From Lacibacter sp. H375 (GTDB lineage: Bacteria; Bacteroidota; Bacteroidia; Chitinophagales; Chitinophagaceae): DNA of 64,000 nucleotides. The stretch is from NCBI RefSeq assembly GCF_037892425.1, contig NZ_JBBKTT010000002.1, forward strand, positions 186,001 to 250,000, in the 5' to 3' direction. Positions 1 to 64,000 of this stretch are shown here, in pieces. Under the pieces are notes generated by a model. It was not told the origin of the DNA and made no database searches. It saw only the letters and a program-made list of their open reading frames with translations. Within the stretch, counting starts at the first letter, position 1. The number at the start of each line of letters is the position of its first letter. Position numbers and translations under genes: made by a program.

Positions 1-1753
1 GTGTGGCCATGAACGAAGGACACATCGTTCCACCTGATAAATGTGTTTTCCTGCAATCACCACTGCCATTACATTGTTCTGCATGTTGCAGGATATCCTG
101 GTTATGAAAACGGAACACTGTTTTAAATGCAGGAGTTTGCTGACCGGGCACATACCGCAGCATGGTATCCATCGGCGGTGTGTCAACAATTTTGTTAGGG
201 TTGAAAATGTTTTCAGGGTCCCATGTTTTCTTCACGTCTTTCAACAACTGGTAATTCTTTTCACCAACCATTTGCTTGATGAACTCTCCACGCAAACGAC
301 CATCACCATGTTCACCACTCAAAGAACCTTTGTATTTCTTAACAAGCGTAGCAATCTCTTCTGCAATTACACGGAAGAGACGGTTGCCTTCTTCTGTTTT
401 CAAGTTGATTATTGGACGTAAATGAATTTCACCTGAACCTGCGTGTGCATAATGCACCGAATAGAGATTATGCTGTTTCAGGATCACATTAAAGTCACGA
501 ATGAAATCGGGCAGATCATTTACATCAACAGCAGTGTCTTCAATAACCGGCACTGCTTTTTCATCGCCGGGTAAATTACTCAGCAAACCGAGACCTGCTT
601 TACGCAGTGTCCATATCTTTTTACTGTCTTCGCCAAACAACAGAGGAAAATGATAACCAAGATCTGCGGCACGCATTTCTGCTTCTACCTGTATTGCTGT
701 TGCAGTAATTTCTTCTCTTGTTTCACGTGCAAATTCAATCACTAATATTGCACCGGGATCGCCCTGTACAAAGAAGCGGTTCTTCATTTGCTCCTTGTTC
801 TCTTTCGTGCATTCGAGAATATAATGATCAATTAATTCACTTGCGCCGGGATTATATTTTAAACCGATCAGGTTTGCACGTAATGCTTCATCAACAGAAT
901 TAAAATGGACACACAACAAACCGATCTCTTTCGGCGGCATGGGTACAACATTTAATTTGATCTCTGTAATAAATGCCAATGTTCCTTCTGAGCCTGCAAT
1001 CAGTTTACAGAAATTAAAATCTTCTTCGCCTGCAGTAAATGGTGCTGTTTCCAATAAGAGATCAATTGCATAACCGGTGTTCCTGCGTTCAACTGTTTTC
1101 TTCGGGAACTCTTTGCGTATCTCTAACTGGTTGTCGTAATTACTCAACATACTGCGGAGCGAACGATAAATATTTGCTTCCAGTCCTTCTCCTTCGCACT
1201 TTGCATGAAACTCATCAATGTTCAAAGCTTTGAATGTTGTCTCTGTTCCATCGCTTAGCAAACAATTCACTTCCAATAAATGCTCTCTTGTGCTTCTGTA
1301 TAAAACAGAATTACTGCCGCAGGAATTATTACCCACCATACCACCGATCATGGCACGGTTGGCCGTTGATGTTTCAGGACCAAAGAACAAACCATGCGGT
1401 TTCAAAAACATGTTCAGCTCATCACGGATAACACCGGGTTGCACCCGTACCCATTTCTCTTCCTGATTGAGTTCAAGAATTTTGGTGAAGTATTTCGACA
1501 CATCAACGATAATACCGCTGCCTACCACCTGTCCGGCAAGCGATGTGCCGGCCGTACGTGGAATCAACGATGTCTTGGCTGTATGTGCAAAAGCGATGAG
1601 CTTTTTAATATCGTCTTTTGTTTTGGGAATAGCCACTGCCAATGGTAACTCACGGTATGCCGATGCGTCGGTGGCATAGAGCGTACGCATGGTGGTATCG
1701 AAATAAAATTCTCCTTCGAGTTGCTGTGCCAGTTGTTGTAATCGTTCGTTCAT
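1..1753 (-). CDS. FAD-linked oxidase with C-terminal Fe-S domain (partial, 3' end outside window)
   Basis: The minus strand is open from an ATG at 1753 to the window edge (584 residues visible). The N-terminal third is an FAD-binding type 4 (PCMH) domain with PRTAGTSLAGQ near residue 65 and GNNSCGSNS near 140. A FAD-oxidase C-terminal domain follows, ending with SGEHGDGRLRGEF. The last visible residues (about 562-584) carry CNGSGDC and GGTMCPS, the start of a [4Fe-4S] ferredoxin-like domain as in GlcD/GlpC-type fusions such as YdiJ. The family oxidises D-2-hydroxy acids (D-lactate, D-2-hydroxyglutarate) and passes electrons to the respiratory chain. Substrate cannot be told from sequence. No TM segment is visible. 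Confidence 0.85.
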   Translation of the reverse strand, partial: MNERLQQLAQQLEGEFYFDTTMRTLYATDASAYRELPLAVAIPKTKDDIKKLIAFAHTAKTSLIPRTAGTSLAGQVVGSGIIVDVSKYFTKILELNQEEKWVRVQPGVIRDELNMFLKPHGLFFGPETSTANRAMIGGMVGNNSCGSNSVLYRSTREHLLEVNCLLSDGTETTFKALNIDEFHAKCEGEGLEANIYRSLRSMLSNYDNQLEIRKEFPKKTVERRNTGYAIDLLLETAPFTAGEEDFNFCKLIAGSEGTLAFITEIKLNVVPMPPKEIGLLCVHFNSVDEALRANLIGLKYNPGASELIDHYILECTKENKEQMKNRFFVQGDPGAILVIEFARETREEITATAIQVEAEMRAADLGYHFPLLFGEDSKKIWTLRKAGLGLLSNLPGDEKAVPVIEDTAVDVNDLPDFIRDFNVILKQHNLYSVHYAHAGSGEIHLRPIINLKTEEGNRLFRVIAEEIATLVKKYKGSLSGEHGDGRLRGEFIKQMVGEKNYQLLKDVKKTWDPENIFNPNKIVDTPPMDTMLRYVPGQQTPAFKTVFRFHNQDILQHAEQCNGSGDCRKTHLSGGTMCPSFMAT

Positions 1754-1877
1754 GTTTGCTGCTGCAGTTGGGCGGCCCAAATTTACGTGGTTTGAAACTT
1801 GCGGGTGTTAGTTGTGCAGGATAAGAACGATCCCGGGTAAATAGGTTTAGATAAATGTGGAATAAATTTTATCTCTC

Positions 1878-1910
1878 AAAAAAAGAAGCAGCTCCCTTTC
1901 GGAAGCTGCT
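1878..1910 (-). terminator. Intrinsic terminator of the M4 peptidase gene
   Basis: Read on the minus strand, AGCAGCTTCC pairs with GGAGCTGCT around a short loop and is followed by a run of seven T (plus-strand A run at 1878-1884). It lies about 25 bp after the stop of the metallopeptidase gene. Confidence 0.75.
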
Positions 1911-1934
1911 CTTTTCTATTTCTCATCACCTTTT

Positions 1935-4900
1935 TTAATGCTGCACAACAACCCGTTGAGTCCAGCTATTTCCGGCATTTTTAACCTGTAACAGGTATGT
2001 ACCTGCCGGTAAGTAGCTAACATCAATTCTTGTGTTAAAGCGTCCGTTTTCAACAGCAGTCGATTTGTTATACACCTGTTTGCCATTTACATCAAACATG
2101 GTCATAACAAGCGATCCTTTTGAAGCTGCATCTACATTTACCTGCAATGAGAAAACTGCGGGATTCGGATAAACTCCAACTGTTGCAATGCTTTCTCCGT
2201 TTGCACTTAATCTTGCAGCGCCGGTTGGTTTATACAGATAGAATTTACCAAAACCATCAGCTGTAACAGTAACCGAATAATACTTACCGTTATTGTTGCT
2301 GATAACCGGTGTAAGTATCTGCGAGTTTCTGCTGTTCAGTAACGTAAGTGTTGGTGAAGTGGTGCGCAATACTTTCAAGGTTGAAAGATCTGCACCCCAT
2401 GCAGCCAGTTCTTCGTTGGTAAACAACATGGTTACTTCGTAACTTACTTTCTTAGCGGTTGTAGCCGATGCTACTTCAAACGTTTTATCGGAACGAGTGC
2501 CATACACAAAACTGCTGGTGCCGTTTCCAGCTTGTGAAATATTCATACGTGTACAACCAAGATCTGTATTGATACTCCTGACCTTGCCAAGTACTTTACC
2601 ATCTTCCACACTGTATTGCCATGCTTCGGTGTTTTTATCAATGCCTGTTTCAGCAAAACGTCCCGCTGTTGTCTGGATTGATTTTGGTGAAGCTTTCACC
2701 AAAATATCATCAACTACAAAAGCAGGTGCAGCAATAAACGCAGCATTGGCATCATTCAACCAACGGAAGCCGAGGTAAAACTCTTTGCCGTTTAAAATTG
2801 CAGGAAGTGCAACTGTTTTGCTTTGTTTCTGCGGTAACAATAATAACGGATCACTGCAATCGAAGTACTGTACACCATCAAATGAATACACCAATATGCC
2901 ATAGTCAAATGGACGGCCGCTGTTTGGCAGTTGTACAATTTCATCAGCAGTAACAGCTCCATCACCATTCAGATCAGGATTTAAACCAACAGGAACATCA
3001 CGCTCGCCGCCTGCAGCAAACGTAAAGCTTACTGTAAGACCGCTCACTGTTCTTGCATCAAGCTTGTTTGTACTCAACACTACATCAGTAGGTGTTGCAG
3101 ATTCGTATGCAGGAACACCGGTTCCTAATGCACTAATGAAAGCTGCATTGCCATTACCAAAGCTTGAAGCATCACCCACCATCCAAACGTTGGTGGTATT
3201 CGGAGCAATACCTTTTGCAGCATTCCAACCTGCCGGCAGTACACCTGCATCAAAATTTTCGGAGAGTAGTGTTACAGGTGTTGAACCGATCTGTGGTGCA
3301 TAATCATCATCAGCAATAGTAAGCGTATGCGATGAGATGCCCGCACTGAAACCTGCCGGAGCGGTAAAGTTCAACACCACTGTTTCATCGCCTTCAATAT
3401 AATTATCACCGTTAATAAACAGCGTAATTGGTTTCAATCCTTTTTCAGTTGCACTCCAGCTTACTGTTGATGATTGTAACACATAGTCACTTCCGTTAGC
3501 AGCAGTACCGGCAGCAGTAATTGTTACGTTTGCGGCCATACCATTATCAACAGGTTTGCCAATAAATACGGTATAGGTTTTTTGTGAACCACAACCATTT
3601 GCTCCGGTAATTTCTGATGTAGAAGATGTTGCAGCTGCAAACGTAATAGATGGTGCACATTCACTCACAAATGCAGTGCCTACACCAACTGCATGCCATG
3701 CATTGGTTGTGCTTTGATGTTGTGGTGAACAAAGCCCGAACAATTCGATTGCTGCCTGAATAGAAATCATTCTTGCTTCTGCAAATGTTGCAGTAGGAGA
3801 TAAACGCAGTTCAGTGAGATATGCGATCTTTTCTGCATCAGCAAAACCTATTCCTTTAACACGAAATGTCTGGCCAATATCATTCAGCTGCGCCATATCA
3901 TTCCCTGCAACCAGTTGATAGAACCAATGATTGAGTACACCACTGTTATTGTGCACACCACAATAGTCGTTTACAAGTGTTGGATCACAATCAGGATTGC
4001 TCCAGAACATGCCGCCATATGTATCGGGGTTGCCTTCTGCATTCGGATTATCCATACGGCGTAAAGCACGGCCTGCACGCAAATCAATTTGCTCGCCAAT
4101 ACCCCATACATCATAGGGGAGAGTAGGATCAACACGACTTAATACATAATTTTCAACACAGGCTGCCCATATATCACTGAAGCCTTCGTTCATGGCACCT
4201 GATTCTTTTTCGTACACAAGATTGGCAGTGAATTCGCAAACACCATGTCCAATTTCATGTCCGCAGACATCAAGTGATGTTAATGGTTTAAACCCAACCA
4301 ATGCCGGGCTATCATCACCTGACCCATCGCCATACGTCATTACTTCACCATTCCAGAATGCATTATCATATGCAGGACCATAGTGTACAAAACTTTTTAT
4401 GGCTGAATTATTATTATCAAAACTCAAACGGCCATGAATAATTTTCCAATAATCATACACCATTTCAGCTCCCCAATGTGCATCAAACGCAATATCATCG
4501 TTCTCTGCTTCACCAATGCCACCGGCGCCCGGTCCGTTAACATCAACACCACGCTTATGATCATTATTGGTTAATGCATCGCCATCGCCCCAATTATTAT
4601 CAGGATCAGTAAACGAAGTAGCCTGACTGTATAATGCCGGTATACTTAATGGTAATCCGCCAACGGCATTCATATCAAACGTCATTACTCCATTACCTCT
4701 CGTTTCATCGTGAAGAATAAAGAAAGATGAATTGATAATTGGCGGACGAAGACTATTACCCGTCCATGCATAAGGAAGGAAACCATTTGCAGGATCATTT
4801 AAACCTAACAAACCAGCTGTTACTTGTTTTGTTTTAACAGTGCGTTGTCCGGCGTAACGTGTTTGTACTGTACCATCAGCATGTTTAATGATCATATCCT

Positions 4901-5633
4901 GCAAGAGAATACGACCGTCTTTTGCATCAACATATACATTGGCTCTGTATAAAGGCTCCGCTGCATAAATGTTGAATTTGTAAGCAAGACGTAGTTGATT
5001 TGATTTGCCGATAAAATCTTTTACAATCACTAATTCACCTTTTGGTTTGTATTGTTCCATTTGCATACGTAAAGCTTCTGCATGCTGTGGTTGTTTCTTG
5101 ATCATTTCTTCAACTGCCTGCCATGCCATTTTTTGTGGCTTCACAAATGCAATCGCTTTTTGAACTGCAGTTGCTTCCTTAATGCCGGGCTTTGTTGTAA
5201 ATGATGATGCAATTTCATAGTAAGCTCCGTTCAATGACTGCAATCTGCCGTTAACAGCACTGGCCATATACTGGCCATGTTCTACTTTAATGCCACGGTA
5301 GTATTGTTGAAATTTCTGAACGGTGATTCCGGTAGCATGTTTTGTTAACGATGTTTGTTTCCAATCGTCAATTGCAGTGCGGCTGGCAAAGGTTGTTCTT
5401 AAGGTTGCGGCTGCTTCATTTTGAGAAATGACTGAAGTGGTTTTGAAGGACAGGAAGGAGGGGGTGTTTCTTAGGGGATCGATTTCAAACTGTCTTACAC
5501 GGTTGTCTTTGCGGAGGTTTTCTTTCATTTGGTTCTGCCGGAGATTCTCCTGGCTAAAAGCTGCGGTTACCATAACTAAATAAGTTACCGTTAAAAGCAT
5601 GCGCTTTCGCATCACAAAATGTAAGCTGAACAT
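1935..5633 (-). CDS. Secreted M4 (thermolysin-like) metallopeptidase with Calx-beta and T9SS sorting domain
   Basis: A 1232-residue secreted protease. A signal peptide is clearest if translation starts at the second Met (5612, MRKRMLLTV...AAFSQ). An FTP/PepSY-type propeptide covers about residues 45-240. The catalytic M4 domain has the zinc motif HEIGH near 457-461 and the third ligand in NEGFSDI about 20 residues later. A Calx-beta repeat (GDNYIEGDETVVLNF, DDD) lies near 660-775, then a jelly-roll-like region. The C-terminus (from about 1158, VGVYPNP to RVVVQH) is a type A type IX secretion sorting domain, so the mature enzyme is probably released or surface-anchored through the T9SS. It is transcribed alone. 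Its precise substrate is unknown. Confidence 0.92.
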   Translation of the reverse strand: MFSLHFVMRKRMLLTVTYLVMVTAAFSQENLRQNQMKENLRKDNRVRQFEIDPLRNTPSFLSFKTTSVISQNEAAATLRTTFASRTAIDDWKQTSLTKHATGITVQKFQQYYRGIKVEHGQYMASAVNGRLQSLNGAYYEIASSFTTKPGIKEATAVQKAIAFVKPQKMAWQAVEEMIKKQPQHAEALRMQMEQYKPKGELVIVKDFIGKSNQLRLAYKFNIYAAEPLYRANVYVDAKDGRILLQDMIIKHADGTVQTRYAGQRTVKTKQVTAGLLGLNDPANGFLPYAWTGNSLRPPIINSSFFILHDETRGNGVMTFDMNAVGGLPLSIPALYSQATSFTDPDNNWGDGDALTNNDHKRGVDVNGPGAGGIGEAENDDIAFDAHWGAEMVYDYWKIIHGRLSFDNNNSAIKSFVHYGPAYDNAFWNGEVMTYGDGSGDDSPALVGFKPLTSLDVCGHEIGHGVCEFTANLVYEKESGAMNEGFSDIWAACVENYVLSRVDPTLPYDVWGIGEQIDLRAGRALRRMDNPNAEGNPDTYGGMFWSNPDCDPTLVNDYCGVHNNSGVLNHWFYQLVAGNDMAQLNDIGQTFRVKGIGFADAEKIAYLTELRLSPTATFAEARMISIQAAIELFGLCSPQHQSTTNAWHAVGVGTAFVSECAPSITFAAATSSTSEITGANGCGSQKTYTVFIGKPVDNGMAANVTITAAGTAANGSDYVLQSSTVSWSATEKGLKPITLFINGDNYIEGDETVVLNFTAPAGFSAGISSHTLTIADDDYAPQIGSTPVTLLSENFDAGVLPAGWNAAKGIAPNTTNVWMVGDASSFGNGNAAFISALGTGVPAYESATPTDVVLSTNKLDARTVSGLTVSFTFAAGGERDVPVGLNPDLNGDGAVTADEIVQLPNSGRPFDYGILVYSFDGVQYFDCSDPLLLLPQKQSKTVALPAILNGKEFYLGFRWLNDANAAFIAAPAFVVDDILVKASPKSIQTTAGRFAETGIDKNTEAWQYSVEDGKVLGKVRSINTDLGCTRMNISQAGNGTSSFVYGTRSDKTFEVASATTAKKVSYEVTMLFTNEELAAWGADLSTLKVLRTTSPTLTLLNSRNSQILTPVISNNNGKYYSVTVTADGFGKFYLYKPTGAARLSANGESIATVGVYPNPAVFSLQVNVDAASKGSLVMTMFDVNGKQVYNKSTAVENGRFNTRIDVSYLPAGTYLLQVKNAGNSWTQRVVVQH

Positions 5634-5939
5634 AGCAGGTTGTTTAGGTAATAAAAAATTGGGAACACCGTATTTACGAAGTCGAAAACCTAACGGTTTT
5701 TAGTTTTGTCTGTTTTTTACAAATATTTTTTTCTGCTATTTGAATAAGGGGTGTCGCCCTAATTAATTATTTATCAATAAGTTAATTTCTTTTGTTTAGA
5801 AACGGCATCTAACATGGATTTTTCAAACTGTTAAAATTATGTTAACGCCACGTTTTCTACCCAACCCTTTTGTGCCCGTACGGGGTATCTCTAACAAACG
5901 CCACAAAAACGGCATTTATAAACCTTATAATCAAAGAAT
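5634..5939. other. Divergent intergenic region (306 bp)
   Basis: Separates the minus-strand metallopeptidase from the plus-strand lipoprotein/sigma operon, so it must hold both promoters. It is AT-rich. A 10-bp palindrome CCCGTACGGG lies at 5875-5884, about 55 bp before the lipoprotein start. No convincing TAnnTTTG box with a correctly spaced TTTG was found, and no small gene. Confidence 0.5.
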
Positions 5940-7487
5940 ATGAAACAGACATTTCGCAGCGTATTCACGCTTTTCATCGCAAGCCTTATCATCCTGGTTT
6001 CCTGTAAGAAACCGATAGAACCTAACAAACCAGGCGGAGGTCCCGGTCCGCAGCCTGGTCTTTCGCACAAGTATCGTATCACGGCCGATGCATTGCCCGG
6101 CTTACCCAACCAACCCATGGCCAACCTGTTTGCAAAATTCGATGTGGTAAACGCACAGGACGAACTGGTGGTAAACAATAAACTCGCAGCCATCAGCTTC
6201 AACGGAAAATTTACAACCGAAGAAATGGAATTGCCTGCAGGCACGTATCGCATCAGCAAACTCATGATCGTATCGGGCACCGGTAATGTATTATATGCAG
6301 TGCCTGTAACCAATTCGCCCAAAGCAACGCAGGTAAACAAGCCTTTGGCTTATCCCATGGTATTGCCTTCCGCTACTTCGTTGGTTGTTGCAGCTGATTT
6401 TCTGAAAGTAGAAGCTACCGATAAAGCCATTGATTTTGGTTATGCGGCAGGAGAATTTGGTAACAGCAACATACCTGACGAAACAGAATTCAGCATTAAA
6501 ATGCGTACACGCATAAAGGTGGGTGATATTCTGTACGACAGTATTCAGTCTTCATTGGTGTACCGCACATTTGATGCTTCCAATGAATTGAAGAGTACAC
6601 AATTCATCAACCTGTTACCCGGTACCAATACAGTAAACTTAAAAAAGGAGGCAGCCTACCACGAGTTTATTGTTCAAAAATGGGGTGGTACTTACACCAA
6701 ACGTTATGCAAAAGAAGAATTGAAAAAAGATATGGTGTACGAATTTGGCGAAGAAAAAGAAGCGAAAAAACTAAAGTCGGAGATCACAGCACGTTGGGAT
6801 GGTAATATGTACAAAGCCGAGTCGAAGAATAACTATATCTATGATGGGAAAGGTCGTCTTACCAAAGTTGAGTTTATGCAGAAGCGCCCGGCTGATGGTA
6901 CACCGTTTGTTGCAAAAACAGAAAACCTGGAATACACAGATGGACGAGTAGAAAAAATCAGCATCTATAACGAAGGCAATGTGTTTGCCGGTACAAGAAG
7001 CATCCGTTACAATGCAGCCGGTAAAATCAATCACATTACAGAAGATATGCTTAACGTAAGCAAAACAGAAGTAGACATTGCACATCATGGTGCAAACGGC
7101 GACGGACTGGACGAAGTGAGTTTCAACTTCATTTATTCACACACATCACTTACCATGAACTATTATCAGCGCTGGAGACAAGGCAACCTGTTTTCTGATA
7201 ACAGCCGCACCAGCAATCTGGATACTGAAACCGGCAGTTACCAGCACGATAACAACATCAACCCGTATGTACACATGAACTGGCCCGATTTGTTTTTAAG
7301 CAACAGTTCCAAAAACAATCTTAACTGGCAGGCACGTACCTACTATGGTAGCTATCCTGTAAATGTTGCCTATAGTTTCGAATATAAGTATGATAGCGAA
7401 GGTTATCCTGTGGAGTTAATTCGCCGTTACAGATCGTATATCACCGGACAACATTTGTTTACAACAAAGACCGTGTACAACTACTAA
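5940..7487 (+). CDS. Lipoprotein of unknown function with YD-repeat-like C-terminal half
   Basis: 515 residues. The N-terminus is a lipoprotein signal peptide ending LVSC (Cys about 22), followed by a Pro/Gly-rich linker. The middle (about 40-270) resembles a beta-sandwich domain. The second half has short repeats of the kind YIYDGKGRLTKVEF and YKYDSEGYPVELIRRY, reminiscent of RHS/YD repeats. The same N-terminal pattern (SCKKP..P) and the terminal DxxGYP...Y motif occur in the lipoproteins at 53985 and 58928, so I take the three as one family. First gene of an apparent operon with another lipoprotein, an ECF sigma factor and a probable anti-sigma factor. Function unknown. Confidence 0.75.
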   Translation: MKQTFRSVFTLFIASLIILVSCKKPIEPNKPGGGPGPQPGLSHKYRITADALPGLPNQPMANLFAKFDVVNAQDELVVNNKLAAISFNGKFTTEEMELPAGTYRISKLMIVSGTGNVLYAVPVTNSPKATQVNKPLAYPMVLPSATSLVVAADFLKVEATDKAIDFGYAAGEFGNSNIPDETEFSIKMRTRIKVGDILYDSIQSSLVYRTFDASNELKSTQFINLLPGTNTVNLKKEAAYHEFIVQKWGGTYTKRYAKEELKKDMVYEFGEEKEAKKLKSEITARWDGNMYKAESKNNYIYDGKGRLTKVEFMQKRPADGTPFVAKTENLEYTDGRVEKISIYNEGNVFAGTRSIRYNAAGKINHITEDMLNVSKTEVDIAHHGANGDGLDEVSFNFIYSHTSLTMNYYQRWRQGNLFSDNSRTSNLDTETGSYQHDNNINPYVHMNWPDLFLSNSSKNNLNWQARTYYGSYPVNVAYSFEYKYDSEGYPVELIRRYRSYITGQHLFTTKTVYNY

Positions 7488-7524
7488 AAAATATCAATTC
7501 TTATTATTTTCATAAACGATTTCT

Positions 7525-8376
7525 ATGTTACACAAATTATCATTCATAGCGCTACTGTTCCTGGTTTCCTGCACAGCAGCCAAGGTATCGGTTCCTGCGA
7601 GCTTCAGCTCGGAGGCAACCAACATGAAAGTGAAGGGCTTAAACGGTTGGATGATCAACCAGAAATTAAGCTTTGGCGAATTTTCTACTTCAGCAGTTAA
7701 ACGTGGTTGGGATTTCAGCAGTTCATTTCAGTATACAAAATTCAGTCTCGATCCGCAAACCATGTTGCTGCGTGTGCTCAATATTGATACTGATGTACGC
7801 AATCTCAAACAACGCAACAAATTTCAATACACGATCCAGGATGGAAATTTAGTTGCTGAAGTTTTTGCAACAGAAAAGTTCAGTGAAAACCAATTGGTAT
7901 ATAAAAGCAATAATCCTTTTCTCGGTCAGGCAAATGCTACGCAACGTTATGAATATGCATTCACTGCAGCCATCCTTCCGTTAATGGCAAAAGAAAACGA
8001 TCCATGGTCGGTTGTGTTGATGAATAAATATGATGCAAGAAAAGACACTGCACGCCGCATCTTTGATCGTCCGTATGTAGAAGAAGAAGGGTATGCTACC
8101 AATGGAAAAGAAAACATTAGCATTCGTCCGTTACGTTTAGAGAAGTTGACCACAAAAAGCGGAAAAGAAACAAAAGTATTGGGCGGGCCCATGCTTACCG
8201 GTTACGAATTACGTTGGGACGATGGAGTAGTAGCTATTATTGATATACTTGATAACAGTATCTGGTTTGCAAATAATCTTGATGCAAGAGATAAACTTAT
8301 TTTATCATCCGTTTCATCGGCCATCCTGTTAAAACGTATGCAGGATGTTGAAAAAGATAAAGACAATAATTTCTAA
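7525..8376 (+). CDS. Hypothetical lipoprotein in sigma-factor operon
   Basis: 283 residues with a lipoprotein signal peptide ending FLVSC (Cys 16). No domain recognised. The body is a mixed, probably beta-rich fold without further membrane segments. It starts 37 bp after the preceding lipoprotein gene and ends 8 bp before the GTG start of the sigma factor, so co-transcription is likely. The context suggests a periplasm-facing component linked to the ECF sigma pathway, but this is inference. Confidence 0.7.
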   Translation: MLHKLSFIALLFLVSCTAAKVSVPASFSSEATNMKVKGLNGWMINQKLSFGEFSTSAVKRGWDFSSSFQYTKFSLDPQTMLLRVLNIDTDVRNLKQRNKFQYTIQDGNLVAEVFATEKFSENQLVYKSNNPFLGQANATQRYEYAFTAAILPLMAKENDPWSVVLMNKYDARKDTARRIFDRPYVEEEGYATNGKENISIRPLRLEKLTTKSGKETKVLGGPMLTGYELRWDDGVVAIIDILDNSIWFANNLDARDKLILSSVSSAILLKRMQDVEKDKDNNF

Positions 8377-8384
8377 GAACGGAA

Positions 8385-8927
8385 GTGATTGCTGAAGCAC
8401 TCGATATTGATCAGTTGGTGGAAGATTGCAAACGCAATGACCGCAGGGCACAGGAACAATTGTACCGGCAGTTCTATAACTATGCCATGAACATTGCACT
8501 GCGTTATTCCCGTGATGAAGCCGATGCTGCTGATATCATGAGTCATGCATTTGTGAAGATCTTTAAAAGCATGCAAACGTTCGATAAAAATAAAGGTGCA
8601 TTGCAAACATGGATCAAACGCATTGTGATGAACGAAGGGCTCGATCATCTCAAAGCAAGAGAACGTTTCAGCAAAGACATCGAACTGGAAACGGTGGAAG
8701 AACCCCAGATCAGCAATACGGTACTGGAACGGATGGGTGCGGATGAAATCATGAAACTCATTCACCAGTTGCCACCTGCCACACATGCAGTGTTTGTATT
8801 GTATGCAGTGGAAGGCTATAATCACCGGGAAGTAGCCGAGAAACTAAACATCAGTGAGGGTACATCGAAATGGCACCTCAGCGAAGCCCGGAAAACATTA
8901 CAACAACAACTCAGTCGCATAACATAG
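8385..8927 (+). CDS. ECF RNA polymerase sigma-70 factor
   Basis: 180 residues. Sigma region 2 covers about residues 15-85 (LYRQFYNYAMNIALRYSRD, ADIMSHAFVKIFKSMQTFD, then the WIKRIVMNEGLDHLKARER region) and region 4 about 120-175 with a helix-turn-helix (YNHREVAEKLNISEGTSKWHLSEARKTLQ). There is no sigma region 1 or 3, as expected for the ECF group. The reading frame begins with GTG at 8385, 8 bp after the stop of the upstream lipoprotein. The next gene follows 3 bp after the stop, so the pair is probably translationally coupled. It should direct RNA polymerase to a specific promoter set, controlled by the next gene product. Confidence 0.9.
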   Translation: MIAEALDIDQLVEDCKRNDRRAQEQLYRQFYNYAMNIALRYSRDEADAADIMSHAFVKIFKSMQTFDKNKGALQTWIKRIVMNEGLDHLKARERFSKDIELETVEEPQISNTVLERMGADEIMKLIHQLPPATHAVFVLYAVEGYNHREVAEKLNISEGTSKWHLSEARKTLQQQLSRIT

Positions 8928-8930
8928 CGG

Positions 8931-9542
8931 ATGAATCAAAAAGCAACATACGAATTAACCATTACCGAAAAGCTGGAACAGCTAACGGCACCGGATATGG
9001 TGGATGCTATCTGGGCACGTATCGAAACACAGCTCGATATTGATCTGCCGACAGATGATGGTTCAAACAATCCGCCACCTGCACCAAAGAGAGGTCCTGC
9101 AAAATGGATCAACCGTGGATTCATGATTGCTGCTGTTGCAATTGTATTCATTTATTTTTTCAACAACCGTAAACAAACAACAACTTCTAACGATCAACCA
9201 ACGATCAATGCACCTGTAACAACACCGAACAATAATGATAATCCTGTACGCAATAATTCGCCGGGTACAAACAATGCAGTTGCACCACAGAATAATACAT
9301 TTGCACCATCAAATTCATCCAATGTACTGCCTGTTGATAGTGCTGCCTCTGTAACGGGTCCTGTGCTATTACAACCCGACAGTAATGCTGTACAAACAAA
9401 TGCGCCTCCCGTTATTACTCCGCCGTTGGTTACACCGCAAAAAAATGCGCCTCCCGATTCAACCAAGAAGGGCAGAGGCGTAAAAGGTATTACTGATGCT
9501 GATTATAAAATTGTGCCTAAGAAGGATAGCAGTAAGTATTAA
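8931..9542 (+). CDS. Probable anti-sigma factor (single-span membrane protein)
   Basis: 203 residues: a cytoplasmic N-terminal part (1-62) with the pattern LTAPDMVDAIWARIETQL, one membrane helix (about 63-80, RGFMIAAVAIVFIYFF), then a low-complexity Asn/Pro/Thr/Ser-rich periplasmic tail. This is the usual layout of a Bacteroidota anti-sigma factor, and the gene follows the ECF sigma gene by 3 bp. No zinc-binding HxxxCxxC motif is present. Assignment rests on topology and position rather than on sequence similarity. Confidence 0.65.
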   Translation: MNQKATYELTITEKLEQLTAPDMVDAIWARIETQLDIDLPTDDGSNNPPPAPKRGPAKWINRGFMIAAVAIVFIYFFNNRKQTTTSNDQPTINAPVTTPNNNDNPVRNNSPGTNNAVAPQNNTFAPSNSSNVLPVDSAASVTGPVLLQPDSNAVQTNAPPVITPPLVTPQKNAPPDSTKKGRGVKGITDADYKIVPKKDSSKY

Positions 9543-9629
9543 TGCTCACGTTCGCATTCCGCCAATTTGTTAAAGGTAGCAGGTTGGAGTCAAGCAATCA
9601 GGTGAAGGATAAAGGCGTCCGCCCTTATG

Positions 9630-10064
9630 TTATTGAGAATTTTTAATATAATTTGGTGATTCACACTCTTGCCAATACTCTACAATTTTTACGATGATTT
9701 TTTTAAGCTTGTCGTAATTGTTTGGTTTTACAAAGAAACCTTGTATCGACCTTGAATAAGCGTCAACCACATGCTTTTGTTCTCCACTTGTAGAAAAGAA
9801 AAGATAAGGAATGGATTTCATTCGCAGGTCTTCATTATTATGAATTTTCTCCCGCAATTCCATTCCATTTAATTTGGGCATATTTATATCGGAGAGTACC
9901 AGGAACGGCTGAATAGCGGTGTCGGTCAAATACTCCAACGCCAGCACACTGTCGCTAAAGAAAATAAGTTCGTTCTCGTAATTCAGTTCTTTAAAAATTT
10001 CCGTCAAAATATCCTGATCATCGATATCGTCTTCAATAATAACAATTGGTCCTGTTTTATTCAT
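9630..10064 (-). CDS. Stand-alone response regulator receiver protein (CheY-like)
   Basis: 144 residues, a single receiver domain with no output domain. The acidic pair is EDD at 11-13, the phospho-acceptor is Asp59 (LSDINMP), the conserved Thr/Ser lies in FFSTSG, and the Lys is in FVKPNN. In Bacteroidota such proteins usually act with hybrid or PAS histidine kinases in phosphorelays. No kinase gene is adjacent, so the partner is unknown. It is convergent with the anti-sigma gene and transcribed alone. Confidence 0.88.
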   Translation of the reverse strand: MNKTGPIVIIEDDIDDQDILTEIFKELNYENELIFFSDSVLALEYLTDTAIQPFLVLSDINMPKLNGMELREKIHNNEDLRMKSIPYLFFSTSGEQKHVVDAYSRSIQGFFVKPNNYDKLKKIIVKIVEYWQECESPNYIKNSQ

Positions 10065-10278
10065 GTGCAGTTTTTTAGATAACCTATTGTAAGATATACA
10101 TGTTTCCTGAGGAAAGGTACCCTTGATTTGCGGTCCGGGTTTTGTTAGCAGATTCTTAAGATCTTAGGTTGACAGAAAGATTTGGCCAAGTAATTTAAGA
10201 TGAGCTGTTGTAAAAAGCTCAACAAAGTTGTCATTGAGACGAAGGAGGAAACTGTTGAGTACTTGACACGGTTATACC

Positions 10279-12333
10279 TCATTCACCCGGCCAATAAACC
10301 CGCTCCGCCATTTTATACACTTCTTCCTTATTCAATGTCATGCGTTTTGTTTTTTGGTTGATATACATTTCCACCTGGTCGTCAAAATGTTTGTTGCCTT
10401 TTTTAGCAGAAGCACCATACATGTTTACTGTTTCAATTTGCGGCAATGCATTTTTCTGAAAGCGAATGAACATGATCAATCCATCACCACCAACCGATTT
10501 TAATTTACCTTCTTTATAGTTGGAAGTCCATTGCGGAGAGAGCAGATCAGGAAATCCCCAGAGTGGCCATTCCTTATCGCCACGTACTAATTTTTGAATA
10601 TCGCCTAAGGCAAGATCAGTTCTGCTGAAATGCTTCATCATGTAATCATACACATAAGCATAGGTTTCAACTGCTTCAGCTTTTGTAATAGTTCGTGCTT
10701 CACCATAACCCAGTTTCTTTGCAAGATGCAGATAGCTTAACAGGAATACAGCTGCACCTTTACTGTCGGCTGTTCCTTTTTTATCCCATGCTTTCAAATT
10801 TTTAATAACTGTCGCATACAACGGATATTCTGTTTCATTCAGCAAAAACAACGTATCAATATTATGCGGATAACGAAGTGTAGCCGGCAGTTGCTTATCG
10901 AATTTTATTTGCTTAAACGTTGGGTAATCTAATGGTGCAGCAGGCATTTGTTCAACCACACGAATACTGCGGTTGTTATGCCAGGTTTCCCAACCATCGG
11001 CAGCAGGAAATTTATCGGCGCTTAAATTATCAGCAGTTGCTGTTGCAAAAAAGGATGAGTGATTGGTGTTGAACAGATAACCGCTTTTCGGATTTAGATA
11101 TTGCGGCAGTTCATTAAACTTTCGAAATGCTGTCCATAATGTTTGTGACGTATTGCCGGGTAAAGTTGATTTCCAGTTGTACTTCGGTGACGGATTGCGC
11201 ACCGGCACCAATCCATTGTTTACATAAAAGATCGTATCGTGTTTATCAGCATAGGTAATGTTGAACATCGACAATCGCTGATCTTTAATGGCTGCATAAA
11301 ACTCGGTGAAATTTTTTGCTTTGTCCATTTCATACCATTGTTCAAGCACACGAATATCCATGTTGGCACCAAGTCGAATAGAAAAATAGCCTTGTTTATT
11401 CTTCATCGTTGCTCCATACCTACTCCAGTAAACTTTCCGTTTTACGCCAACAGGAATTCCTTTAATATGAAGCGTAATGGTTTTCTCTTCCAGATCGATC
11501 CATTCATTATCAAACCTGTATTGCTTTTCGTTGGCAGGATTCATCTTTAACTGAAACACATCAACACGATCAACATAGTTGACGGTATGTGCCCAACCAA
11601 GGTTTTCATTCACACCATGTAAAATGCAAGGGCCCCCTGCGAGCAAACCACCATGTACATTCAATCCCTCTTCGCTGTTAATATGTGCTTCATAAAATGC
11701 TTGTGAACCTGTATTAGGCTGGTGTGCATTGATCAACAGAAACGCTTCGCCTGTAGTTGTTTTCGTAGGATGTACCGCCATGGCATTACTTCCTTTCTTG
11801 TTCAAATCAGGATCAGTTTCAACCGCATTATTGAAAATAGCCATGAGTGCTTTGTCGCCTCCATTGAAGGCCGTTAATGCCAAAACAGAAGACGAAATAT
11901 ATTCTTTCGCAGTGATGGGAAATATTTTTTTATGCACTACTTCATTGGGATGTGCTTTTGCATAAGCGTTGATACCTTGCACATAACCATCGATCAATTT
12001 TAGAAAAGCAGGTGTGAGAGTGTTCCATTTTTCTTCGGTAATTTCCATGCAGCGGAATAAGGCGAATGCATAATCGCCTGCAGCGCCGGCCTTGCCTTGT
12101 ACTTTGCCCATTAGACCTTTTGCAGGCAACACAACATCCTGCAAACTTTTAAAATCATCTTCTGCATGTGCCCACGCTAAGCCATAAGCTACTTCTGCAT
12201 CGGTTTTGGCAAAGATGTGCGGCACGCCAAAACTGTCACGGACGATCTCAATGTTTTTGGGGTTTATGTTTTGTGCAGTACTGCTTAAAACAAGAAGTAT
12301 TATGAACGTTAAAAGAGTGAGTGATTTTTTCAT
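10279..12333 (-). CDS. Penicillin acylase family (Ntn-hydrolase) amidohydrolase
   Basis: 684 residues with an N-terminal signal peptide (MKKSLTLLTF...SSTAQ), so periplasmic. The family is made as one chain and cuts itself just before the nucleophile, here Ser182 in KKGSNAMAV, giving alpha and beta subunits. The beta chain has the family pattern INAHQP and VNENLGWAHTVNYVD. Members hydrolyse amides such as penicillins, acyl-homoserine lactones or other N-acyl compounds. The substrate here is not predictable. It starts 21 bp after the stop of the upstream 517-residue hypothetical gene, so the two probably form an operon. Confidence 0.88.
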   Translation of the reverse strand: MKKSLTLLTFIILLVLSSTAQNINPKNIEIVRDSFGVPHIFAKTDAEVAYGLAWAHAEDDFKSLQDVVLPAKGLMGKVQGKAGAAGDYAFALFRCMEITEEKWNTLTPAFLKLIDGYVQGINAYAKAHPNEVVHKKIFPITAKEYISSSVLALTAFNGGDKALMAIFNNAVETDPDLNKKGSNAMAVHPTKTTTGEAFLLINAHQPNTGSQAFYEAHINSEEGLNVHGGLLAGGPCILHGVNENLGWAHTVNYVDRVDVFQLKMNPANEKQYRFDNEWIDLEEKTITLHIKGIPVGVKRKVYWSRYGATMKNKQGYFSIRLGANMDIRVLEQWYEMDKAKNFTEFYAAIKDQRLSMFNITYADKHDTIFYVNNGLVPVRNPSPKYNWKSTLPGNTSQTLWTAFRKFNELPQYLNPKSGYLFNTNHSSFFATATADNLSADKFPAADGWETWHNNRSIRVVEQMPAAPLDYPTFKQIKFDKQLPATLRYPHNIDTLFLLNETEYPLYATVIKNLKAWDKKGTADSKGAAVFLLSYLHLAKKLGYGEARTITKAEAVETYAYVYDYMMKHFSRTDLALGDIQKLVRGDKEWPLWGFPDLLSPQWTSNYKEGKLKSVGGDGLIMFIRFQKNALPQIETVNMYGASAKKGNKHFDDQVEMYINQKTKRMTLNKEEVYKMAERVYWPGE

Positions 12334-12354
12334 GCTTGCTTATAACAACAATGA

Positions 12355-13908
12355 TCAGGCAATTGTTTTTTTCTGTCGCTTGTATTTACTATGAATAATA
12401 TCCTGCACCGGTACATTTTCAATTTTACTTTCGAGCCAGCTTACCACATCTAAGTACACAAATGCTCTTGTTTCAAACCGGTTGCCTTCGTATCTGCTGA
12501 TTCGTTCAAGCAGTGTTTGAAAAGCAGGTCTTACCTGTGCAGGTGATAATTGCAATGCATTACGTAAAAAGCTGAACATCTCTTCTTCCACACCACTCAG
12601 ATTTTCCATCCGGCCCATAAAACGGTAAACCGATTTGATCAGGTATTCGAGCAAATCATAATTCCCCAATTCAAAATGAGCAATCAAATGCAAGAGTCGT
12701 GCATAACATTGCAAATCGGTTCGCAGGTCAACTTTCCAGTTGATGATCTTGTTGAGGTATTCAATTGCTTTTTCATTATTTCCACTGCCGAAATACAAAC
12801 AGGCGATCTTATAATAGAAGGTAAGTACACGATGCCTGTCGAGGAAGAGCCCATATTCATCGAGCTTTTCCTCAATGCCTGGTACAAGTCGCAACCCTTG
12901 TGTGAATGTTCCTTCCAAAAAATGTTTGTTGATCTTGGCAATGGACAAATACACAAAACAAAGAATGCGGTAGTTCTCATTTTGCTGTGCAACTTTCCTG
13001 TGCGAAAATTTTTCGAGCTGCTCAATGCTTTCGTTGAGTTTGGCTTCGTTGCTCAGATCAAAGTGCGCACTCATTAAGTTATGCATGCCTTTGATGTAGT
13101 GAGCTGTTTCAGCTTCCATCATCGCCGGGTATTTTTCAAACAGATCCACCCATTTTTGTGTGTAACGATAATAGAGCAAGTAATCCTGGCGGATAAATGC
13201 AACCCAGCAATGTGATTGATATAGATACAACTGCTCATAAAAGCCGGTGAGTTTTTCGGCGTTCTTTGGTAGATGATTTTCAAAATAAGCCTTGGCTTCA
13301 TCACCTTCCTTTTCATTTCTTGCCACACCATTTTTAATATACCAGCTGTAGAGTTGTAGCGACAAGTTTGAAAGCTGTGAAATGTTCGTGAGCTGTTCTT
13401 CAACCGCAGTTGATTCTTTCGAAAGTTTATCGGCCCTGTCCTGCATACTTCGGGTGATGTACAATGCTTCGATCTTCTTTTCAAAGAAAAGGATCTGTTG
13501 CAGGTAGGTCACCTGTTCAAACTGACGGGCCTGTTCCTTCATCTTGTCCAGTGTCTTCAGGCTTTGCAGATAAAGACCTTTGTTGTAGAGGATGCGGGCA
13601 AAATCCATTTGTTCGTTCAGCTGAATCGTGATATTGTCTTCCTGCTTAATAAGCCGGAGGCTGCTGAGTATCGATTTGTATAAATGGGCCTTCAGGTTGG
13701 AGAGCTGGGGCTTGGCCAGGCTCTGGTTTTTGCGCAAAAGGGCGGCCTCATCGTACTCATCCATTTTGTCCATGGCGTCAAAAAGCTGGATGATCTTAAG
13801 ATTCGGATCGGCTGAGTTTCGCTGAACATAAAGCTTAAAATTGCGCTTTTCGCTCTTTTCCAGCGATTTCACCAGTTGAAAGGTCGTATCGGTCGATCTG
13901 TTGGGCAT
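12355..13908 (-). CDS. Conserved hypothetical protein, all-helical (TPR-like)
   Basis: 517 residues, no signal peptide or membrane segment, rich in Leu, Gln, Glu and Lys, with repeating helical patterns (LYNKGLYLQSLKTLDKMKEQARQF, LYFGSGNNEKAIEYLNKIINWK) that look like degenerate tetratricopeptide repeats. I do not recognise the family. It precedes the acylase gene by 21 bp in the same direction and is divergent from leuA, whose control region it shares. Confidence 0.7.
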   Translation of the reverse strand: MPNRSTDTTFQLVKSLEKSEKRNFKLYVQRNSADPNLKIIQLFDAMDKMDEYDEAALLRKNQSLAKPQLSNLKAHLYKSILSSLRLIKQEDNITIQLNEQMDFARILYNKGLYLQSLKTLDKMKEQARQFEQVTYLQQILFFEKKIEALYITRSMQDRADKLSKESTAVEEQLTNISQLSNLSLQLYSWYIKNGVARNEKEGDEAKAYFENHLPKNAEKLTGFYEQLYLYQSHCWVAFIRQDYLLYYRYTQKWVDLFEKYPAMMEAETAHYIKGMHNLMSAHFDLSNEAKLNESIEQLEKFSHRKVAQQNENYRILCFVYLSIAKINKHFLEGTFTQGLRLVPGIEEKLDEYGLFLDRHRVLTFYYKIACLYFGSGNNEKAIEYLNKIINWKVDLRTDLQCYARLLHLIAHFELGNYDLLEYLIKSVYRFMGRMENLSGVEEEMFSFLRNALQLSPAQVRPAFQTLLERISRYEGNRFETRAFVYLDVVSWLESKIENVPVQDIIHSKYKRQKKTIA

Positions 13909-14032
13909 CGTAATTCGTTTCTGCTATAATCCTTTACAGGCAAGCGTTTTCGGTAAAAGGGTATCGCTTATCTGTCGTAAAATACATGAAATAAGGTTTG
14001 CGAACCGCTTCAATATTAAATAATTTTATGTT

Positions 14033-14088
14033 GCAGGTTGTTACTTCAGCCGTTAACAAGATTTTGAAGTAATAAACCTGCTTTTTTT
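14033..14088 (+). promoter_or_regulatory. Terminator-like hairpin in the leuA 5' region (candidate attenuator)
   Basis: GCAGGTT (14033-14039) pairs with AACCTGC (14075-14081), and inside it TTACTTCA (14041-14048) pairs with TGAAGTAA (14065-14072), followed at once by seven T (14082-14088). The hairpin ends 17 bp before the leuA ATG on the coding strand, and the upstream gene is divergent, so it cannot be that gene's terminator. A candidate promoter TTTG (13997-14000), 20 bp, TAATTTTA (14021-14028) would start RNA right at the base of the stem. Confidence 0.55.
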
Positions 14089-14105
14089 ACACATTAAAGA
14101 TTGTT

Positions 14106-15266
14106 ATGGCCGACAAACAAGTGTTCATTTTTGATACCACTCTCAGAGACGGGGAGCAGGTACCGGGTTGCAAGTTAAATACTACTGAGAAAGTTGAGCT
14201 TGCATTGAAACTGGAGGCGTTAGGTGTTGATATTATTGAAGCAGGTTTCCCGATCTCAAGTCCAGGCGACTTTGAAAGTGTAAATCAGATTTCCAAAGTG
14301 ATCAGGAATGCAACAGTATGTGGTTTAACCCGTGCAGTGCAGAAAGATATTGAAGTGGCGGCAGAAGCATTGAAGCCAGCACGCCGCCCACGTATCCACA
14401 CAGGTATCGGATCATCTGATAACCACATCAAATACAAATTCAATTCCACGAGGGAAGAAATACTTGAACGTGCCGTTAAAGCGGTTAAGCTTGCCCGTAA
14501 TTATGTGCCCGATGTAGAGTTCTATGCCGAAGATGCAGGTCGTGCAGACCTGCAGTTTTTGGCTCAGTTGACAGAAGCAGTTATTGCTGCGGGTGCAACA
14601 GTTGTAAACGTTCCTGATACAACAGGATTTTGTTTACCTCATCAGTATGCAGAAAAGATGGCTTACTTAATGAACAACGTAAGCAATATCGATAAAGCAA
14701 TTCTTTCCTGCCATTGTCACAACGATCTTGGATTAGCAACTGCCAACTCTATTGCAGGTGCTATTGCAGGTGCACGCCAGATCGAGTGTACCATCAATGG
14801 TATTGGTGAACGTGCAGGTAATACATCATTGGAAGAAGTTGTGATGACGATTCGCAAACATCCTGAACTCGGACTTTATACCAATGTTGATCCAAAGCAA
14901 CTGTTACCAATGAGCCGGTTGGTAAGCGAAACCATGCGCATGGTGGTGCAACCAAACAAAGCAGTAGTGGGCGATAATGCCTTCTCTCATTCATCAGGTA
15001 TTCATCAGGATGGATTTTTGAAAGAAGCAACAACGTACGAGATCATCGCACCGGAAGAAGTGGGAGCTGATACTTCTAAAATTGTATTGACTGCACGCAG
15101 CGGAAGAAGCGCACTGGCTTACCGTTTTAAAAATCTTGGTTACAGTTTCGATCGTAACCAGGTTGATGAATTATATGAACGCTTTCTTGCATTGGCAGAT
15201 TCGAAGAAAGAAGTGGAAGATGCGGATTTGAAAGTATTGGCTGAACAGGTTACTGTAAGCGCTTAA
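14106..15266 (+). CDS. leuA: 2-isopropylmalate synthase, short form without regulatory domain
   Basis: 386 residues. The HMGL-like TIM barrel is complete: the start [13 protein letters not shown], the metal-site motif [13 protein letters not shown], and [17 protein letters not shown]. It condenses acetyl-CoA with 2-oxoisovalerate, the first step of leucine synthesis. Compared with the 500-plus residue enterobacterial enzyme, the C-terminal leucine-binding (LeuA dimer) domain is absent, and only a short helical tail follows the barrel, so allosteric leucine inhibition of the usual type is not expected. leuB follows 31 bp later. A citramalate or homocitrate synthase is a less likely alternative, given leuB and the ilv context. 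Confidence 0.88.
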
Positions 15267-15297
15267 ACATAAACTAAGGAAACACACCAACCTCATC

Positions 15298-16413
15298 ATG
15301 GAAAAGAAGATCGCAATATTAAACGGAGATGGAATAGGACCGGAGGTAACAGCCCAGTCTATTAAAGTATTGGATGCAATTGCGCAGGAGTACGGGCATA
15401 TCTTTCATTACAAAGAAGCATTGGTTGGAGCTGCTGCAATTGATAAAACAGGCACTGCATTGCCGTCTGAAACAATTGATATTTGTTTGGATAGTGATGC
15501 TGTTTTGTTTGGTGCAGTGGGCGATCCGAAATATGATAACGATCCTTCTGCTAAGGTTCGACCTGAGCAGGGTTTATTTGGTATTCGCCAGGCGTTAGGT
15601 TTGTTTGCAAATATCCGCCCGGTTATTACTTATAGCGGTTTGCAGCATTTATCTCCGTTCAAAGCATCGCATCTTGAAGGTGTTGACCTTGTGATCTTTC
15701 GTGAACTGACAGGTGGCATTTATTTCGGCAACAAGCATACAAGTGAAGATGGAGATAATGCAAGTGATGAATGTGTGTACAGCCGCCCGGAAATTGAACG
15801 CATTGCTCATCTTGCATTTAAACATGCGCAGGGCAGAAAGAAAAAATTAACACTGCTTGATAAATCGAATGTGTTGGAAACATCACGCCTCTGGCGTAAG
15901 GTGGTGCAGGAAATTGCAACGCAGTATCCTGATGTAACTGCTGAATACATGTATGTTGATAATGCAGCTGTGCAGGTGATCTTAAATCCCAAGCAGTTTG
16001 ATGTGATCTTAACAGAGAATTTGTTTGGCGATATTATCAGTGATGAAGCAAGTGTATTGAATGCATCAATGGGTATGCTGCCATCGGCGTCGGTTGGTAA
16101 CGGCACGGCATTATTCGAACCGATCCATGGTTCTTTTCCAAAAGCAGCAGGAAAAGATATTGCCAACCCCATCGGCTCTATTCTCTCAGCAGCAATGATG
16201 CTTGATTACTTTGGTTTAACCGATGAAGCACAAGTGATTCGTGAAGCAATTGACTGGACCTTACAACACAACTTCGTAACAAAAGATATTGATCCGATGA
16301 ATTTTTATTTCACCAGCACCATTGGTGATCTCATCAGTGAATATGTTGCCGGTAAAATTCCGGGTACGATCAAAAAAGAAAATATTGAGTTGCGTAAGTC
16401 AACCATTATATAA
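15298..16413 (+). CDS. leuB: 3-isopropylmalate dehydrogenase
   Basis: 371 residues, the normal length. The isocitrate/isopropylmalate dehydrogenase fold is plain: N-terminal NGDGIGPEVTAQS, the substrate motif RELTGGIYFG, the metal-binding DxxxD in NLFGDIISDEASVL, and EPIHGSFPKAAGKDIANP. It oxidises and decarboxylates 3-isopropylmalate with NAD+ to 2-oxoisocaproate. It is downstream of leuA in an apparent two-gene operon. The isomerase genes leuC and leuD, which act between these two steps, are not in the window. Confidence 0.95.
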   Translation: MEKKIAILNGDGIGPEVTAQSIKVLDAIAQEYGHIFHYKEALVGAAAIDKTGTALPSETIDICLDSDAVLFGAVGDPKYDNDPSAKVRPEQGLFGIRQALGLFANIRPVITYSGLQHLSPFKASHLEGVDLVIFRELTGGIYFGNKHTSEDGDNASDECVYSRPEIERIAHLAFKHAQGRKKKLTLLDKSNVLETSRLWRKVVQEIATQYPDVTAEYMYVDNAAVQVILNPKQFDVILTENLFGDIISDEASVLNASMGMLPSASVGNGTALFEPIHGSFPKAAGKDIANPIGSILSAAMMLDYFGLTDEAQVIREAIDWTLQHNFVTKDIDPMNFYFTSTIGDLISEYVAGKIPGTIKKENIELRKSTII

Positions 16414-16415
16414 TG

Positions 16416-16459
16416 AAGACAGAATAGGGTGATGTCAACATTCTTTACCCTTCTGTCTT
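16416..16459 (+). terminator. Hairpin after leuB
   Basis: AAGACAGAA-GGGT (with a 2-nt bulge) pairs with ACCCTTCTGTCTT, 13 bp in total, starting 3 bp after the leuB stop. There is no T run after it (TAAAAAG), so it may terminate weakly or protect the 3' end of the leuAB mRNA. Confidence 0.4.
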
Positions 16460-16468
16460 AAAAAGTTC

Positions 16469-16499
16469 TTTGTTTATTTTCAATAAGGCGGTATATTCG
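16469..16499 (+). promoter_or_regulatory. Promoter of the ilv leader/operon
   Basis: TTTG at 16469-16472, 19 bp, then TATATTCG at 16492-16499, matching the Bacteroidota -33 TTTG / -7 TAnnTTTG pattern with one mismatch. RNA would start near 16504, about 14 bases before the leader peptide ATG. Confidence 0.6.
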
Positions 16500-16517
16500 T
16501 TTTTCGAACAACGCACT

Positions 16518-16619
16518 ATGTTGAAAAGCAAATTAAATAATCTACTACTTGTAAACACAATTGTCATTGTGGTAGTCATTATTATTCCTGCTATCAACGG
16601 AGGTGCAAGTTGTATGTAA
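16518..16619 (+). CDS. ilv operon leader peptide (33 residues)
   Basis: ATG at 16518 to TAA at 16617-16619. The peptide is MLKSKLNNLLLVNT followed by IVIVVVIIIPAINGGASCM. Sixteen of 33 codons are Leu (5), Val (5) or Ile (6), with a run IVIVVVIII at codons 15-23. It lies between a good promoter and an intrinsic terminator, just before ilvE. The VVVIIIP core resembles that of the E. coli ilvGMEDA leader peptide, whose translation senses charging of Ile, Val and Leu tRNAs. The peptide itself needs no function: ribosome position on it sets the downstream RNA fold. It was recognised by codon content and position. Confidence 0.8.
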   Translation: MLKSKLNNLLLVNTIVIVVVIIIPAINGGASCM

Positions 16620-16674
16620 AACGAACGTTTAAATTAAACATAACGACCCGCCTCCAAAAGAGGCGGGTTTTTTT
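16599..16674 (+). terminator. ilv attenuator: antiterminator arm and intrinsic terminator
   Basis: The terminator is CCCGCCTC (16647-16654), loop CAAAA, GAGGCGGG (16660-16667), then seven T (16668-16674), ending 26 bp before ilvE. The upstream segment GGAGGTG (16599-16605), inside leader codons 28-30, can pair with CGCCTCC (16650-16656) and would destroy the terminator. A ribosome that reaches the leader stop codon covers 16599-16605 and lets the terminator form. A ribosome stalled in the Ile/Val run leaves it free to act as antiterminator. Confidence 0.75.
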
Positions 16675-16700
16675 ATTACCGCTAAAAAAGAAAAAAGAGT

Positions 16701-17624
16701 ATGGCAACTTATTACAACAGTGAAACGATTTTGTATCTCAACGGTGAGTATGTAAAGGCGTCAGAAGCAAAGATGGATCTCTACAGCCAGAGTTTTCATT
16801 ATGGTTACAGCGTGTTTGAAGGAATCCGTTCGTACAAAACAGTGAATGGCGAAACGAAAATTTTCAAAGCCAAAGAGCATTACGATCGCTTACAACGTTC
16901 GGCTGAGTTGGTGAATCTTCCCTATCACTGGACAACAGAAGAGTTAACTGCTGTTACATACGAAGTGTTGAAGCGCAATGATTTGCAGGATGCTTATATC
17001 CGTCCCGTAGTTTACGCACCTGCGAATATGAGTTTTGTGCAGAATGAGCAATCGTTTCTTGTAATTGAAGTATGGGCCATGCAACCTTTTCTTGGCGATA
17101 AGTTGTTACGCATTATGACCAGTTCGTTTGAACGTCCGAATCCCAAAGCGTTCAAGATCGAAGCAAAAGCAGCGGGTCATTATGTAAACTCATTACTCGC
17201 CAGTCATGAAGCAAAAGCAAAAGGTTTTGATGAAGCATTGTTGCTCGATATGAATGGCAATGTTGCAGAAGCGCCTGGTGCTAATTTGTTTTTTGAGAAA
17301 GACGGCAAGCTGTTTACGCCAGCAAAAGGAAATATCCTTCCCGGTATTACAAGAGCAACTGTATTTGAATTGTGTGCTGAGTTAGGAATAGAAGTAGAAG
17401 AAAAAGTGTTTACAATAGATGAGTTGAAAAATGCAGATGCAGTTTTTTATTGTGGAACTGCAGCAGAGGTAATTGGGTTTGATAGTTTAGACGATCATCA
17501 GTTTCCATTAAAATGGAGTGATAGTCTGAGCAGAAAGATTCAAACAGCGTATAAAAATTTAGTGGTAGAAAATTTTGAACCACAAAGACAGGAAGAAGCG
17601 AAGAAAGAAGAAGCAGTTGCTTAA
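16701..17624 (+). CDS. ilvE: Branched-chain amino acid aminotransferase
   Basis: 307 residues, class IV PLP aminotransferase. Visible landmarks: the start YLNGEYVKASEAKMDLYSQSFHYGYSVFEGIRSY, the PLP-lysine region FKIEAKAAGHYVNSLLA (the Lys near 155-160), and the phosphate-binding end GILPGITRATVFEL / YCGTAAEVIGF. It moves the amino group between glutamate and the 2-oxo acids of Leu, Val and Ile, the last step of all three pathways. It is the first structural gene after the ilv attenuator. A 6-bp hairpin (TGTCCC/GGGACA, 17633-17647) separates it from ilvD. Confidence 0.93.
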   Translation: MATYYNSETILYLNGEYVKASEAKMDLYSQSFHYGYSVFEGIRSYKTVNGETKIFKAKEHYDRLQRSAELVNLPYHWTTEELTAVTYEVLKRNDLQDAYIRPVVYAPANMSFVQNEQSFLVIEVWAMQPFLGDKLLRIMTSSFERPNPKAFKIEAKAAGHYVNSLLASHEAKAKGFDEALLLDMNGNVAEAPGANLFFEKDGKLFTPAKGNILPGITRATVFELCAELGIEVEEKVFTIDELKNADAVFYCGTAAEVIGFDSLDDHQFPLKWSDSLSRKIQTAYKNLVVENFEPQRQEEAKKEEAVA

Positions 17625-17676
17625 TTATATTATGTCCCGAAGGGACAATTGATCGGTAGAATAACAACGAAATAAA

Positions 17677-19359
17677 ATGGCTGAATTAAACAAGTATTCG
17701 AAAGTATTAACACAGGACGAAACACAACCGGCAGCACAGGCAATGTTGTATGGTATTGGCTTAACAGAAGATGATCTGAAAAAAGCACAGGTGGGTATTG
17801 CAAGTATGGGTTACGATGGTAACACCTGTAACATGCACCTGAATGATCTTGCAAAGGTTGTGAAAGAAGGTGTGTGGAAGAATGATCTCGTTGGTTTAAT
17901 ATTTAATACGATCGGTATAAGTGATGGTATCAGCAATGGTACTGATGGTATGCGTTATTCGTTGGTAAGCCGTGATCTTATCGCAGACAGTATTGAAAGT
18001 GTGTGCGGAGGATTTTATTATGATGGATTAATTGCATTGCCGGGTTGTGATAAAAACATGCCGGGCGCTATTATGGCAATGGGGCGTTTGAACCGTCCTT
18101 CTATTATGGTGTATGGCGGAACAATTGCTCCAGGCCATCACAAAGGAGAAGAGTTGAATATCATTTCTGCATTTGAAGCATTAGGTAAAAAATTAGCAGG
18201 TGCTATTACGCCTGAAGATTTTAAGGAAGTAGTGAAACATAGTTGCCCTGGTGCAGGTGCATGCGGTGGTATGTACACAGCGAATACCATGGCTTCTGCT
18301 ATTGAAGCATTGGGTATGAGTTTACCTTATTCATCATCTAATCCTGCAATTAGCGATGATAAGAAGAATGAATGTTTAGATGCAGGAAGAGCAATAAAAG
18401 TGTTGTTAGAAAAAGACATTAAGCCAAGAGATATCATGACAAAGAAGGCATTTGAAAATGCCATTGTTACGATCATGATATTCGGCGGAAGTACAAATGC
18501 TGTTTTGCATTTGATCGCCATGGCGAAAAGTGTGGATGTAGATTTAACGCAAGATGATTTTCAACGCATCAGTGATAAAACACCTGTGTTGGCAGATTTT
18601 AAACCAAGCGGAAAATATTTGATGCAGGAATTACATGCGCATGGTGGTGTACCTGCTGTAATGAAATATTTATTACAGAAAGGGTTGCTTCATGGCGATT
18701 GTTTAACAGTAACCGGCAAAACAGTTGCAGAAAATTTAGAAAACATTGCGCCGATAAATTTCGAAACGCAAAAAATCATTTTCCCATTAGAATCTCCATT
18801 GAAAGTAACCGGTCATTTACAAATTTTATACGGCAATCTTGCAGAGAAAGGAAGTGTTGCAAAGATCAGTGGTAAAGAAGGTGAACGTTTTGAAGGACCT
18901 GCAAGAGTATTTGATGGTGAAAAAGATCTGGTAGCAGGTATTGCAAACGGAAGAGTGAAGAAAGGTGATGTAGTAGTAATAAGATATGAAGGACCAAAAG
19001 GTGCACCGGGCATGCCTGAAATGTTGAAACCAACTTCAGCAATTATGGGTGCAGGTTTGGGTAAAGATGTTGCGTTGATCACTGATGGAAGATTCAGTGG
19101 TGGTTCGCATGGTTTCGTCGTCGGTCACATCACTCCGGAAGCATTTGAAGGAGGTTTGATTGCATTGGTACAAGACGATGATATTATTGAATTGGATGCA
19201 GCCAACAACAAGATCAACCTGAAAGTAGCTGACGAAGTGATAGCAGAAAGACGCAAGAATTGGAAGCAGCCTGCATTAAAAGAAAAGAAAGGTGTATTGT
19301 ATAAATATGCAATGTGCGTGAAGGATGCTTCACAAGGTTGCGTAACAGATGAGGCGTAA
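17677..19359 (+). CDS. ilvD: Dihydroxy-acid dehydratase
   Basis: 560 residues, the full family length. Cluster-binding and active-site cysteines are seen in [20 protein letters not shown] and [18 protein letters not shown], and the C-terminal [16 protein letters not shown] is conserved. The enzyme carries a [2Fe-2S] or [4Fe-4S] cluster and dehydrates dihydroxyisovalerate and dihydroxymethylvalerate to the 2-oxo acids used by ilvE. It lies 52 bp after ilvE and 55 bp before ilvB. Confidence 0.96.
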
Positions 19360-19414
19360 ACCTCAACCCCTGAAAGCGGTTATGAAACAGCATTAAAAAT
19401 CGAAAAAGCGTGTT

Positions 19415-21196
19415 ATGTCAAATACAACAGAATTGACGATTAAAGAAAAAGATATTCAAAAGAAAGCTGAGAGTTCGAAAGCCTCGGGCTTGGTGGGGAG
19501 TGTATCCGGAAGTGTAGCTGTATTAGATGCTTTAATCAATGAAAATGTAAAGACCATCTTCGGTTATCCGGGTGGTGCAATAATGCCGATCTATGATGCA
19601 TTGTACGATTACAATGATCGTTTAGAGCATATTCTTGTTCGTCATGAGCAAGGTGCTATTCATGCAGCACAGGGTTTTGCAAGAGCAAGTGGTAAAACAG
19701 GTGTTGTGTTTGCAACAAGTGGTCCCGGTGCAACAAATCTTGTAACAGGTTTGGCTGATGCTATGATCGATTCAACACCATTGGTATGTATCACCGGACA
19801 AGTGTTTGCACATTTGTTGGGTACTGATGCATTCCAGGAAACTGATGTGATCAACATTACGACACCTGTAACAAAATGGAATCACCAGGTAACAGATGCA
19901 ACGGAGATTCCTGCTGCATTGGCAAAAGCATTTTACATCGCAGGTAGTGGTCGTCCCGGCCCAGTGTTGATAGATATTACCAAGAATGCACAAATGCAGT
20001 TGTTCGATTATGAAGGTTATAAAAAGTGTGAGCATATCCGAAGCTATCGTCCAAAACCAATTGTTCGTAAAAAATATATTGAAGAAGCAGCAAAGCTGAT
20101 CAATGAAGCAGAGCGTCCATTTGTGATTTTTGGTCAAGGTGTAATTCTTGGTAAAGCAGAAAAAGAATTCAAAGCCTTTATTGAAAAAGCGGGTATCCCA
20201 TCTGCATGGACTATCATGGGGATGAGTGCAATTCCAACAGATCATCCGTTAGGTGTTGGAATGTTGGGCATGCACGGTAACTATGGTCCGAATTTGTTGA
20301 CGAATGAATGTGATGTGTTGATTGCTGTTGGTATGCGTTTCGATGATCGTGTAACGGGTCGTTTAGATAAATATGCCAAGCAGGCAAAGGTGATTCATTT
20401 GGATATTGATCCTGCTGAAATTGATAAGAATGTAAAAACAACTGTTCCTGTTTGGGGCGATTGCAGAGAAACTTTACCAATGCTCACTGCTTTGGTTGAA
20501 AGCAAAGTATATCCGCAATGGTTACAGAAGTTCCATGATTGCATGACGAAAGAAAAGTCCTTGTGCATTGAACCGGAAATGAATCCATCAACAGATATTC
20601 TTACGATGGGTGAAGTGATAAAAGCATTGAATGAATTAACAGGCGGTGATGCAATCATTGTAACGGATGTTGGTCAGCACCAGATGGTAGCTTGTCGTTA
20701 TGCAGAAATGAATCAAACGAAAAGTAATATCACAAGTGGTGGTTTGGGTACAATGGGTTATGCATTGCCTGCAGCAATTGGCGCAGCGTATGGTGATCCG
20801 TCAAGAACAACAGTTGCCATTATTGGTGATGGTGGTTTCCAGATGACCTTACAGGAATTAGGAACCATCATGCAATTTAAACCAAACGTAAAAATTTTAA
20901 TTCTGAATAACCAGTTTTTAGGTATGGTGCGCCAATGGCAGCAACTGTTCCATGAAAAACGTTATTCGTTTGTTGATATCACCAGTCCTGATTTTGTAGC
21001 AGTGGCGAAAGGATATTATATCGATGGACAACGCATCAGCGAACGTTCAGAATTAAAAACTGCATTGAAAACAATGATCGATCATAACGGCAGCTATTTG
21101 CTGGAAGTAATGGTTGGTAAAGAAAACAATGTATTCCCGATGGTGCCACAGGGAAGAGGCGTATCGGAAATCGTATTAAGCAAAGAAGAAATCTAA
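19415..21196 (+). CDS. ilvB: Acetolactate synthase, large (catalytic) subunit
   Basis: 593 residues. The three ThDP-enzyme domains are present: the PYR domain with the catalytic Glu in VRHEQGAIHAAQGFARASGKTG, the middle FAD-binding domain, and the PP domain with GDGGFQMTLQELGTIMQFKPNVKILILNN. It condenses two pyruvates, or pyruvate and 2-oxobutyrate, as the committed step for Val/Leu and Ile. An extra N-terminal stretch of about 30 residues rich in Lys/Ser/Glu precedes the conserved core. It is followed 36 bp later by its regulatory subunit. Confidence 0.96.
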   Translation: MSNTTELTIKEKDIQKKAESSKASGLVGSVSGSVAVLDALINENVKTIFGYPGGAIMPIYDALYDYNDRLEHILVRHEQGAIHAAQGFARASGKTGVVFATSGPGATNLVTGLADAMIDSTPLVCITGQVFAHLLGTDAFQETDVINITTPVTKWNHQVTDATEIPAALAKAFYIAGSGRPGPVLIDITKNAQMQLFDYEGYKKCEHIRSYRPKPIVRKKYIEEAAKLINEAERPFVIFGQGVILGKAEKEFKAFIEKAGIPSAWTIMGMSAIPTDHPLGVGMLGMHGNYGPNLLTNECDVLIAVGMRFDDRVTGRLDKYAKQAKVIHLDIDPAEIDKNVKTTVPVWGDCRETLPMLTALVESKVYPQWLQKFHDCMTKEKSLCIEPEMNPSTDILTMGEVIKALNELTGGDAIIVTDVGQHQMVACRYAEMNQTKSNITSGGLGTMGYALPAAIGAAYGDPSRTTVAIIGDGGFQMTLQELGTIMQFKPNVKILILNNQFLGMVRQWQQLFHEKRYSFVDITSPDFVAVAKGYYIDGQRISERSELKTALKTMIDHNGSYLLEVMVGKENNVFPMVPQGRGVSEIVLSKEEI

Positions 21197-21232
21197 AGAA
21201 CCCCGGCAGGCGGTTTAGTAAAAACAAAGCAT

Positions 21233-21823
21233 ATGCAAAAACAGGAATACACCATAACGGTATATACAGAGAACCAGATCGGTTTATTGAACCGTATCGC
21301 TATTCTCTTTTCCAAGCGAAAGATCAATATTGAAAGTTTAAATACATCGCCGAGCGAAGTGGACAGTGTGCATCGTTTCACGATTGTGATCAACGAAACA
21401 GAAGAAGTGGTGCGTAAACTCTGCCGCCAGATCGAAAAACAGGTGGAAGTATTGAAAGCATATTACAATACAAATGAAGAGATCATTTGGCAGGAGCTGG
21501 CATTATACAAAGTGCCGACAGAAATTATTGCAGAAGAAGTAAAAGTAGAACGCCTTTTAAGTCAGTACGGTGCAAAGGCAGTAGTGATCCGTAAAGACTA
21601 TACGGTGTTTGAAGTAAGTGGTCAGCGTGATGAAACTGATGCATTCATTAAGGTACTCGAACCCTACGGATTGATTGAATTTGTACGCTCTGCAAGAGTG
21701 GCGATCATTAAAGCAAGTGATGGCTTCCACAAAAAACTGAAAGAGTTTGAATACCGTGAGCCAAGTGAAGAAGTGATCGAGAACGAATACCTGGATAAAG
21801 GTGAAGAAGTATTTACAATGTAA
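21233..21823 (+). CDS. ilvN: Acetolactate synthase, small (regulatory) subunit
   Basis: 196 residues. An N-terminal ACT domain (about 4-78: YTITVYTENQIGLLNRIAILFSKRKINIESLNTS) is followed by the ALS small-subunit C-terminal domain. It activates the large subunit and makes it sensitive to valine or related end products. The residue length is nearer to IlvH-type subunits, so ilvH would be an equally valid symbol. The next gene begins 6 bp after the stop. Confidence 0.92.
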   Translation: MQKQEYTITVYTENQIGLLNRIAILFSKRKINIESLNTSPSEVDSVHRFTIVINETEEVVRKLCRQIEKQVEVLKAYYNTNEEIIWQELALYKVPTEIIAEEVKVERLLSQYGAKAVVIRKDYTVFEVSGQRDETDAFIKVLEPYGLIEFVRSARVAIIKASDGFHKKLKEFEYREPSEEVIENEYLDKGEEVFTM

Positions 21824-21829
21824 AACAGG

Positions 21830-22294
21830 ATGAAAGAGCAATTTGATTTAATCAGACAAACAAGGGCACGTTTCATTGATCTTGTAAATGGGTTATCCAT
21901 TGAAGAACTGAATGAAATTCCTGCAGGCATGAACAACAATATTGCCTGGAATTTTGGCCATATCATTACAGCTCAACAAGGGTTGTGCAATGGACTTTCA
22001 GGAGTTGAATTGGATGTGCCGGATGAACTTACTGCAGGGTTTAAAAAAGGAACAAAGCCTGAAGGGTTTATCAGCCAGGAAGAAATTGAAGTGTTGAAAG
22101 AGTATGCAATGTCGTGCATTGATGAGCTTGAAAAAGGATTGAGTGAAAACGTTTTTGTTCAATACAAGACCTATACAACATCCTATGGCTATACATTAAA
22201 TAACATTGAAGACGCCGTTCGGTTTGTGATGGTACATGATGCATTACACCTCGGTTACGCAATGGCAATCAGAAGAAATCTTTCAAAAAAATAA
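21830..22294 (+). CDS. DinB-like four-helix protein within the ilv operon
   Basis: 154 residues, a four-helix-bundle DinB superfamily protein. The typical metal ligands are His44 (WNFGHII), His136 and His140 (VHDALHLGY). Family members are metal-dependent and include thiol transferases (bacillithiol, mycothiol type). The true role here is unknown. It is wedged between ilvN (6 bp upstream) and ilvC (34 bp downstream), so it must be co-transcribed with the pathway although no known step needs it. A second, dissimilar DinB-like protein is at 51416. Confidence 0.8.
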   Translation: MKEQFDLIRQTRARFIDLVNGLSIEELNEIPAGMNNNIAWNFGHIITAQQGLCNGLSGVELDVPDELTAGFKKGTKPEGFISQEEIEVLKEYAMSCIDELEKGLSENVFVQYKTYTTSYGYTLNNIEDAVRFVMVHDALHLGYAMAIRRNLSKK

Positions 22295-22328
22295 ACATTT
22301 AAAATCAAACAAAAAATAAGAACAGAAA

Positions 22329-23813
22329 ATGGCAAATTACTTTAACACACTTCCGCTCAGGGAACAGTTGAACCAGCTTGGTGTATGTGAATTCATGGAT
22401 CGTAGTGAGTTTGCGGATGGTGTGAATGCATTATTGGGAAAAAAGATCGTCATCGTAGGTTGCGGTGCACAAGGTTTGAACCAAGGATTAAATATGCGTG
22501 ATTCAGGATTGGATATTTCGTACACGTTACGTAAGGAAGCAATTGCCGAAAAACGTGCGTCATGGAAAAATGCAACAGAGAATGGTTTTACTGTTGGTAC
22601 TTATGAAGAACTGATTCCTACTGCTGATCTTGTATTAAACTTAACTCCCGATAAACAGCATACGTCAGTAATTAAAGCTATCATGCCATTGATGAAACAA
22701 GGTTCTACTTTGTCTTACTCACATGGTTTTAATATTGTTGAAGAAGGCACACAGATCCGTAAAGATATTACAGTGATCATGGTGGCACCTAAATGCCCGG
22801 GTACTGAAGTGCGTGAAGAATACAAGCGTGGCTTTGGTGTACCAACACTTATTGCTGTGCATCCGGAAAATGATCCTGAAGGAAAAGGTTTGATCCAGGC
22901 AAAAGCATATGCTGCTGCAACCGGTGGTCATCGTGCAGGTGTGTTGCGTTCATCGTTTGTTGCCGAAGTAAAATCGGATCTTATGGGTGAGCAAACCATT
23001 TTGTGTGGTGTATTACAAACAGGTTCTATTCTTGCATTTGATAAAATGGTTGAGAAAGGAATTGAACCTTCTTATGCATCTAAGCTTATTCAATACGGTT
23101 GGGAAGTTGTAACCGAAGCGTTGAAGCATGGTGGTGTTACTGCAATGATGGATCGTTTATCAAACCCGGCTAAGATCAAAGCATTTGAACTGTCAACCGA
23201 AATTAAAAATATCTGGCGTCCATTGTTCCAGAAGCACCAGGACGATATCATGAGCGGCGAATTTTCTTCAACCATGATGAAAGACTGGGCGAACGATGAT
23301 AAAAATCTTTTGACATGGCGCAAAGCAACCGGTGAAACTGCATTTGAAAAAACTGCACCAACATCAGCAAAAATTTCTGAACAGGAATATTTCGATAATG
23401 GATTGTTACTCGTTGCGTTCGTTCGTGCAGGTGTTGAGCTTGCATTTGAAACCATGGTGGCTTCAGGTATTAAAGCAGAATCTGCTTACTACGAATCATT
23501 ACACGAAACTCCGTTAATCGCAAACACGATTGCACGTAAGAAGTTGTTTGAAATGAACCGTGTAATTTCTGATACAGCTGAGTATGGTTGCTACCTGTTC
23601 GATCATGCAGCTAAACCAATGCTGAAAGAATTCATGAAAACGATTGATACAGATGTGATCGGTAAAAACTTCAACGAAGGCAAAGATGCCGGTGTTGATA
23701 ACAAAGAACTGATTGCTGTAAATCATATTCTCCGTTCACACCCCGTCGAAAAAGTAGGTGCGGTATTGCGTAAAGCAATGACGGATATGAAAGTGATCAA
23801 TACATCCGCATAA
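22329..23813 (+). CDS. ilvC: Ketol-acid reductoisomerase (class II, long form)
   Basis: 494 residues, the long class II type. The NADPH-binding Rossmann motif is [29 protein letters not shown] near 35-65. Two copies of the knotted helical domain follow (metal ligands around [15 protein letters not shown] and the later [21 protein letters not shown]). It converts acetolactate or acetohydroxybutyrate to the dihydroxy acid, feeding ilvD. It is followed 1 bp later by ilvA, so translation is probably coupled. Confidence 0.96.
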
Positions 23814-23814
23814 C

Positions 23815-25068
23815 ATGTATATAACTTCGAACGATACAAAGCTTGACTTCACCGGCGCAGCACTGCGTATTAAAAAAGTAGTGCACAAAACGCCATTGCA
23901 GTTAAGCCGCAGTCTATCGAAGAAGTATGAATGCAAGGTTTATCTCAAGCGGGAAGACCTGCAGGTGGTACGCAGCTATAAAATTCGTGGTGCGTATAAT
24001 ATGATGAGCAGTTTGCCTGCTGACACATTAGCAAAAGGCGTAGTTTGTGCCAGTGCCGGTAATCATGCGCAAGGGTTTGCATACAGTTGTAAAAAGCTCA
24101 ATGCAAAAGGTGTGGTGTTTATGCCGGTGATAACGCCTAATCAAAAGATCACACAAACAAAAATGTTTGGCGAGGATTTTATTGAAGTGCTTTTGGTGGG
24201 CGACACGTTTGATGATTGTGCAGCAGCAGCCAAAATTTATACAGAAGAAAATGGCTTAACATTTATCCCGCCCTTTGATGATCTGCGCATCATTGAAGGG
24301 CAGGGTACTGTTGGCGTTGAAGTGTTGGAAGAACAAAGTGATATTGATTATGTGTTCATTCCTGTTGGCGGTGGTGGGTTAAGTGCAGGCATTGGCTCTT
24401 ACTTCAAAACTTATTCACCCAAAACAAAAATTATTGGTCTCGAACCCGAAGGTGCTCCTTCAATGAAAGAAGCGTTGGCAGCTGGTCATCCGGTAACAGT
24501 AGAAAATATTGATCGTTTTGTTGATGGTGCTGCGGTAAAACGTGTAGGCGATGTAACCTTCAGCATCTGTAAGGATGTGTTGGACGATATGCACCTTGTT
24601 AACGAAGGAAAAATATGTTCAACAATTCTGAAGCTGTACAACGAAGATGCCATTGTAGTTGAACCAGCCGGGGCATTAAGTATAGCTTCTTTGGATGATT
24701 ATGCCGATGAGATCAAAGGAAAAGTTGTTGTGTGTATTGTAAGTGGCAGTAATAATGATATCGATCGCATGCAGGAGATCAAAGAACGAAGCCTCCAGCA
24801 TGAAGGGCTGAAACACTATTTCCTTATCCGTTTTGCACAACGTCCCGGTGCATTAAAAGAATTTGTAAATTATGTACTCGGTGAAAATGATGACATTACA
24901 CGTTTTGAGTACATGCAGAAGCATAATAAGGAAACAGGTCCGGCATTGGTGGGAGTTGAGCTGCGGAGCAGGACGGACTATGATGCGCTTTTAACCAATA
25001 TGAAAAAGTACCAGATTAACTTTACGGAACTGAATAAGAACGACAACCTATTTGGTTACCTGGTGTGA
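23815..25068 (+). CDS. ilvA: Threonine dehydratase, single-ACT short form
   Basis: 417 residues. PLP-dependent beta-family fold with the Schiff-base Lys56 in RSYKIRGAYNMM, the SAGNHAQGFAYS loop and the glycine-rich PVGGGGLSAGIGSY phosphate cup. It deaminates threonine to 2-oxobutyrate, the entry to isoleucine. The C-terminal part (about 335-417, YFLIRFAQRPGALKEFV) is one ACT-like domain rather than the two of the 514-residue E. coli enzyme, so isoleucine feedback may differ. It is the last gene of the ilv operon, and operon context favours the biosynthetic enzyme over the catabolic one. Confidence 0.92.
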   Translation: MYITSNDTKLDFTGAALRIKKVVHKTPLQLSRSLSKKYECKVYLKREDLQVVRSYKIRGAYNMMSSLPADTLAKGVVCASAGNHAQGFAYSCKKLNAKGVVFMPVITPNQKITQTKMFGEDFIEVLLVGDTFDDCAAAAKIYTEENGLTFIPPFDDLRIIEGQGTVGVEVLEEQSDIDYVFIPVGGGGLSAGIGSYFKTYSPKTKIIGLEPEGAPSMKEALAAGHPVTVENIDRFVDGAAVKRVGDVTFSICKDVLDDMHLVNEGKICSTILKLYNEDAIVVEPAGALSIASLDDYADEIKGKVVVCIVSGSNNDIDRMQEIKERSLQHEGLKHYFLIRFAQRPGALKEFVNYVLGENDDITRFEYMQKHNKETGPALVGVELRSRTDYDALLTNMKKYQINFTELNKNDNLFGYLV

Positions 25069-25089
25069 TATTTCTGTTAGAAATATCAC
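25065..25089 (+). repeat. Perfect 10-bp inverted repeat overlapping the ilvA stop
   Basis: GTGATATTTC, loop TGTTA, GAAATATCAC. The stop codon lies inside the left arm. No T run follows, so it is more likely a 3' mRNA-stabilising hairpin or weak terminator than a standard intrinsic terminator. Confidence 0.5.
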
Positions 25090-25149
25090 ATATCCTACAA
25101 CAGGTGTTAGTTGTTTTATTTGGTAATTTTAAGCGATTGCTTGCTATTA

Positions 25150-25165
25150 CAGGTTTAAAAACCTG
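25150..25165. promoter_or_regulatory. Palindrome upstream of gltB
   Basis: CAGGTTTAAAAACCTG, seven-base arms around AA, centred about 45 bp before the gltB ATG in the 134-bp gap after ilvA. Size and position suit a dimeric regulator site, but nothing identifies the regulator. Confidence 0.35.
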
Positions 25166-25202
25166 ACTTGAATAATATTTTTCATCAAAACTTGCATGTA
25201 GA

Positions 25203-28200
25203 ATGGCAGGCAACCAAGGTTTATATAACCCGGCATTTGAACACGATGCTTGTGGTATCGGCTTCGTAGCGAGTATTAAAGGCTACAAATCACATCAGCA
25301 TATCAGTGATGCGTTAACTGTGTTGGAAAACATGGAGCATCGTGGTGCGTGTGGCTGTGAAAATAATACCGGCGATGGCGCAGGTATTATGATTCAGACT
25401 CCACATGAGTTCTTCTTTGAAGAATGTTTAAAGCTGGGTGTTCATCTCCCATCATTTGGAAAGTATGGCGTGGGCGTTTTGTTTTTCCCCAAGGAAATAA
25501 AACTCCGTGAAGAGTGTCGTGATATTTTCAATCGCACAGCTGAGAAGCTGGGATTGGAAATTTTGACCTACAGGAAAGTGCCGGTAAATCCTGATGGTAT
25601 CGGTCCAACAGCGTTGAGTGTTGAGCCTGAAATGGAACATGTCTTTGTTGCATGTCCTGATCATATCACCAATCCTGATGAGTTTGAACGCAAGTTGTTT
25701 GTGTTACGTAATCATGCAACACATTTAATTAACAGCACTGTTAAGAAAGATGCCATTGGTTTTTACATTGCCTCACTTTCTTATAAAACAGTTGTGTATA
25801 AAGGACAACTGACCAGCGGACAGGTGCGTGGTTATTTTCCTGATCTTAATAATAAAAGAGTGGTGAGTGCTTTTGGCTTGGTGCACAGCCGCTTTGCTAC
25901 CAATACATTTCCTTCCTGGAAATTGGCACAGCCATTCCGCTTCATTGCACACAATGGTGAGATCAATACGTTGCAAGGAAACCTCAACTGGTTAAAATCA
26001 AGTGAGCATGGTTTCACTTCTCCCAACTTCACGAAAGATGAAATGGAGATGTTGTTGCCGATTGTAACAGGTGGTCAGTCAGATTCTGCATGTCTGGATA
26101 ATATGATCGAATTACTGGCAATGACAGGCCGTTCATTACCGCATGTAATGATGATGTTGATCCCTGAAGCTTGGGATGATAATGATCAGATGGATCCGTT
26201 GAAGAAAGCATTCTATGAATACCATGCATCGATCATGGAACCATGGGATGGTCCTGCATCCATTTCATTTACTGATGGAAAAATTATTGGTGCTACGTTA
26301 GATCGTAATGGTCTTCGTCCTTCACGTTACTGCATTACTTCCGATGATCGTGTGATCATGGCAAGTGAAACAGGAACTGTGTGGGTTGATCCAAAAACAA
26401 TTGTGAAGAAAGGTCGTTTGCATCCGGGTAAAATGTTTGTGGTGGATATGGAGCAGGGACGCATCATCAGTGATGAAGAACTGAAACAAACCATCTGTTC
26501 ACAAAAACCATATGCAGATTGGCTGAATCAAAATAAAATTCGTCTTGAAGAATTGCCTGAACCACGTGTTGCGTTTACGCATCTCAGTGATGAAAGCATT
26601 CATAAATATCAAAAGGCATTCGGTTATTCAACTGAAGATATTGATACCATCATTAAGCCAATGGCCATTGATGGGAAAGAACCAATTGGTTCGATGGGAA
26701 CTGACACGCCATTGGCAGTACTCAGTGATCAACCTCAGCATTTAACTTCTTACTTCAAACAATTATTTGCACAGGTAACAAACCCACCGATCGATCCTAT
26801 TCGTGAACGCATGGTGATGAGTCTTGCTGCTTTCGTTGGTAACAACGGTAATTTGCTGGAAGAAGATCCGATGCATTGCCATACAGTTGCGTTAAAGCAA
26901 CCGGTTCTTACCAGTAGTGATCTGGAAAAGATCAGAAGTATTGATACAGGTAAGTTCCAGGCAAAAACGATTCAGATCTATTTCCGTGCAGATGGCAAAC
27001 CAGGTTCTTTGAAAGCTGGTCTTGATCGTATCTGCCGTTATGCAGAAGATTCGGTGAATGATGGCTTTGAAGTATTGATTCTTTGCGATCGTGCTGTTGA
27101 TAGTGACCATGCTGCTATTCCTTCTTTGTTAGCAACTGCTGCCGTACACCATCATCTTATTCGTAAAGGATTACGTGGACAGGTTGGTATTGTTGTAGAA
27201 GCCGGTGATGTGTGGGAAGTTCACCACTTTGCATGTTTGCTTGCGTTTGGTGCAACAGCTATTAACCCATACTTAGCGTTGGCTTCAATACGTAATATGA
27301 AAGTGAACGGATCACTTGAAACAAATCTTGAGTGGGAAGCGTTGCGTAAGAATTACGTGAAAGCAGTTTGTGATGGTTTGTTGAAGGTATTCTCTAAGAT
27401 GGGAATCTCTACTTTGCAATCATATCAAGGTGCACAGATATTGGAAATACTTGGTTTGAACCAGGAAGTGGTTGATAAATATTTCACAGGTGCAACAAGC
27501 CGTATACAAGGTATAGGGCTTGAAGAAATTGCAAAAGAAGCATTGGTGAAACATTACTTTGCTTTCAGCAAAAAAGATGTGCCTGTTGATCGATTGCCTG
27601 TTGGTGGTGTGTATCAATGGAAACGCAAAGGCGAATTCCATCTGTTCAACCCAACTACTATTCACTTGTTGCAATATGCAACCAAGATGAATGATTATGC
27701 AACGTTCAAAAAATATACGAAGCATGTAAATGATCAGAGCGAAAAAGCGGCAACACTCAGAAGTATGTTTGAGTTTAAACGCAATCGCCCTGCAATCAGT
27801 ATTGATGAAGTTGAATCTGCTGAAGCTATTTACAAACGTTTTGCTACAGGTGCTATGAGCTTTGGTTCTATCTCCTGGGAAGCACATACAACATTGGCTA
27901 TTGCTATGAACCGCTTAGGCGGTAAGAGCAATACCGGTGAAGGTGGTGAAGATGAACGTCGTTATGATCGTTTACCAAACGGTGACAGCATGCGTTCTGC
28001 AATTAAGCAGGTTGCATCTGCACGTTTTGGTGTAACAAGTTTGTATCTCACTGAAGCTGATGAATTACAGATTAAAATGGCGCAGGGTGCTAAGCCTGGT
28101 GAAGGTGGACAATTGCCCGGTCATAAAGTTGATGAATGGATCGGTAAAACACGTCACTCAACACCTGGTGTTGGGTTGATCTCTCCGCCTCCGCATCACG

Positions 28201-29720
28201 ATATTTATTCAATTGAAGATCTTGCTCAATTAATATTTGATCTCAAGAATGCAAACCGTGCTGCACGTATCAATGTGAAGCTGGTAAGTAAAGCAGGTGT
28301 GGGTACCATTGCTGCCGGTGTTACAAAAGCGAAGGCTGATGTGGTATTGATTAGCGGACATGATGGTGGTACAGGTGCATCTCCAATTTCATCGATCAAA
28401 CATGCCGGTCTTCCTTGGGAACTTGGTTTGGCTGAGGCACATCAAACACTGGTGAAAAATAAATTACGTAGTCGTGTAGTTGTGCAGGCCGATGGACAGA
28501 TGAAAACCGGTCGTGATATTGCCATTGCTGCATTACTTGGTGCAGAAGAGTGGGGTGTTGCAACTGCAGCTCTTGTTGTTGAAGGTTGTATCATGATGCG
28601 TAAGTGTCATCTCAATACTTGCCCTGTTGGTGTTGCTACCCAAGATCCCGAATTACGTAAACGTTTTACAGGTAATGCAGATCATGTGGTTAACTTCTTC
28701 CGCTTTATGGTGCAGGAGTTAAGAGAGATCATGGCAGAACTTGGTTTCAAAACAGTAAATGAAATGATTGGCCAGGTTGATTGTTTACAGATGAGAGAGA
28801 ATATCAATCACTGGAAATTCAGCAAACTTGATCTTTCGCCGATTTTATACAAAGAACCTGCTTCAGAATTTACAGGATTGTATCGCACTGAAGAACAGGA
28901 TCATGGTTTAACAGAAGTACTCGATTGGAAATTATTAGCAGCTGCAAAACCGGCATTAGAGAAGAAAGAAAAAATAACTGCTTCATTCGAAATAAAGAAT
29001 ACTGATCGTACTGCAGGTACTATCTTATCAAACGAGATCACGAAGAAATTCCGTGCAGAAGGATTACCTGCTGATACCATTCATTTCAAATTCACAGGTA
29101 CAGCCGGACAAAGCTTTGGTGCATTTAATACCAAAGGTGTTACCCTGGAACTGGAAGGTGATGCAAATGATTATTTCGGTAAAGGATTAAGTGGTGCAAG
29201 GCTGGTTGTTTATCCTCCAAAAGCTTCAACATTTACACCTGAAGAAAACATCATCATTGGAAACGTTGCGTTCTATGGTGCAACAGATGGTGAAGCGTTC
29301 ATTCGTGGTAAAGCAGGTGAGCGTTTTGCTGTTCGAAACTCAGGAGCAAGTGTGGTTGTTGAAAGTGTTGGTGATCATGGTTGCGAATACATGACAGGCG
29401 GTAGAGTGGTGATTCTTGGAGATACCGGACGCAACTTCGCTGCAGGTATGAGTGGTGGTATTGCTTATGTATATGATGTGAAAGTAAAATTTGCAATTAA
29501 CTGCAATAAGGAAATGGTTGATCTTGATCCGGTGAGTGATGAAGATGCGGTTGAGTTAAAGCAAATGATCAGCAAGCATTACGAATACACGGGAAGTACA
29601 GTTGCAAAATTTGTGTTAGATGATTTTGAAAATCAGCTTCAGCATTTTGTGAAAGTGTTCCCAAGCGATTACAAGAAAGTTGTTCTGAAGAGCAAACAAA
29701 CAATCACTGTCGGTAAATAA
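25203..29720 (+). CDS. gltB: Glutamate synthase, large subunit
   Basis: 1505 residues. N-terminal class II glutaminase domain with the expected nucleophile Cys17 (EHDACGIGFVAS), which should be exposed by removal of the first 16 residues. The central domain follows, then the FMN-binding synthase domain (GEGGEDERRY, SGHDGGTGASPISSIKHAG), the 3Fe-4S cysteines in CIMMRKCHLNTCPVGVATQD, and the C-terminal beta-helix GXGXG domain (GEAFIRGKAGERFAVRNSGA). It makes two glutamates from glutamine and 2-oxoglutarate together with GltD. Glutamate is the amino donor for ilvE just upstream. Confidence 0.97.
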   Translation: MAGNQGLYNPAFEHDACGIGFVASIKGYKSHQHISDALTVLENMEHRGACGCENNTGDGAGIMIQTPHEFFFEECLKLGVHLPSFGKYGVGVLFFPKEIKLREECRDIFNRTAEKLGLEILTYRKVPVNPDGIGPTALSVEPEMEHVFVACPDHITNPDEFERKLFVLRNHATHLINSTVKKDAIGFYIASLSYKTVVYKGQLTSGQVRGYFPDLNNKRVVSAFGLVHSRFATNTFPSWKLAQPFRFIAHNGEINTLQGNLNWLKSSEHGFTSPNFTKDEMEMLLPIVTGGQSDSACLDNMIELLAMTGRSLPHVMMMLIPEAWDDNDQMDPLKKAFYEYHASIMEPWDGPASISFTDGKIIGATLDRNGLRPSRYCITSDDRVIMASETGTVWVDPKTIVKKGRLHPGKMFVVDMEQGRIISDEELKQTICSQKPYADWLNQNKIRLEELPEPRVAFTHLSDESIHKYQKAFGYSTEDIDTIIKPMAIDGKEPIGSMGTDTPLAVLSDQPQHLTSYFKQLFAQVTNPPIDPIRERMVMSLAAFVGNNGNLLEEDPMHCHTVALKQPVLTSSDLEKIRSIDTGKFQAKTIQIYFRADGKPGSLKAGLDRICRYAEDSVNDGFEVLILCDRAVDSDHAAIPSLLATAAVHHHLIRKGLRGQVGIVVEAGDVWEVHHFACLLAFGATAINPYLALASIRNMKVNGSLETNLEWEALRKNYVKAVCDGLLKVFSKMGISTLQSYQGAQILEILGLNQEVVDKYFTGATSRIQGIGLEEIAKEALVKHYFAFSKKDVPVDRLPVGGVYQWKRKGEFHLFNPTTIHLLQYATKMNDYATFKKYTKHVNDQSEKAATLRSMFEFKRNRPAISIDEVESAEAIYKRFATGAMSFGSISWEAHTTLAIAMNRLGGKSNTGEGGEDERRYDRLPNGDSMRSAIKQVASARFGVTSLYLTEADELQIKMAQGAKPGEGGQLPGHKVDEWIGKTRHSTPGVGLISPPPHHDIYSIEDLAQLIFDLKNANRAARINVKLVSKAGVGTIAAGVTKAKADVVLISGHDGGTGASPISSIKHAGLPWELGLAEAHQTLVKNKLRSRVVVQADGQMKTGRDIAIAALLGAEEWGVATAALVVEGCIMMRKCHLNTCPVGVATQDPELRKRFTGNADHVVNFFRFMVQELREIMAELGFKTVNEMIGQVDCLQMRENINHWKFSKLDLSPILYKEPASEFTGLYRTEEQDHGLTEVLDWKLLAAAKPALEKKEKITASFEIKNTDRTAGTILSNEITKKFRAEGLPADTIHFKFTGTAGQSFGAFNTKGVTLELEGDANDYFGKGLSGARLVVYPPKASTFTPEENIIIGNVAFYGATDGEAFIRGKAGERFAVRNSGASVVVESVGDHGCEYMTGGRVVILGDTGRNFAAGMSGGIAYVYDVKVKFAINCNKEMVDLDPVSDEDAVELKQMISKHYEYTGSTVAKFVLDDFENQLQHFVKVFPSDYKKVVLKSKQTITVGK

Positions 29721-29759
29721 TTATCACTAACTAAGAAACGGAAAAAATAAATCGTTCTC

Positions 29760-31265
29760 ATGGGTAAGCCAACCGGGTTTTTAGAATTTACAAGAGAGCT
29801 TCCAACCAAAAGAAGTGTGGAAGAAAGGGTGAATGATTACAATGAATTTGTAAATCGTTACCCTGATGAAAAGCTCAACCAGCAGAGTGCACGTTGCATG
29901 GATTGCGGTGTTCCTTTCTGTCATAATGGTTGTCCTTTAGGTAATGTTATTCCTGAATTCAATGATGCAGTGTATCGTAAGGAGTGGAAAGAAGCATATG
30001 ATATTCTTTCATCTACCAATAACTTTCCTGAGTTCACAGGAAGGATATGTCCTGCACCATGCGAAACTGCATGTGTGTTAGGTATCAATCAACCTGCCAT
30101 TGCAATTGAAGAAATTGAAAAGCATATCATTGAAATTGCTTTCGATAAAGGATTTGTACAACCGAAAAAGATCAACAAACGTACTGGTAAAAAAGTAGCA
30201 GTTGTTGGCAGTGGTCCTGCCGGACTTGCTGCGGCAGCGCAATTAAATTATGCCGGTCATACAGTTACTGTATTTGAACGTGATGATCAGGCTGGTGGTT
30301 TGTTGCGTTATGGTATCCCTGATTTCAAATTAGAAAAATGGGTGATCGATCGTCGGTTGAAAGTGCTGGAAGATGAAGGCGTAACATTTAAGTGTAATGC
30401 CAATGTGGGTGTAAATGTTAGTGTTAACGATCTCTTGCGTGAATATCATGCAATTGTTTTAGCTGGAGGTTCTACTGTACCAAGAGATCTGAATGTTCCC
30501 GGTCGTGACTTGAAAGGAGTTTATTTCGCCATGCAATTCTTAAAGCAGCAGAATAAACGTAATGCAAAACTTGATCCTTTAGCAAATGCTTCCATAGAAA
30601 GTAATATTCTTTCTGAAGATGTTTTTGCAACCGGTAAAAATGTAGTGGTAATTGGTGGTGGTGATACAGGAAGCGATTGTGTTGGTACAAGTAACCGTCA
30701 CAAGGCAACATCTGTTACACAGTTTGAATTGATGCCAACTCCACCAAAAGACAGAACAGCATTTATGCCTTGGCCTACCTATCCAATGACGTTGAAAACA
30801 TCCTCTTCACATGAAGAAGGTGCCGATCGTAAATGGGCCATTGCAACAAAAGAATTTATTGGCGATGAAAATGGAAATCTGAAAGCATTAAAGATCGTTG
30901 ACCTGGAATGGAAGAGTAGTGAAGATGGACGTCCTTCATCTTTTGTTGAAAGAGAAGGCAGCGAGCGCACTATTCCATGTGAACTTGCTTTACTGGCCAT
31001 GGGTTTTGTAAATCCGCAATATGTAGGTTTGCTGGAGCAATTGGGTGTTGAGTTGGATGAGCGCAAGAATGTAAAAGCAACCGAGAAGGAATACAAAACC
31101 AGTATCAATAAAGTATTCACTGCAGGTGATATGCGCAGAGGGCAGTCATTGGTTGTTTGGGCAATTAGCGAGGGAAGAGAGTGTGCCAGAAAAGTGGATG
31201 AATTCCTTTCTGGAACGTCTTTATTGGAAACAAAAGATCAGACAGCTACGTTTTATGCTATTTAA
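29760..31265 (+). CDS. gltD: Glutamate synthase, small subunit
   Basis: 501 residues. N-terminal Fe-S region with CMDCGVPFCHNGCPLGNVIPEFND and CPAPCETACVLGI, then an FAD-binding motif VAVVGSGPAGLAAAAQL near 147-163 and an NADPH-binding motif NVVVIGGGDTGSDCVGTSNRH near 293-312. It takes electrons from NADPH and passes them to GltB. It is 39 bp after gltB, and a strong terminator follows the gene. Confidence 0.96.
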   Translation: MGKPTGFLEFTRELPTKRSVEERVNDYNEFVNRYPDEKLNQQSARCMDCGVPFCHNGCPLGNVIPEFNDAVYRKEWKEAYDILSSTNNFPEFTGRICPAPCETACVLGINQPAIAIEEIEKHIIEIAFDKGFVQPKKINKRTGKKVAVVGSGPAGLAAAAQLNYAGHTVTVFERDDQAGGLLRYGIPDFKLEKWVIDRRLKVLEDEGVTFKCNANVGVNVSVNDLLREYHAIVLAGGSTVPRDLNVPGRDLKGVYFAMQFLKQQNKRNAKLDPLANASIESNILSEDVFATGKNVVVIGGGDTGSDCVGTSNRHKATSVTQFELMPTPPKDRTAFMPWPTYPMTLKTSSSHEEGADRKWAIATKEFIGDENGNLKALKIVDLEWKSSEDGRPSSFVEREGSERTIPCELALLAMGFVNPQYVGLLEQLGVELDERKNVKATEKEYKTSINKVFTAGDMRRGQSLVVWAISEGRECARKVDEFLSGTSLLETKDQTATFYAI

Positions 31266-31311
31266 TTAGAGAATTTAATACGGGTGTTTTATGATGCCCA
31301 ACTGGTAAAAG

Positions 31312-31355
31312 CAGGTGCAATTTGTTGAAAAACAAAATATTGCACCTGTTTTTTT
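31312..31355 (+). terminator. Intrinsic terminator after gltD
   Basis: CAGGTGCAAT (31312-31321) pairs with ATTGCACCTG (31339-31348) and is followed by seven T. It closes the gltBD unit. Confidence 0.88.
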
Positions 31356-31444
31356 ACGCCCATTCAGTAAATATTATAAAATATAAAATGTGAAAAAAAC
31401 TAACTGATGCTATTGTTTTTTATATGTAGTTTAGTTTAATAATA

Positions 31445-31466
31445 ATTAATTAAAAAATTAATTAAT
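31445..31466. repeat. AT-rich palindrome before amtB
   Basis: ATTAATTAA, spacer AAAA, TTAATTAAT: a perfect 9-bp inverted repeat ending 24 bp before the amtB ATG. It could be an operator or a 5' UTR hairpin. All A/T pairs make it thermally weak. Confidence 0.35.
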
Positions 31467-31490
31467 ATCTAAACCAAAAATCGATCGACC

Positions 31491-32891
31491 ATGATTAAAA
31501 AAGTAACCCCCCGGCAAATTGCCCCCTTCCTTATTTTGGCGGCTGTTGCCATCGCAGCACTCTTTATTCCGGCTGCCTCAGCATTTGAAGACAAAGAAGG
31601 TGTTTACAATGGGGCAGATATTGCCTGGATCATTGTAGCAACTGCTTTAGTATTCTTGATGACCCCAGGTCTTGCCTTTTTTTACGGCGGGATGGTACAC
31701 CGTAAGAACGTGATCTCTACCATGATCAAAAGTGTGGTAGCAGCAGGCGTTGTAGGTGTTCTTTGGGTAGTAGTTGGTTTCAGCCTTGCGTTCGGACAGT
31801 CTCAAGGCGGCTTCATCGGCGACCCAACAACATTCCTTTTCTTTAAAGATGTTGTTTCAGGTGCTCCCTGGAGTTTAGCGCCAAGCATTCCGCTTGCATT
31901 GTTTGCATTGTTTCAAATGATGTTTGCGATCATCACCCCAGGCCTGGTAGTAGGTGCTGTTGCTGAACGTATCCGTTTCACCTCTTACATCCTGTTCACC
32001 GTATTGTTCTGTTTGCTCGTGTATGCACCATTGGCGCATTGGAGCTGGCATCCTGATGGATTTTTATTTAAATGGGGTGTTCTTGACTTTGCTGGTGGTA
32101 CAGTGGTACACATTTCAGCAGGTTGTGCTGCACTTGCAGGTGCATTGGTATTAAAGCGTAGAAAAGTACACATTGAAAATAAAGAGATTCCACCTGCAAA
32201 CGTTCCTTACGTTTTGATTGGTACAGGGCTTTTATGGTTTGGATGGTTTGGTTTTAATGCAGGTTCTGCATTAGGTGCCAACGGTCTTGCAGTTTCTGCA
32301 TTCGCTACAACCAATACAGCAGCTGCAGCAGCAGGTTTAAGCTGGATGTTCTTTGATGTTGTACGTGGTAAAAAACCTTCTGTACTTGGTTTCTGTATTG
32401 GTGCGGTAGTTGGTCTGGTAGCAATTACACCTGCAGCCGGTTTTGTAGCAGTTCCTCAAAGTATCTTCATTGGCGCAGTAGCGGCCATCATTTCTAATAT
32501 TGCTGTTTATTACAAACAAAAATCAAGTCTTGATGATACGCTCGATGTATTCCCTTGCCACGGTATTGGTGGTATTGTTGGTATGATCATGACTGGCTTA
32601 TTTGCAACAAAGACAGTAAATGCAGCCGGTAACGACGGTTTGTTCTACGGCAATCCTGACTTCTTCTTTACACAATTGAAAGGACTCGGAATTGTTGTAG
32701 CATTCAGCTTTACCGCTTCATTCCTCATCTTCAAATTCATCAACTTCATTCTTCCAATGCGTGTAACTGAAGAAGAAGAAGAACTTGGTCTCGATGCCAC
32801 TCAACACAACGAAAAGTACTTACAGGGTACGCTGTTGGTATCTAAGAACGGTTCAATGAAAGAAGAAGAAGTAGCAAATACTGCTGAGTAA
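31491..32891 (+). CDS. amtB: Ammonium transporter
   Basis: 466 residues, Amt/MEP/Rh family with a first N-terminal hydrophobic segment and then 11 membrane helices. Signature GGMVHRKNVISTMIKS is near 68-82, with the pore histidine region HWSWHPDG and FAGGTVVHISAGCAALAGALVLKRRK following. It imports ammonium, which fits the preceding gltBD genes. There is no P-II (glnK) gene beside it, unlike many amtB loci. The next gene is a porin. The C-terminal tail is acidic (EEEEELGLDATQHNEKY). Confidence 0.95.
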   Translation: MIKKVTPRQIAPFLILAAVAIAALFIPAASAFEDKEGVYNGADIAWIIVATALVFLMTPGLAFFYGGMVHRKNVISTMIKSVVAAGVVGVLWVVVGFSLAFGQSQGGFIGDPTTFLFFKDVVSGAPWSLAPSIPLALFALFQMMFAIITPGLVVGAVAERIRFTSYILFTVLFCLLVYAPLAHWSWHPDGFLFKWGVLDFAGGTVVHISAGCAALAGALVLKRRKVHIENKEIPPANVPYVLIGTGLLWFGWFGFNAGSALGANGLAVSAFATTNTAAAAAGLSWMFFDVVRGKKPSVLGFCIGAVVGLVAITPAAGFVAVPQSIFIGAVAAIISNIAVYYKQKSSLDDTLDVFPCHGIGGIVGMIMTGLFATKTVNAAGNDGLFYGNPDFFFTQLKGLGIVVAFSFTASFLIFKFINFILPMRVTEEEEELGLDATQHNEKYLQGTLLVSKNGSMKEEEVANTAE

Positions 32892-32937
32892 GCTTAATTC
32901 TCAGCTTAAAAAAGTATAACATTCACAAACCAAAAAA

Positions 32938-32983
32938 GGTACAGCCTGATGATGTATTGTTGACGCAATAGATCGGCTGTACC
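32938..32983 (+). repeat. Stem-loop between amtB and the porin gene
   Basis: GGTACAGCC (32938-32946) pairs with GGCTGTACC (32975-32983), with an inner ATTG/CAAT stem. The flanking sequence has only CTTATTA, so it is a weak terminator at best. It could lower or stabilise expression of the downstream gene. Confidence 0.45.
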
Positions 32984-33010
32984 CTTATTAACACTTAAAA
33001 GCAATATACA

Positions 33011-34087
33011 ATGTTAAGAAAAATTTCTGCATTAGCTATCGTATGTTCGTCATTATTTCTAACTGCTAAGGCCCAGGATTCAACATCTGGTTCGTTGAAG
33101 ATTTCAGGATATGTTGACGCTTACTACCGTTATAATTTTAACAATGCAAAAGATGTTGCCGATCCTTTAAATCACAACAGCAGAACAAGTTTCACTAACT
33201 CATCTAATTCATTTGAGTTAGGTATGGCTAGTCTGAAAGCTGAATATACAAAAGGAAAAATAGGTGTTGTTGCTGATCTCGGTTTTGGCACACGTGCTGC
33301 TGAGTTTTCTTATGTTGAAACAGCAAACGGACAATACCTTGGATCTGCAATTAAACAGGCTTATGTTACTTACGCCCCTTCAGATAAAGTGAAGTTCACA
33401 ATTGGTAAATGGGCTACCCATATGGGTTATGAGTTAGTTGATCCGCAACTAAACCGCAACTACAGCATGAGCCATTTGTTCACTTACGGACCATTCACTC
33501 ATACCGGTCTTAAAGCTGATTTCACATTAGGTAGTGGGTTTGGTTTAATGGTGGGGGTTGCAAACCCTACTGATTATGTTTCTGCTCCTTTTGCGAAAAA
33601 GAATGTAATTGCACAGGTGAGCAAAACATCAGATCACTTAAACGCTTACCTCAATTATGTTGGTGGTAAAGATTTAGACGACAATTCAGTTAACCAGATT
33701 GGCTTAACTCTGTTGGCACCGGTTACCAGTAAGTTTGGCCTTGGTCTTGATGCTGCTTATAAAACAGTTGACCCATCAGCAGCAGGTTCAAATATATCAT
33801 GGTGGGGTACTGCTTTGTATGTTAATATCGACCCTTCAGATAAATTTGGTATAACCCTCAGAGGCGAACATTTTGCTGATGATGACGGCCTTGCAGGTTT
33901 TGGAACCGGAGTAACCGCTGGTACACTTTCATTCAACATTAAGCCAGTACCAGGTATCATGATTGTTCCTGAATTCAGATTAGACGGAGCAGGTGCAGCT
34001 ACTTATTACAAGAACAGTGATGCACCAGGCGCAGCATCACAAAAAAGTACGGGTTCATTTATTTTAGCTGCCGTATTAAGTTTTTAA
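33011..34087 (+). CDS. Outer-membrane beta-barrel porin (BBP2/OmpL-like)
   Basis: 358 residues with a signal peptide (MLRKISALAIVCSSLFLTAKAQ). The rest consists of alternating amphipathic strands, beginning LKISGYVDAYYRYNFN and ending FILAAVLSF with a terminal aromatic residue, typical of an outer-membrane barrel. It resembles the putative beta-barrel porin-2 family. Its place directly after amtB suggests passage of ammonium or small nitrogen solutes through the outer membrane. That is inference. Confidence 0.82.
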   Translation: MLRKISALAIVCSSLFLTAKAQDSTSGSLKISGYVDAYYRYNFNNAKDVADPLNHNSRTSFTNSSNSFELGMASLKAEYTKGKIGVVADLGFGTRAAEFSYVETANGQYLGSAIKQAYVTYAPSDKVKFTIGKWATHMGYELVDPQLNRNYSMSHLFTYGPFTHTGLKADFTLGSGFGLMVGVANPTDYVSAPFAKKNVIAQVSKTSDHLNAYLNYVGGKDLDDNSVNQIGLTLLAPVTSKFGLGLDAAYKTVDPSAAGSNISWWGTALYVNIDPSDKFGITLRGEHFADDDGLAGFGTGVTAGTLSFNIKPVPGIMIVPEFRLDGAGAATYYKNSDAPGAASQKSTGSFILAAVLSF

Positions 34088-34161
34088 GGGAGGATCTAAA
34101 GTTATTTAGTTTCCTTTTTTATATATGGCAGGCCCGCTCTTTCTATAGTGGGCAATCGATT

Positions 34162-34194
34162 AACCTCTCGTATTTACGGGAGGTTTTTCGTTTT
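34162..34194 (+). terminator. Intrinsic terminator after the porin gene
   Basis: AACCTCTCG (34162-34170), loop TATTTA, CGGGAGGTT (34177-34185, one G-T pair), then TTTCGTTTT. Confidence 0.75.
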
Positions 34195-34219
34195 AATGAA
34201 ATCTTCTTTCTAACTGATG

Positions 34220-34249
34220 TCACAGATTTTTTCCTTTACAAATCTGTGA
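34220..34249. repeat. Perfect 10-bp inverted repeat in convergent intergenic region
   Basis: TCACAGATTT, 10-nt loop, AAATCTGTGA, between the porin terminator and the aguA terminator. Neither strand has a good T run, so it may be a backup bidirectional terminator. Confidence 0.4.
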
Positions 34250-34265
34250 GCATTATTTACTAAAC

Positions 34266-34299
34266 AAAAAAAGGGAAACAATGATTGAACATTATTTCC
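34266..34299 (-). terminator. Intrinsic terminator after aguA
   Basis: On the minus strand GGAAATAATG pairs with CATTGTTTCC (one U-G pair) around TTCAAT and is followed by C and seven T. It lies 26 bp beyond the aguA stop. Confidence 0.75.
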
Positions 34300-34324
34300 T
34301 TCTGCTGTATTTTAAACAGAATGA

Positions 34325-35374
34325 TTATACTGCCGGCTCCTGTTGACTTAAACAATGGAAACTTCCCAATCCCCAGATGATCTCTGTTGAATCAATGCCA
34401 ACCACTTCACGTTCAGGAAAGCATTGCTGAATGATCTGTAATGCTTTGTCATCTTTTGCAGAACGGAACGTTGGAACGATTACATGCTTGTTTGAAATAT
34501 AAAAATTTGCATAAGAGCAGGGGAGGCGTTGATCTTCATATACCAGTTCATCCGGCATTGGTAGTTCTACAATGTTGAGTTGCTTGCCATTGATTAAACG
34601 CATTTGCTGCAGCTGTTTTAAGTTGTGCTGCAACAGCTCATAATTCTCATCGGCTTTGTTTTCTTCAATCACAGTTAACACCGTGTCTTCGTTTACAAAA
34701 CGAACCGTATCATCAATATGTCCATCGGTATCATCACCAACAATTCCTTCATCGATCCAAAGTATTTGTTCTACACCATAATAGTTGATAAGATATTCTT
34801 CAATCTGTTGTTGATTCAAATGCGGATTACGATTTGGATTCAGCAAACAAGCTGTTGATGTCATTAATGTTCCTTTGCCGTTAAATTCAACCGAACCACC
34901 TTCCATGACAATACCGGGGTTAAACACCGGAATATTATAATGCTTTCCAATAAGTGTTGGCACTACATCATCAAGATCGAACGGAGGATATTTTCCACCC
35001 CATGCGTTATAACCCCAATCAACAATTACTTTTTTCTGCTCTGCATTTGGGTTGATGAGGAATGCAGGTCCATGATCTCTGCACCACGCATCATTTGTTG
35101 GGTGAAAAAAGAACTCAACTTTACTAAGATCAACTTCTGCTGTTTGCAAATGACCCAATGCAAAATTCTTCATTGCTTCATCAGCAACGTTGATACGCAC
35201 CAGCTCACTCAATGAAAGCGTTTTAATAAACTTTGCATAGTAAGGAAAGATAGTATGAATTTTCCCGGGCCATGAAGCTTCTTTGTGTGGCCACGAAAGC
35301 CATGTTGCAACATGTGGTGCAAATTCAGCAGGAAAATAGTAACCGAGATCTTTAGGAGTAAGTTTTGAGTTCAT
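34325..35374 (-). CDS. aguA: Agmatine deiminase
   Basis: 349 residues, porphyromonas-type peptidyl-arginine deiminase fold. Conserved motifs: TWLSWPHKEASWPG, WCRDHGPAFLIN, EGGSVEFNGKGT, GDDTDGHIDDTVRFV, and the catalytic Cys341 in WGLGSFHCLSQQ near the end. It hydrolyses agmatine to N-carbamoylputrescine and ammonia. The next step enzyme, AguB, is encoded 68 bp upstream in the same direction, which supports agmatine over a peptidyl-arginine substrate. The gap between them contains three copies of TTCATTGTT. Confidence 0.92.
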   Translation of the reverse strand: MNSKLTPKDLGYYFPAEFAPHVATWLSWPHKEASWPGKIHTIFPYYAKFIKTLSLSELVRINVADEAMKNFALGHLQTAEVDLSKVEFFFHPTNDAWCRDHGPAFLINPNAEQKKVIVDWGYNAWGGKYPPFDLDDVVPTLIGKHYNIPVFNPGIVMEGGSVEFNGKGTLMTSTACLLNPNRNPHLNQQQIEEYLINYYGVEQILWIDEGIVGDDTDGHIDDTVRFVNEDTVLTVIEENKADENYELLQHNLKQLQQMRLINGKQLNIVELPMPDELVYEDQRLPCSYANFYISNKHVIVPTFRSAKDDKALQIIQQCFPEREVVGIDSTEIIWGLGSFHCLSQQEPAV

Positions 35375-35442
35375 TGTTCATTGTTAATAGTTCATTGTTG
35401 ACGGCTCTTGCTATTAACAATAAACCATCAGCTATGAACTGT

Positions 35443-36318
35443 TTAGTCTTCATCAATATACCGTTTCGTAATTGGCTGATACGAATCAATTCTTCTGTCA
35501 CGTAAAAACGGCCAATGCGTTCTGTACTGATCTGTTTTTTTCAGATCCAGTTCCTGCACATGCACCTCTTCTTCATTATGGGTTGCCTTATACAATAACG
35601 TCCCAAACGGATTACTTACAAACGAGCCTCCCCAGAATTGCATCGCACCATTTTGTTCTAATCCTACACGGTTTACACTTACCACATGAATGCCGTTTGC
35701 AACAGCATGACTGCGTTGCATCGTTTGCCATGCGTTGTATTGTTCGGTATTCGTTGCTTCATCTTGTGAAGTTGCCCAGCCAATTGCTGTTGGATAAAAC
35801 AATATTTCTGCTCCCATCAATGCAGTGATACGTGCTGCTTCAGGATACCATTGATCCCAACAGATGAGTACACCAATGTTGGCGAATTTTGTTTTGAAGA
35901 TCTTATAACCCAAATCACCGGGTGTGAAATAGAATTTCTCATAATACGCAGGATCATCGGGGATATGCATTTTGCGGTATTTGCCCAGATAAGTTCCATC
36001 AGCATCCAACACCGCTGTGGTGTTATGATACAAACCCTGTGTACGTTTTTCAAATAACGAAGCAATGATCACCACACCGAGTTCTTTCGCCACAGCACTC
36101 AAAGCTTCTGTCGACGGACCGGGAATGGCTTCAGCCAGCAGGAAATTATCATAGTTCTCCTCATCGCAGAAATAAAGCGATGTAAACAGCTCCTGCAAAC
36201 AAACGATCTGTGCGCCTTTGGCCGCCGCTTCTCTTGTTTTGGCAATTGCCTTATGCAGGTTCTCTTCTTTATTGGCCGTGCAGCTCATTTGCACCAACCC
36301 TACTTGTACTTTACTCAT
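35443..36318 (-). CDS. aguB: N-carbamoylputrescine amidohydrolase
   Basis: 291 residues, carbon-nitrogen hydrolase (nitrilase) family. Catalytic triad: Glu43 (LQELFTSLYFC), Lys116 (KYRKMHIPDD) and Cys153 (LICWDQWYPEAAR). It releases putrescine, CO2 and ammonia from N-carbamoylputrescine. Together with AguA it gives the arginine-decarboxylase route to putrescine. It is upstream of aguA in the same apparent operon. Confidence 0.93.
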   Translation of the reverse strand: MSKVQVGLVQMSCTANKEENLHKAIAKTREAAAKGAQIVCLQELFTSLYFCDEENYDNFLLAEAIPGPSTEALSAVAKELGVVIIASLFEKRTQGLYHNTTAVLDADGTYLGKYRKMHIPDDPAYYEKFYFTPGDLGYKIFKTKFANIGVLICWDQWYPEAARITALMGAEILFYPTAIGWATSQDEATNTEQYNAWQTMQRSHAVANGIHVVSVNRVGLEQNGAMQFWGGSFVSNPFGTLLYKATHNEEEVHVQELDLKKTDQYRTHWPFLRDRRIDSYQPITKRYIDED

Positions 36319-36515
36319 AGTGCTTTTTTAAGACGGGCAAAAATACAGAAATAGTTGGGAGGGAAGTGTTAGGAATTAGGAATCGGGCGTTTGGAATTGG
36401 GGGAGACTTTGGAACTGATATTCTTGTTTTTCGAATGGTAGTTTATAAGTCTTCTGAAGCGTAACTTTCATCCGGATTGTACAGATAGTTTTATTATTGC
36501 CAGAGCTCAATTCCT

Positions 36516-37748
36516 CTACTTCAAAAAATTGGCAAAAACAGTTATCACAAGTGCATTGATATAATCAATAAAAAAAGCACCCACCAACGGAACAACCAGG
36601 AATGCCTTTGGTGCAACACCATGTTTATCTACTATTGTTTTCATCACCGCCATTGCATTTGCAACAGTTCCCAACATAAAGCCAATAAAGCCGCTTGACA
36701 TTACAGCCGATTCATAGTTCTTTCCCATCAGCACAAAGGTGATGGTGAGTGCAAATAAAATAACAACGATCACTTGCGCTATAAGTATTCCAGAAAGTGG
36801 TAATGCCAAATGAAACAGCTCCCATAACCGCAGGTCCATTAATGCAACGGTAAGAAAAATATTTAAAGCAATGCCACCGGCAAAATCAATCGTCTTCTGA
36901 TCCATCGCCGTCCATTCTTTTTTATCGTTGATGTTTCTGAATACTGCACCCACGATCATGGCACCGATATATGCAGGAAGTGTGATGCCTGTTTTTGCAA
37001 TAAAAAAACTCACCGCACTTCCCAGGCCCATGATGATGCCGATGTTAACCAAGCTGATAGTGAAACCTGAATTTTCATGTGTAATATCAACACCAAGCAG
37101 CTCATCCTTTTCGCTGGCTAAGGTTTTTCTTTTCGTATGGTTCTTCTTCGCATCTTTCTCTAAGTTGAACCTATTGATGAGGAAAGTGGCAGCAGGTCCG
37201 CCAAGTAATCCGCCGAACACAATACCAAATGTTGCAGATGTAATGGCAATTGTTTCCGCACCAGTTAATCCCATCTCTTCAAATAAAGGCGCAAATGCTA
37301 AACCTGTTGCAGGACCTCCAACCAATGTTACAGAGCCGGCCATCACACCAAACAATTTCGGCATACCAAATAAGCTGGCAACGCCTATTCCCACAAGGTT
37401 TTGAATCACACAAAATGCCGATGAAAGAACGAGGAATACCATCACCTGTTTTCCTCCCTTTTTTAATAATCCAAAACTTGCATTGGTTCCGATGGAAGTA
37501 AAGAACAGCATCATACACAAAGATTGCATGGACGTATTTACCTGGATGTTCAGGAACCTGTCGTGTGCAATGAGATTGAAAGCTGCAAAAACTAATCCGC
37601 CTAAAACGGCGGATGGAATATTGAGTCGTTCAAAAACAGAGATTTTCTTTTTGAGCAACATGCCTGTTAAGAAAATAAGACCGGCGATTGCAAGAGTCTG
37701 AATGAGATCAAGATTAATTTGGGGTATCTGCGTTTCCGTTGCAGGCAT
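36516..37748 (-). CDS. gltS: Sodium/glutamate symporter (GltS type)
   Basis: 410 residues, about 11-12 membrane helices, ESS family. GltS landmarks are visible: two inverted-repeat halves with glycine-rich re-entrant loops (GSVTLVGGPATGLAFAPLFEEMGL and the C-terminal SSGFIGFMLGTVANAMAVM), and NIPSAVLGGLVF near the start. It should import glutamate with Na+. It sits in a nitrogen-metabolism neighbourhood but 197 bp from aguB, with no terminator seen between them, so a shared transcript is possible. Confidence 0.88.
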   Translation of the reverse strand: MPATETQIPQINLDLIQTLAIAGLIFLTGMLLKKKISVFERLNIPSAVLGGLVFAAFNLIAHDRFLNIQVNTSMQSLCMMLFFTSIGTNASFGLLKKGGKQVMVFLVLSSAFCVIQNLVGIGVASLFGMPKLFGVMAGSVTLVGGPATGLAFAPLFEEMGLTGAETIAITSATFGIVFGGLLGGPAATFLINRFNLEKDAKKNHTKRKTLASEKDELLGVDITHENSGFTISLVNIGIIMGLGSAVSFFIAKTGITLPAYIGAMIVGAVFRNINDKKEWTAMDQKTIDFAGGIALNIFLTVALMDLRLWELFHLALPLSGILIAQVIVVILFALTITFVLMGKNYESAVMSSGFIGFMLGTVANAMAVMKTIVDKHGVAPKAFLVVPLVGAFFIDYINALVITVFANFLK

Positions 37749-37826
37749 AAAGTTTTACATTGTATACAAAACAAGTTACTTCAACAAAACAAGAACAGGT
37801 AATCCTTTTTTGTTAGGAATGAAACT

Positions 37827-38492
37827 TCACCAACTTTCAAACAGTGTTCCCTTGAGAAAAAAGTCATAGGAAAACAATAACTCGTTGATCTCTTTTTTCT
37901 TTATGAGGTATGCCTTTGTATCAATTTCATTATTTTCTCTGGATTTTATAAGTTCTTCTAATTCCAGTTTTTTAAGATGTCTCTTTTTTGCGTTTTCGTA
38001 ATGCTCTAAATTTTGCCTGCGCTGTTCCAAAACATCTTCTCTAATTAAGTTCGGATTTTCCTGGTTTGTAACTCTGTCAAGAGAATAGCCATTTCGTTCT
38101 ATGTAGGAAATTCTCTGTTCAAATTGAAAAGATGGTTCCTGACGAATAAACTGTTCATACCCATTGCATGTAAACTGAAGGTTGCCTTGTCTGGTGATGA
38201 TCGTCCATTGATTGTTACCTTCCCTTTCGATGTCTTCAATTTCAAAAACATCCTCAAATCCAAAGTCAAACTCAAATGTTAAGTTTTGAGTTGATGTAAA
38301 CACTAAAGTTGCAGGTGCTACCCAAAAAGTAAAAGGTATTCCTTCAAGTTCTGGATTATTCCATTGGAGGATATAGTCAATGTCTAATTCCAGATCTTTT
38401 GCCAGACGGATTTTGTAAATGTTGCAATCGTGCCAACCCATTTGTTCAAAATCTGCATCAGTCCAAACTTTTTTTTCTAATTGATAATCCAT
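37827..38492 (-). CDS. Hypothetical cytoplasmic protein
   Basis: 221 residues, no signal peptide or membrane helix. The N-terminal 150 residues look beta-rich with an early WHDCNIYKIRL motif, somewhat like families that include polymorphic-toxin immunity proteins, but I cannot assign it. The C-terminal 60 residues are a charged helix (RQNLEHYENAKKRHLKKLELEELIKSRENN). No toxin gene is nearby. Function unknown. Confidence 0.6.
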   Translation of the reverse strand: MDYQLEKKVWTDADFEQMGWHDCNIYKIRLAKDLELDIDYILQWNNPELEGIPFTFWVAPATLVFTSTQNLTFEFDFGFEDVFEIEDIEREGNNQWTIITRQGNLQFTCNGYEQFIRQEPSFQFEQRISYIERNGYSLDRVTNQENPNLIREDVLEQRRQNLEHYENAKKRHLKKLELEELIKSRENNEIDTKAYLIKKKEINELLFSYDFFLKGTLFESW

Positions 38493-38642
38493 TTCTAAAT
38501 AGGAGACTGTATCAAATTTAGTTGATTATTCGGTACAAGAGTTCGACACTCTTTTCCAGCACCTCATTCTTGTGCCATGATGAGAATGTTTGAGTAGATG
38601 CTTGCGCTAAAAAGAAAATATTCTCTGACTGCCGAACATTCT

Positions 38643-39128
38643 TTATTCTTTTGAAACCGACGAGGCTATAGAGATAAGCGTATCAATGTTGTTTAAATCA
38701 GGTGAACATACCAAACTACTCATATCGCCACTTATTATTCCACAATATCCCAATACCCCAGCGTTGTAAATTTTCCAATCCTGTTTTTTTCCAAGAATTA
38801 CTGATTGAATTATTTTGATTGGACTTGCGTCGTCAAGAAATGGGTCTGACTCATATTTCGTTTTGCCTTTGTCTTCTAATGTTGCTACACCATAACTTAT
38901 AAATTCGTAACCCGGTTTATAAAACCGATATGAGTTACTTTGTCTAATGGTGCTATCATTTTTAACTTGATATTTTTCGTTAATTGTTATGTAGTACCCA
39001 GACTGTCCAAGCCTCGTTTTAATATCTCCGAAGCGGAATGTAAGAACCTCAACAGGAGTTTTGCTTCTATTTAAGCAGGAATAAAAAAGTAGAAGTGCTG
39101 TAATGCAGAGTAGGGTTTTAATTTTCAT
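38643..39128 (-). CDS. Hypothetical lipoprotein
   Basis: 161 residues with a lipoprotein signal ending LLFYSC (Cys 18). No domain recognised. It contains only soluble, mixed secondary structure after the anchor. It stands alone, 150 bp from the previous gene. Local base composition is a little more AT-rich than in the biosynthetic operons. Confidence 0.6.
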   Translation of the reverse strand: MKIKTLLCITALLLFYSCLNRSKTPVEVLTFRFGDIKTRLGQSGYYITINEKYQVKNDSTIRQSNSYRFYKPGYEFISYGVATLEDKGKTKYESDPFLDDASPIKIIQSVILGKKQDWKIYNAGVLGYCGIISGDMSSLVCSPDLNNIDTLISIASSVSKE

Positions 39129-39285
39129 CTTATAAATCTATTAAATAAAATACTGCTTTTTCATAAAGTAGATTATCTGACCAACTAATATAAAACTAGT
39201 ATGAAAAAATAAATTTTCTAAATTTTGATTGTTTAGTCTTTAATATCTAATGACTATCCATGGCAACTATTGTGGAGGTCAACAA

Positions 39286-39319
39286 CAAAAAAATCCGTGC
39301 ACAACCAGTACACGGATTT
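39286..39319 (-). terminator. Intrinsic terminator after ppc
   Basis: On the minus strand AAATCCGTG pairs with CACGGATTT around an 11-nt loop and is followed by seven or more T. It lies 24 bp after the ppc stop. Confidence 0.8.
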
Positions 39320-39342
39320 TCAATATCTCTAAACACGATCGC

Positions 39343-41883
39343 TTACGCTGAATTCCTCGCCGCATTAATAATCCCAAATGAACTGCGGATGATCAGTTTT
39401 TCGTATGCTGCTTTATGTGGCGATTGTTGTCCACGTTCGTTCATCTCCCTGCATTTTGCAATAGCATATTGCTGTATGGTGATAAGTGGCATTACAATAC
39501 GTTCACGCATTTGAATGGATAATTGTTCAACCGGGAAATCTTCCATCAACTCGGTATTACCGCTCAGCAGTAATACATATTTCTTCGTGAGTTCATATTC
39601 GTTATAGATCTTCTGCCATATCTCTCCATACACCGGGTGATCACGAAGGTATTCTGTTAACGGAAAGAAACATTTCTTCATCGCCATCTCACAATTGTCC
39701 ATGAGTGTTTTAATGAAGAGCGAATTTTGATACAGTTGTTTCATTTCAGCAAAGCGTCCCTGGTCGTCTAATGCCTTTAATGCTGTGCCCACACCATAGT
39801 AACCCGTTACGTTTTGTTTGATCTGGCTCCATGCACCCACATAGGGAATTGCACGGAGATCTTTCAATTCAAGACGTGAAGAGCCGCCACGCTTTGCAGG
39901 ACGGCTGGCAATATTTGTATCACTGTAATATTTCAACGGACTCACATCAACCAGGTATTGCATAAAGTAAGGATGCTGTTTCAATTCAACATAAGCATCA
40001 AAACTTTTCTTCGCCACTTCCACTATCAATGCTTCTTCTTCTTTCTGCAATGCTTTTGTTGAAGAGAACAGATCGTTACTGATACCGGCATTGAGCAGTT
40101 GCTCAATATTGAACTGTGCTGAATCATGTGTGCCAAAATTGGAACTTACAGTTTGTCCCTGTACCGTCAGTTGAATTTCTTTATTGGAAATTTGTTTACC
40201 CATTGATGCGTAGAAGCGATGTGTTTTACCACCGCCACGTGCAGGAGGGCCGCCACGTCCATCAAAGAACACAACATTATAGCCATACTCACTCGAAATG
40301 CGGGTGAGTTCTTCTTTCGCTTTGAAAATACTCCAGTTGGCCATGAGGTAACCGCCATCTTTTGTGCCATCACTAAAACCAAGCATGATGGTTTGTTGTT
40401 TCTTGCGTTGCTGTAAGTGTTCTTTATACACTTCGTTCTCATACAACTCTTTCATTACAGTTGGAGCCTGTCGCAGATCTTCCACTGTTTCAAACAAAGG
40501 CACAATATCAATCGGCAATACTTCTTTGCTCCATCCACTTAACAATAATAACTGAAACACTTCCATTACATTTTCTGCACTGGTACACTGGCTGATGATG
40601 TAACGGTTACAACCATCTTCACCATTTGCCTGCTGAATGGTACGGATGTTTTTCATTACATCCAATGTTTCTTTCACCAGTTCATCGGTGGCTTTATTTT
40701 CGGGGTTGGTCTTGTAGTTGGGTAAATAAGGTAATGCAATGCTGCTGTCTTTCGCTACAATGTTTGCCAATACCTGTTTGTGTACTGAACTGTCCTGGCG
40801 AATATCGAGTGAAGCAAAGTGCAAACCGAATAACTGCACACGGTTGATCAGTTGCTCAACTGATTGTTGAAATAAGCCATTATGCTGATGAATGAGAATG
40901 CTTCTTATTTCAAACAGCGTAGCAAGTATTTCATCTTTGCTTAAACTGGTTGTATGACCGGGGATAAAAATGTTATCGTACAATTTCTTTTCAAGACCTG
41001 CGAGTAAAACATCCACACCGGTAAAGGTGAGCCTGCGTTTTAAACGACGAACTTCTAAATAATAACATTTAATAATAGAACCACGTAACAGCGATGCAAC
41101 TTTCAATGTAATATCAGTTACAACAAACGGGTTGCCATCTCTGTCGCCACCAGGCCAGAAACCCATACGGATCAATGGTTGGTTAAAATCAATACCTAAT
41201 TGTAACTGATTCTTGATAGAAGTGTAAATTTTGCCTGCAGCGGCATAAAATACATTCTCTAAATACCAGATCAAACTCACAGCTTCATCATACGGAGTAG
41301 GGCGTTGCTTTTTTAGGAACGGCGTTTTACCCAGCTGTTGTAAATAGGTATTGATGAGTCCTGCATTATTATCGGCCAAAGCTTTCGACAGATCATGAAT
41401 TATACCCAACACCGAACCGGGATAAAATTGAGTAGGGTGTGCCGTTAGTACCAAACGGATGCAATAATCGTTCAGCTTTTGTTCCAGCTCTTTTTCTTTG
41501 TGCTTTATCTGCACTTCATTAAAAAGTTGTTTTAACGAACCTGATCCCTGCATATCGTTCACTTCACGAAATGAAGCATCTTCCAACGCATCAAACAACA
41601 CGATCTGGCGCTCGGCATATTGCACAAAGCGAAAGAGCAGATCGATCTGTTCCTGTTCTTTCTGATACACCGTGTGGCGTGTAAAGAAATCTTCAAGTAT
41701 TTCTACAGGGCTAAGTTTTTTCTTATACCCATCTTCACTGTTGTTGAGTAGTAAAGACAACAAAATACCTGTCCGCTCAATACGATGAAACGGAAGCGAT
41801 GTAAATAAACTGTTGTAGAGTTGAAATCTGATCCCTACGAGGTTCTTAAACTGTTGCAGCCTTGCTGCATGTGAAAATGACAT
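39343..41883 (-). CDS. ppc: Phosphoenolpyruvate carboxylase
   Basis: 846 residues, slightly shorter than the E. coli enzyme (883). Active-site motifs: LTAHPTQ with catalytic His149, FWPGGDRDGNPFVV, GFSDGTKDGGYLMANW, and FFDGRGGPPARGGGKTH. It carboxylates phosphoenolpyruvate to oxaloacetate, refilling the TCA cycle and so supplying carbon for the glutamate and aspartate families. Monocistronic, with its own terminator. Confidence 0.95.
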   Translation of the reverse strand: MSFSHAARLQQFKNLVGIRFQLYNSLFTSLPFHRIERTGILLSLLLNNSEDGYKKKLSPVEILEDFFTRHTVYQKEQEQIDLLFRFVQYAERQIVLFDALEDASFREVNDMQGSGSLKQLFNEVQIKHKEKELEQKLNDYCIRLVLTAHPTQFYPGSVLGIIHDLSKALADNNAGLINTYLQQLGKTPFLKKQRPTPYDEAVSLIWYLENVFYAAAGKIYTSIKNQLQLGIDFNQPLIRMGFWPGGDRDGNPFVVTDITLKVASLLRGSIIKCYYLEVRRLKRRLTFTGVDVLLAGLEKKLYDNIFIPGHTTSLSKDEILATLFEIRSILIHQHNGLFQQSVEQLINRVQLFGLHFASLDIRQDSSVHKQVLANIVAKDSSIALPYLPNYKTNPENKATDELVKETLDVMKNIRTIQQANGEDGCNRYIISQCTSAENVMEVFQLLLLSGWSKEVLPIDIVPLFETVEDLRQAPTVMKELYENEVYKEHLQQRKKQQTIMLGFSDGTKDGGYLMANWSIFKAKEELTRISSEYGYNVVFFDGRGGPPARGGGKTHRFYASMGKQISNKEIQLTVQGQTVSSNFGTHDSAQFNIEQLLNAGISNDLFSSTKALQKEEEALIVEVAKKSFDAYVELKQHPYFMQYLVDVSPLKYYSDTNIASRPAKRGGSSRLELKDLRAIPYVGAWSQIKQNVTGYYGVGTALKALDDQGRFAEMKQLYQNSLFIKTLMDNCEMAMKKCFFPLTEYLRDHPVYGEIWQKIYNEYELTKKYVLLLSGNTELMEDFPVEQLSIQMRERIVMPLITIQQYAIAKCREMNERGQQSPHKAAYEKLIIRSSFGIINAARNSA

Positions 41884-41965
41884 AGTAATCCTGTTTTAAG
41901 GCAGGCAATCGTGGAGCGAAAGATAAAAAGAATTGAAGGGTTGAAAAAATTTGTTTACGCAAACG

Positions 41966-41989
41966 ATAAAGCCGCCTTACGGGGCGGCT
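41966..41989 (-). terminator. Hairpin after the 95-residue exported protein gene
   Basis: GCCGCC / GGCGGC stem (41971-41976, 41983-41988), read on the minus strand with TTTATCG after it. GC-rich with a short T stretch, so termination is probably partial. Confidence 0.5.
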
Positions 41990-42049
41990 GTGTCTTTCCA
42001 GATTAGACTGAAGTAATTATAGGTGTGACTAATAACGAAGAAGTGTTTT

Positions 42050-42337
42050 TTAAAGGCCGTTTACGATCAATAAGGGTTCATGGTTATGCAAATGTTTGTC
42101 ATTGGTTGCCTGCAGAAAGCAGGAGTGTGTTTTATGCTTGCTATTGTTTGTTTTTATTTTTACTTCAGGCAAATGAACGGTAGTAAATTGAAACAGATCT
42201 TTCTTTACCGTTTTTGCAAACACCATTGCTTTTTCAGGAAGGGTAGTTTTATTCCCTTTTACCAGTTGCGTATACCCCGGGTTTTTTACCAGGAACCAGG
42301 CCGCCAGTACTGTTACCATCATTATACCTTTTTTCAT
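42050..42337 (-). CDS. Small exported protein of unknown function
   Basis: 95 residues with a signal peptide-like start (MKKGIMMVTVLAAWFLVKNPGYTQ) and a Lys/His-rich basic remainder. No homologous family recognised. The case for a real gene is the promoter: a 14-bp CACAT-N4-ATGCT operator followed 23 bp later by a perfect TATATTTG box lies upstream (42372-42416), and a hairpin follows the stop. A member of the 42-59 kb regulon. Confidence 0.55.
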   Translation of the reverse strand: MKKGIMMVTVLAAWFLVKNPGYTQLVKGNKTTLPEKAMVFAKTVKKDLFQFTTVHLPEVKIKTNNSKHKTHSCFLQATNDKHLHNHEPLLIVNGL

Positions 42338-42371
42338 GTTGTTTGTTTTTTGTGATCAATCAATCACAGAA

Positions 42372-42416
42372 CAAATATATACTGCGTGTAAGCCTGCACA
42401 ATAGCATAAATATGTG
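42372..42416 (-). promoter_or_regulatory. Regulon promoter A (operator plus -7 box)
   Basis: Read on the minus strand: CACATATTTATGCT (42403-42416), 23 bp beginning ATTG, then TATATTTG (42372-42379). Drives the 95-residue protein gene, with a leader of about 30 bases. Confidence 0.65.
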
Positions 42417-42478
42417 AATAGTACAAATTGTTGAGTGAACTGTAGTAAACCATGAATAAACCGTTCTTGGTAAATAAC

Positions 42479-42506
42479 AAAAAAACCACCTGCATAAGCA
42501 GATGGT
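42479..42506 (-). terminator. Terminator after the GIN-domain gene
   Basis: ACCA-C-CTGC, loop ATAA, GCAG-A-TGGT (42485-42506), with an A run before it (T run on the minus strand) and T run after it, so it may work in both directions. Confidence 0.7.
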
Positions 42507-42528
42507 TTTTCTTTGTTGATACTCACGA

Positions 42529-43008
42529 TTACTGTTTGCTATAAGATTTGTGCCATTTTTTTATCTGCAGATCAATATCCTGATCAGCTTCAAAAGCAAT
42601 ATCTCCCAGGTTGTTGATCTCTACTTTTGCTTCACCTGCAACTATTACCTGCAGATTTTTTGAAGCAATAACTCCGTTGCTGCGTACATAAGATTTTCCG
42701 TTGATAACGAGCTGGCGAAGGTTCTGTACAGGAACATAAACAGTTACCCTGTTTTTGAGTGAACCTTTTTTGCTTAAGAGCCGTACACGACCATTCTTCT
42801 GATCAAACAATACTGCTTTGTTGTCTTTCTCTTCACCGGTGATACGAAGTTTTGCATCGGTACTTTGTGTAAGCACTACATTAATGTCGTCGCTTACTTC
42901 AATACTGTAAACAGAAGCTGTGAGATCCATTTCTCGTGTAATGTTCTCTGCATTTGCAACAGTGGCCATTGTAAGCACACCGATGAGCAGACTAAATAAT
43001 TGTTTCAT
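42529..43008 (-). CDS. Exported GIN-domain protein (DUF2807-like)
   Basis: 159 residues with a signal peptide (MKQLFSLLIGVLTMATVANA). The rest matches the head GIN domain found in putative autotransporter adhesins: repeated short beta-strand units such as FDQKNGRVRLLSKKGSLKNRVTVYVPV, QLVINGKSYVRSNG and VIVAGEAKVEINNLG, which suggest a right-handed beta-helix. The domain is often associated with two-component or stress systems in Bacteroidota, but the biochemical role is unknown. Its promoter carries the regulon operator (43062-43107). Confidence 0.78.
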   Translation of the reverse strand: MKQLFSLLIGVLTMATVANAENITREMDLTASVYSIEVSDDINVVLTQSTDAKLRITGEEKDNKAVLFDQKNGRVRLLSKKGSLKNRVTVYVPVQNLRQLVINGKSYVRSNGVIASKNLQVIVAGEAKVEINNLGDIAFEADQDIDLQIKKWHKSYSKQ

Positions 43009-43061
43009 GATAATAAGGTTTTTGGCTTTGCAGCCGTGTTTTGATGATTAGTTTAACAATA

Positions 43062-43107
43062 CAAAGATGCATCATGGAGAAGGCCAAAACAATCGCATAA
43101 ACATGTT
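43062..43107 (-). promoter_or_regulatory. Regulon promoter B
   Basis: Read on the minus strand: AACATGTTTATGCG (43094-43107), 24 bp beginning ATTG, then CATCTTTG (43062-43069). Drives the GIN-domain gene. The first base of the left half-site differs from the consensus. Confidence 0.65.
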
Positions 43108-43187
43108 GAAGCGGTAAAAATGAATTACGAGTTGTTGGCTGAAAACCTTGCTGGAGCTGTATTTTAAATTGGTTACACGATAGCTAT

Positions 43188-43248
43188 CACATAATCATGT
43201 GGTTTTATTGCCAGGGTGACAGAATATTAAAACGGTTGTTTACATTTG
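43188..43248 (+). promoter_or_regulatory. Regulon operator C and sensor-kinase promoter
   Basis: Operator CACATAATCATGTG (43188-43201) upstream of the kinase gene. A perfect -7 box TACATTTG is at 43241-43248, 39 bp downstream rather than the usual 24. The odd spacing suggests a different mode of control for the kinase gene. Confidence 0.5.
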
Positions 43249-43264
43249 AATAACTAACAACCGC

Positions 43265-46200
43265 ATGAGAGTCATTGTATCCTTTGTTTTCTTAATCCTT
43301 GCTGTGCTTCCACTTTCTGCACAACGATTTTCTTATGCGTTCAACCGGATAAGTACCGACGATGGTATTGGTTTGCAATCAAATGTTCTCTTCAGTATCT
43401 ACCAGGATAAGAAAGGATACATTTGGGTGGGTGGAAGTAATGGTGTGCAACGGTTTGATGGCGCCAAGTTTGTTACATTCAGTCCTGATGGAACAAAAGG
43501 CGATCCCTTACCTACTGTAACCGTAAACCAGATATTACCGGCCGACAGTAACAGCATGTGGCTGGCGGCTTACTCATTAAAGGAGTTTGGTATTTTCAAT
43601 CCTTCAACTTACAGTTATCGCAAAATACCCATTAAGACATCTGCAACATTACCACCACGATCAGAGTTCAAAATGTGGCAGGATGCTTATGGAGAAACGT
43701 ATATCAATATTCATCATTACGGAAAAATATTGCGTTACGATAAGACGGTGAATGCGTTTACAGAAAACACACCGCTCAATAAATTACCCAAAAACTGGAA
43801 GGCCACTTTCAATACATTTCATGATAAACTGAAAAAACAATATTGGATTGTTTGCGACAGCGGTTTAAGTGTATATGATGAAGCCAGCAAACAAATGTGG
43901 ACCAGGAATTATAATCCTGCTAATCTTCCATTGTTGAATAATGAAGTTGTGCAATCAAATGTTTCAGAGTTTTACATAGATCAGCAACGTCGTCATTGGG
44001 TGTTTAACTGGGCGGGTTCGCAGAAGTTTCATTGCTTTGATGCAACAGGGAAATATCCTTTGAATGATACGGCAGGTCTTGTAGATGTTAACACATCTTA
44101 TGCAGAGCTGAGAAGTTTTTACCAGACAAGGAGCGGCATTTTGTGGATCTACGGTTTGGGCAATCTTTATAGCCTCGACAACAGAACTGATGCGATGAAT
44201 AAAAATTTTGAGCTTCACCGTACACAGTATCTTGATAACTATGGTATCAGATATGGTTCAGTAAATCAGGTGTTTGAAGATATGGATGGTGTGTTGTGGA
44301 TTGCTACAGACCAGGGTTTGTATTATACTTCAACATTCTCGACTGATATCACAAATATTTATTTATCGAATTTACCCGGGTACTACAGTGTAACCGATCT
44401 GATGGAATTGAAGAACGGCGATTACTGGTTGAGCACCTGGGGCAAAGGCATCATCACATTCAATAGAAATTTTAAGCCCTATCCTTCACCGCTTTATAAA
44501 AACATGCCTTCTATGGATGCTGGCACTGCCAATGGTTATCGTTTAACCTGGAGCATGTGTCAGCAAAAAGAAACAGGTAAAATATTTATCGGCTGCCAGA
44601 GTGGCCTGTTAATGATCTACGATCCTGCAACAGGTAAAACAGAATATCAACGTCCGGAAATTTTTGATAAACGCACGGTCCGTTATATTGTAGAGGACCA
44701 TCAAAATAAATTGTGGTTTGGCACCCAGGCCGGACGTATTATTAAATATGATGGCACCAATTATAAACTTGTACTTGATCTTGGACAAGGTGCAATTATC
44801 TACAAAATATTAATCGATAAACAAGGTTGGGCTTGGGTTGCCACACATGATAAAGGTGTATACGCCATCAATACTGTCACTGATAAAGTTGAACAGCATT
44901 ATACCGCAGCAGAAGGCGATGGTCAGCTGTTTACCAATACCTGCACTGATCTTGAGCAACTAAACGACAGTATAATTTATGCATCAACAGAAGCACTCAA
45001 CATCATCAATAAAAGAACAGGTAAAGTGCAACAGGTAACCTGGCGTGAAGGATTACCATCAAATTCCATTAAACGTTTACGGCTCGATAGGAATGGTTAT
45101 CTCTGGATCATTACACACAAGGGGTTATCACGCTACGATCATAAACGAAAACGGTTTACCAGTTATGGCAGCAAGGATGGAATTTTAATGGGCGAGATCA
45201 CAGATAAAGCAGACTTTATCTGCAGCGAAGGTTATGTGATGTTTGCCGGTGTAAACAGTTTATTGTTTTTTAAACCGGATGTGTTTCGAAGAAGTATTCC
45301 GCCGCCTGATGTTACATTAACTGATTTTCTGTTAGGTAATGAATACCAGTTGCTCGATTCATTACAACGTTTACCTGAAATAAGACTGAAGCCTGATCAG
45401 AATAACTTCACCATCAGTTTTGCATGTCTCGATTTTAAAAACAGGGAAAAGTTTATCTATTATTACAAAATGGAAGGTCTTCATAAAGATTGGATAAGGG
45501 CAGATCGTTTATCTGTTCCTTTTGCAGCGTTGTCGCCGGGGCATTACATATTTAAAGTAAAGGCCGAAAGTCTTGATGGAATGGAATCAAAAAATATCAG
45601 CAGCTTACCTATTTATATTAAACCTCCTTTCTGGCGAACGTATTGGTTCATTTCTGCACTGTTGTTGCTTGTGGCAGTGGTTGCTTACAGTATGCACAGG
45701 CTTCGTCTTAACCGGTTAATCGCTGTTGAAAAAATCCGTAATCGTGTAGCTCGTGACCTGCACGATGATATGGGCAGCACCCTCAGCACCATTAACATCC
45801 TCAGTTCAATGGCCAAAGCAAAATTAAATTCTGATGCCATAAAGACGGGAGAATACATTAACAAGATCAGCGATAACAGTCAGCGCATGATGGAGGCAAT
45901 GGATGATATTGTGTGGGCTATTAAACCTGCAAACGATACCATGCAGAAAGTGGTGGCCCGAATGCGTGAGTTTGCAACAAATGTATTTGAAGCAAAAGAA
46001 ATTGACCTTGAGTTTAAAGCAACTGAAGAGGTAAATGAAGCAAAGATTGATATGGAAGGCCGCAGGGATTTCTTTCTCATCTTTAAAGAAGCGGTGAACA
46101 ATGCAGCAAAATATTCAAGGTGCAGCAAAGCTAGTGTGCATGTGTTTGTTGAGAACAGGAAACTTATTTTACTGGTAAAAGATAATGGAGTTGGGTTTGA

Positions 46201-46333
46201 TGTTAAAAGCGCCGATGGCGGAAACGGTTTGGGTAATATGCAAAAGCGCACCGATGCGTTACAAGGTAAACTTCAACTTACATCAAAAGAAGGAGAGGGA
46301 ACTGAAGTGCGATTAACAGTACCACTTAATTAA
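43265..46333 (+). CDS. Membrane sensor histidine kinase with beta-propeller and Y_Y_Y sensor domain
   Basis: 1022 residues. A signal peptide leads a long periplasmic region of reg_prop-type propeller repeats (GYIWVGGSNGVQRFDG, GVLWIATDQGLYYT, KLWFGTQAGRIIKYDG, GYLWIITHKGLSRYD), then a Y_Y_Y domain about 680-765 and one membrane helix near 780-800. The cytoplasmic part has a HisKA_3 dimerisation domain with the phospho-acceptor His833 (RVARDLHDDMGSTLS) and a HATPase domain (NAAKYSRCSKA, DNGVGFD, GNGLGNM). Unlike hybrid (HTCS) systems it has no receiver or AraC output. The NarL-type regulator at 47518 is its natural partner. The signal is unknown. Confidence 0.92.
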   Translation: MRVIVSFVFLILAVLPLSAQRFSYAFNRISTDDGIGLQSNVLFSIYQDKKGYIWVGGSNGVQRFDGAKFVTFSPDGTKGDPLPTVTVNQILPADSNSMWLAAYSLKEFGIFNPSTYSYRKIPIKTSATLPPRSEFKMWQDAYGETYINIHHYGKILRYDKTVNAFTENTPLNKLPKNWKATFNTFHDKLKKQYWIVCDSGLSVYDEASKQMWTRNYNPANLPLLNNEVVQSNVSEFYIDQQRRHWVFNWAGSQKFHCFDATGKYPLNDTAGLVDVNTSYAELRSFYQTRSGILWIYGLGNLYSLDNRTDAMNKNFELHRTQYLDNYGIRYGSVNQVFEDMDGVLWIATDQGLYYTSTFSTDITNIYLSNLPGYYSVTDLMELKNGDYWLSTWGKGIITFNRNFKPYPSPLYKNMPSMDAGTANGYRLTWSMCQQKETGKIFIGCQSGLLMIYDPATGKTEYQRPEIFDKRTVRYIVEDHQNKLWFGTQAGRIIKYDGTNYKLVLDLGQGAIIYKILIDKQGWAWVATHDKGVYAINTVTDKVEQHYTAAEGDGQLFTNTCTDLEQLNDSIIYASTEALNIINKRTGKVQQVTWREGLPSNSIKRLRLDRNGYLWIITHKGLSRYDHKRKRFTSYGSKDGILMGEITDKADFICSEGYVMFAGVNSLLFFKPDVFRRSIPPPDVTLTDFLLGNEYQLLDSLQRLPEIRLKPDQNNFTISFACLDFKNREKFIYYYKMEGLHKDWIRADRLSVPFAALSPGHYIFKVKAESLDGMESKNISSLPIYIKPPFWRTYWFISALLLLVAVVAYSMHRLRLNRLIAVEKIRNRVARDLHDDMGSTLSTINILSSMAKAKLNSDAIKTGEYINKISDNSQRMMEAMDDIVWAIKPANDTMQKVVARMREFATNVFEAKEIDLEFKATEEVNEAKIDMEGRRDFFLIFKEAVNNAAKYSRCSKASVHVFVENRKLILLVKDNGVGFDVKSADGGNGLGNMQKRTDALQGKLQLTSKEGEGTEVRLTVPLN

Positions 46334-46338
46334 CTGTA

Positions 46339-47448
46339 ATGACCCGTTCACTCAGTCAAAAATTCAGATTTTTTACGTTTGTGTGTATTGCACTGCTGGC
46401 TTATGTGCACGGATATAATTTGAACAACACTTATCTCGCTCCTTTCAGTACGGTAGAAGAACCACTCACCTTCACCACTTTTTTTGAATATTTAGTTGCA
46501 AATGGGTTATTACGTTTTCGCATTCCTATGTTATTCATGATCTCCGGATACCTGTATGCAGCATACGATCATCGTTCTTATGGCCACCAGGTAAAAAACA
46601 GGTTCCGCACACTCATCATCCCATATTTTATCTGGAGTGCATTTGGTTTATTGTTTACATTTTTATTGCAACAGTTTCCATACACAGCAAATGTTGTTGC
46701 AGCAGCAGGTATTGATCAGCTGGGCGATAATCGTCCGTATACCGCAATCGGCTGGGCGGGTATGCTTGAGCGTTTAACACTTTCGCCTATATCTTACCAG
46801 CTATGGTTTATCATGTCGTTGTTTTTCTTTAATCTTTTGTATCCTGTTATACGCTGGCTGGTTCAAAGACTTCCTTTTATATGGCTGCCATTTACATTCC
46901 TGTTATTTTTTGTAACGGTGGTAAACGTTCCCTTACTTGATTTCCGGGGGTTATTTTTCTTTTCATTAGGCGTTTGGATTCAGAAACGGAATTTTTCACT
47001 TGAAACAGAGCCGAAATGGTTCAGTCTTGGTTTAACACTTATTGTCTTTATTGGATTGTCGATTGTAAAAACTTTTATGGCTTTTGAGCTTGAACCCAAT
47101 GTTTGGTCTTCTTGGATCCCGCTTATCATCATTCACCAAGTATCGGTTCTTGCTGGTATTATGGCAATGTGGTTTGGAGCTGATAAAGTGATCAAATGGT
47201 TTACTCAGAAAGAATGGTTTAATTATGCCAGTGGATTTTCCTTTTTCATCTTTGGTTTGCATGTTCCTTTGTTGCCTTACGTTATGAAATGGGCACTGAT
47301 GAATACCTCCATGATTCCCTATTACCGGCTGCTTACTTACCTGCTGATACCGTTAATTACACTTTGTTTTTGTATTTGGGTGGGCAGTGTGTTACGAAGA
47401 TTTGCACCGAAAGCATATGCTGTGATGACAGGCGGCCGTGGGTTCTGA
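46339..47448 (+). CDS. Acyltransferase 3 family membrane protein
   Basis: 369 residues with about 10 membrane helices, acyltransferase type 3 family (RIPMLFMISGYLYAAYDHRSYG resembles the R-x(10)-G motif region, with an N-terminal loop after FVCIALLAYVHGYN). Members O-acetylate or O-succinylate sugars of lipopolysaccharide, peptidoglycan or exopolymers. It begins 5 bp after the kinase stop, so it is co-transcribed with the kinase. A lipid or cell-wall modification under control of the same system is plausible. Confidence 0.82.
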   Translation: MTRSLSQKFRFFTFVCIALLAYVHGYNLNNTYLAPFSTVEEPLTFTTFFEYLVANGLLRFRIPMLFMISGYLYAAYDHRSYGHQVKNRFRTLIIPYFIWSAFGLLFTFLLQQFPYTANVVAAAGIDQLGDNRPYTAIGWAGMLERLTLSPISYQLWFIMSLFFFNLLYPVIRWLVQRLPFIWLPFTFLLFFVTVVNVPLLDFRGLFFFSLGVWIQKRNFSLETEPKWFSLGLTLIVFIGLSIVKTFMAFELEPNVWSSWIPLIIIHQVSVLAGIMAMWFGADKVIKWFTQKEWFNYASGFSFFIFGLHVPLLPYVMKWALMNTSMIPYYRLLTYLLIPLITLCFCIWVGSVLRRFAPKAYAVMTGGRGF

Positions 47449-47456
47449 TGAATAAG

Positions 47457-47501
47457 CACATGTTTATGTGATTGGTAGCGGGGGGCTTAGTATTAATTTT
47501 G
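47457..47501 (+). promoter_or_regulatory. Regulon promoter D (response regulator)
   Basis: CACATGTTTATGTG (47457-47470), 23 bp beginning ATTG, then TAATTTTG (47494-47501). RNA would start about 12 bases before the regulator ATG at 47518. Implies autoregulation. Confidence 0.7.
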
Positions 47502-47517
47502 TATAAACAATAACAAC

Positions 47518-48150
47518 ATGATAAAAGTATTGCTGTATGAAGATAATCCGCAGCTACGTGAAGGTCTTACAATGTTGATTGATGGAAGTGATGGATTTAC
47601 AGTATTGGCTTCCTATAAAAATTGCGACAACGTAACCGATGAAGTAGAAGCCTGGAAACCCGATGTGATCCTGATGGATATTGATATGCCCGGCACGAAT
47701 GGTATTGAAGGATTGAAAAAGATAAGAGCCCGTAATGGCGATGTAAAAATATTAATGCTCACCGTGTTTGATGATAATAAGAATGTGTTTGAAGCTATAC
47801 GCAACGGTGCCAATGGTTATGTGCTGAAAAAAACACCTCCTGCCAAATTGCTTGAGTATATTGAAGAAGCAGCGAGTGGAGGTGCGCCAATGACGGCATC
47901 CATAGCAACGCAGGTACTCAAAATGTTTTCGCAGGTGAATACTTTGCAAAACGACGACTATAATTTAAGCGACCGTGAAAAACAGGTTTTGCAGTTGTTA
48001 GTTGACGGGTACAGCTACAAGATGATTGCTTCTGAAATGTTCATTTCCATTGATACTGTTCGCAGTCATATTAAAAAGATCTACGAGAAGCTCCACGTCA
48101 ATTCAAAAAGTGAGGCCGTGGCAAAAGCATTTAAGGATAAATTATTGTAA
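47518..48150 (+). CDS. NarL/LuxR-family response regulator
   Basis: 210 residues. Receiver domain with acidic residues at 8-9 (YEDN), phospho-acceptor Asp54 (VILMDIDMPGTNG), Thr in MLTVF and Lys in YVLKKTPP. A LuxR-type HTH lies at about 145-207 (LSDREKQVLQLLVDGYSYKMIASEMFISIDTVRSHIKKIYEKL). The cognate kinase is at 43265. A regulon-type operator immediately precedes its own promoter. NarL-type regulators bind as dimers to short inverted repeats, so this protein is the leading candidate to bind the ten CACAT-N4-ATGYG sites. Confidence 0.94.
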   Translation: MIKVLLYEDNPQLREGLTMLIDGSDGFTVLASYKNCDNVTDEVEAWKPDVILMDIDMPGTNGIEGLKKIRARNGDVKILMLTVFDDNKNVFEAIRNGANGYVLKKTPPAKLLEYIEEAASGGAPMTASIATQVLKMFSQVNTLQNDDYNLSDREKQVLQLLVDGYSYKMIASEMFISIDTVRSHIKKIYEKLHVNSKSEAVAKAFKDKLL

Positions 48151-48273
48151 ACGGATTTTCAATTAGCATTTGTCAGTAAAGAATCAAAGTCTCTTTTTCA
48201 ACTCATCCCATTTTTTATTATTTAGTTGAATTGAAACCTGGCTGAAATATACAGTTCATCCAACTCTTTCATC

Positions 48274-48299
48274 AATAGCCTGCACAGCGGGCTATTTTT
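48274..48299 (+). terminator. Terminator between response regulator and 48332 gene
   Basis: AATAGCC (48274-48280) pairs with GGCTATT (48290-48296), then TTT. A possible -7 box TATTTTTG (48293-48300) overlaps its tail, 32 bp before the next start codon. Confidence 0.65.
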
Positions 48300-48331
48300 G
48301 TATCCACCTTATCATTAATCAAAACTTTATC

Positions 48332-49786
48332 ATGCAATTGGTCAGATCATTCCTTGTTTCAGCAGCACTTGTCTGTTGTTACACATTAACTGCACAGGAT
48401 AGTTCAAAACAAATAAGAAACCGCCTCCTTCTCGATTTTCCTTTGCTTGAATTTCCACACATGAATTATGCAGCAGGAATGTCGTTCAACAAACGCATGA
48501 AGTTACCTTCAGGAGGAACTGTGCGTCCCACATTCGGCGATTTTATACGTGGGTACGAAAGTCCTTCGATGCAACAGGCACTTGCTGTTACAAAAAATCT
48601 GCATGCAACAAACTATTATTTCAATAACCGGTTATGGAACAAATGGATTGCACCGGTAAATCGAAAGAAAAAATTTTTGAACCGGATTGCTGCGAATGCA
48701 ACAGCCGGTGCAGTTGATTATGTGTTGGCTTATCACCTCATGGTGTTTGGTCCTGTTTGGCTGCACGAAGAGTTTCACCGTAATGGTATTACTCATCAAT
48801 GTGCATCAAGCTTTGATGAAACCTATTATCGTTTTGGCGGTGGTATTCCAAGCGGATCAGTATCGCATGTATTGGATGAAGATATGATGCGGTTTAAGAG
48901 CACAGCCCCTCAAAACATGGTTCGAAGTTTTGCAGCTGGTATTGAAGCGCAATATCAGTTGGTAAGGGCGTTGCAGAAAGATAATTTTTTTCATCGCACT
49001 AATCAACCAAATGTTGTCATGAATATTCTTGTGACCAACCAGGCAATTGGTTATGTGAATCAATTCAAAGAAAAGGACTATGACGCCAGTATCGATACAA
49101 TGAACAAGTATGGAGTTGCTGTGAAGGATCGTGATTTTGTAGGCTGGGATTTTACAGCGTGGGTATACGATCTGCATCGGATCAATGAACCGTACAGCAA
49201 CCGTGGTACACATCCAAACGGAATGGGCATCAACAGAGCTATTAAACGAAGTCAGCTTACAGCTGAAGAAGACCGGTATTTAAGCAAGATGGGGCGGATG
49301 CAATACCTGAATTTTATTTCACCGTCCATGGTTGGTATTCATCGTATCAAAGTGAATGAACAAACAGCGTTTAATTTTTCGGTTCGTCATATATTGAATT
49401 CATTTGGTTATGACCTTGGTCTTGATGTATTTCTCGAAACAAAAGGAACACAATGGCTCGTTGGATTACATGGATACAGGAATAAAGAAAAACTTTGGCC
49501 CGGCATTGAGGTAGAAAATCCTGCGATCAAACTGCGTGCCGGCAGCAAACAAATTCCATTACATGCAAGAGGAATGTTGTGGCTGCAACCCAAAGATCAA
49601 TTGTTTACATCCACCAAACCAGAGCCCGGCGGTTTGTTACAACTGCGTGCTTATTATCCAACAAGGAAGGTATTAAAGCTGTATGCAGAAGCAGAAGCAA
49701 AAACAACCGGATGGGTTGCGGCAAATCCTTATCTCGACCCAAATGTAACGGTGCGAATGGGTTTGATGGTTGATCTCAATAAATAA
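48332..49786 (+). CDS. Exported protein of unknown function with HEEFH motif
   Basis: 484 residues with a signal peptide (MQLVRSFLVSAALVCCYTLTAQ). I do not recognise the family. Residues 145-149 are HEEFH, in a hydrophobic-helix context (FGPVWLHEEFHRN), which fits a zincin HExxH metal site. A further His at 154 and several conserved-looking Asp/Glu could supply the third ligand. The C-terminal third alternates strands and ends VTVRMGLMVDLNK, which could be part of an outer-membrane barrel. It is next to the response regulator but has no clear CACAT-N4-ATGYG site. Confidence 0.6.
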   Translation: MQLVRSFLVSAALVCCYTLTAQDSSKQIRNRLLLDFPLLEFPHMNYAAGMSFNKRMKLPSGGTVRPTFGDFIRGYESPSMQQALAVTKNLHATNYYFNNRLWNKWIAPVNRKKKFLNRIAANATAGAVDYVLAYHLMVFGPVWLHEEFHRNGITHQCASSFDETYYRFGGGIPSGSVSHVLDEDMMRFKSTAPQNMVRSFAAGIEAQYQLVRALQKDNFFHRTNQPNVVMNILVTNQAIGYVNQFKEKDYDASIDTMNKYGVAVKDRDFVGWDFTAWVYDLHRINEPYSNRGTHPNGMGINRAIKRSQLTAEEDRYLSKMGRMQYLNFISPSMVGIHRIKVNEQTAFNFSVRHILNSFGYDLGLDVFLETKGTQWLVGLHGYRNKEKLWPGIEVENPAIKLRAGSKQIPLHARGMLWLQPKDQLFTSTKPEPGGLLQLRAYYPTRKVLKLYAEAEAKTTGWVAANPYLDPNVTVRMGLMVDLNK

Positions 49787-49796
49787 TCACATTGTT

Positions 49797-49824
49797 CCTG
49801 TTCTTTTGTAGAACAGGATTTTTT
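49797..49824 (+). terminator. Intrinsic terminator after the HEEFH gene
   Basis: CCTGTTCT, loop TTTGT, AGAACAGG (49797-49817), then A and six T. The start codon of the next gene is 22 bp further on. Confidence 0.85.
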
Positions 49825-49846
49825 ATTTTGCCTGAAAGAAATTTAC

Positions 49847-50380
49847 ATGTTTCCTGTTCTTACCACTGAACGTTTATTACTACGTAAAGTAGAACAGACA
49901 GATGCAGCTGCTGTTTTAAAAGGTTACAGCGATCCGTTGGTGAACAGGCATATGTCGGTTGCTTATCATTCGCTCGAAGAGGTGCAGGCGCAACTGGATT
50001 TTTACAATTCAATTTACACAACAGGTGATGGGATATGGTGGGCAATCTGTCCCGGCGATGATCCTTCAAATGTTATTGGTAACGGCGGTTTGAATAATTA
50101 CCGAATGCAACATCGCTGTATTGAGATCGGTTATTGGATATTGCCAGGTGAACAAGGACGTGGATATGCATCAGAAGCAGTGAAAGCCATCTGCAATTAT
50201 GCATTTACACAACTTGATGTTCATCGTATTGAAGCTATTGTTGAAGGGGACAATGATACAAGTATCAAGCTCCTGGAAAAACTGGGCTTCGCCTGCGAAG
50301 GCACGCACCGGCAGTGCGAGATAAAAAACGGGAACTACATCGACCTGGTCTACTACGCATTGTTTAATCCTTATCACTAA
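49847..50380 (+). CDS. GNAT-family N-acetyltransferase (RimJ/RimL-like)
   Basis: 177 residues, full-length GNAT fold. Begins TERLLLRKVEQTDAAAVLKGYSDPLVNRHM, with the acetyl-CoA-binding stretch ILPGEQGRGYASEAVKAICNYAF and ALFEKLGF-like LLEKLGFACEGTHR. Members of this subgroup acetylate ribosomal proteins, other protein N-termini or small amines. The substrate is not predictable. It is apparently transcribed alone. Confidence 0.88.
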   Translation: MFPVLTTERLLLRKVEQTDAAAVLKGYSDPLVNRHMSVAYHSLEEVQAQLDFYNSIYTTGDGIWWAICPGDDPSNVIGNGGLNNYRMQHRCIEIGYWILPGEQGRGYASEAVKAICNYAFTQLDVHRIEAIVEGDNDTSIKLLEKLGFACEGTHRQCEIKNGNYIDLVYYALFNPYH

Positions 50381-50390
50381 GAGCACAATA

Positions 50391-50407
50391 TGTGATGCAG
50401 CATCACA
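50391..50407. promoter_or_regulatory. 17-bp palindrome TGTGATGC-A-GCATCACA
   Basis: Perfect 8-bp arms around a single A, directly after the GNAT stop and about 45 bp before regulon promoter E. It resembles a Crp-type site (TGTGA...TCACA) but with a 7-bp spacer instead of 6. Confidence 0.35.
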
Positions 50408-50434
50408 TCATTTCAACCAATTGCTTCCTCAATT

Positions 50435-50480
50435 CACACAGTTATGCGATTGATTTCGGGGTCTCTGCAATCTATCTTCA
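50435..50480 (+). promoter_or_regulatory. Regulon promoter E
   Basis: CACACAGTTATGCG (50435-50448), 24 bp beginning ATTG, then TATCTTCA (50473-50480). The weakest of the set (one change in the left half-site, imperfect -7 box) but with exact spacing. It leads into the leader ORF and hairpins before the Crp-family gene. Confidence 0.5.
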
Positions 50481-50518
50481 CATCAGTTTCGTTTATATCA
50501 TTACTAAAATCATTTTTT

Positions 50519-50617
50519 ATGAACGACTTAATGTGGGCTCATATCTACGTTGTTCCAACAGGTACAGGTTATGGTTACCTGTTGATCAACTGCACAGGTA
50601 ACCCCGAAAATAACTGA
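50519..50617 (+). CDS. Possible 32-residue leader or small protein
   Basis: ATG at 50519 to TGA at 50615-50617, encoding MNDLMWAHIYVVPTGTGYGY then LLINCTGNPENN. It begins about 34 bases into the RNA expected from promoter E and covers the alternative hairpins that end in a T run. It has no signal peptide or membrane segment. It is aromatic-rich (one Trp, three Tyr). It could be a regulatory leader peptide or a small protein. Chance is not excluded at this length. Confidence 0.3.
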   Translation: MNDLMWAHIYVVPTGTGYGYLLINCTGNPENN

Positions 50618-50629
50618 TCAGCTTTTTTT
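50556..50629 (+). terminator. Alternative hairpins ending in a terminator before the Crp-family gene
   Basis: CAACAGGTA (50556-50564) pairs with TACCTGTTG (50576-50584). GGTTACCTG (50573-50581) can instead pair with CAGGTAACC (50595-50603), and GTTGATCA (50581-50588) with TGATCAGC (50615-50622, one U-G), which is followed by seven T. The first fold excludes the other two, as in an attenuator. Confidence 0.5.
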
Positions 50630-50660
50630 GCACTAGCCAGCATTGCTTATCTTTAGCAGG

Positions 50661-51239
50661 ATGGAAATTGAATTGCTGAAACAATTTGTTCAACAGATCT
50701 ATCCACTTCCTTTAGCGGATCTGGAACGTTTTACATCCGGGTGGCAACCGCTAACAGTAAAGCGGAAAACAATTCTTACTGCTGCCGGGGAAACAGAACG
50801 TCATCTTTATTTCGTATTGGAAGGATTGCAACGTGCTTTTTACATTGGCGATGGTAATAAAGAAGCCACCATCGTATTTACTTATCCCCCTTCTTTCAGT
50901 GGAGTGGCTGATAGTTTTCTTACGCAAACTCCATCGCTATATTTTCTTGAGACATTAACTGCCAGTCGCTTCCTGCGTATTTCCTATGACGCAGTTGATC
51001 AAATGTCAAAGTCTTCTCCGCATATTCAGCATTTATTATTCAAGGCAACAGCCTATGCGTTGAAAGGTGCATTACAACGCCATATCGAATTGCAGTGTTT
51101 TACCAATGAAGAAAAATTCAGAACATTACTGCAACGAAGTCCGCACATTCTTAATCTTGTGCCACACAAATACATTGCTTCTTATCTCGGCATGGATGCC
51201 ACTAATTTCAGCAAGTTGCTGGGCTCCGTTAAACTCTGA
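50661..51239 (+). CDS. Crp/Fnr-family transcriptional regulator
   Basis: 192 residues from the ATG at 50661. A TTG six codons earlier would add an unlikely extension. An N-terminal cyclic-nucleotide-binding-like beta-roll (about 15-115: TILTAAGETERHLYFVLEGLQRAFYIG) lacks the PRS..A cAMP signature, so it probably does not bind cAMP in the E. coli way. A C-terminal helical part with a short HTH (VPHKYIASYLGMDATNFSKLLGSV) follows. A possible promoter TTTG-N17-TATCTTTA (to 50655) would give an almost leaderless mRNA. Targets unknown. The neighbouring DinB-like gene may be one. Confidence 0.82.
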   Translation: MEIELLKQFVQQIYPLPLADLERFTSGWQPLTVKRKTILTAAGETERHLYFVLEGLQRAFYIGDGNKEATIVFTYPPSFSGVADSFLTQTPSLYFLETLTASRFLRISYDAVDQMSKSSPHIQHLLFKATAYALKGALQRHIELQCFTNEEKFRTLLQRSPHILNLVPHKYIASYLGMDATNFSKLLGSVKL

Positions 51240-51415
51240 TTTTTTCCGGCTTCATAAATCTTGGTTTTTACCAACAATCATGTTGTTGCTTCAGTTGAAA
51301 TTTGTATAAAATTCGGAAGCATGATATATCCATGAAAATTATCAAGCTAATTTATACTACAGCGACGATGATTTTTATGCATATACTATGTGGCTAAAAA
51401 AATAAAAAAGAACAC

Positions 51416-52009
51416 ATGAAACAGATCCACAGCAATACCTTGCTTGAACTTTTACAAAGTGATGTTCGTGAAATATTATTGCAATGCACTGCTTTGCAAA
51501 ACACAAACCAGCCATTGCTTACACAGCAGCCTCACCCCGGCAAGTGGAGTGTGGCTCAGGTTCTGGAACATTTAAACATCTATTCCCGTTACTACATTAC
51601 GGCAATAGAAGAAAAGCTTCATCTCAATCAATCAGGGCCTAACCAAAACTTTACACCCGGCTGGTTTGGCAATTATTTTACCAACCTCATGAAGCCGACA
51701 GACGAAAAGAAACTCAAAAGTAAAATGAAAGCACCAGCCAACGCTGTTCCTTCTGCTCAACCCGATGTTGTGGCGATGTTGAATGAATTTATCAATCATC
51801 AACATCATTTGCTGAACCTGTTGCAGATTGCTCGTACGGCTAATCTTGACTACAACCGCATTCCTATTTCGCTTACTAAACTCATTAAGCTAAAACTGGG
51901 CGACACCTTCCGTTTCTTTATTGCACATGAGCAACGTCATTTCCTGCAAATTGAAAACACCTTAAAGCAGGTTGAGCAAAATCGTATGTCGGTTTTGTCA
52001 GCTGCCTGA
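51416..52009 (+). CDS. DinB-like metal-binding protein
   Basis: 197 residues, DinB_2-type four-helix bundle. Characteristic start HPGKWSVAQVLEHLNIYSRYY with His52 as the first metal ligand, and a last helix FFIAHEQRHFLQIENTL with two His as the others. An insert containing NFTPGWFGNYFTNLMKP lies between helices. The molecular role is unknown. Some family members are thiol S-transferases. It lies 176 bp after the Crp-family gene. Confidence 0.82.
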   Translation: MKQIHSNTLLELLQSDVREILLQCTALQNTNQPLLTQQPHPGKWSVAQVLEHLNIYSRYYITAIEEKLHLNQSGPNQNFTPGWFGNYFTNLMKPTDEKKLKSKMKAPANAVPSAQPDVVAMLNEFINHQHHLLNLLQIARTANLDYNRIPISLTKLIKLKLGDTFRFFIAHEQRHFLQIENTLKQVEQNRMSVLSAA

Positions 52010-52061
52010 GTTAAACCTTGTCGTTAAAGAGATATGATTGAAAGATCAAATCTCTTATTAT

Positions 52062-52107
52062 CACATTGATATGTGATTGTATGAGTGTTTTTTATTTGGA
52101 AGCTTTG
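52062..52107 (+). promoter_or_regulatory. Regulon promoter F
   Basis: CACATTGATATGTG (52062-52075), 24 bp beginning ATTG, then AAGCTTTG (52100-52107). Drives the three-gene unit starting at 52126. Confidence 0.65.
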
Positions 52108-52125
52108 CTGCAAATAAACCTTATC

Positions 52126-52719
52126 ATGAAATTTAACCTTATCATCATCCTTTCTTTTCTTTTTGCGATAGGGGCATTCAATCTTTCAGCCCAGCAACAT
52201 ACAAAGCCACTTGGGTATGAGGTAGCAGGCGGCCTGCAAACGTATTATGCCCCTTTCATTAAAGCAACATTAAAAGGAACACAACCCGTTTTCATGGCGG
52301 GTGTGCATCAGCCCTTAAATGTAAAAAACAGTATTGGACTAACATTGAGGCTAGGGTATAACCGGCACGTGCAACAAGGCGATGCATTGTTTACTCAGCT
52401 GTTATTTAACTACACACCACTTGTTGCTAAAAAAATTGAATTGGGAATTGGCGCCGGCGTTGGTTATCAGTTTTCATTTTATCCATCAACACCTTTAAAG
52501 TGGAACGGTACCGAATGGTTTGAAGGGAAAGCCATAAAAGCTGTTATACAGGTGCCTGCACAGGTAAGCATTGGCTATCGTGGAATTGAAACTACCAAAG
52601 GCAGATTTACTCCTTATGTTTCTTATCAGCTGAATGCATTGTTCAACTACACACCTGATCTTACTCCATTACCTTCTTCATTCTTTCTGCTGGGTGTAAA
52701 GTATTCAGCAAAAAAATAA
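52126..52719 (+). CDS. Small outer-membrane beta-barrel protein
   Basis: 197 residues from the ATG at 52126 (an in-frame ATG at 52066 lies in the operator and before the promoter box, so it is rejected). Signal peptide MKFNLIIILSFLFAIGAFNLSAQ, then alternating amphipathic strands with Gly/aromatic pattern (GYEVAGGLQTYYAPF, IELGIGAGVGYQFSFYP, FTPYVSYQLNALFNY) and a terminal LGVKYSAKK. Probably an 8-strand OmpX/OmpW-like barrel. First gene of a regulon operon with a serine hydrolase and a lipoprotein. Confidence 0.72.
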   Translation: MKFNLIIILSFLFAIGAFNLSAQQHTKPLGYEVAGGLQTYYAPFIKATLKGTQPVFMAGVHQPLNVKNSIGLTLRLGYNRHVQQGDALFTQLLFNYTPLVAKKIELGIGAGVGYQFSFYPSTPLKWNGTEWFEGKAIKAVIQVPAQVSIGYRGIETTKGRFTPYVSYQLNALFNYTPDLTPLPSSFFLLGVKYSAKK

Positions 52720-52744
52720 TCATTACTCTCAACTTATTAATTGA

Positions 52745-53950
52745 ATGATCATGAAACATAGTTCGATCGTTTTGGCAGTAGCCTGTTTATTTCTTTTAGC
52801 TTCCTGTCGGCAGGATATATACAGCACAGCCGTTACACCTGTTGCCGGTGTACTACCGGAAAATGAAAATCACCCAATGAAAGACAGCCTTGATTTTATT
52901 TTGAATAAACATATTGCCAAAGGTGTACCTGGTGCCCAGGTAATGGTGAAGAATGCCGATGGCTGGTATATTACAAACGGTGGTTATGCAAAAACGGAAA
53001 CAAAAACCGCTATGTCGGATAACATGACCGCCTGGGTTTACAGTATTTCAAAAACCTACCTGGCAACTGTTGCATTGCGCTTAAAAGAAAAGGGCCTGCT
53101 GAATCTGGATGCACCAATAAAAAATTTTATTTCTCAGGATATACTAAAGCATATTGCAAATGGCGATAAGATCACAGTTCGCCAATTAATGAATCATAGC
53201 AGCGGGTTACGAAATCATACAGTAGAACCATCCTTTCAGCTCTTTCAACTTAACAATCCATTTACTGTTTTAACTCTTGAAGAAAAAATCAAATTCATTT
53301 ACGACAAACCTGCGTTGTTTGAACCCGGAACAGATTTTTTCTACAGCAACAGTGGTTACACATTGTTACAGTGGGTTGTGGAAGCTGCAAGCAATAAACC
53401 TTATGCGCAGGTTTTGCAGGAAGAAATTCTGCAGCCGTTGAATCTCACAAAAACCTACTATCATATATCTGATGCAAAATTGCTTGAGCTTGGTTTTCCC
53501 AACTATTATTTTGAACGTTACAATAATGGTCAGCTCGAAAACGTAACTAAATGGAATAATACAATTGCAAAAGGGTTAGAAGGTTACGGTGGTATTGCAG
53601 CAAACGGAACTGATGTGATTCGTTTTATGGAAGCACTCATTAATGGTAATATCATCAGTGCAGCTTCTTTACAGGAAATGCGTACATGGATACAGGGAAA
53701 AGAAAGTACAGAGCCTGACTACGGCCTGGGTCTTGAGTATTTTGGCAATTACAATAAAACGGTACCAACAATCACATATGGTCACGAAGGCGATGGAATA
53801 GGCGGTACAACACAGGTTTTATATGTTCCTGCAAATGATACTTACATTTTTATTACCATCAACGCCGGCCGGCAGTTGTTTGGTGAGTATCTGTTCCGCA
53901 CCAGCGACCTGAAAATAGATCTGTGTCGTTATGTGGCAACTTATCGTTAA
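52745..53950 (+). CDS. Lipoprotein serine hydrolase (beta-lactamase class C / DD-peptidase family)
   Basis: 401 residues, or 399 from a second ATG at 52751. Lipoprotein signal ending LLASC (Cys21). Serine beta-lactamase-like fold: S-x-x-K at Ser100-Lys103 (VYSISKTYLA), YSN in FFYSNSGYTL, and HEGDGIGG in place of the KTG/HxG triad near the end. The family includes class C beta-lactamases, DD-carboxypeptidases and esterases. The substrate is unresolved. Middle gene of the promoter F operon, so linked to the envelope regulon. Confidence 0.85.
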   Translation: MIMKHSSIVLAVACLFLLASCRQDIYSTAVTPVAGVLPENENHPMKDSLDFILNKHIAKGVPGAQVMVKNADGWYITNGGYAKTETKTAMSDNMTAWVYSISKTYLATVALRLKEKGLLNLDAPIKNFISQDILKHIANGDKITVRQLMNHSSGLRNHTVEPSFQLFQLNNPFTVLTLEEKIKFIYDKPALFEPGTDFFYSNSGYTLLQWVVEAASNKPYAQVLQEEILQPLNLTKTYYHISDAKLLELGFPNYYFERYNNGQLENVTKWNNTIAKGLEGYGGIAANGTDVIRFMEALINGNIISAASLQEMRTWIQGKESTEPDYGLGLEYFGNYNKTVPTITYGHEGDGIGGTTQVLYVPANDTYIFITINAGRQLFGEYLFRTSDLKIDLCRYVATYR

Positions 53951-53984
53951 CTAAAATTATTTCTTAACCTGTAAACGAATTTTT

Positions 53985-54755
53985 ATGCGTTACACCTACA
54001 TTAGCTTTGGAATTATTTTGTTGTTGCTTGTTTCCTGCAGGAAACCAACAGATCAACCTCAGCGAACATCAAAACTGGTAACAAAAATTTCTTCATCACC
54101 CACCGATTTCCGTTCGTTTACCTATGATGCAAACAAACGCCTGACGAATCATACGCTCCAGTTTATTAATGGAGACGGAACATCGCTTATGTCGGTGAAT
54201 TATTTTTATATCGATGGCATCATCAGCACAGCTTCATCACAAGGAGGTTCTATATTTTATGAAACAGAAGGCCGGCAGGTGAAAGTGGTAAGAACTTTCC
54301 GCCCAATGGGAAGTGAGATATCTACACTTTACTACACGTATAACAGCAAGGGACAATTGATCGAATGGAGAGAAAAATTTAGTCAGCCTGATATCGATCA
54401 GCCAAAAGAATCAAAACAGGCGTTTGAATATTATGCTGATGGAAATTTGAAGCGTACGATGTACTATTTAAAGATGACAAACGACGGACCTTTTGTTTTA
54501 AATGGAAGTACAGTGTATGATCAATACGATCAGTTTAAAAATCCTGAGGTTTCATTTCTGGGTACAGTTTATTTGCCTTCAGTTGTGTTTCAAAAAAACA
54601 ATGCCGGTCGTATAAGGCATTATGCAGCTAACGGTGAGCTGTATCAAACAAGTACATTTGAATATACGTATGATGCCGACGGTTACCCGGCAACAAAGCT
54701 TTATAAAGACGACCGAAGCACAATTGATATATTATTTACATACAGCTACCAATAA
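53985..54755 (+). CDS. YD-repeat-like lipoprotein (paralogue of 5940 and 58928)
   Basis: 256 residues with a lipoprotein signal ending LLVSC (Cys18) followed by RKPTDQPQ. The body has repeats of the form FTYDANKRLTNHTL, YTYNSKGQLIEWRE, YTYDADGYPATKLY, ending FTYSYQ. The N-terminal and terminal motifs match the lipoproteins at 5940 and 58928. Third gene of the promoter F operon, 34 bp after the serine hydrolase. Function unknown. Confidence 0.72.
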   Translation: MRYTYISFGIILLLLVSCRKPTDQPQRTSKLVTKISSSPTDFRSFTYDANKRLTNHTLQFINGDGTSLMSVNYFYIDGIISTASSQGGSIFYETEGRQVKVVRTFRPMGSEISTLYYTYNSKGQLIEWREKFSQPDIDQPKESKQAFEYYADGNLKRTMYYLKMTNDGPFVLNGSTVYDQYDQFKNPEVSFLGTVYLPSVVFQKNNAGRIRHYAANGELYQTSTFEYTYDADGYPATKLYKDDRSTIDILFTYSYQ

Positions 54756-54790
54756 CACATTTAATCTTTCAATAGCGGTTGGATTAAGAA

Positions 54791-54814
54791 GGGATCTTGC
54801 AGAAGATCCCTTTT
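54791..54814 (+). terminator. Intrinsic terminator of the promoter F operon
   Basis: GGGATCTT, loop GCAG, AAGATCCC, then TTTT, directly abutting the next regulon operator at 54815. Confidence 0.85.
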
Positions 54815-54860
54815 CACATATTCATGTGATTGCCTCAATTTTTGTATGCCTGTACATTTG
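54815..54860 (+). promoter_or_regulatory. Regulon promoter G
   Basis: CACATATTCATGTG (54815-54828), 24 bp beginning ATTG, then a perfect TACATTTG (54853-54860). The box ends 3 bp before the ATG at 54864, so the mRNA would be leaderless or nearly so. Confidence 0.72.
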
Positions 54861-54863
54861 TTT

Positions 54864-56306
54864 ATGAAACTTATCATCTTCTTATTCGCATTTGGACTGC
54901 ACTATTCTTTTGCCCAGCTCCCGGCAGATAAAAAGTTAAAGATTGACAGTCTCATTCAACAGTATATTGAAACCAAACAATTCTCAGGTTGTGTGCTTGT
55001 TGCAAAGAACAACGAGGTATTGTATCAGCAGGCCTTTGGTTATGCCAGCAGGGAAGAGCAAGTGCTAAACCGCATTGCCACTAATTTTAATATAGCCTCA
55101 ATGGGCAAAACGTTCACTGCAACACTTGTTATGCAGTTGGTGCAGGAAGGTAAAATTTCCCTTGAGCAAACACTTGCAACAGTTTTGCCTGAGTTTAAAG
55201 TGAAGAAGGCAGATAGCATAACTGTAAGGCATCTGTTGACGCATACTTCGGGTGTTGGCAATTATATGATGCATGTGAATTTTGAAGCAGAACGTCATCA
55301 ACTGAAATCGCTGAATGATGTAATGCCATATGTGGTTGCAATGGAGCCAACATTGGATTATGTGGGGCAGCGTCATGATTATTCTAACTCAGGATTCATT
55401 TTGTTGGGAAAGATCGTTGAAAAAATTAGCGGTAAGTCGTACATGCAAAACCTGGAGGAGCGTATTTTTAAACCAGCAGGTATCAAAAGTTCATACATTC
55501 ATTACCCGGCCACTTTCATTGCGCCAAATGAAGCAACTCCTTACCTTGCTTATACGCAGAAAACATTTGTAAACGCAGCAGCAGAAGAATTTCCTGCTTT
55601 GTCTGATGGTGGTATGCAGTCGAATGTGATCGATCTTTATCGCTTTGCCAAAGCACTACTTAACGACAAACTTCTTTCAACTGCCATGCGTGATAGTATG
55701 TGGAGCGGAAAAGTTGCAACAGGAAGAGCAGATAAATACAGCTTTGGCTGGGTTGATGAACAGTTAGATTTTGGGAAAAGAACTTATAGCCATAGCGGTG
55801 GGGGTAAAGGATTTTCTTCTGATCTCAAGATCGTAAAAGAAGATGGATATATTGTTATAGTGTTAATCAATAACCGTGTGAACCCACGTGATGTTACAAA
55901 TAATATTTTGCGTATTCTCTACAACAAAGAAACCCGCAAGCCGGAAAAGTATCTTGAAAATGTATTGATGGAAGTAACAGAAGAGAAAGGATTTGATTAT
56001 GTGCGTACGAATTACAAGGCCATTCTTAAAGAAAAGGGGTTTGATAAAACACCAAATCCGTGGGTATATATTATGTACTCCGATATGTTTGAAACGATGA
56101 AGGATTTTGACAAAGCATTTGCTGTAATTGAAATGGGGCGGGAAGAATTTCCCAATGAAGCATCTTTATATAATGTAACAGGCCAGTTGTATGCTAATCA
56201 GAAAAAGTTTAAGGAAGCTGCTGAGTGGTTTAATAAAGCACTTGTAATTAATCCTGAAGACGATTTTGCGAAGATGATGCTGAAGAATATCAGTAGTAAA
56301 TTGTAA
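54864..56306 (+). CDS. Exported serine hydrolase with TPR tail
   Basis: 480 residues from the ATG at 54864 (an in-frame ATG at 54846 lies upstream of the -7 box). Signal peptide MKLIIFLFAFGLHYSFAQ. Beta-lactamase-type catalytic domain with S-x-x-K at Ser79-Lys82 (ASMGKTFTATL), YSN in HDYSNSGFILLG, and HSGGGKGF as the third motif. The last about 110 residues contain tetratricopeptide-like helices (SLYNVTGQLYANQKKFKEAAEWFNKALVINPEDD). Either an envelope hydrolase or an esterase. Directly behind promoter G, and followed 15 bp later by a RibD-like gene. Confidence 0.85.
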   Translation: MKLIIFLFAFGLHYSFAQLPADKKLKIDSLIQQYIETKQFSGCVLVAKNNEVLYQQAFGYASREEQVLNRIATNFNIASMGKTFTATLVMQLVQEGKISLEQTLATVLPEFKVKKADSITVRHLLTHTSGVGNYMMHVNFEAERHQLKSLNDVMPYVVAMEPTLDYVGQRHDYSNSGFILLGKIVEKISGKSYMQNLEERIFKPAGIKSSYIHYPATFIAPNEATPYLAYTQKTFVNAAAEEFPALSDGGMQSNVIDLYRFAKALLNDKLLSTAMRDSMWSGKVATGRADKYSFGWVDEQLDFGKRTYSHSGGGKGFSSDLKIVKEDGYIVIVLINNRVNPRDVTNNILRILYNKETRKPEKYLENVLMEVTEEKGFDYVRTNYKAILKEKGFDKTPNPWVYIMYSDMFETMKDFDKAFAVIEMGREEFPNEASLYNVTGQLYANQKKFKEAAEWFNKALVINPEDDFAKMMLKNISSKL

Positions 56307-56321
56307 AATTGAAAGATTCTG

Positions 56322-56855
56322 ATGCAAAGGAAAGTTGTTGTTTATATCGCAGCCAGTGTTGATGGTTATATTGCTGCACCCGATGGTGATCTTTCATTTC
56401 TTTCGAAAGTAGAAAAGGAAGGGGAAGATTATGGCTACGGAATTTTTATCGCTACTGTCGATACCGTTGTTCTAGGTAAGAATACATACGATAAGGTATT
56501 ATCGATGGGTTATCCTTTTCCGCATGCTGATAAGGAAGCTTATAACATTACAAGAACCGAACGGGCAACCGAAGGAACAATAAATTTCTACACTGGTGAT
56601 GTGGTTGATTTGGTAGGAATGCTGAAAGAGCAAAATGGCAAAACGATCTTTATTGATGGGGGTGCGTATGTGGTGAACAGATTGTTACAGCATGGTTTGG
56701 TTGATGAACTTTATCTTTCATACATACCCGTTTTGCTTGGCGGTGGGATTGCTTTGTTTAAACGGGGAAACCCTTTACAAAATCTGGAACTTCAAACGGT
56801 AAAAACATTTGATACAGGTCTTGTACAACTTCATTATCGTTTTGTAAAAGTCTGA
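56322..56855 (+). CDS. Dihydrofolate reductase-like (RibD C-terminal family) protein
   Basis: 177 residues, RibD C-terminal/YwjB-type reductase domain: starts VVVYIAASVDGYIAAPDGDLSFL, with VLGKNTYDKVL, IFIDGGAYVVNRLLQHGLVDELYLSYIPVLLGGGIALF and a terminal THLY-like VQLHYRF. Presumably an NADPH-dependent reductase. It is much more divergent than true DHFR, and the substrate is unknown. Second gene of the promoter G operon. Confidence 0.85.
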   Translation: MQRKVVVYIAASVDGYIAAPDGDLSFLSKVEKEGEDYGYGIFIATVDTVVLGKNTYDKVLSMGYPFPHADKEAYNITRTERATEGTINFYTGDVVDLVGMLKEQNGKTIFIDGGAYVVNRLLQHGLVDELYLSYIPVLLGGGIALFKRGNPLQNLELQTVKTFDTGLVQLHYRFVKV

Positions 56856-56872
56856 CCTGCGAACTTCCTTTT

Positions 56873-56918
56873 CACATGTTCATGTGGTGTTGCTGCAATC
56901 ACCAACTGGTTACATTTG
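56873..56918 (+). promoter_or_regulatory. Regulon promoter H
   Basis: CACATGTTCATGTG (56873-56886), a perfect palindrome, then 24 bp and a perfect TACATTTG (56911-56918). Leader of about 10 bases before the ATG at 56932. Confidence 0.75.
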
Positions 56919-56931
56919 GTAAACCTTTTTT

Positions 56932-58239
56932 ATGAAACTTGTCATAAACCTTGTCATCTTTTTACTTTTTTCACTTCATACCGTTACAGCACAGGTAACG
57001 AAAGAACAAAAATCAGAAGCGATCGATAGTGTTATTAAGTTGATGAATGAACGCTACATTTTTCCAGAGACTGCAAAGCAAATTGAACTTCACTTGCGAA
57101 AGCAGCAATCAAAAAAGGCTTACGATACTATCACCAGTGCTGATGGTTTTGCGTCTCAACTAACAACAGATGTAAGAAGCATCTGCAATGATAAGCATGT
57201 AACCATCCGTTATTCAGCTGAGCCATTAGTGATCAACCGTAACAACGATTTCATGCAGATATCAGAAGAGGAACGTAAAGGCTATGCGGAGTTTCTTCGT
57301 TTGGAAAACTATGGTGTAAAGAAACTGGAAGTGTTAAAAGGTAACATTGGATATATCGATTTTAAATTTTTATGCGGAACAGAGTATGCCGGTGATTTTT
57401 ATGCAGCAATGATGAACTATGTGCAACATACCGATGCGCTCATCATCGACTTTCGTCATTGCGGTGGAGCCATGAGCGACAATGTAATCCCTTTTCTCTG
57501 CAGTTATTTTTTTGCCGATAAAACACACTTAAATGATCTATACTGGCGTGAGCGGAATTTTACACAACAAACCTGGACACAGGTAGTAGTGCCAGGCAAA
57601 AAATATCTCAACAAGCCGATTTATATTTTAACCAGCGGCGGTACTTTTTCAGGTGCCGAAGAAATGGCTTATGATCTTAAAAATTTAAAACGGGCAATCA
57701 TCATTGGCGAAGTAACAGGCGGTGGCGCAAATCCCGGTGGTTCTGTAAATCTTACAAAGCACTTCAATATGTTTTTACCTGTTGGCCGTGCCATTAATCC
57801 TATTACAAAAACAAACTGGGAAGGAGTGGGTGTGCAGCCCGATAGTTTGATCATGCCAAGGCTTGCATTGCAGAAAGCACATATACTGGCTATGCAAAAC
57901 AGTTTCAATACATCAACTGATCAGGGATGGAAAGATGAATTGAAGCGCTTAATTGCACAGGTAGAAAAAGAAACACCTGTATTTACAAAAGTTACGTTCC
58001 GGTTAAAGGGTTATGCCAATGCGAAAGTCGTTTCAGTGGCAGGCAGTTTTAATGATTGGTCAGCTTCTTCTGCAAAAATGAAAAGACAAGGCGATGAGTG
58101 GATCGTTGAAACAATTGCTGAGACTGGGAAGCATATGTACAAGTTTGTAATAGACGGGCAGTGGATCATTGATCCTGCTAATAAAGAAACTGAAATGGAG
58201 AACGGGTATCAGAATTCTGTCGTTGTAGTGAAGAGGTAA
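56932..58239 (+). CDS. S41-family peptidase fused to a glycogen-binding-type domain
   Basis: 435 residues with a signal peptide (MKLVINLVIFLLFSLHTVTA). An N-terminal helical/interphotoreceptor-retinoid-binding-like region precedes the S41 tail-specific protease core, with catalytic Ser240 in SGGTFSGAEEMAYDL and the later GEVTGGGANPGG. No PDZ domain is seen. The last about 95 residues (VTFRLKGYANAKVVSVAGSF, NDWSASSAKMKRQGDEW, HMYKFVIDGQWIIDP) form an AMPK/isoamylase-N type carbohydrate-binding domain, an unusual partner. Probably a periplasmic or surface peptidase. First gene behind promoter H. Confidence 0.85.
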   Translation: MKLVINLVIFLLFSLHTVTAQVTKEQKSEAIDSVIKLMNERYIFPETAKQIELHLRKQQSKKAYDTITSADGFASQLTTDVRSICNDKHVTIRYSAEPLVINRNNDFMQISEEERKGYAEFLRLENYGVKKLEVLKGNIGYIDFKFLCGTEYAGDFYAAMMNYVQHTDALIIDFRHCGGAMSDNVIPFLCSYFFADKTHLNDLYWRERNFTQQTWTQVVVPGKKYLNKPIYILTSGGTFSGAEEMAYDLKNLKRAIIIGEVTGGGANPGGSVNLTKHFNMFLPVGRAINPITKTNWEGVGVQPDSLIMPRLALQKAHILAMQNSFNTSTDQGWKDELKRLIAQVEKETPVFTKVTFRLKGYANAKVVSVAGSFNDWSASSAKMKRQGDEWIVETIAETGKHMYKFVIDGQWIIDPANKETEMENGYQNSVVVVKR

Positions 58240-58265
58240 TTTTCAATCACGTTAAAACCAAATAA

Positions 58266-58694
58266 ATGAATAAATTAATCTTATCATCAAGTGTTCTTCT
58301 TTTACTTAGCGCCTGCAGTAAAATAACGCCCGTAAAAGAAATTGCGGTTTCGAAAACTGTAGAGTTCAGTGTTTACCAAGCTGTAGATTATTCTGCTCCC
58401 GTTTATAATGGAGTAGAAGCAGAGGTTCGGTTGACTCTTGGTAAACAAACTTCGAACGGCAGCGAGGTTATTTTATGGGATACTGTGATACCTTATCAAA
58501 GTCTTCGTGCCTATCCTGCAATACAAACTCCTTTACGCATCAATAAACAATTCGACATTTTACAAAATTCTGAGCAACTTAGATTTGGCAAAGTCATCAG
58601 GTATAGAGATGCCTTGAACCAGGTTAGTTTCGTCGCAATTGGTGAAGACATTCCACCTTCAGTTAATGTAAAAGTGATTCAGGTAGATCTGTAG
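58266..58694 (+). CDS. Hypothetical lipoprotein
   Basis: 142 residues with a lipoprotein signal ending LLSACS (Cys17). No domain recognised. The remainder is a mostly beta, soluble sequence. It begins 26 bp after the S41 peptidase gene and should be co-transcribed from promoter H. Confidence 0.68.
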   Translation: MNKLILSSSVLLLLSACSKITPVKEIAVSKTVEFSVYQAVDYSAPVYNGVEAEVRLTLGKQTSNGSEVILWDTVIPYQSLRAYPAIQTPLRINKQFDILQNSEQLRFGKVIRYRDALNQVSFVAIGEDIPPSVNVKVIQVDL

Positions 58695-58725
58695 TTTATT
58701 TTGCTTATGTTAATGAAACGCAAAC

Positions 58726-58771
58726 CACATGTTTATGCGATAAGCAGATTGTCTTAATAGCAGCATCTTTG
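58726..58771 (+). promoter_or_regulatory. Regulon promoter I
   Basis: CACATGTTTATGCG (58726-58739), 24 bp, then CATCTTTG (58764-58771). It is followed within 75 bp by an intrinsic terminator and not by a gene. Confidence 0.65.
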
Positions 58772-58775
58772 CATC

Positions 58776-58843
58776 AGTCACAATCAATAGACGATTTACA
58801 ATTGCTAACCTTGCACCTGAGACCTGTACAGCAGGTCTTTTTT
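58776..58843 (+). ncRNA. Putative small RNA of about 68 nt
   Basis: RNA from promoter I would start near 58776 and end at AGACCTG (58820-58826), loop TACAG, CAGGTCT (58832-58838) followed by T through 58843. The stretch has no ATG. Regulon promoter J begins 5 bp later. It may be a free small RNA or a terminated leader with read-through into the lipoprotein gene at 58928. 5' end estimated from the promoter box. Confidence 0.45.
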
Positions 58844-58847
58844 ATTT

Positions 58848-58893
58848 CACATATTTATGCGGTTGTGGTGCAACGTTAGTGGAAGCATCTTTG
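58848..58893 (+). promoter_or_regulatory. Regulon promoter J
   Basis: CACATATTTATGCG (58848-58861), 24 bp beginning GTTG, then CATCTTTG (58886-58893). Drives the lipoprotein gene at 58928 with a leader of about 30 bases. Confidence 0.68.
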
Positions 58894-58927
58894 TCAGGTA
58901 TTTAAATCATTAAACCTTATCATTATT

Positions 58928-59713
58928 ATGAAATTCAACTTCAAATCAACAGCACTGCTGTTTGCTCTCGTTGTAAGCACCACTCTTATTCTCAGTTCTT
59001 GTAAGAAGCCGACATCTGAACCTCAGGCCAGCACAAAGTTAAAAACTGTGATGTCGCCTGATACTCAGATCACGTTTACCTACAATACCAACGGTACAAT
59101 TAAAACAGCGGCGGTTAAAAACGATTTTCTTACTTCAGGCGATTTGATCAACTATGAAGTGAGCTACAATGCTGCAGGAAAGATCAGCGAAATTACTTCT
59201 GATGAAGATATTCGTATTGTGCCCATTTACCAGAATGGTGTACTTGTTGAAGCTTCATTTGAAACATTGGATGGGTTGGAACTGTTTGTTACAACCTATT
59301 CGTATCAGAATAACTTTTTAAAATCAGTTGAGATCAATTCAGCGGCAGGGCAGGCCTGGTTGAAATTTGTTTTCACTAACAATGCAGCCGGCAATGTAGA
59401 AAAGACTGAATTCTTTTCGCAGAATCCATTAAATCAAAATGAATTCATATCAGGCGGTACTGTAACATATACATATGATAATAAAACAAACCCGCTTTAT
59501 GCAGCAAAAGATTTGTTACATCTTCTTTGGGCACCAGCTACACCAAATAATACCATCAATGAAATACATAAAGACAGCAACAATGCCCTGGAAGAAACGG
59601 TGAATTATACTTATCAATATCATTCAAACGGAGTTCCTAAGTCTGCAGTAATGCAATCAACAGTTGTGGGGCAACAACCTTTAAACTCAACAATCAGCTT
59701 TACCTATTTCTAA
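58928..59713 (+). CDS. YD-repeat-like lipoprotein (paralogue of 5940 and 53985)
   Basis: 261 residues with a lipoprotein signal ending LILSSC (Cys25) followed by KKPTSEPQ. Repeats such as FTYNTNGTIKTAAV, VSYNAAGKISEITSD and YTYDNKTNPLYAAK, ending YHSNGVPKSAV and ISFTYF, place it with the lipoproteins at 53985 and 5940. Single-gene unit behind promoter J. Function unknown. Confidence 0.72.
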   Translation: MKFNFKSTALLFALVVSTTLILSSCKKPTSEPQASTKLKTVMSPDTQITFTYNTNGTIKTAAVKNDFLTSGDLINYEVSYNAAGKISEITSDEDIRIVPIYQNGVLVEASFETLDGLELFVTTYSYQNNFLKSVEINSAAGQAWLKFVFTNNAAGNVEKTEFFSQNPLNQNEFISGGTVTYTYDNKTNPLYAAKDLLHLLWAPATPNNTINEIHKDSNNALEETVNYTYQYHSNGVPKSAVMQSTVVGQQPLNSTISFTYF

Positions 59714-59759
59714 GCTTGTAAAATTATAGTCAGTATTTTTTTCGCATGCAGTTGGTCTC

Positions 59760-59786
59760 GCCCGGGTATTCATGCCCGGGCTTTTT
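59760..59786 (+). terminator. Intrinsic terminator after the 58928 lipoprotein gene
   Basis: GCCCGGG (59760-59766), loop TATTCATG, CCCGGGC (59775-59781), then TTTTT. Confidence 0.85.
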
Positions 59787-59804
59787 ATTTACGTTGGTGG
59801 GAAT

Positions 59805-61055
59805 TTAACTGCTGACGACTTGTGTCCCTGTGTTTAGAGCACTATACTTACTTGTTTGTTCCCGATAGAAAAGTAATAATCCTGTAAACATGCAACCGGC
59901 GGCTAAAAGCAATAACTCGTTGCTATAAGGAAAGGGTTTGTAAAAAATTGCAGCCAGGCCCTGGCTCATTAATACAAGCTCATTTAGAAACATGGCAGAT
60001 ACAAAAAGCCACAATCCACCAAAGGCAAATTTTGTTGGTAGATAAACCAGGCGGCTTTGCAACAAATAACCAATAATGAACATACTCACAAAGCCAAGTA
60101 AAACAAGATGCAGGAATCCGATTACAATCGGGCGGATGCCGAATGCATATTGGTTGAGTGCCGGTATTGCAGAAAAGCCCTGCATAATTACTTTAAGTGA
60201 AAAAGCTATCACTGCAATAAGCCATAACAAATGAACAGGCGGATGAAATACAAGTCGGAACTGCCGTCTCATTAGTATTAACAGCCTGATGAAAAGTAAG
60301 AGTGCAACTATCTGAAGAACTGATGCAATAGCACCTGATGTACTCATCCAACCAGGCACACGCATCCATAACATAGATAAGAACCATGCGGGGATAACTG
60401 TTATCAATAAGAGGTAAAAGAGAAGATCAGCCAAATGAACATGCTTTGCCTGCATCCGTTCTTTCATCTGTGAAAAGAATAAGGCAAAAATGGTAAACAG
60501 AAACCAACCATTGTATTGAAAGTGGAGATAAAAGTAAACGGAGCCAAAGTACAAATCCTGATTTATGATCTTGTTGGCCATTAAATAAGCAAGCGTAAAT
60601 GTGCCGGCTGCTGAAATAATATTACACAGCAAAGCTGAGTACAACCATTTCTTTTCAAAACTTAGTTGTGCATTAGTGCGGATCATTTTCCAGGCAACAA
60701 GTGCAAACCAGAATGAAACAAGTATAGATAGGGTTGAGAAGAAAATAGAAGGTGCTGCGTAACCCATAAAAGGGAATGTCCACAACATGCCATAACTGCT
60801 AAGCTGTTGTGTCCATAATATGTTGTTGAATTGTTTCTGCTGTTGGTCGTTTGGTTTTAATAAGTGGATAATGCCAATGAATAATGCCAGCGATACCCAA
60901 CCGGCAAAGGCAAAATGTGAATGTGCATGTAACAGATGCTTCTGATCAACCAGTGGTAAAGGAAAAAGAATTTTATAGCGGAGTAATATACCAGCCAGCG
61001 CCAGTAGAGTAAAATTAAAGAAGGCTCTCTTGGCCCATTGTTGTGTGAAAGTCAT
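59805..61055 (-). CDS. Polytopic membrane protein related to heme-copper oxidase subunit I
   Basis: 416 residues, about 12 membrane helices. Histidines fall where NorB/cbb3-type subunit I proteins place heme ligands: HAHSHFAFAGWVSLALF in helix 2, YFYLHFQYNGWFLF mid-protein and IGFLHLVLLGF in the C-terminal third. The full set of Cu-B ligands is not evident, so it may be a non-catalytic or electron-transfer relative. Next to a Crp/Fnr gene (65 bp upstream, same strand) and the nos genes, so a role in N-oxide respiration is likely. Exact function unknown. Confidence 0.6.
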   Translation of the reverse strand: MTFTQQWAKRAFFNFTLLALAGILLRYKILFPLPLVDQKHLLHAHSHFAFAGWVSLALFIGIIHLLKPNDQQQKQFNNILWTQQLSSYGMLWTFPFMGYAAPSIFFSTLSILVSFWFALVAWKMIRTNAQLSFEKKWLYSALLCNIISAAGTFTLAYLMANKIINQDLYFGSVYFYLHFQYNGWFLFTIFALFFSQMKERMQAKHVHLADLLFYLLLITVIPAWFLSMLWMRVPGWMSTSGAIASVLQIVALLLFIRLLILMRRQFRLVFHPPVHLLWLIAVIAFSLKVIMQGFSAIPALNQYAFGIRPIVIGFLHLVLLGFVSMFIIGYLLQSRLVYLPTKFAFGGLWLFVSAMFLNELVLMSQGLAAIFYKPFPYSNELLLLAAGCMFTGLLLFYREQTSKYSALNTGTQVVSS

Positions 61056-61120
61056 AATACAGCAAAAAAGTTTCTCAAAGTGAATTGTTTATCTCATGCG
61101 GGAATATGCGTGTGCTCATA

Positions 61121-61735
61121 TCAGAAATACACTTTACCCCGTTCAATTTTTAAATGGCCATTACGCTCCAGTTCACGAATTGCCCGGATAACGGTTTCAA
61201 CTCTTAAGCCCGTCATATCGGCTATTTGCTGGCGTGTGAGTTCTATTTTCAGTAATTCATTGTCTGCAATACCTCTGCTTTTTTTGTACTCCTGCAACAG
61301 CGTACTTACTCGGTGCATTGGGCCATACGATGAAATTTCTTTTGAGATCAACGATTTAAAACGAAGCCTGCGTGCCAGCGTTTGTGTAAAACCAAAGTGG
61401 ATGTCGAAGTTTTCTTTCAGCAGTTGCAGGAAATTTTCTTTTCGCAAACGAATAACTACTGATGCTTCATCTGCCTCTGCGCTTGCAGGATAAATGCCGC
61501 CATCAAACAGAGGAGGTTCACCAAAACTTTCACCTGCTTCAAACATCCCTTGTATAAATTCTTTTCCTTCTTCGTTACAGTTACACATTTTAATCCTTCC
61601 TTCCACCACCTGGTAGTAGAAATGTGCAGGATCGTCTTCACAAAAAAGCACTTGCCCTTTTTCAAGATTGTGAAAAGTTGCACCCCATGCAAGGAGCAGA
61701 TCCAGATCAATAATAACGGGTGTGGTTGCTTGCAT
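61121..61735 (-). CDS. Crp/Fnr-family regulator, probably of N-oxide respiration genes
   Basis: 204 residues. N-terminal effector domain (about 20-120: GQVLFCEDDPAHFYYQVVEGRIKMCNCNEEGKEFIQGMFEAGESFGE) and a C-terminal Crp-type HTH (LTRQQIADMTGLRVETVIRAIRELERNGHLKI) in which R-x-E-T-V-I-R is the recognition helix. Cysteines at about 27, 57 and 59 are not in the FNR [4Fe-4S] pattern. It is divergent from the cytochrome c/nosZ unit, and the region between holds FNR-like palindromes, so it is the likely regulator of that operon and perhaps of itself. Confidence 0.88.
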   Translation of the reverse strand: MQATTPVIIDLDLLLAWGATFHNLEKGQVLFCEDDPAHFYYQVVEGRIKMCNCNEEGKEFIQGMFEAGESFGEPPLFDGGIYPASAEADEASVVIRLRKENFLQLLKENFDIHFGFTQTLARRLRFKSLISKEISSYGPMHRVSTLLQEYKKSRGIADNELLKIELTRQQIADMTGLRVETVIRAIRELERNGHLKIERGKVYF

Positions 61736-61792
61736 AATGGCTGCAAAATACTACGCAGGTAATGTTTGGCTTCTGATAAATGGCAAACATTG

Positions 61793-61810
61793 AACTGATC
61801 TTGATCAGTT
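61793..61810. promoter_or_regulatory. FNR-like box 1
   Basis: AACTGATC-TT-GATCAGTT, a perfect palindrome containing CTGAT-N4-ATCAG. It lies in the divergent region, nearest the regulator gene (58 bp from its start). Confidence 0.55.
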
Positions 61811-61846
61811 TTTCAACAGTTAACAAACATGATCCCCTGTTTTTTC

Positions 61847-61860
61847 CTGATTGTAATCAG
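61847..61860. promoter_or_regulatory. FNR-like box 2
   Basis: CTGATT-GT-AATCAG, again CTGAT-N4-ATCAG, centred 52 bp from box 1 and about 95 bp before the cytochrome c start. Confidence 0.55.
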
Positions 61861-61870
61861 TCAGTTTCTT

Positions 61871-61888
61871 TTATGACTTTAATCATAA
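61871..61888. promoter_or_regulatory. FNR-like box 3 (imperfect)
   Basis: TTATGA-CTTTAA-TCATAA, containing TGAC-N4-ATCA. Centred 26 bp from box 2, nearest the cytochrome c gene. Confidence 0.4.
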
Positions 61889-61948
61889 TGTTCTGTTTCA
61901 AGTGATAGTAATCTTGCCCTGTTATTTTATCTGCCAAATAAAAAAAAT

Positions 61949-62431
61949 ATGCTCATGAAAAAAATGCTCATCGTCTTCAGTTTCCTGGGTTTCGTTTACG
62001 CTTGTAGCAATGAAGCCTCATCTGATAAGACATCAGGCACAGAATCAACCACGCAAACAACAACTGATAATGGTAACCCATCCTACGATCCTGAAAGGGG
62101 CGCCGGTAAGTTTACCAATGTAGATGTAAAACCTGAACTTGATAAAGCCATGGCTGAAGCCGGCAGCAAAGTATATGATGTAAAGTGTGGAAGTTGCCAC
62201 AAGCTTACTGATGAGAAATTGGTTGGCCCGGGTTGGAAAGGTGTAACTACACGTCACAAGCCTGAGTGGATCATGAACTTTGTAACCAATGTTGATGAGA
62301 TGTTGGATAAAGATCCAAAAGCAATGGCGCAACTGGAGTTGTGTTTGGTTCGTATGCCTAACCAGAACCTGACCGATGATGAGGCAAGAAATGTGTATGA
62401 ATTCATGCGCAAGAATGATGGAGTAAAATAA
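61949..62431 (+). CDS. Lipoprotein c-type cytochrome upstream of nosZ
   Basis: 160 residues, or 158 from a second ATG at 61955. Lipoprotein signal ending FVYAC (Cys19), a Ser/Thr-rich linker, then one cytochrome c domain with heme motif CGSCHK (Cys80, Cys83, His84) and probable axial Met136 in LVRMPNQNL. It should be a membrane-anchored periplasmic electron carrier, most likely donating electrons to the nitrous oxide reductase encoded 48 bp downstream. Confidence 0.92.
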   Translation: MLMKKMLIVFSFLGFVYACSNEASSDKTSGTESTTQTTTDNGNPSYDPERGAGKFTNVDVKPELDKAMAEAGSKVYDVKCGSCHKLTDEKLVGPGWKGVTTRHKPEWIMNFVTNVDEMLDKDPKAMAQLELCLVRMPNQNLTDDEARNVYEFMRKNDGVK

Positions 62432-62479
62432 ACTATTCAGTTACCCAAAAATTTACTGATAACTCTTAATACAATTAAC

Positions 62480-64000
62480 ATGAACAGCTCTAAAAGAATG
62501 TTGACGATCTTGCTTGTTGCAGTTGTTGCACTGCAATGGATGTCCTGTAAACCCAAAGGTGCTTCCACAGCTGCTGCCGGTGGCTCTGCTGAAAAATCTT
62601 ATGTTGCCCCGGGCAAGTACGATGAATTTTACAATTTTGTTTCTGGTGGTTTCAGCGGACAAATGAGTGTGTATGGTTTACCCAGCGGCCGTTTGTTCCG
62701 TGTAATTCCTGTGTTCTCTGTTGATCCTGAGAAAGGATATGGTTACAGCGAAGAATCGAAACCTATGTTAATGACCTCGAATGGTTTTGTTCCATGGGAT
62801 GATCTTCACCATGTTTCATTCTCACAAACAAATGGTGAAATTGATGGACGCTGGACATTTGGTAACGGTAACAACACACCACGTGTTGCAAGGATCGATA
62901 ACAAAACTTTCCGCACAGCCGAGATCATTGAAATACCCAACAGTGCAGGTAATCACTCATCTCCATTTATCACTGAAAATTCAGAATATCTCGTAGCAGG
63001 TACACGTTTCAGTATTCCTATTGGGGATAATACGGATGTGCCTATTGAATCATACAAAGACAATTTTAAAGGTGTTATCAGTTTCATCAGTATTGGCAAA
63101 GAAAAAGGTGAAATGGATATTGCATTTCAGTTATTGTTACCTGGTGTAAACTTTGATCTTAGTCGTGCAGGTAAAGGACCCAGCCATGGTTGGTTCTTCT
63201 TCAGCTGTTACAATAGTGAGCAGGCAAATACGTTGTTAGAAGTAAATGCATCGCAACGTGACAAAGATTTTATTCTTGCAGTAAACTGGAAAAAAGCAGA
63301 GGAATATCTCAAAGCAGGAAAAGGGGTAAAAAAACAAGTTCGTTATGCACATAATACCTGGGATGAGAAAACGCATTCAGCTAAACATGAGATCAAAACA
63401 GAAGTAACTGTGCTTGATCCTGCAGTATTGAAAGATATCTGCTATTTCATTCCATGTCCAAAATCACCGCATGGTTGCGATACTGATCCTACAGGTGAAT
63501 ATATTGTGGGCAGTGGTAAACTTGCTGCTATCATTCCTGTATTCTCATTTACAAAAATTCAGAAAGCAATTGCTGATAAAACATACGATGGAGAATATGG
63601 TGGCATTCCTGTAATTAAATACGAAGCAGCTTTACATGGTGAAGTGCAAAAACCAGGTCTCGGACCATTACATACTGAGTTTGATGCAAACGGTAATGCT
63701 TATACTTCATTCTTTGTGAGCAGTGAAATTGTTAAATGGAATGTGAAAGATCTGAAAGTGCTTGATCGTGTACCTACTTATTACTCTATCGGTCACCTTT
63801 CAGTTCCTGGTGGTGATACAAGAAAACCATGGGGTAAATATGTAGTGGCTTATAACAAGATCACAAAAGACCGTTACCTGCCAACTGGACCTGAGTTAAC
63901 GCAAAGTGCTCAGATCTTCGATATCAGTGGCGATAAAATGCAACTGATCCTCGATTTTCCAACTATTGGTGAACCACACTATGCAGGTTCAATGCCGGCA
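62480..64000 (+). CDS. nosZ: Nitrous oxide reductase, clade II (partial, 3' end outside window)
   Basis: 507 residues from the ATG at 62480 to the window edge. Sec-type signal with a lipoprotein-like cleavage site (VVALQWMSCKPKG) rather than a twin-arginine motif, as in clade II enzymes. The seven-bladed propeller carrying the Cu-Z site is represented by the His-rich motifs DDLHHVSF, NHSSPF, GPLHTEFD, SIGHLSVPGGD and GEPHYAGSMPA. The C-terminal CuA cupredoxin domain lies beyond the window. It reduces N2O to N2 in the periplasm. Downstream nosL/D/F/Y genes are expected outside the window. Confidence 0.95.
   Translation, partial: MNSSKRMLTILLVAVVALQWMSCKPKGASTAAAGGSAEKSYVAPGKYDEFYNFVSGGFSGQMSVYGLPSGRLFRVIPVFSVDPEKGYGYSEESKPMLMTSNGFVPWDDLHHVSFSQTNGEIDGRWTFGNGNNTPRVARIDNKTFRTAEIIEIPNSAGNHSSPFITENSEYLVAGTRFSIPIGDNTDVPIESYKDNFKGVISFISIGKEKGEMDIAFQLLLPGVNFDLSRAGKGPSHGWFFFSCYNSEQANTLLEVNASQRDKDFILAVNWKKAEEYLKAGKGVKKQVRYAHNTWDEKTHSAKHEIKTEVTVLDPAVLKDICYFIPCPKSPHGCDTDPTGEYIVGSGKLAAIIPVFSFTKIQKAIADKTYDGEYGGIPVIKYEAALHGEVQKPGLGPLHTEFDANGNAYTSFFVSSEIVKWNVKDLKVLDRVPTYYSIGHLSVPGGDTRKPWGKYVVAYNKITKDRYLPTGPELTQSAQIFDISGDKMQLILDFPTIGEPHYAGSMPA

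Follow-up and report, generated by a model that had tools for sequence, protein, structure and literature searches.

The closest described systems are those of the LiaSR/VraSR type, whose kinase is small and membrane-sensing and has no large extracytoplasmic domain, and the hybrid systems of Bacteroides polysaccharide loci, in which a kinase and an AraC-type output domain are joined in one polypeptide. For the promoters, the nearest precedent is that of CRP class I and class II promoters, in which the activator sits at one of two fixed positions, next to the -33/-35 element or further upstream. To our knowledge, few two-component operators have been defined in Bacteroidota except at polysaccharide loci. 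In one paper (PMC11237479), a protein of the Toastrack class, to which DUF2807 belongs, is described as part of the LiaSR/VraSR-type circuit and is proposed to be intracellular.

The locus studied here lies in a window of 64,000 nucleotides (the whole stretch of DNA analyzed) from Lacibacter sp. H375. Its kinase is not small, having 1022 aa with a propeller and a Y_Y_Y domain, and the kinase and the GerE regulator are separate proteins. The features of the cluster are listed by window position; operators are called proximal or distal according to whether their -7 box lies 23/24 bp or 38-40 bp off.

42050..42337, minus strand: 95-aa small exported-looking protein, N-terminal hydrophobic stretch
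42403..42416, minus strand: operator, proximal layout, -7 box TATATTTG at 42379-42372, upstream of the 95-aa protein gene
42529..43008, minus strand: exported-looking GIN-domain (DUF2807) protein, Pfam PF10988, E 2.5e-13
43094..43107, minus strand: operator, proximal layout, -7 box CATCTTTG at 43069-43062, upstream of the GIN-domain gene
43188..43201, plus strand: operator, distal layout, -7 box TACATTTG at 43241-43248, 39 bp off, upstream of the kinase gene
43265..46333, plus strand: sensor histidine kinase with Reg_prop propeller, Y_Y_Y, HisKA_3 and HATPase_c
46339..47448, plus strand: membrane acyltransferase (Acyl_transf_3), starting 6 bp past the last base of the kinase gene
47457..47470, plus strand: operator, proximal layout, -7 box TAATTTTG at 47494-47501, upstream of the regulator gene
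47518..48150, plus strand: NarL/LuxR-type response regulator (Response_reg and GerE), proposed binder of all sites
50435..50448, plus strand: operator, weaker match, box-like TATCTTCA at 50473-50480
50519..50617, plus strand: conserved 32-codon ORF MNDLMWAHIYVVPTGTGYGYLLINCTGNPENN, absent from the ORF list
50661..51239, plus strand: Crp-family protein with cNMP-binding domain, the alternative regulator of the preliminary description
52062..52075, plus strand: operator, proximal layout, box AAGCTTTG at 52100-52107, upstream of the barrel gene
52126..52719, plus strand: small outer-membrane beta-barrel protein (weak Pfam match)
52745-53950, plus strand: serine hydrolase, no site of its own
53985-54755, plus strand: lipoprotein, no site of its own
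54815..54828, plus strand: operator, proximal layout, box TACATTTG at 54853-54860
54864..56306, plus strand: serine hydrolase with TPR tail, start codon 3 bp from the -7 box
56873..56886, plus strand: operator, proximal layout, box TACATTTG at 56911-56918
56932..58239, plus strand: S41 peptidase with C-terminal AMPK1_CBM domain (domain match)
58726..58739, plus strand: operator, proximal layout, box CATCTTTG at 58764-58771, heading a short transcription unit
58776..58842, plus strand: candidate transcript of ~65 nt ending at an intrinsic terminator (stem 58819-58839)
58848..58861, plus strand: operator, proximal layout, box CATCTTTG at 58886-58893
58928..59713, plus strand: lipoprotein of a family recurring downstream of the site in other genera

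All ten sites of the preliminary description were recovered. Seven match its consensus CACAT-N4-ATGYG exactly and the remaining three are off by one base (an ATGCT end at 42403, an AACAT start at 43094 and a CACAC start at 50435); the ten had been described as mostly inverted repeats, and five of the seven exact sites are perfect palindromes. Since palindromes were scored on both strands, the 12 rows of the window count represent 7 places, compared with a mean of 0.57 matches (maximum 5) in 100 dinucleotide shuffles of the window. The claimed TAnnTTTG-like -7 box 23/24 bp after the site was present at eight of the ten sites with at most one mismatch and at 50435 with two, and six sites run directly into ATTG, as had been noticed, and one into GTTG. 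Site 43188 has no box at 23/24 bp and a perfect TACATTTG at 39 bp. A matrix trained on 66 sites, all from genera other than Lacibacter, placed nine of the ten sites at the nine top ranks of the window with scores of 16.2-37.5, and gave 9.0 for 43188; maxima in five block-shuffled windows were 3.2-11.7. The best non-site place in the window scored 2.0, in agreement with the reported absence of the pattern from the first 42 kb.

In the 5.08-Mb genome, the palindrome by itself was found 14 times, five of them in the cluster, and its reversed control once; a site with TTTG 24-31 bp downstream gave 11 matches, six in the cluster, and its reversed control none. These counts contradict a random density of the motif without a spaced box. 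Six of the nine palindromes outside the cluster fall within genes, and 15 matches at two mismatches that lie outside the cluster and inside genes were left out. The regulon, previously called compact, is concentrated in the cluster and not confined to it, as five promoters elsewhere probably belong to it, one of which precedes a second GIN-domain lipoprotein gene. The palindrome upstream of a SusC-like gene (L005, C1:3575736), where no convincing -7 box was seen by eye, is a possible member. The match at C1:110121 (L169) is intergenic, but has AACAT and TAATTATG, and its membership is doubtful.

Comparison across Bacteroidota supported the proposal that this is a two-component regulon tied to the regulator at 47518, and this NarL-type protein is very probably the regulator of the sites. 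It has a receiver (PF00072, E 5.9e-25) and a GerE helix-turn-helix (PF00196, E 1.2e-18), its best-scoring solved structures were NarL (1a04, E 2.1e-32) and then VraR, and its helix stretch 178-192 was 98.6% conserved over 81 sequences. The comparison set consisted of the best 80 loci with relatives of the regulator (75-93% identity), which are not independent, many being from Arenibacter and Sediminibacterium. With two mismatches allowed in the site and two in the box, the regulator gene was preceded by a site and, 23/24 bp downstream of it, a -7 box in 74 of these best 80 loci, compared with 0.75% in shuffles and 2 of 19 more distant homologs (47-55% identity); the regulator promoters of the other six had no site. 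The 80 loci (1.49 Mb) contained 120 perfect palindromes, and three re-ordered control palindromes gave 0, 0 and 0. Intergenic positions accounted for 146 of 163 sites in DNA that is 87.5% coding according to a simple ORF caller. The shuffles, control palindromes and intergenic location together rule out the site as a product of chance or a coding signal.

Both the site and the regulator were met again in distantly related Bacteroidota of several families. In nine other genomes, a strict pattern gave 17 matches in eight genomes and its reversed control one; three matches (L190, L193 and L198) without a close downstream gene were left out. Sites precede non-homologous genes in different lineages, so inheritance from a single ancestral promoter fails to account for them.

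The abutting geometry, called class II-like in the preliminary description because of the fixed position of the site against the -33 element, holds in other genera too, and suggests activation. Sites also occur upstream of both kinase and regulator genes across Bacteroidota, as had been seen in the window. However, kinase genes have a promoter layout of their own, a new observation, and the odd tenth site at 43188 proved to be an example of this second, conserved layout. Among 66 kinase promoters (four further kinase ORFs were left out as cut or short), 43 had a site with at most one mismatch, compared with 1.1% in shuffles, and the -7 box was 38-40 bp off in 37 of the 43 and at 23/24 bp in one. 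Of the 23 promoters without a site at one mismatch, 17 had none even at two, 10 of these being from Arenibacter. When only exact oriented sites were considered, the box was at 23/24 bp in 24 of 24 regulator promoters and at 38-40 bp in 26 of 31 kinase promoters. Proximal promoters had a TTG 23 bp ahead of the box in 46 of 75 cases, distal promoters in 0 of 25. The distal layout was found at the kinase gene in all six other Lacibacter genomes. There were also 26 of 125 unique exact sites with neither box at one mismatch or fewer, and a small additional group of seven boxes at 15 bp from the site.

In the exact-site scan, five of six GIN genes lacked a box because, at least in the Lacibacter cases, the exact site is that of the kinase gene, read in reverse. 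The Lacibacter GIN gene also has its own, weaker site, and upstream of its orthologs in all six other Lacibacter genomes there is a site (at most two mismatches) followed by a box at 24 bp. DUF2807 genes were downstream of a site in the window, at the unlinked C1:2774052 and at L097; at L109 such a gene follows a site, but there was no box with at most one mismatch. The 95-aa protein had no match in the Pfam scan. Its relatives in G013 and G009 also have a site and box upstream, while in G004 no site was found in the 230 bp upstream; the other Lacibacter stretches contained no relative, that of G003 ending near there. Relatives of the barrel protein follow a site in L117 and L123 as well.

The acyltransferase, relatives of which were present in 29 of the best 80 regulator loci, is probably co-transcribed with the kinase, and the serine hydrolase at 52745-53950 and the lipoprotein at 53985-54755 probably share the transcript of the barrel gene. 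As 3 bp separate the start codon of 54864..56306 from the -7 box, its mRNA is probably leaderless. Site 50435 is identical in five Lacibacter genomes, the source included, and was not found in G010; the 32-codon ORF is open in the same five, with 7, 3 and 16 variable columns at codon positions 1, 2 and 3. At the tandem sites, a terminator-like stem followed by a T run was present in four of six Lacibacter genomes (folds judged by eye). An Rfam scan of 41500-60500 gave no match, and no base-pairing between the short RNA and leaders was seen by eye in an unscored comparison. The leader element AACCTTATCAT was considered as a second regulon-specific signal. Followed by ATGA, it was downstream of sites in two of two genome matches. 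It was not counted because AACCTTRTCATC alone had eight genome matches (reversed control, three), just two of them downstream of sites.

By a crude rule, 54 of 87 effectors were exported, compared with 41% of ORFs of at least 100 aa, a moderate excess. These target classes fit an envelope-sensing role, as was originally suggested.

Based on these data, we consider it highly probable that the palindrome is the binding site of the 47518 regulator, partner of kinase 43265, in an activated regulon with two promoter layouts. In the mechanism we propose, the propeller-type kinase would sense a periplasmic ligand and phosphorylate the regulator, which would dimerise on the palindrome, roughly NACAT-N4-ATGYG, and activate sigma-A promoters. 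In the proximal layout, serving the regulator and effector genes, the site abuts the -33 TTG with its centre near -43.5. In the distal layout, serving the kinase gene, the site lies about 15 bp further upstream, centred near -58.5, with no TTG at the -33 place. The sites at the kinase and regulator genes suggest that both are under the control of their own product. Many effectors are exported, among them GIN-domain proteins, S41 peptidases, small barrels and lipoproteins.

Binding by 47518 could instead repress, a site at -33 hindering RNA polymerase and phosphorylation relieving or strengthening this effect. Proximal sites do touch the -33 element, and autorepression is common among regulators. 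Repressor sites, however, are usually variable in position, and the fixed 23/24-bp phase upstream of -33, together with a fixed distal phase without TTG, is a better fit to activator contacts; we regard repression as unlikely. We judge it more improbable still that the palindrome is bound by an unlinked regulator, which would then govern the two-component system along with the effectors. Among 119 genomes, regulon-like matches were found in nine of the 11 with an ortholog of the regulator (at least 74% identity), the other two having none under the filter used, and in four of the 108 without one. Those four genomes would suit an unlinked regulator, but the overall distribution argues against it, as the site follows the 47518-type regulator from family to family and seldom precedes distant homologs.

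The Crp-family protein at 50661 lies in the cluster and has a cNMP-binding domain, an FNR-like dimer could equally fit a 5-4-5 palindrome, and six of seven Lacibacter genomes, the source included, have a close Crp relative (76-96% identity) together with the regulator. As the binder of the sites it nevertheless fails, and we give it almost no credence. A Crp relative was present in just nine of the best 80 regulator loci (seven at 40% identity or more), against 70 with a kinase relative. Crp relatives of at least 52% identity occur in genomes without regulon-like matches (e.g., G014, G016, G020, G022 and G064). Conversely, regulator and site are both present in G017 with just a weak Crp match (3e-11). 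In the cluster itself, site 50435 is 226 bp ahead of the Crp start, with the conserved 32-codon ORF in between.

If control by the 47518 regulator is correct, much of a signalling circuit would be deducible from DNA alone, from the regulator and its operator to the phase of the promoters and many of the targets, and this across several families. The site would also point to genes that are easily missed, of which the 32-codon ORF and the short RNA unit are examples, and the kinase-promoter layout makes different thresholds for sensor and output directly testable. In the literature examined, largely without subscription journals and preprints, no published description was recognized as this system, and the spelled-out operator had no match. 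We put at roughly even the chances that this is an undescribed two-component system of several Bacteroidota families, with a two-layout operator code (proximal for effectors and regulator, distal for kinase) giving different sensor and output thresholds, and with a 32-residue peptide and a ~65-nt RNA among the members of its Lacibacter regulon.

The system resembles LiaSR/VraSR, which respond to cell-envelope stress in Firmicutes, in combining a HisKA_3-type kinase with a NarL-type regulator and in the Toastrack class, part of the circuit there and a recurring target here. It differs in the large propeller sensor of the kinase, and its GIN proteins look exported, in contrast to the intracellular Toastrack proposed in the paper cited above; the 19 proteins scanned gave no LiaF-type match. 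The Reg_prop propeller and Y_Y_Y of the kinase are also the sensor modules of the Bacteroides polysaccharide-locus hybrid systems. Unlike in those, the regulator has a LuxR-type output domain, and no SusCD or glycoside hydrolase match was found among the same 19 proteins. With CRP class I/II promoters the system shares two fixed positions, as measured here. It differs from them in the protein family, in the -33/-7 promoters of Bacteroidota and in the division of the two layouts between the kinase gene and the remaining genes.

All ten CACAT-N4-ATGYG sites claimed in the preliminary description were found in the window:

42403, minus strand, candidate operator one base off the consensus
43094, minus strand, candidate operator one base off the consensus
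43188, plus strand, candidate operator before the kinase gene, box TACATTTG at 43241-43248
47457, plus strand, candidate operator
50435, plus strand, candidate operator one base off the consensus
52062, plus strand, candidate operator
54815, plus strand, candidate operator
56873, plus strand, candidate operator
58726, plus strand, candidate operator
58848, plus strand, candidate operator

The consensus was exact in the other seven, five of them perfect palindromes; shuffled windows had a mean of 0.57 matches. The -7 box (TAnnTTTG) reported 23 or 24 bp after nine sites (the proximal layout) was present with at most one mismatch after eight and with two mismatches after 50435; 43188 had none at that spacing. 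ATTG, said to follow most sites directly, did so in 6/10. A matrix trained on 66 proximal sites, all from outside Lacibacter, returned the nine proximal sites as its top nine in the window (scores 16.2-37.5), with 43188 at 9.0 and the best non-site place at 2.0. As the maxima of five block-shuffled windows were 3.2-11.7, the nine proximal sites exceed the shuffles and 43188, which falls within their range, rests on its own, distal, layout.

Among 132 oriented sites, boxes with at most one mismatch lay at 23-24 bp in 80, at 38-40 bp (the distal layout) in 33, at 25-37 bp in 5 and at 15 bp in 7. Promoters of the NarL-type response regulator gene (47518 in the window) with an exact oriented site had the box at 23/24 in 24 of 24 cases, and those of the propeller-type histidine kinase gene (43265; n=31) had it at 38-40 in 26, at 23/24 in 2 and at neither in 3. 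With one mismatch allowed, 43 of 66 kinase promoters, a count that left out four cut or short kinase ORFs, had a site (box at 38-40 in 37, at 23/24 in 1, at neither in 5); six had only a two-mismatch site, and 17 had no site even at two mismatches. TTG lay 23 bp upstream of the box in 46/75 proximal promoters versus 0/25 distal ones, three of which had it at 18 bp. The spacer was mostly AAAY in distal sites and NNTY in proximal sites, and the next bases were RTTT and ATTG, respectively. Because Flavobacterium start-site maps put the box at -12 to -5 (PMC9723704), we infer site centres near -43.5 (proximal) and -58.5 (distal). Site 43188, whose layout is kept in 6/6 other Lacibacter genomes examined, is the distal case of the window, which resolves the single exception in the preliminary list.

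The 47518 regulator, used as a query over genome contigs, gave 350 stretches with a relative, of which the best 80 (75-93% identity) were kept; their record names included Chitinophagaceae, Flavobacteriaceae, Cyclobacteriaceae, Prolixibacteraceae and others, and the closest named relative among these 80 of 350 was Lacibacter cauensis (93%). These loci (1.49 Mb) held 120 perfect palindromes, versus 0, 0 and 0 for three controls with re-ordered half-sites, and 146 of their 163 consensus sites were intergenic although 87.5% of the DNA was coding by a simple ORF caller. Nine loci without an exact site had a one- or two-mismatch version at the equivalent place upstream of the regulator gene (GACATAATTATGTG in four). 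The earlier proposal of this regulator as controller was supported, as an association in sequence, by the occurrence of site and box (at most two mismatches in each, box at 23/24) in 74 of the 80 close regulator promoters; the corresponding figures were 2 of 19 for homologs at 47-55% identity and 0.75% for shuffles. The loci sample the phylogeny unevenly, so such counts are not independent trials. Since the site precedes unrelated genes, inheritance of one promoter cannot account for its recurrence. Over 81 regulator sequences, conservation was 98.6% in the helix stretch 178-192, by our own placement the recognition helix, and 83.6% in the receiver. Before the two distant homologs with site and box (L070, L074) the sequence was TACAT-N4-ATGTA, followed at 23/24 by a -7 box; a sister system may use it as its operator.

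Among 119 genomes, regulon-like matches, by a filter chosen after the sites had been seen, occurred in 9/11 with a regulator ortholog of at least 74% identity (43 matches) versus 4/108 others (6 matches). Unfiltered match lengths agreed, the 23/24-type length (45 or 46) making up 50/59 in ortholog-bearing genomes versus 27/66 in others. The two ortholog-bearing genomes lacking regulon-like matches (G015, G042) had GACAT-type one-mismatch sites upstream of the regulator gene. The Crp-family protein encoded at 50661, named earlier as an alternative regulator, occurs with the 47518 regulator in 6/7 Lacibacter genomes; over the 80 loci, its relatives were found in 9, versus kinase relatives in 70 (at least 40% identity in 37). 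Crp relatives of at least 52% identity were present in genomes without regulon-like matches, and one genome (G017) had regulator and site without a close Crp relative. For the 47518 regulator, the sites, their phases and conservation, the two layouts and the association itself can be read directly from the DNA, and we propose that it would bind the predicted operators, be phosphorylated and activate.

Contig C2, which contains the window, is 269.7 kb long; across the whole genome (5.08 Mb), the bare palindrome occurred at 14 places, 5 in the cluster of sites and 9 elsewhere (6 within genes). A genome scan for site plus spaced box, of the kind suggested earlier, gave 11 palindromes with TTTG 24-31 bp downstream, 6 in the cluster, and none in the reversed control; two of the five outside were one coding palindrome counted in both directions. 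Fixed-spacing scans allowing two mismatches gave 17 and 12 matches (controls 8 and 6), 8 in the cluster, 15 within genes and 6 intergenic. Five of the six out-of-cluster intergenic sites are plausible regulon promoters:

C1:3714061, before a serine hydrolase, named by eye, without a clear signal peptide
C1:3754250, before a lipoprotein
C1:4498617, before a lipoprotein, named by eye
C1:2774052, before a GIN-domain lipoprotein (DUF2807, E 1.1e-27)
C1:719269, before a PhnD-like binding protein (E 4.2e-37) with a signal-like N-terminus

For the first two of these, the 14-bp site also occurred in another genome (G003), with a similar stretch downstream.

Putative short genes had been overlooked in the cluster. 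Site 50435 was unchanged in five Lacibacter genomes, this one included, and is followed by a 32-codon ORF (50519-50617, plus strand), below the usual length cut-off, which starts 84 bp from the first base of the site (79-84 bp across the five). It was open in 5/5 genomes, with 7, 3 and 16 variable columns at codon positions 1, 2 and 3; of its 18 variable codons, 11 were synonymous. Sites 58726 and 58848 form a tandem pair (span 58726-58861), 122 bp apart. Both occurred in 6/7 Lacibacter genomes and were absent from the G010 stretch; in four of the six, a stem then T run resembling an intrinsic terminator lay between them. The short unit would give an RNA of ~65 nt, for which Rfam held no matching family. 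The leader element AACCTTRTCAT or a close variant was seen around start codons at 48306, 52118, 52136, 56949 and 58914; it was dropped as a regulon-specific signal as it is also present elsewhere in the genome.

A membrane acyltransferase gene (46339-47448) starts right after the kinase and has a relative in 29/80 regulator loci, so the two may work together. The 484-aa protein after the regulator (48332-49786) had no Pfam match; by eye, it shares a HEEFHR stretch with a protein behind a site in locus L188. A serine hydrolase start codon lies 3 bp from its -7 box (54853-54866; 4 bp in four relatives), and its mRNA is therefore probably leaderless.

Families that followed the site in two or more lineages were the kinase, the regulator, GIN-domain proteins, S41 peptidases, lipoproteins of the 53985/58928 type, small outer-membrane barrels and a cytochrome-c lipoprotein; in an Arenibacter genome (L112), the cytochrome gene of locus L203 and the regulator locus are on separate contigs. 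One ECF-sigma-like family followed the site in three loci (L124, L154, L159; Pfam was run on the L124 protein only), which would make a cascade. By a crude rule, 54/87 effector targets looked exported, versus 41% of ORFs of at least 100 aa in the same loci, which points to the cell envelope. The large propeller sensor of the kinase is a misfit to the LiaSR-type family as usually defined. The GIN-domain targets offer a parallel with LiaSR-type systems rather than membership; Toastrack, a class that includes DUF2807, is linked to envelope stress systems of that type (PMC11237479).
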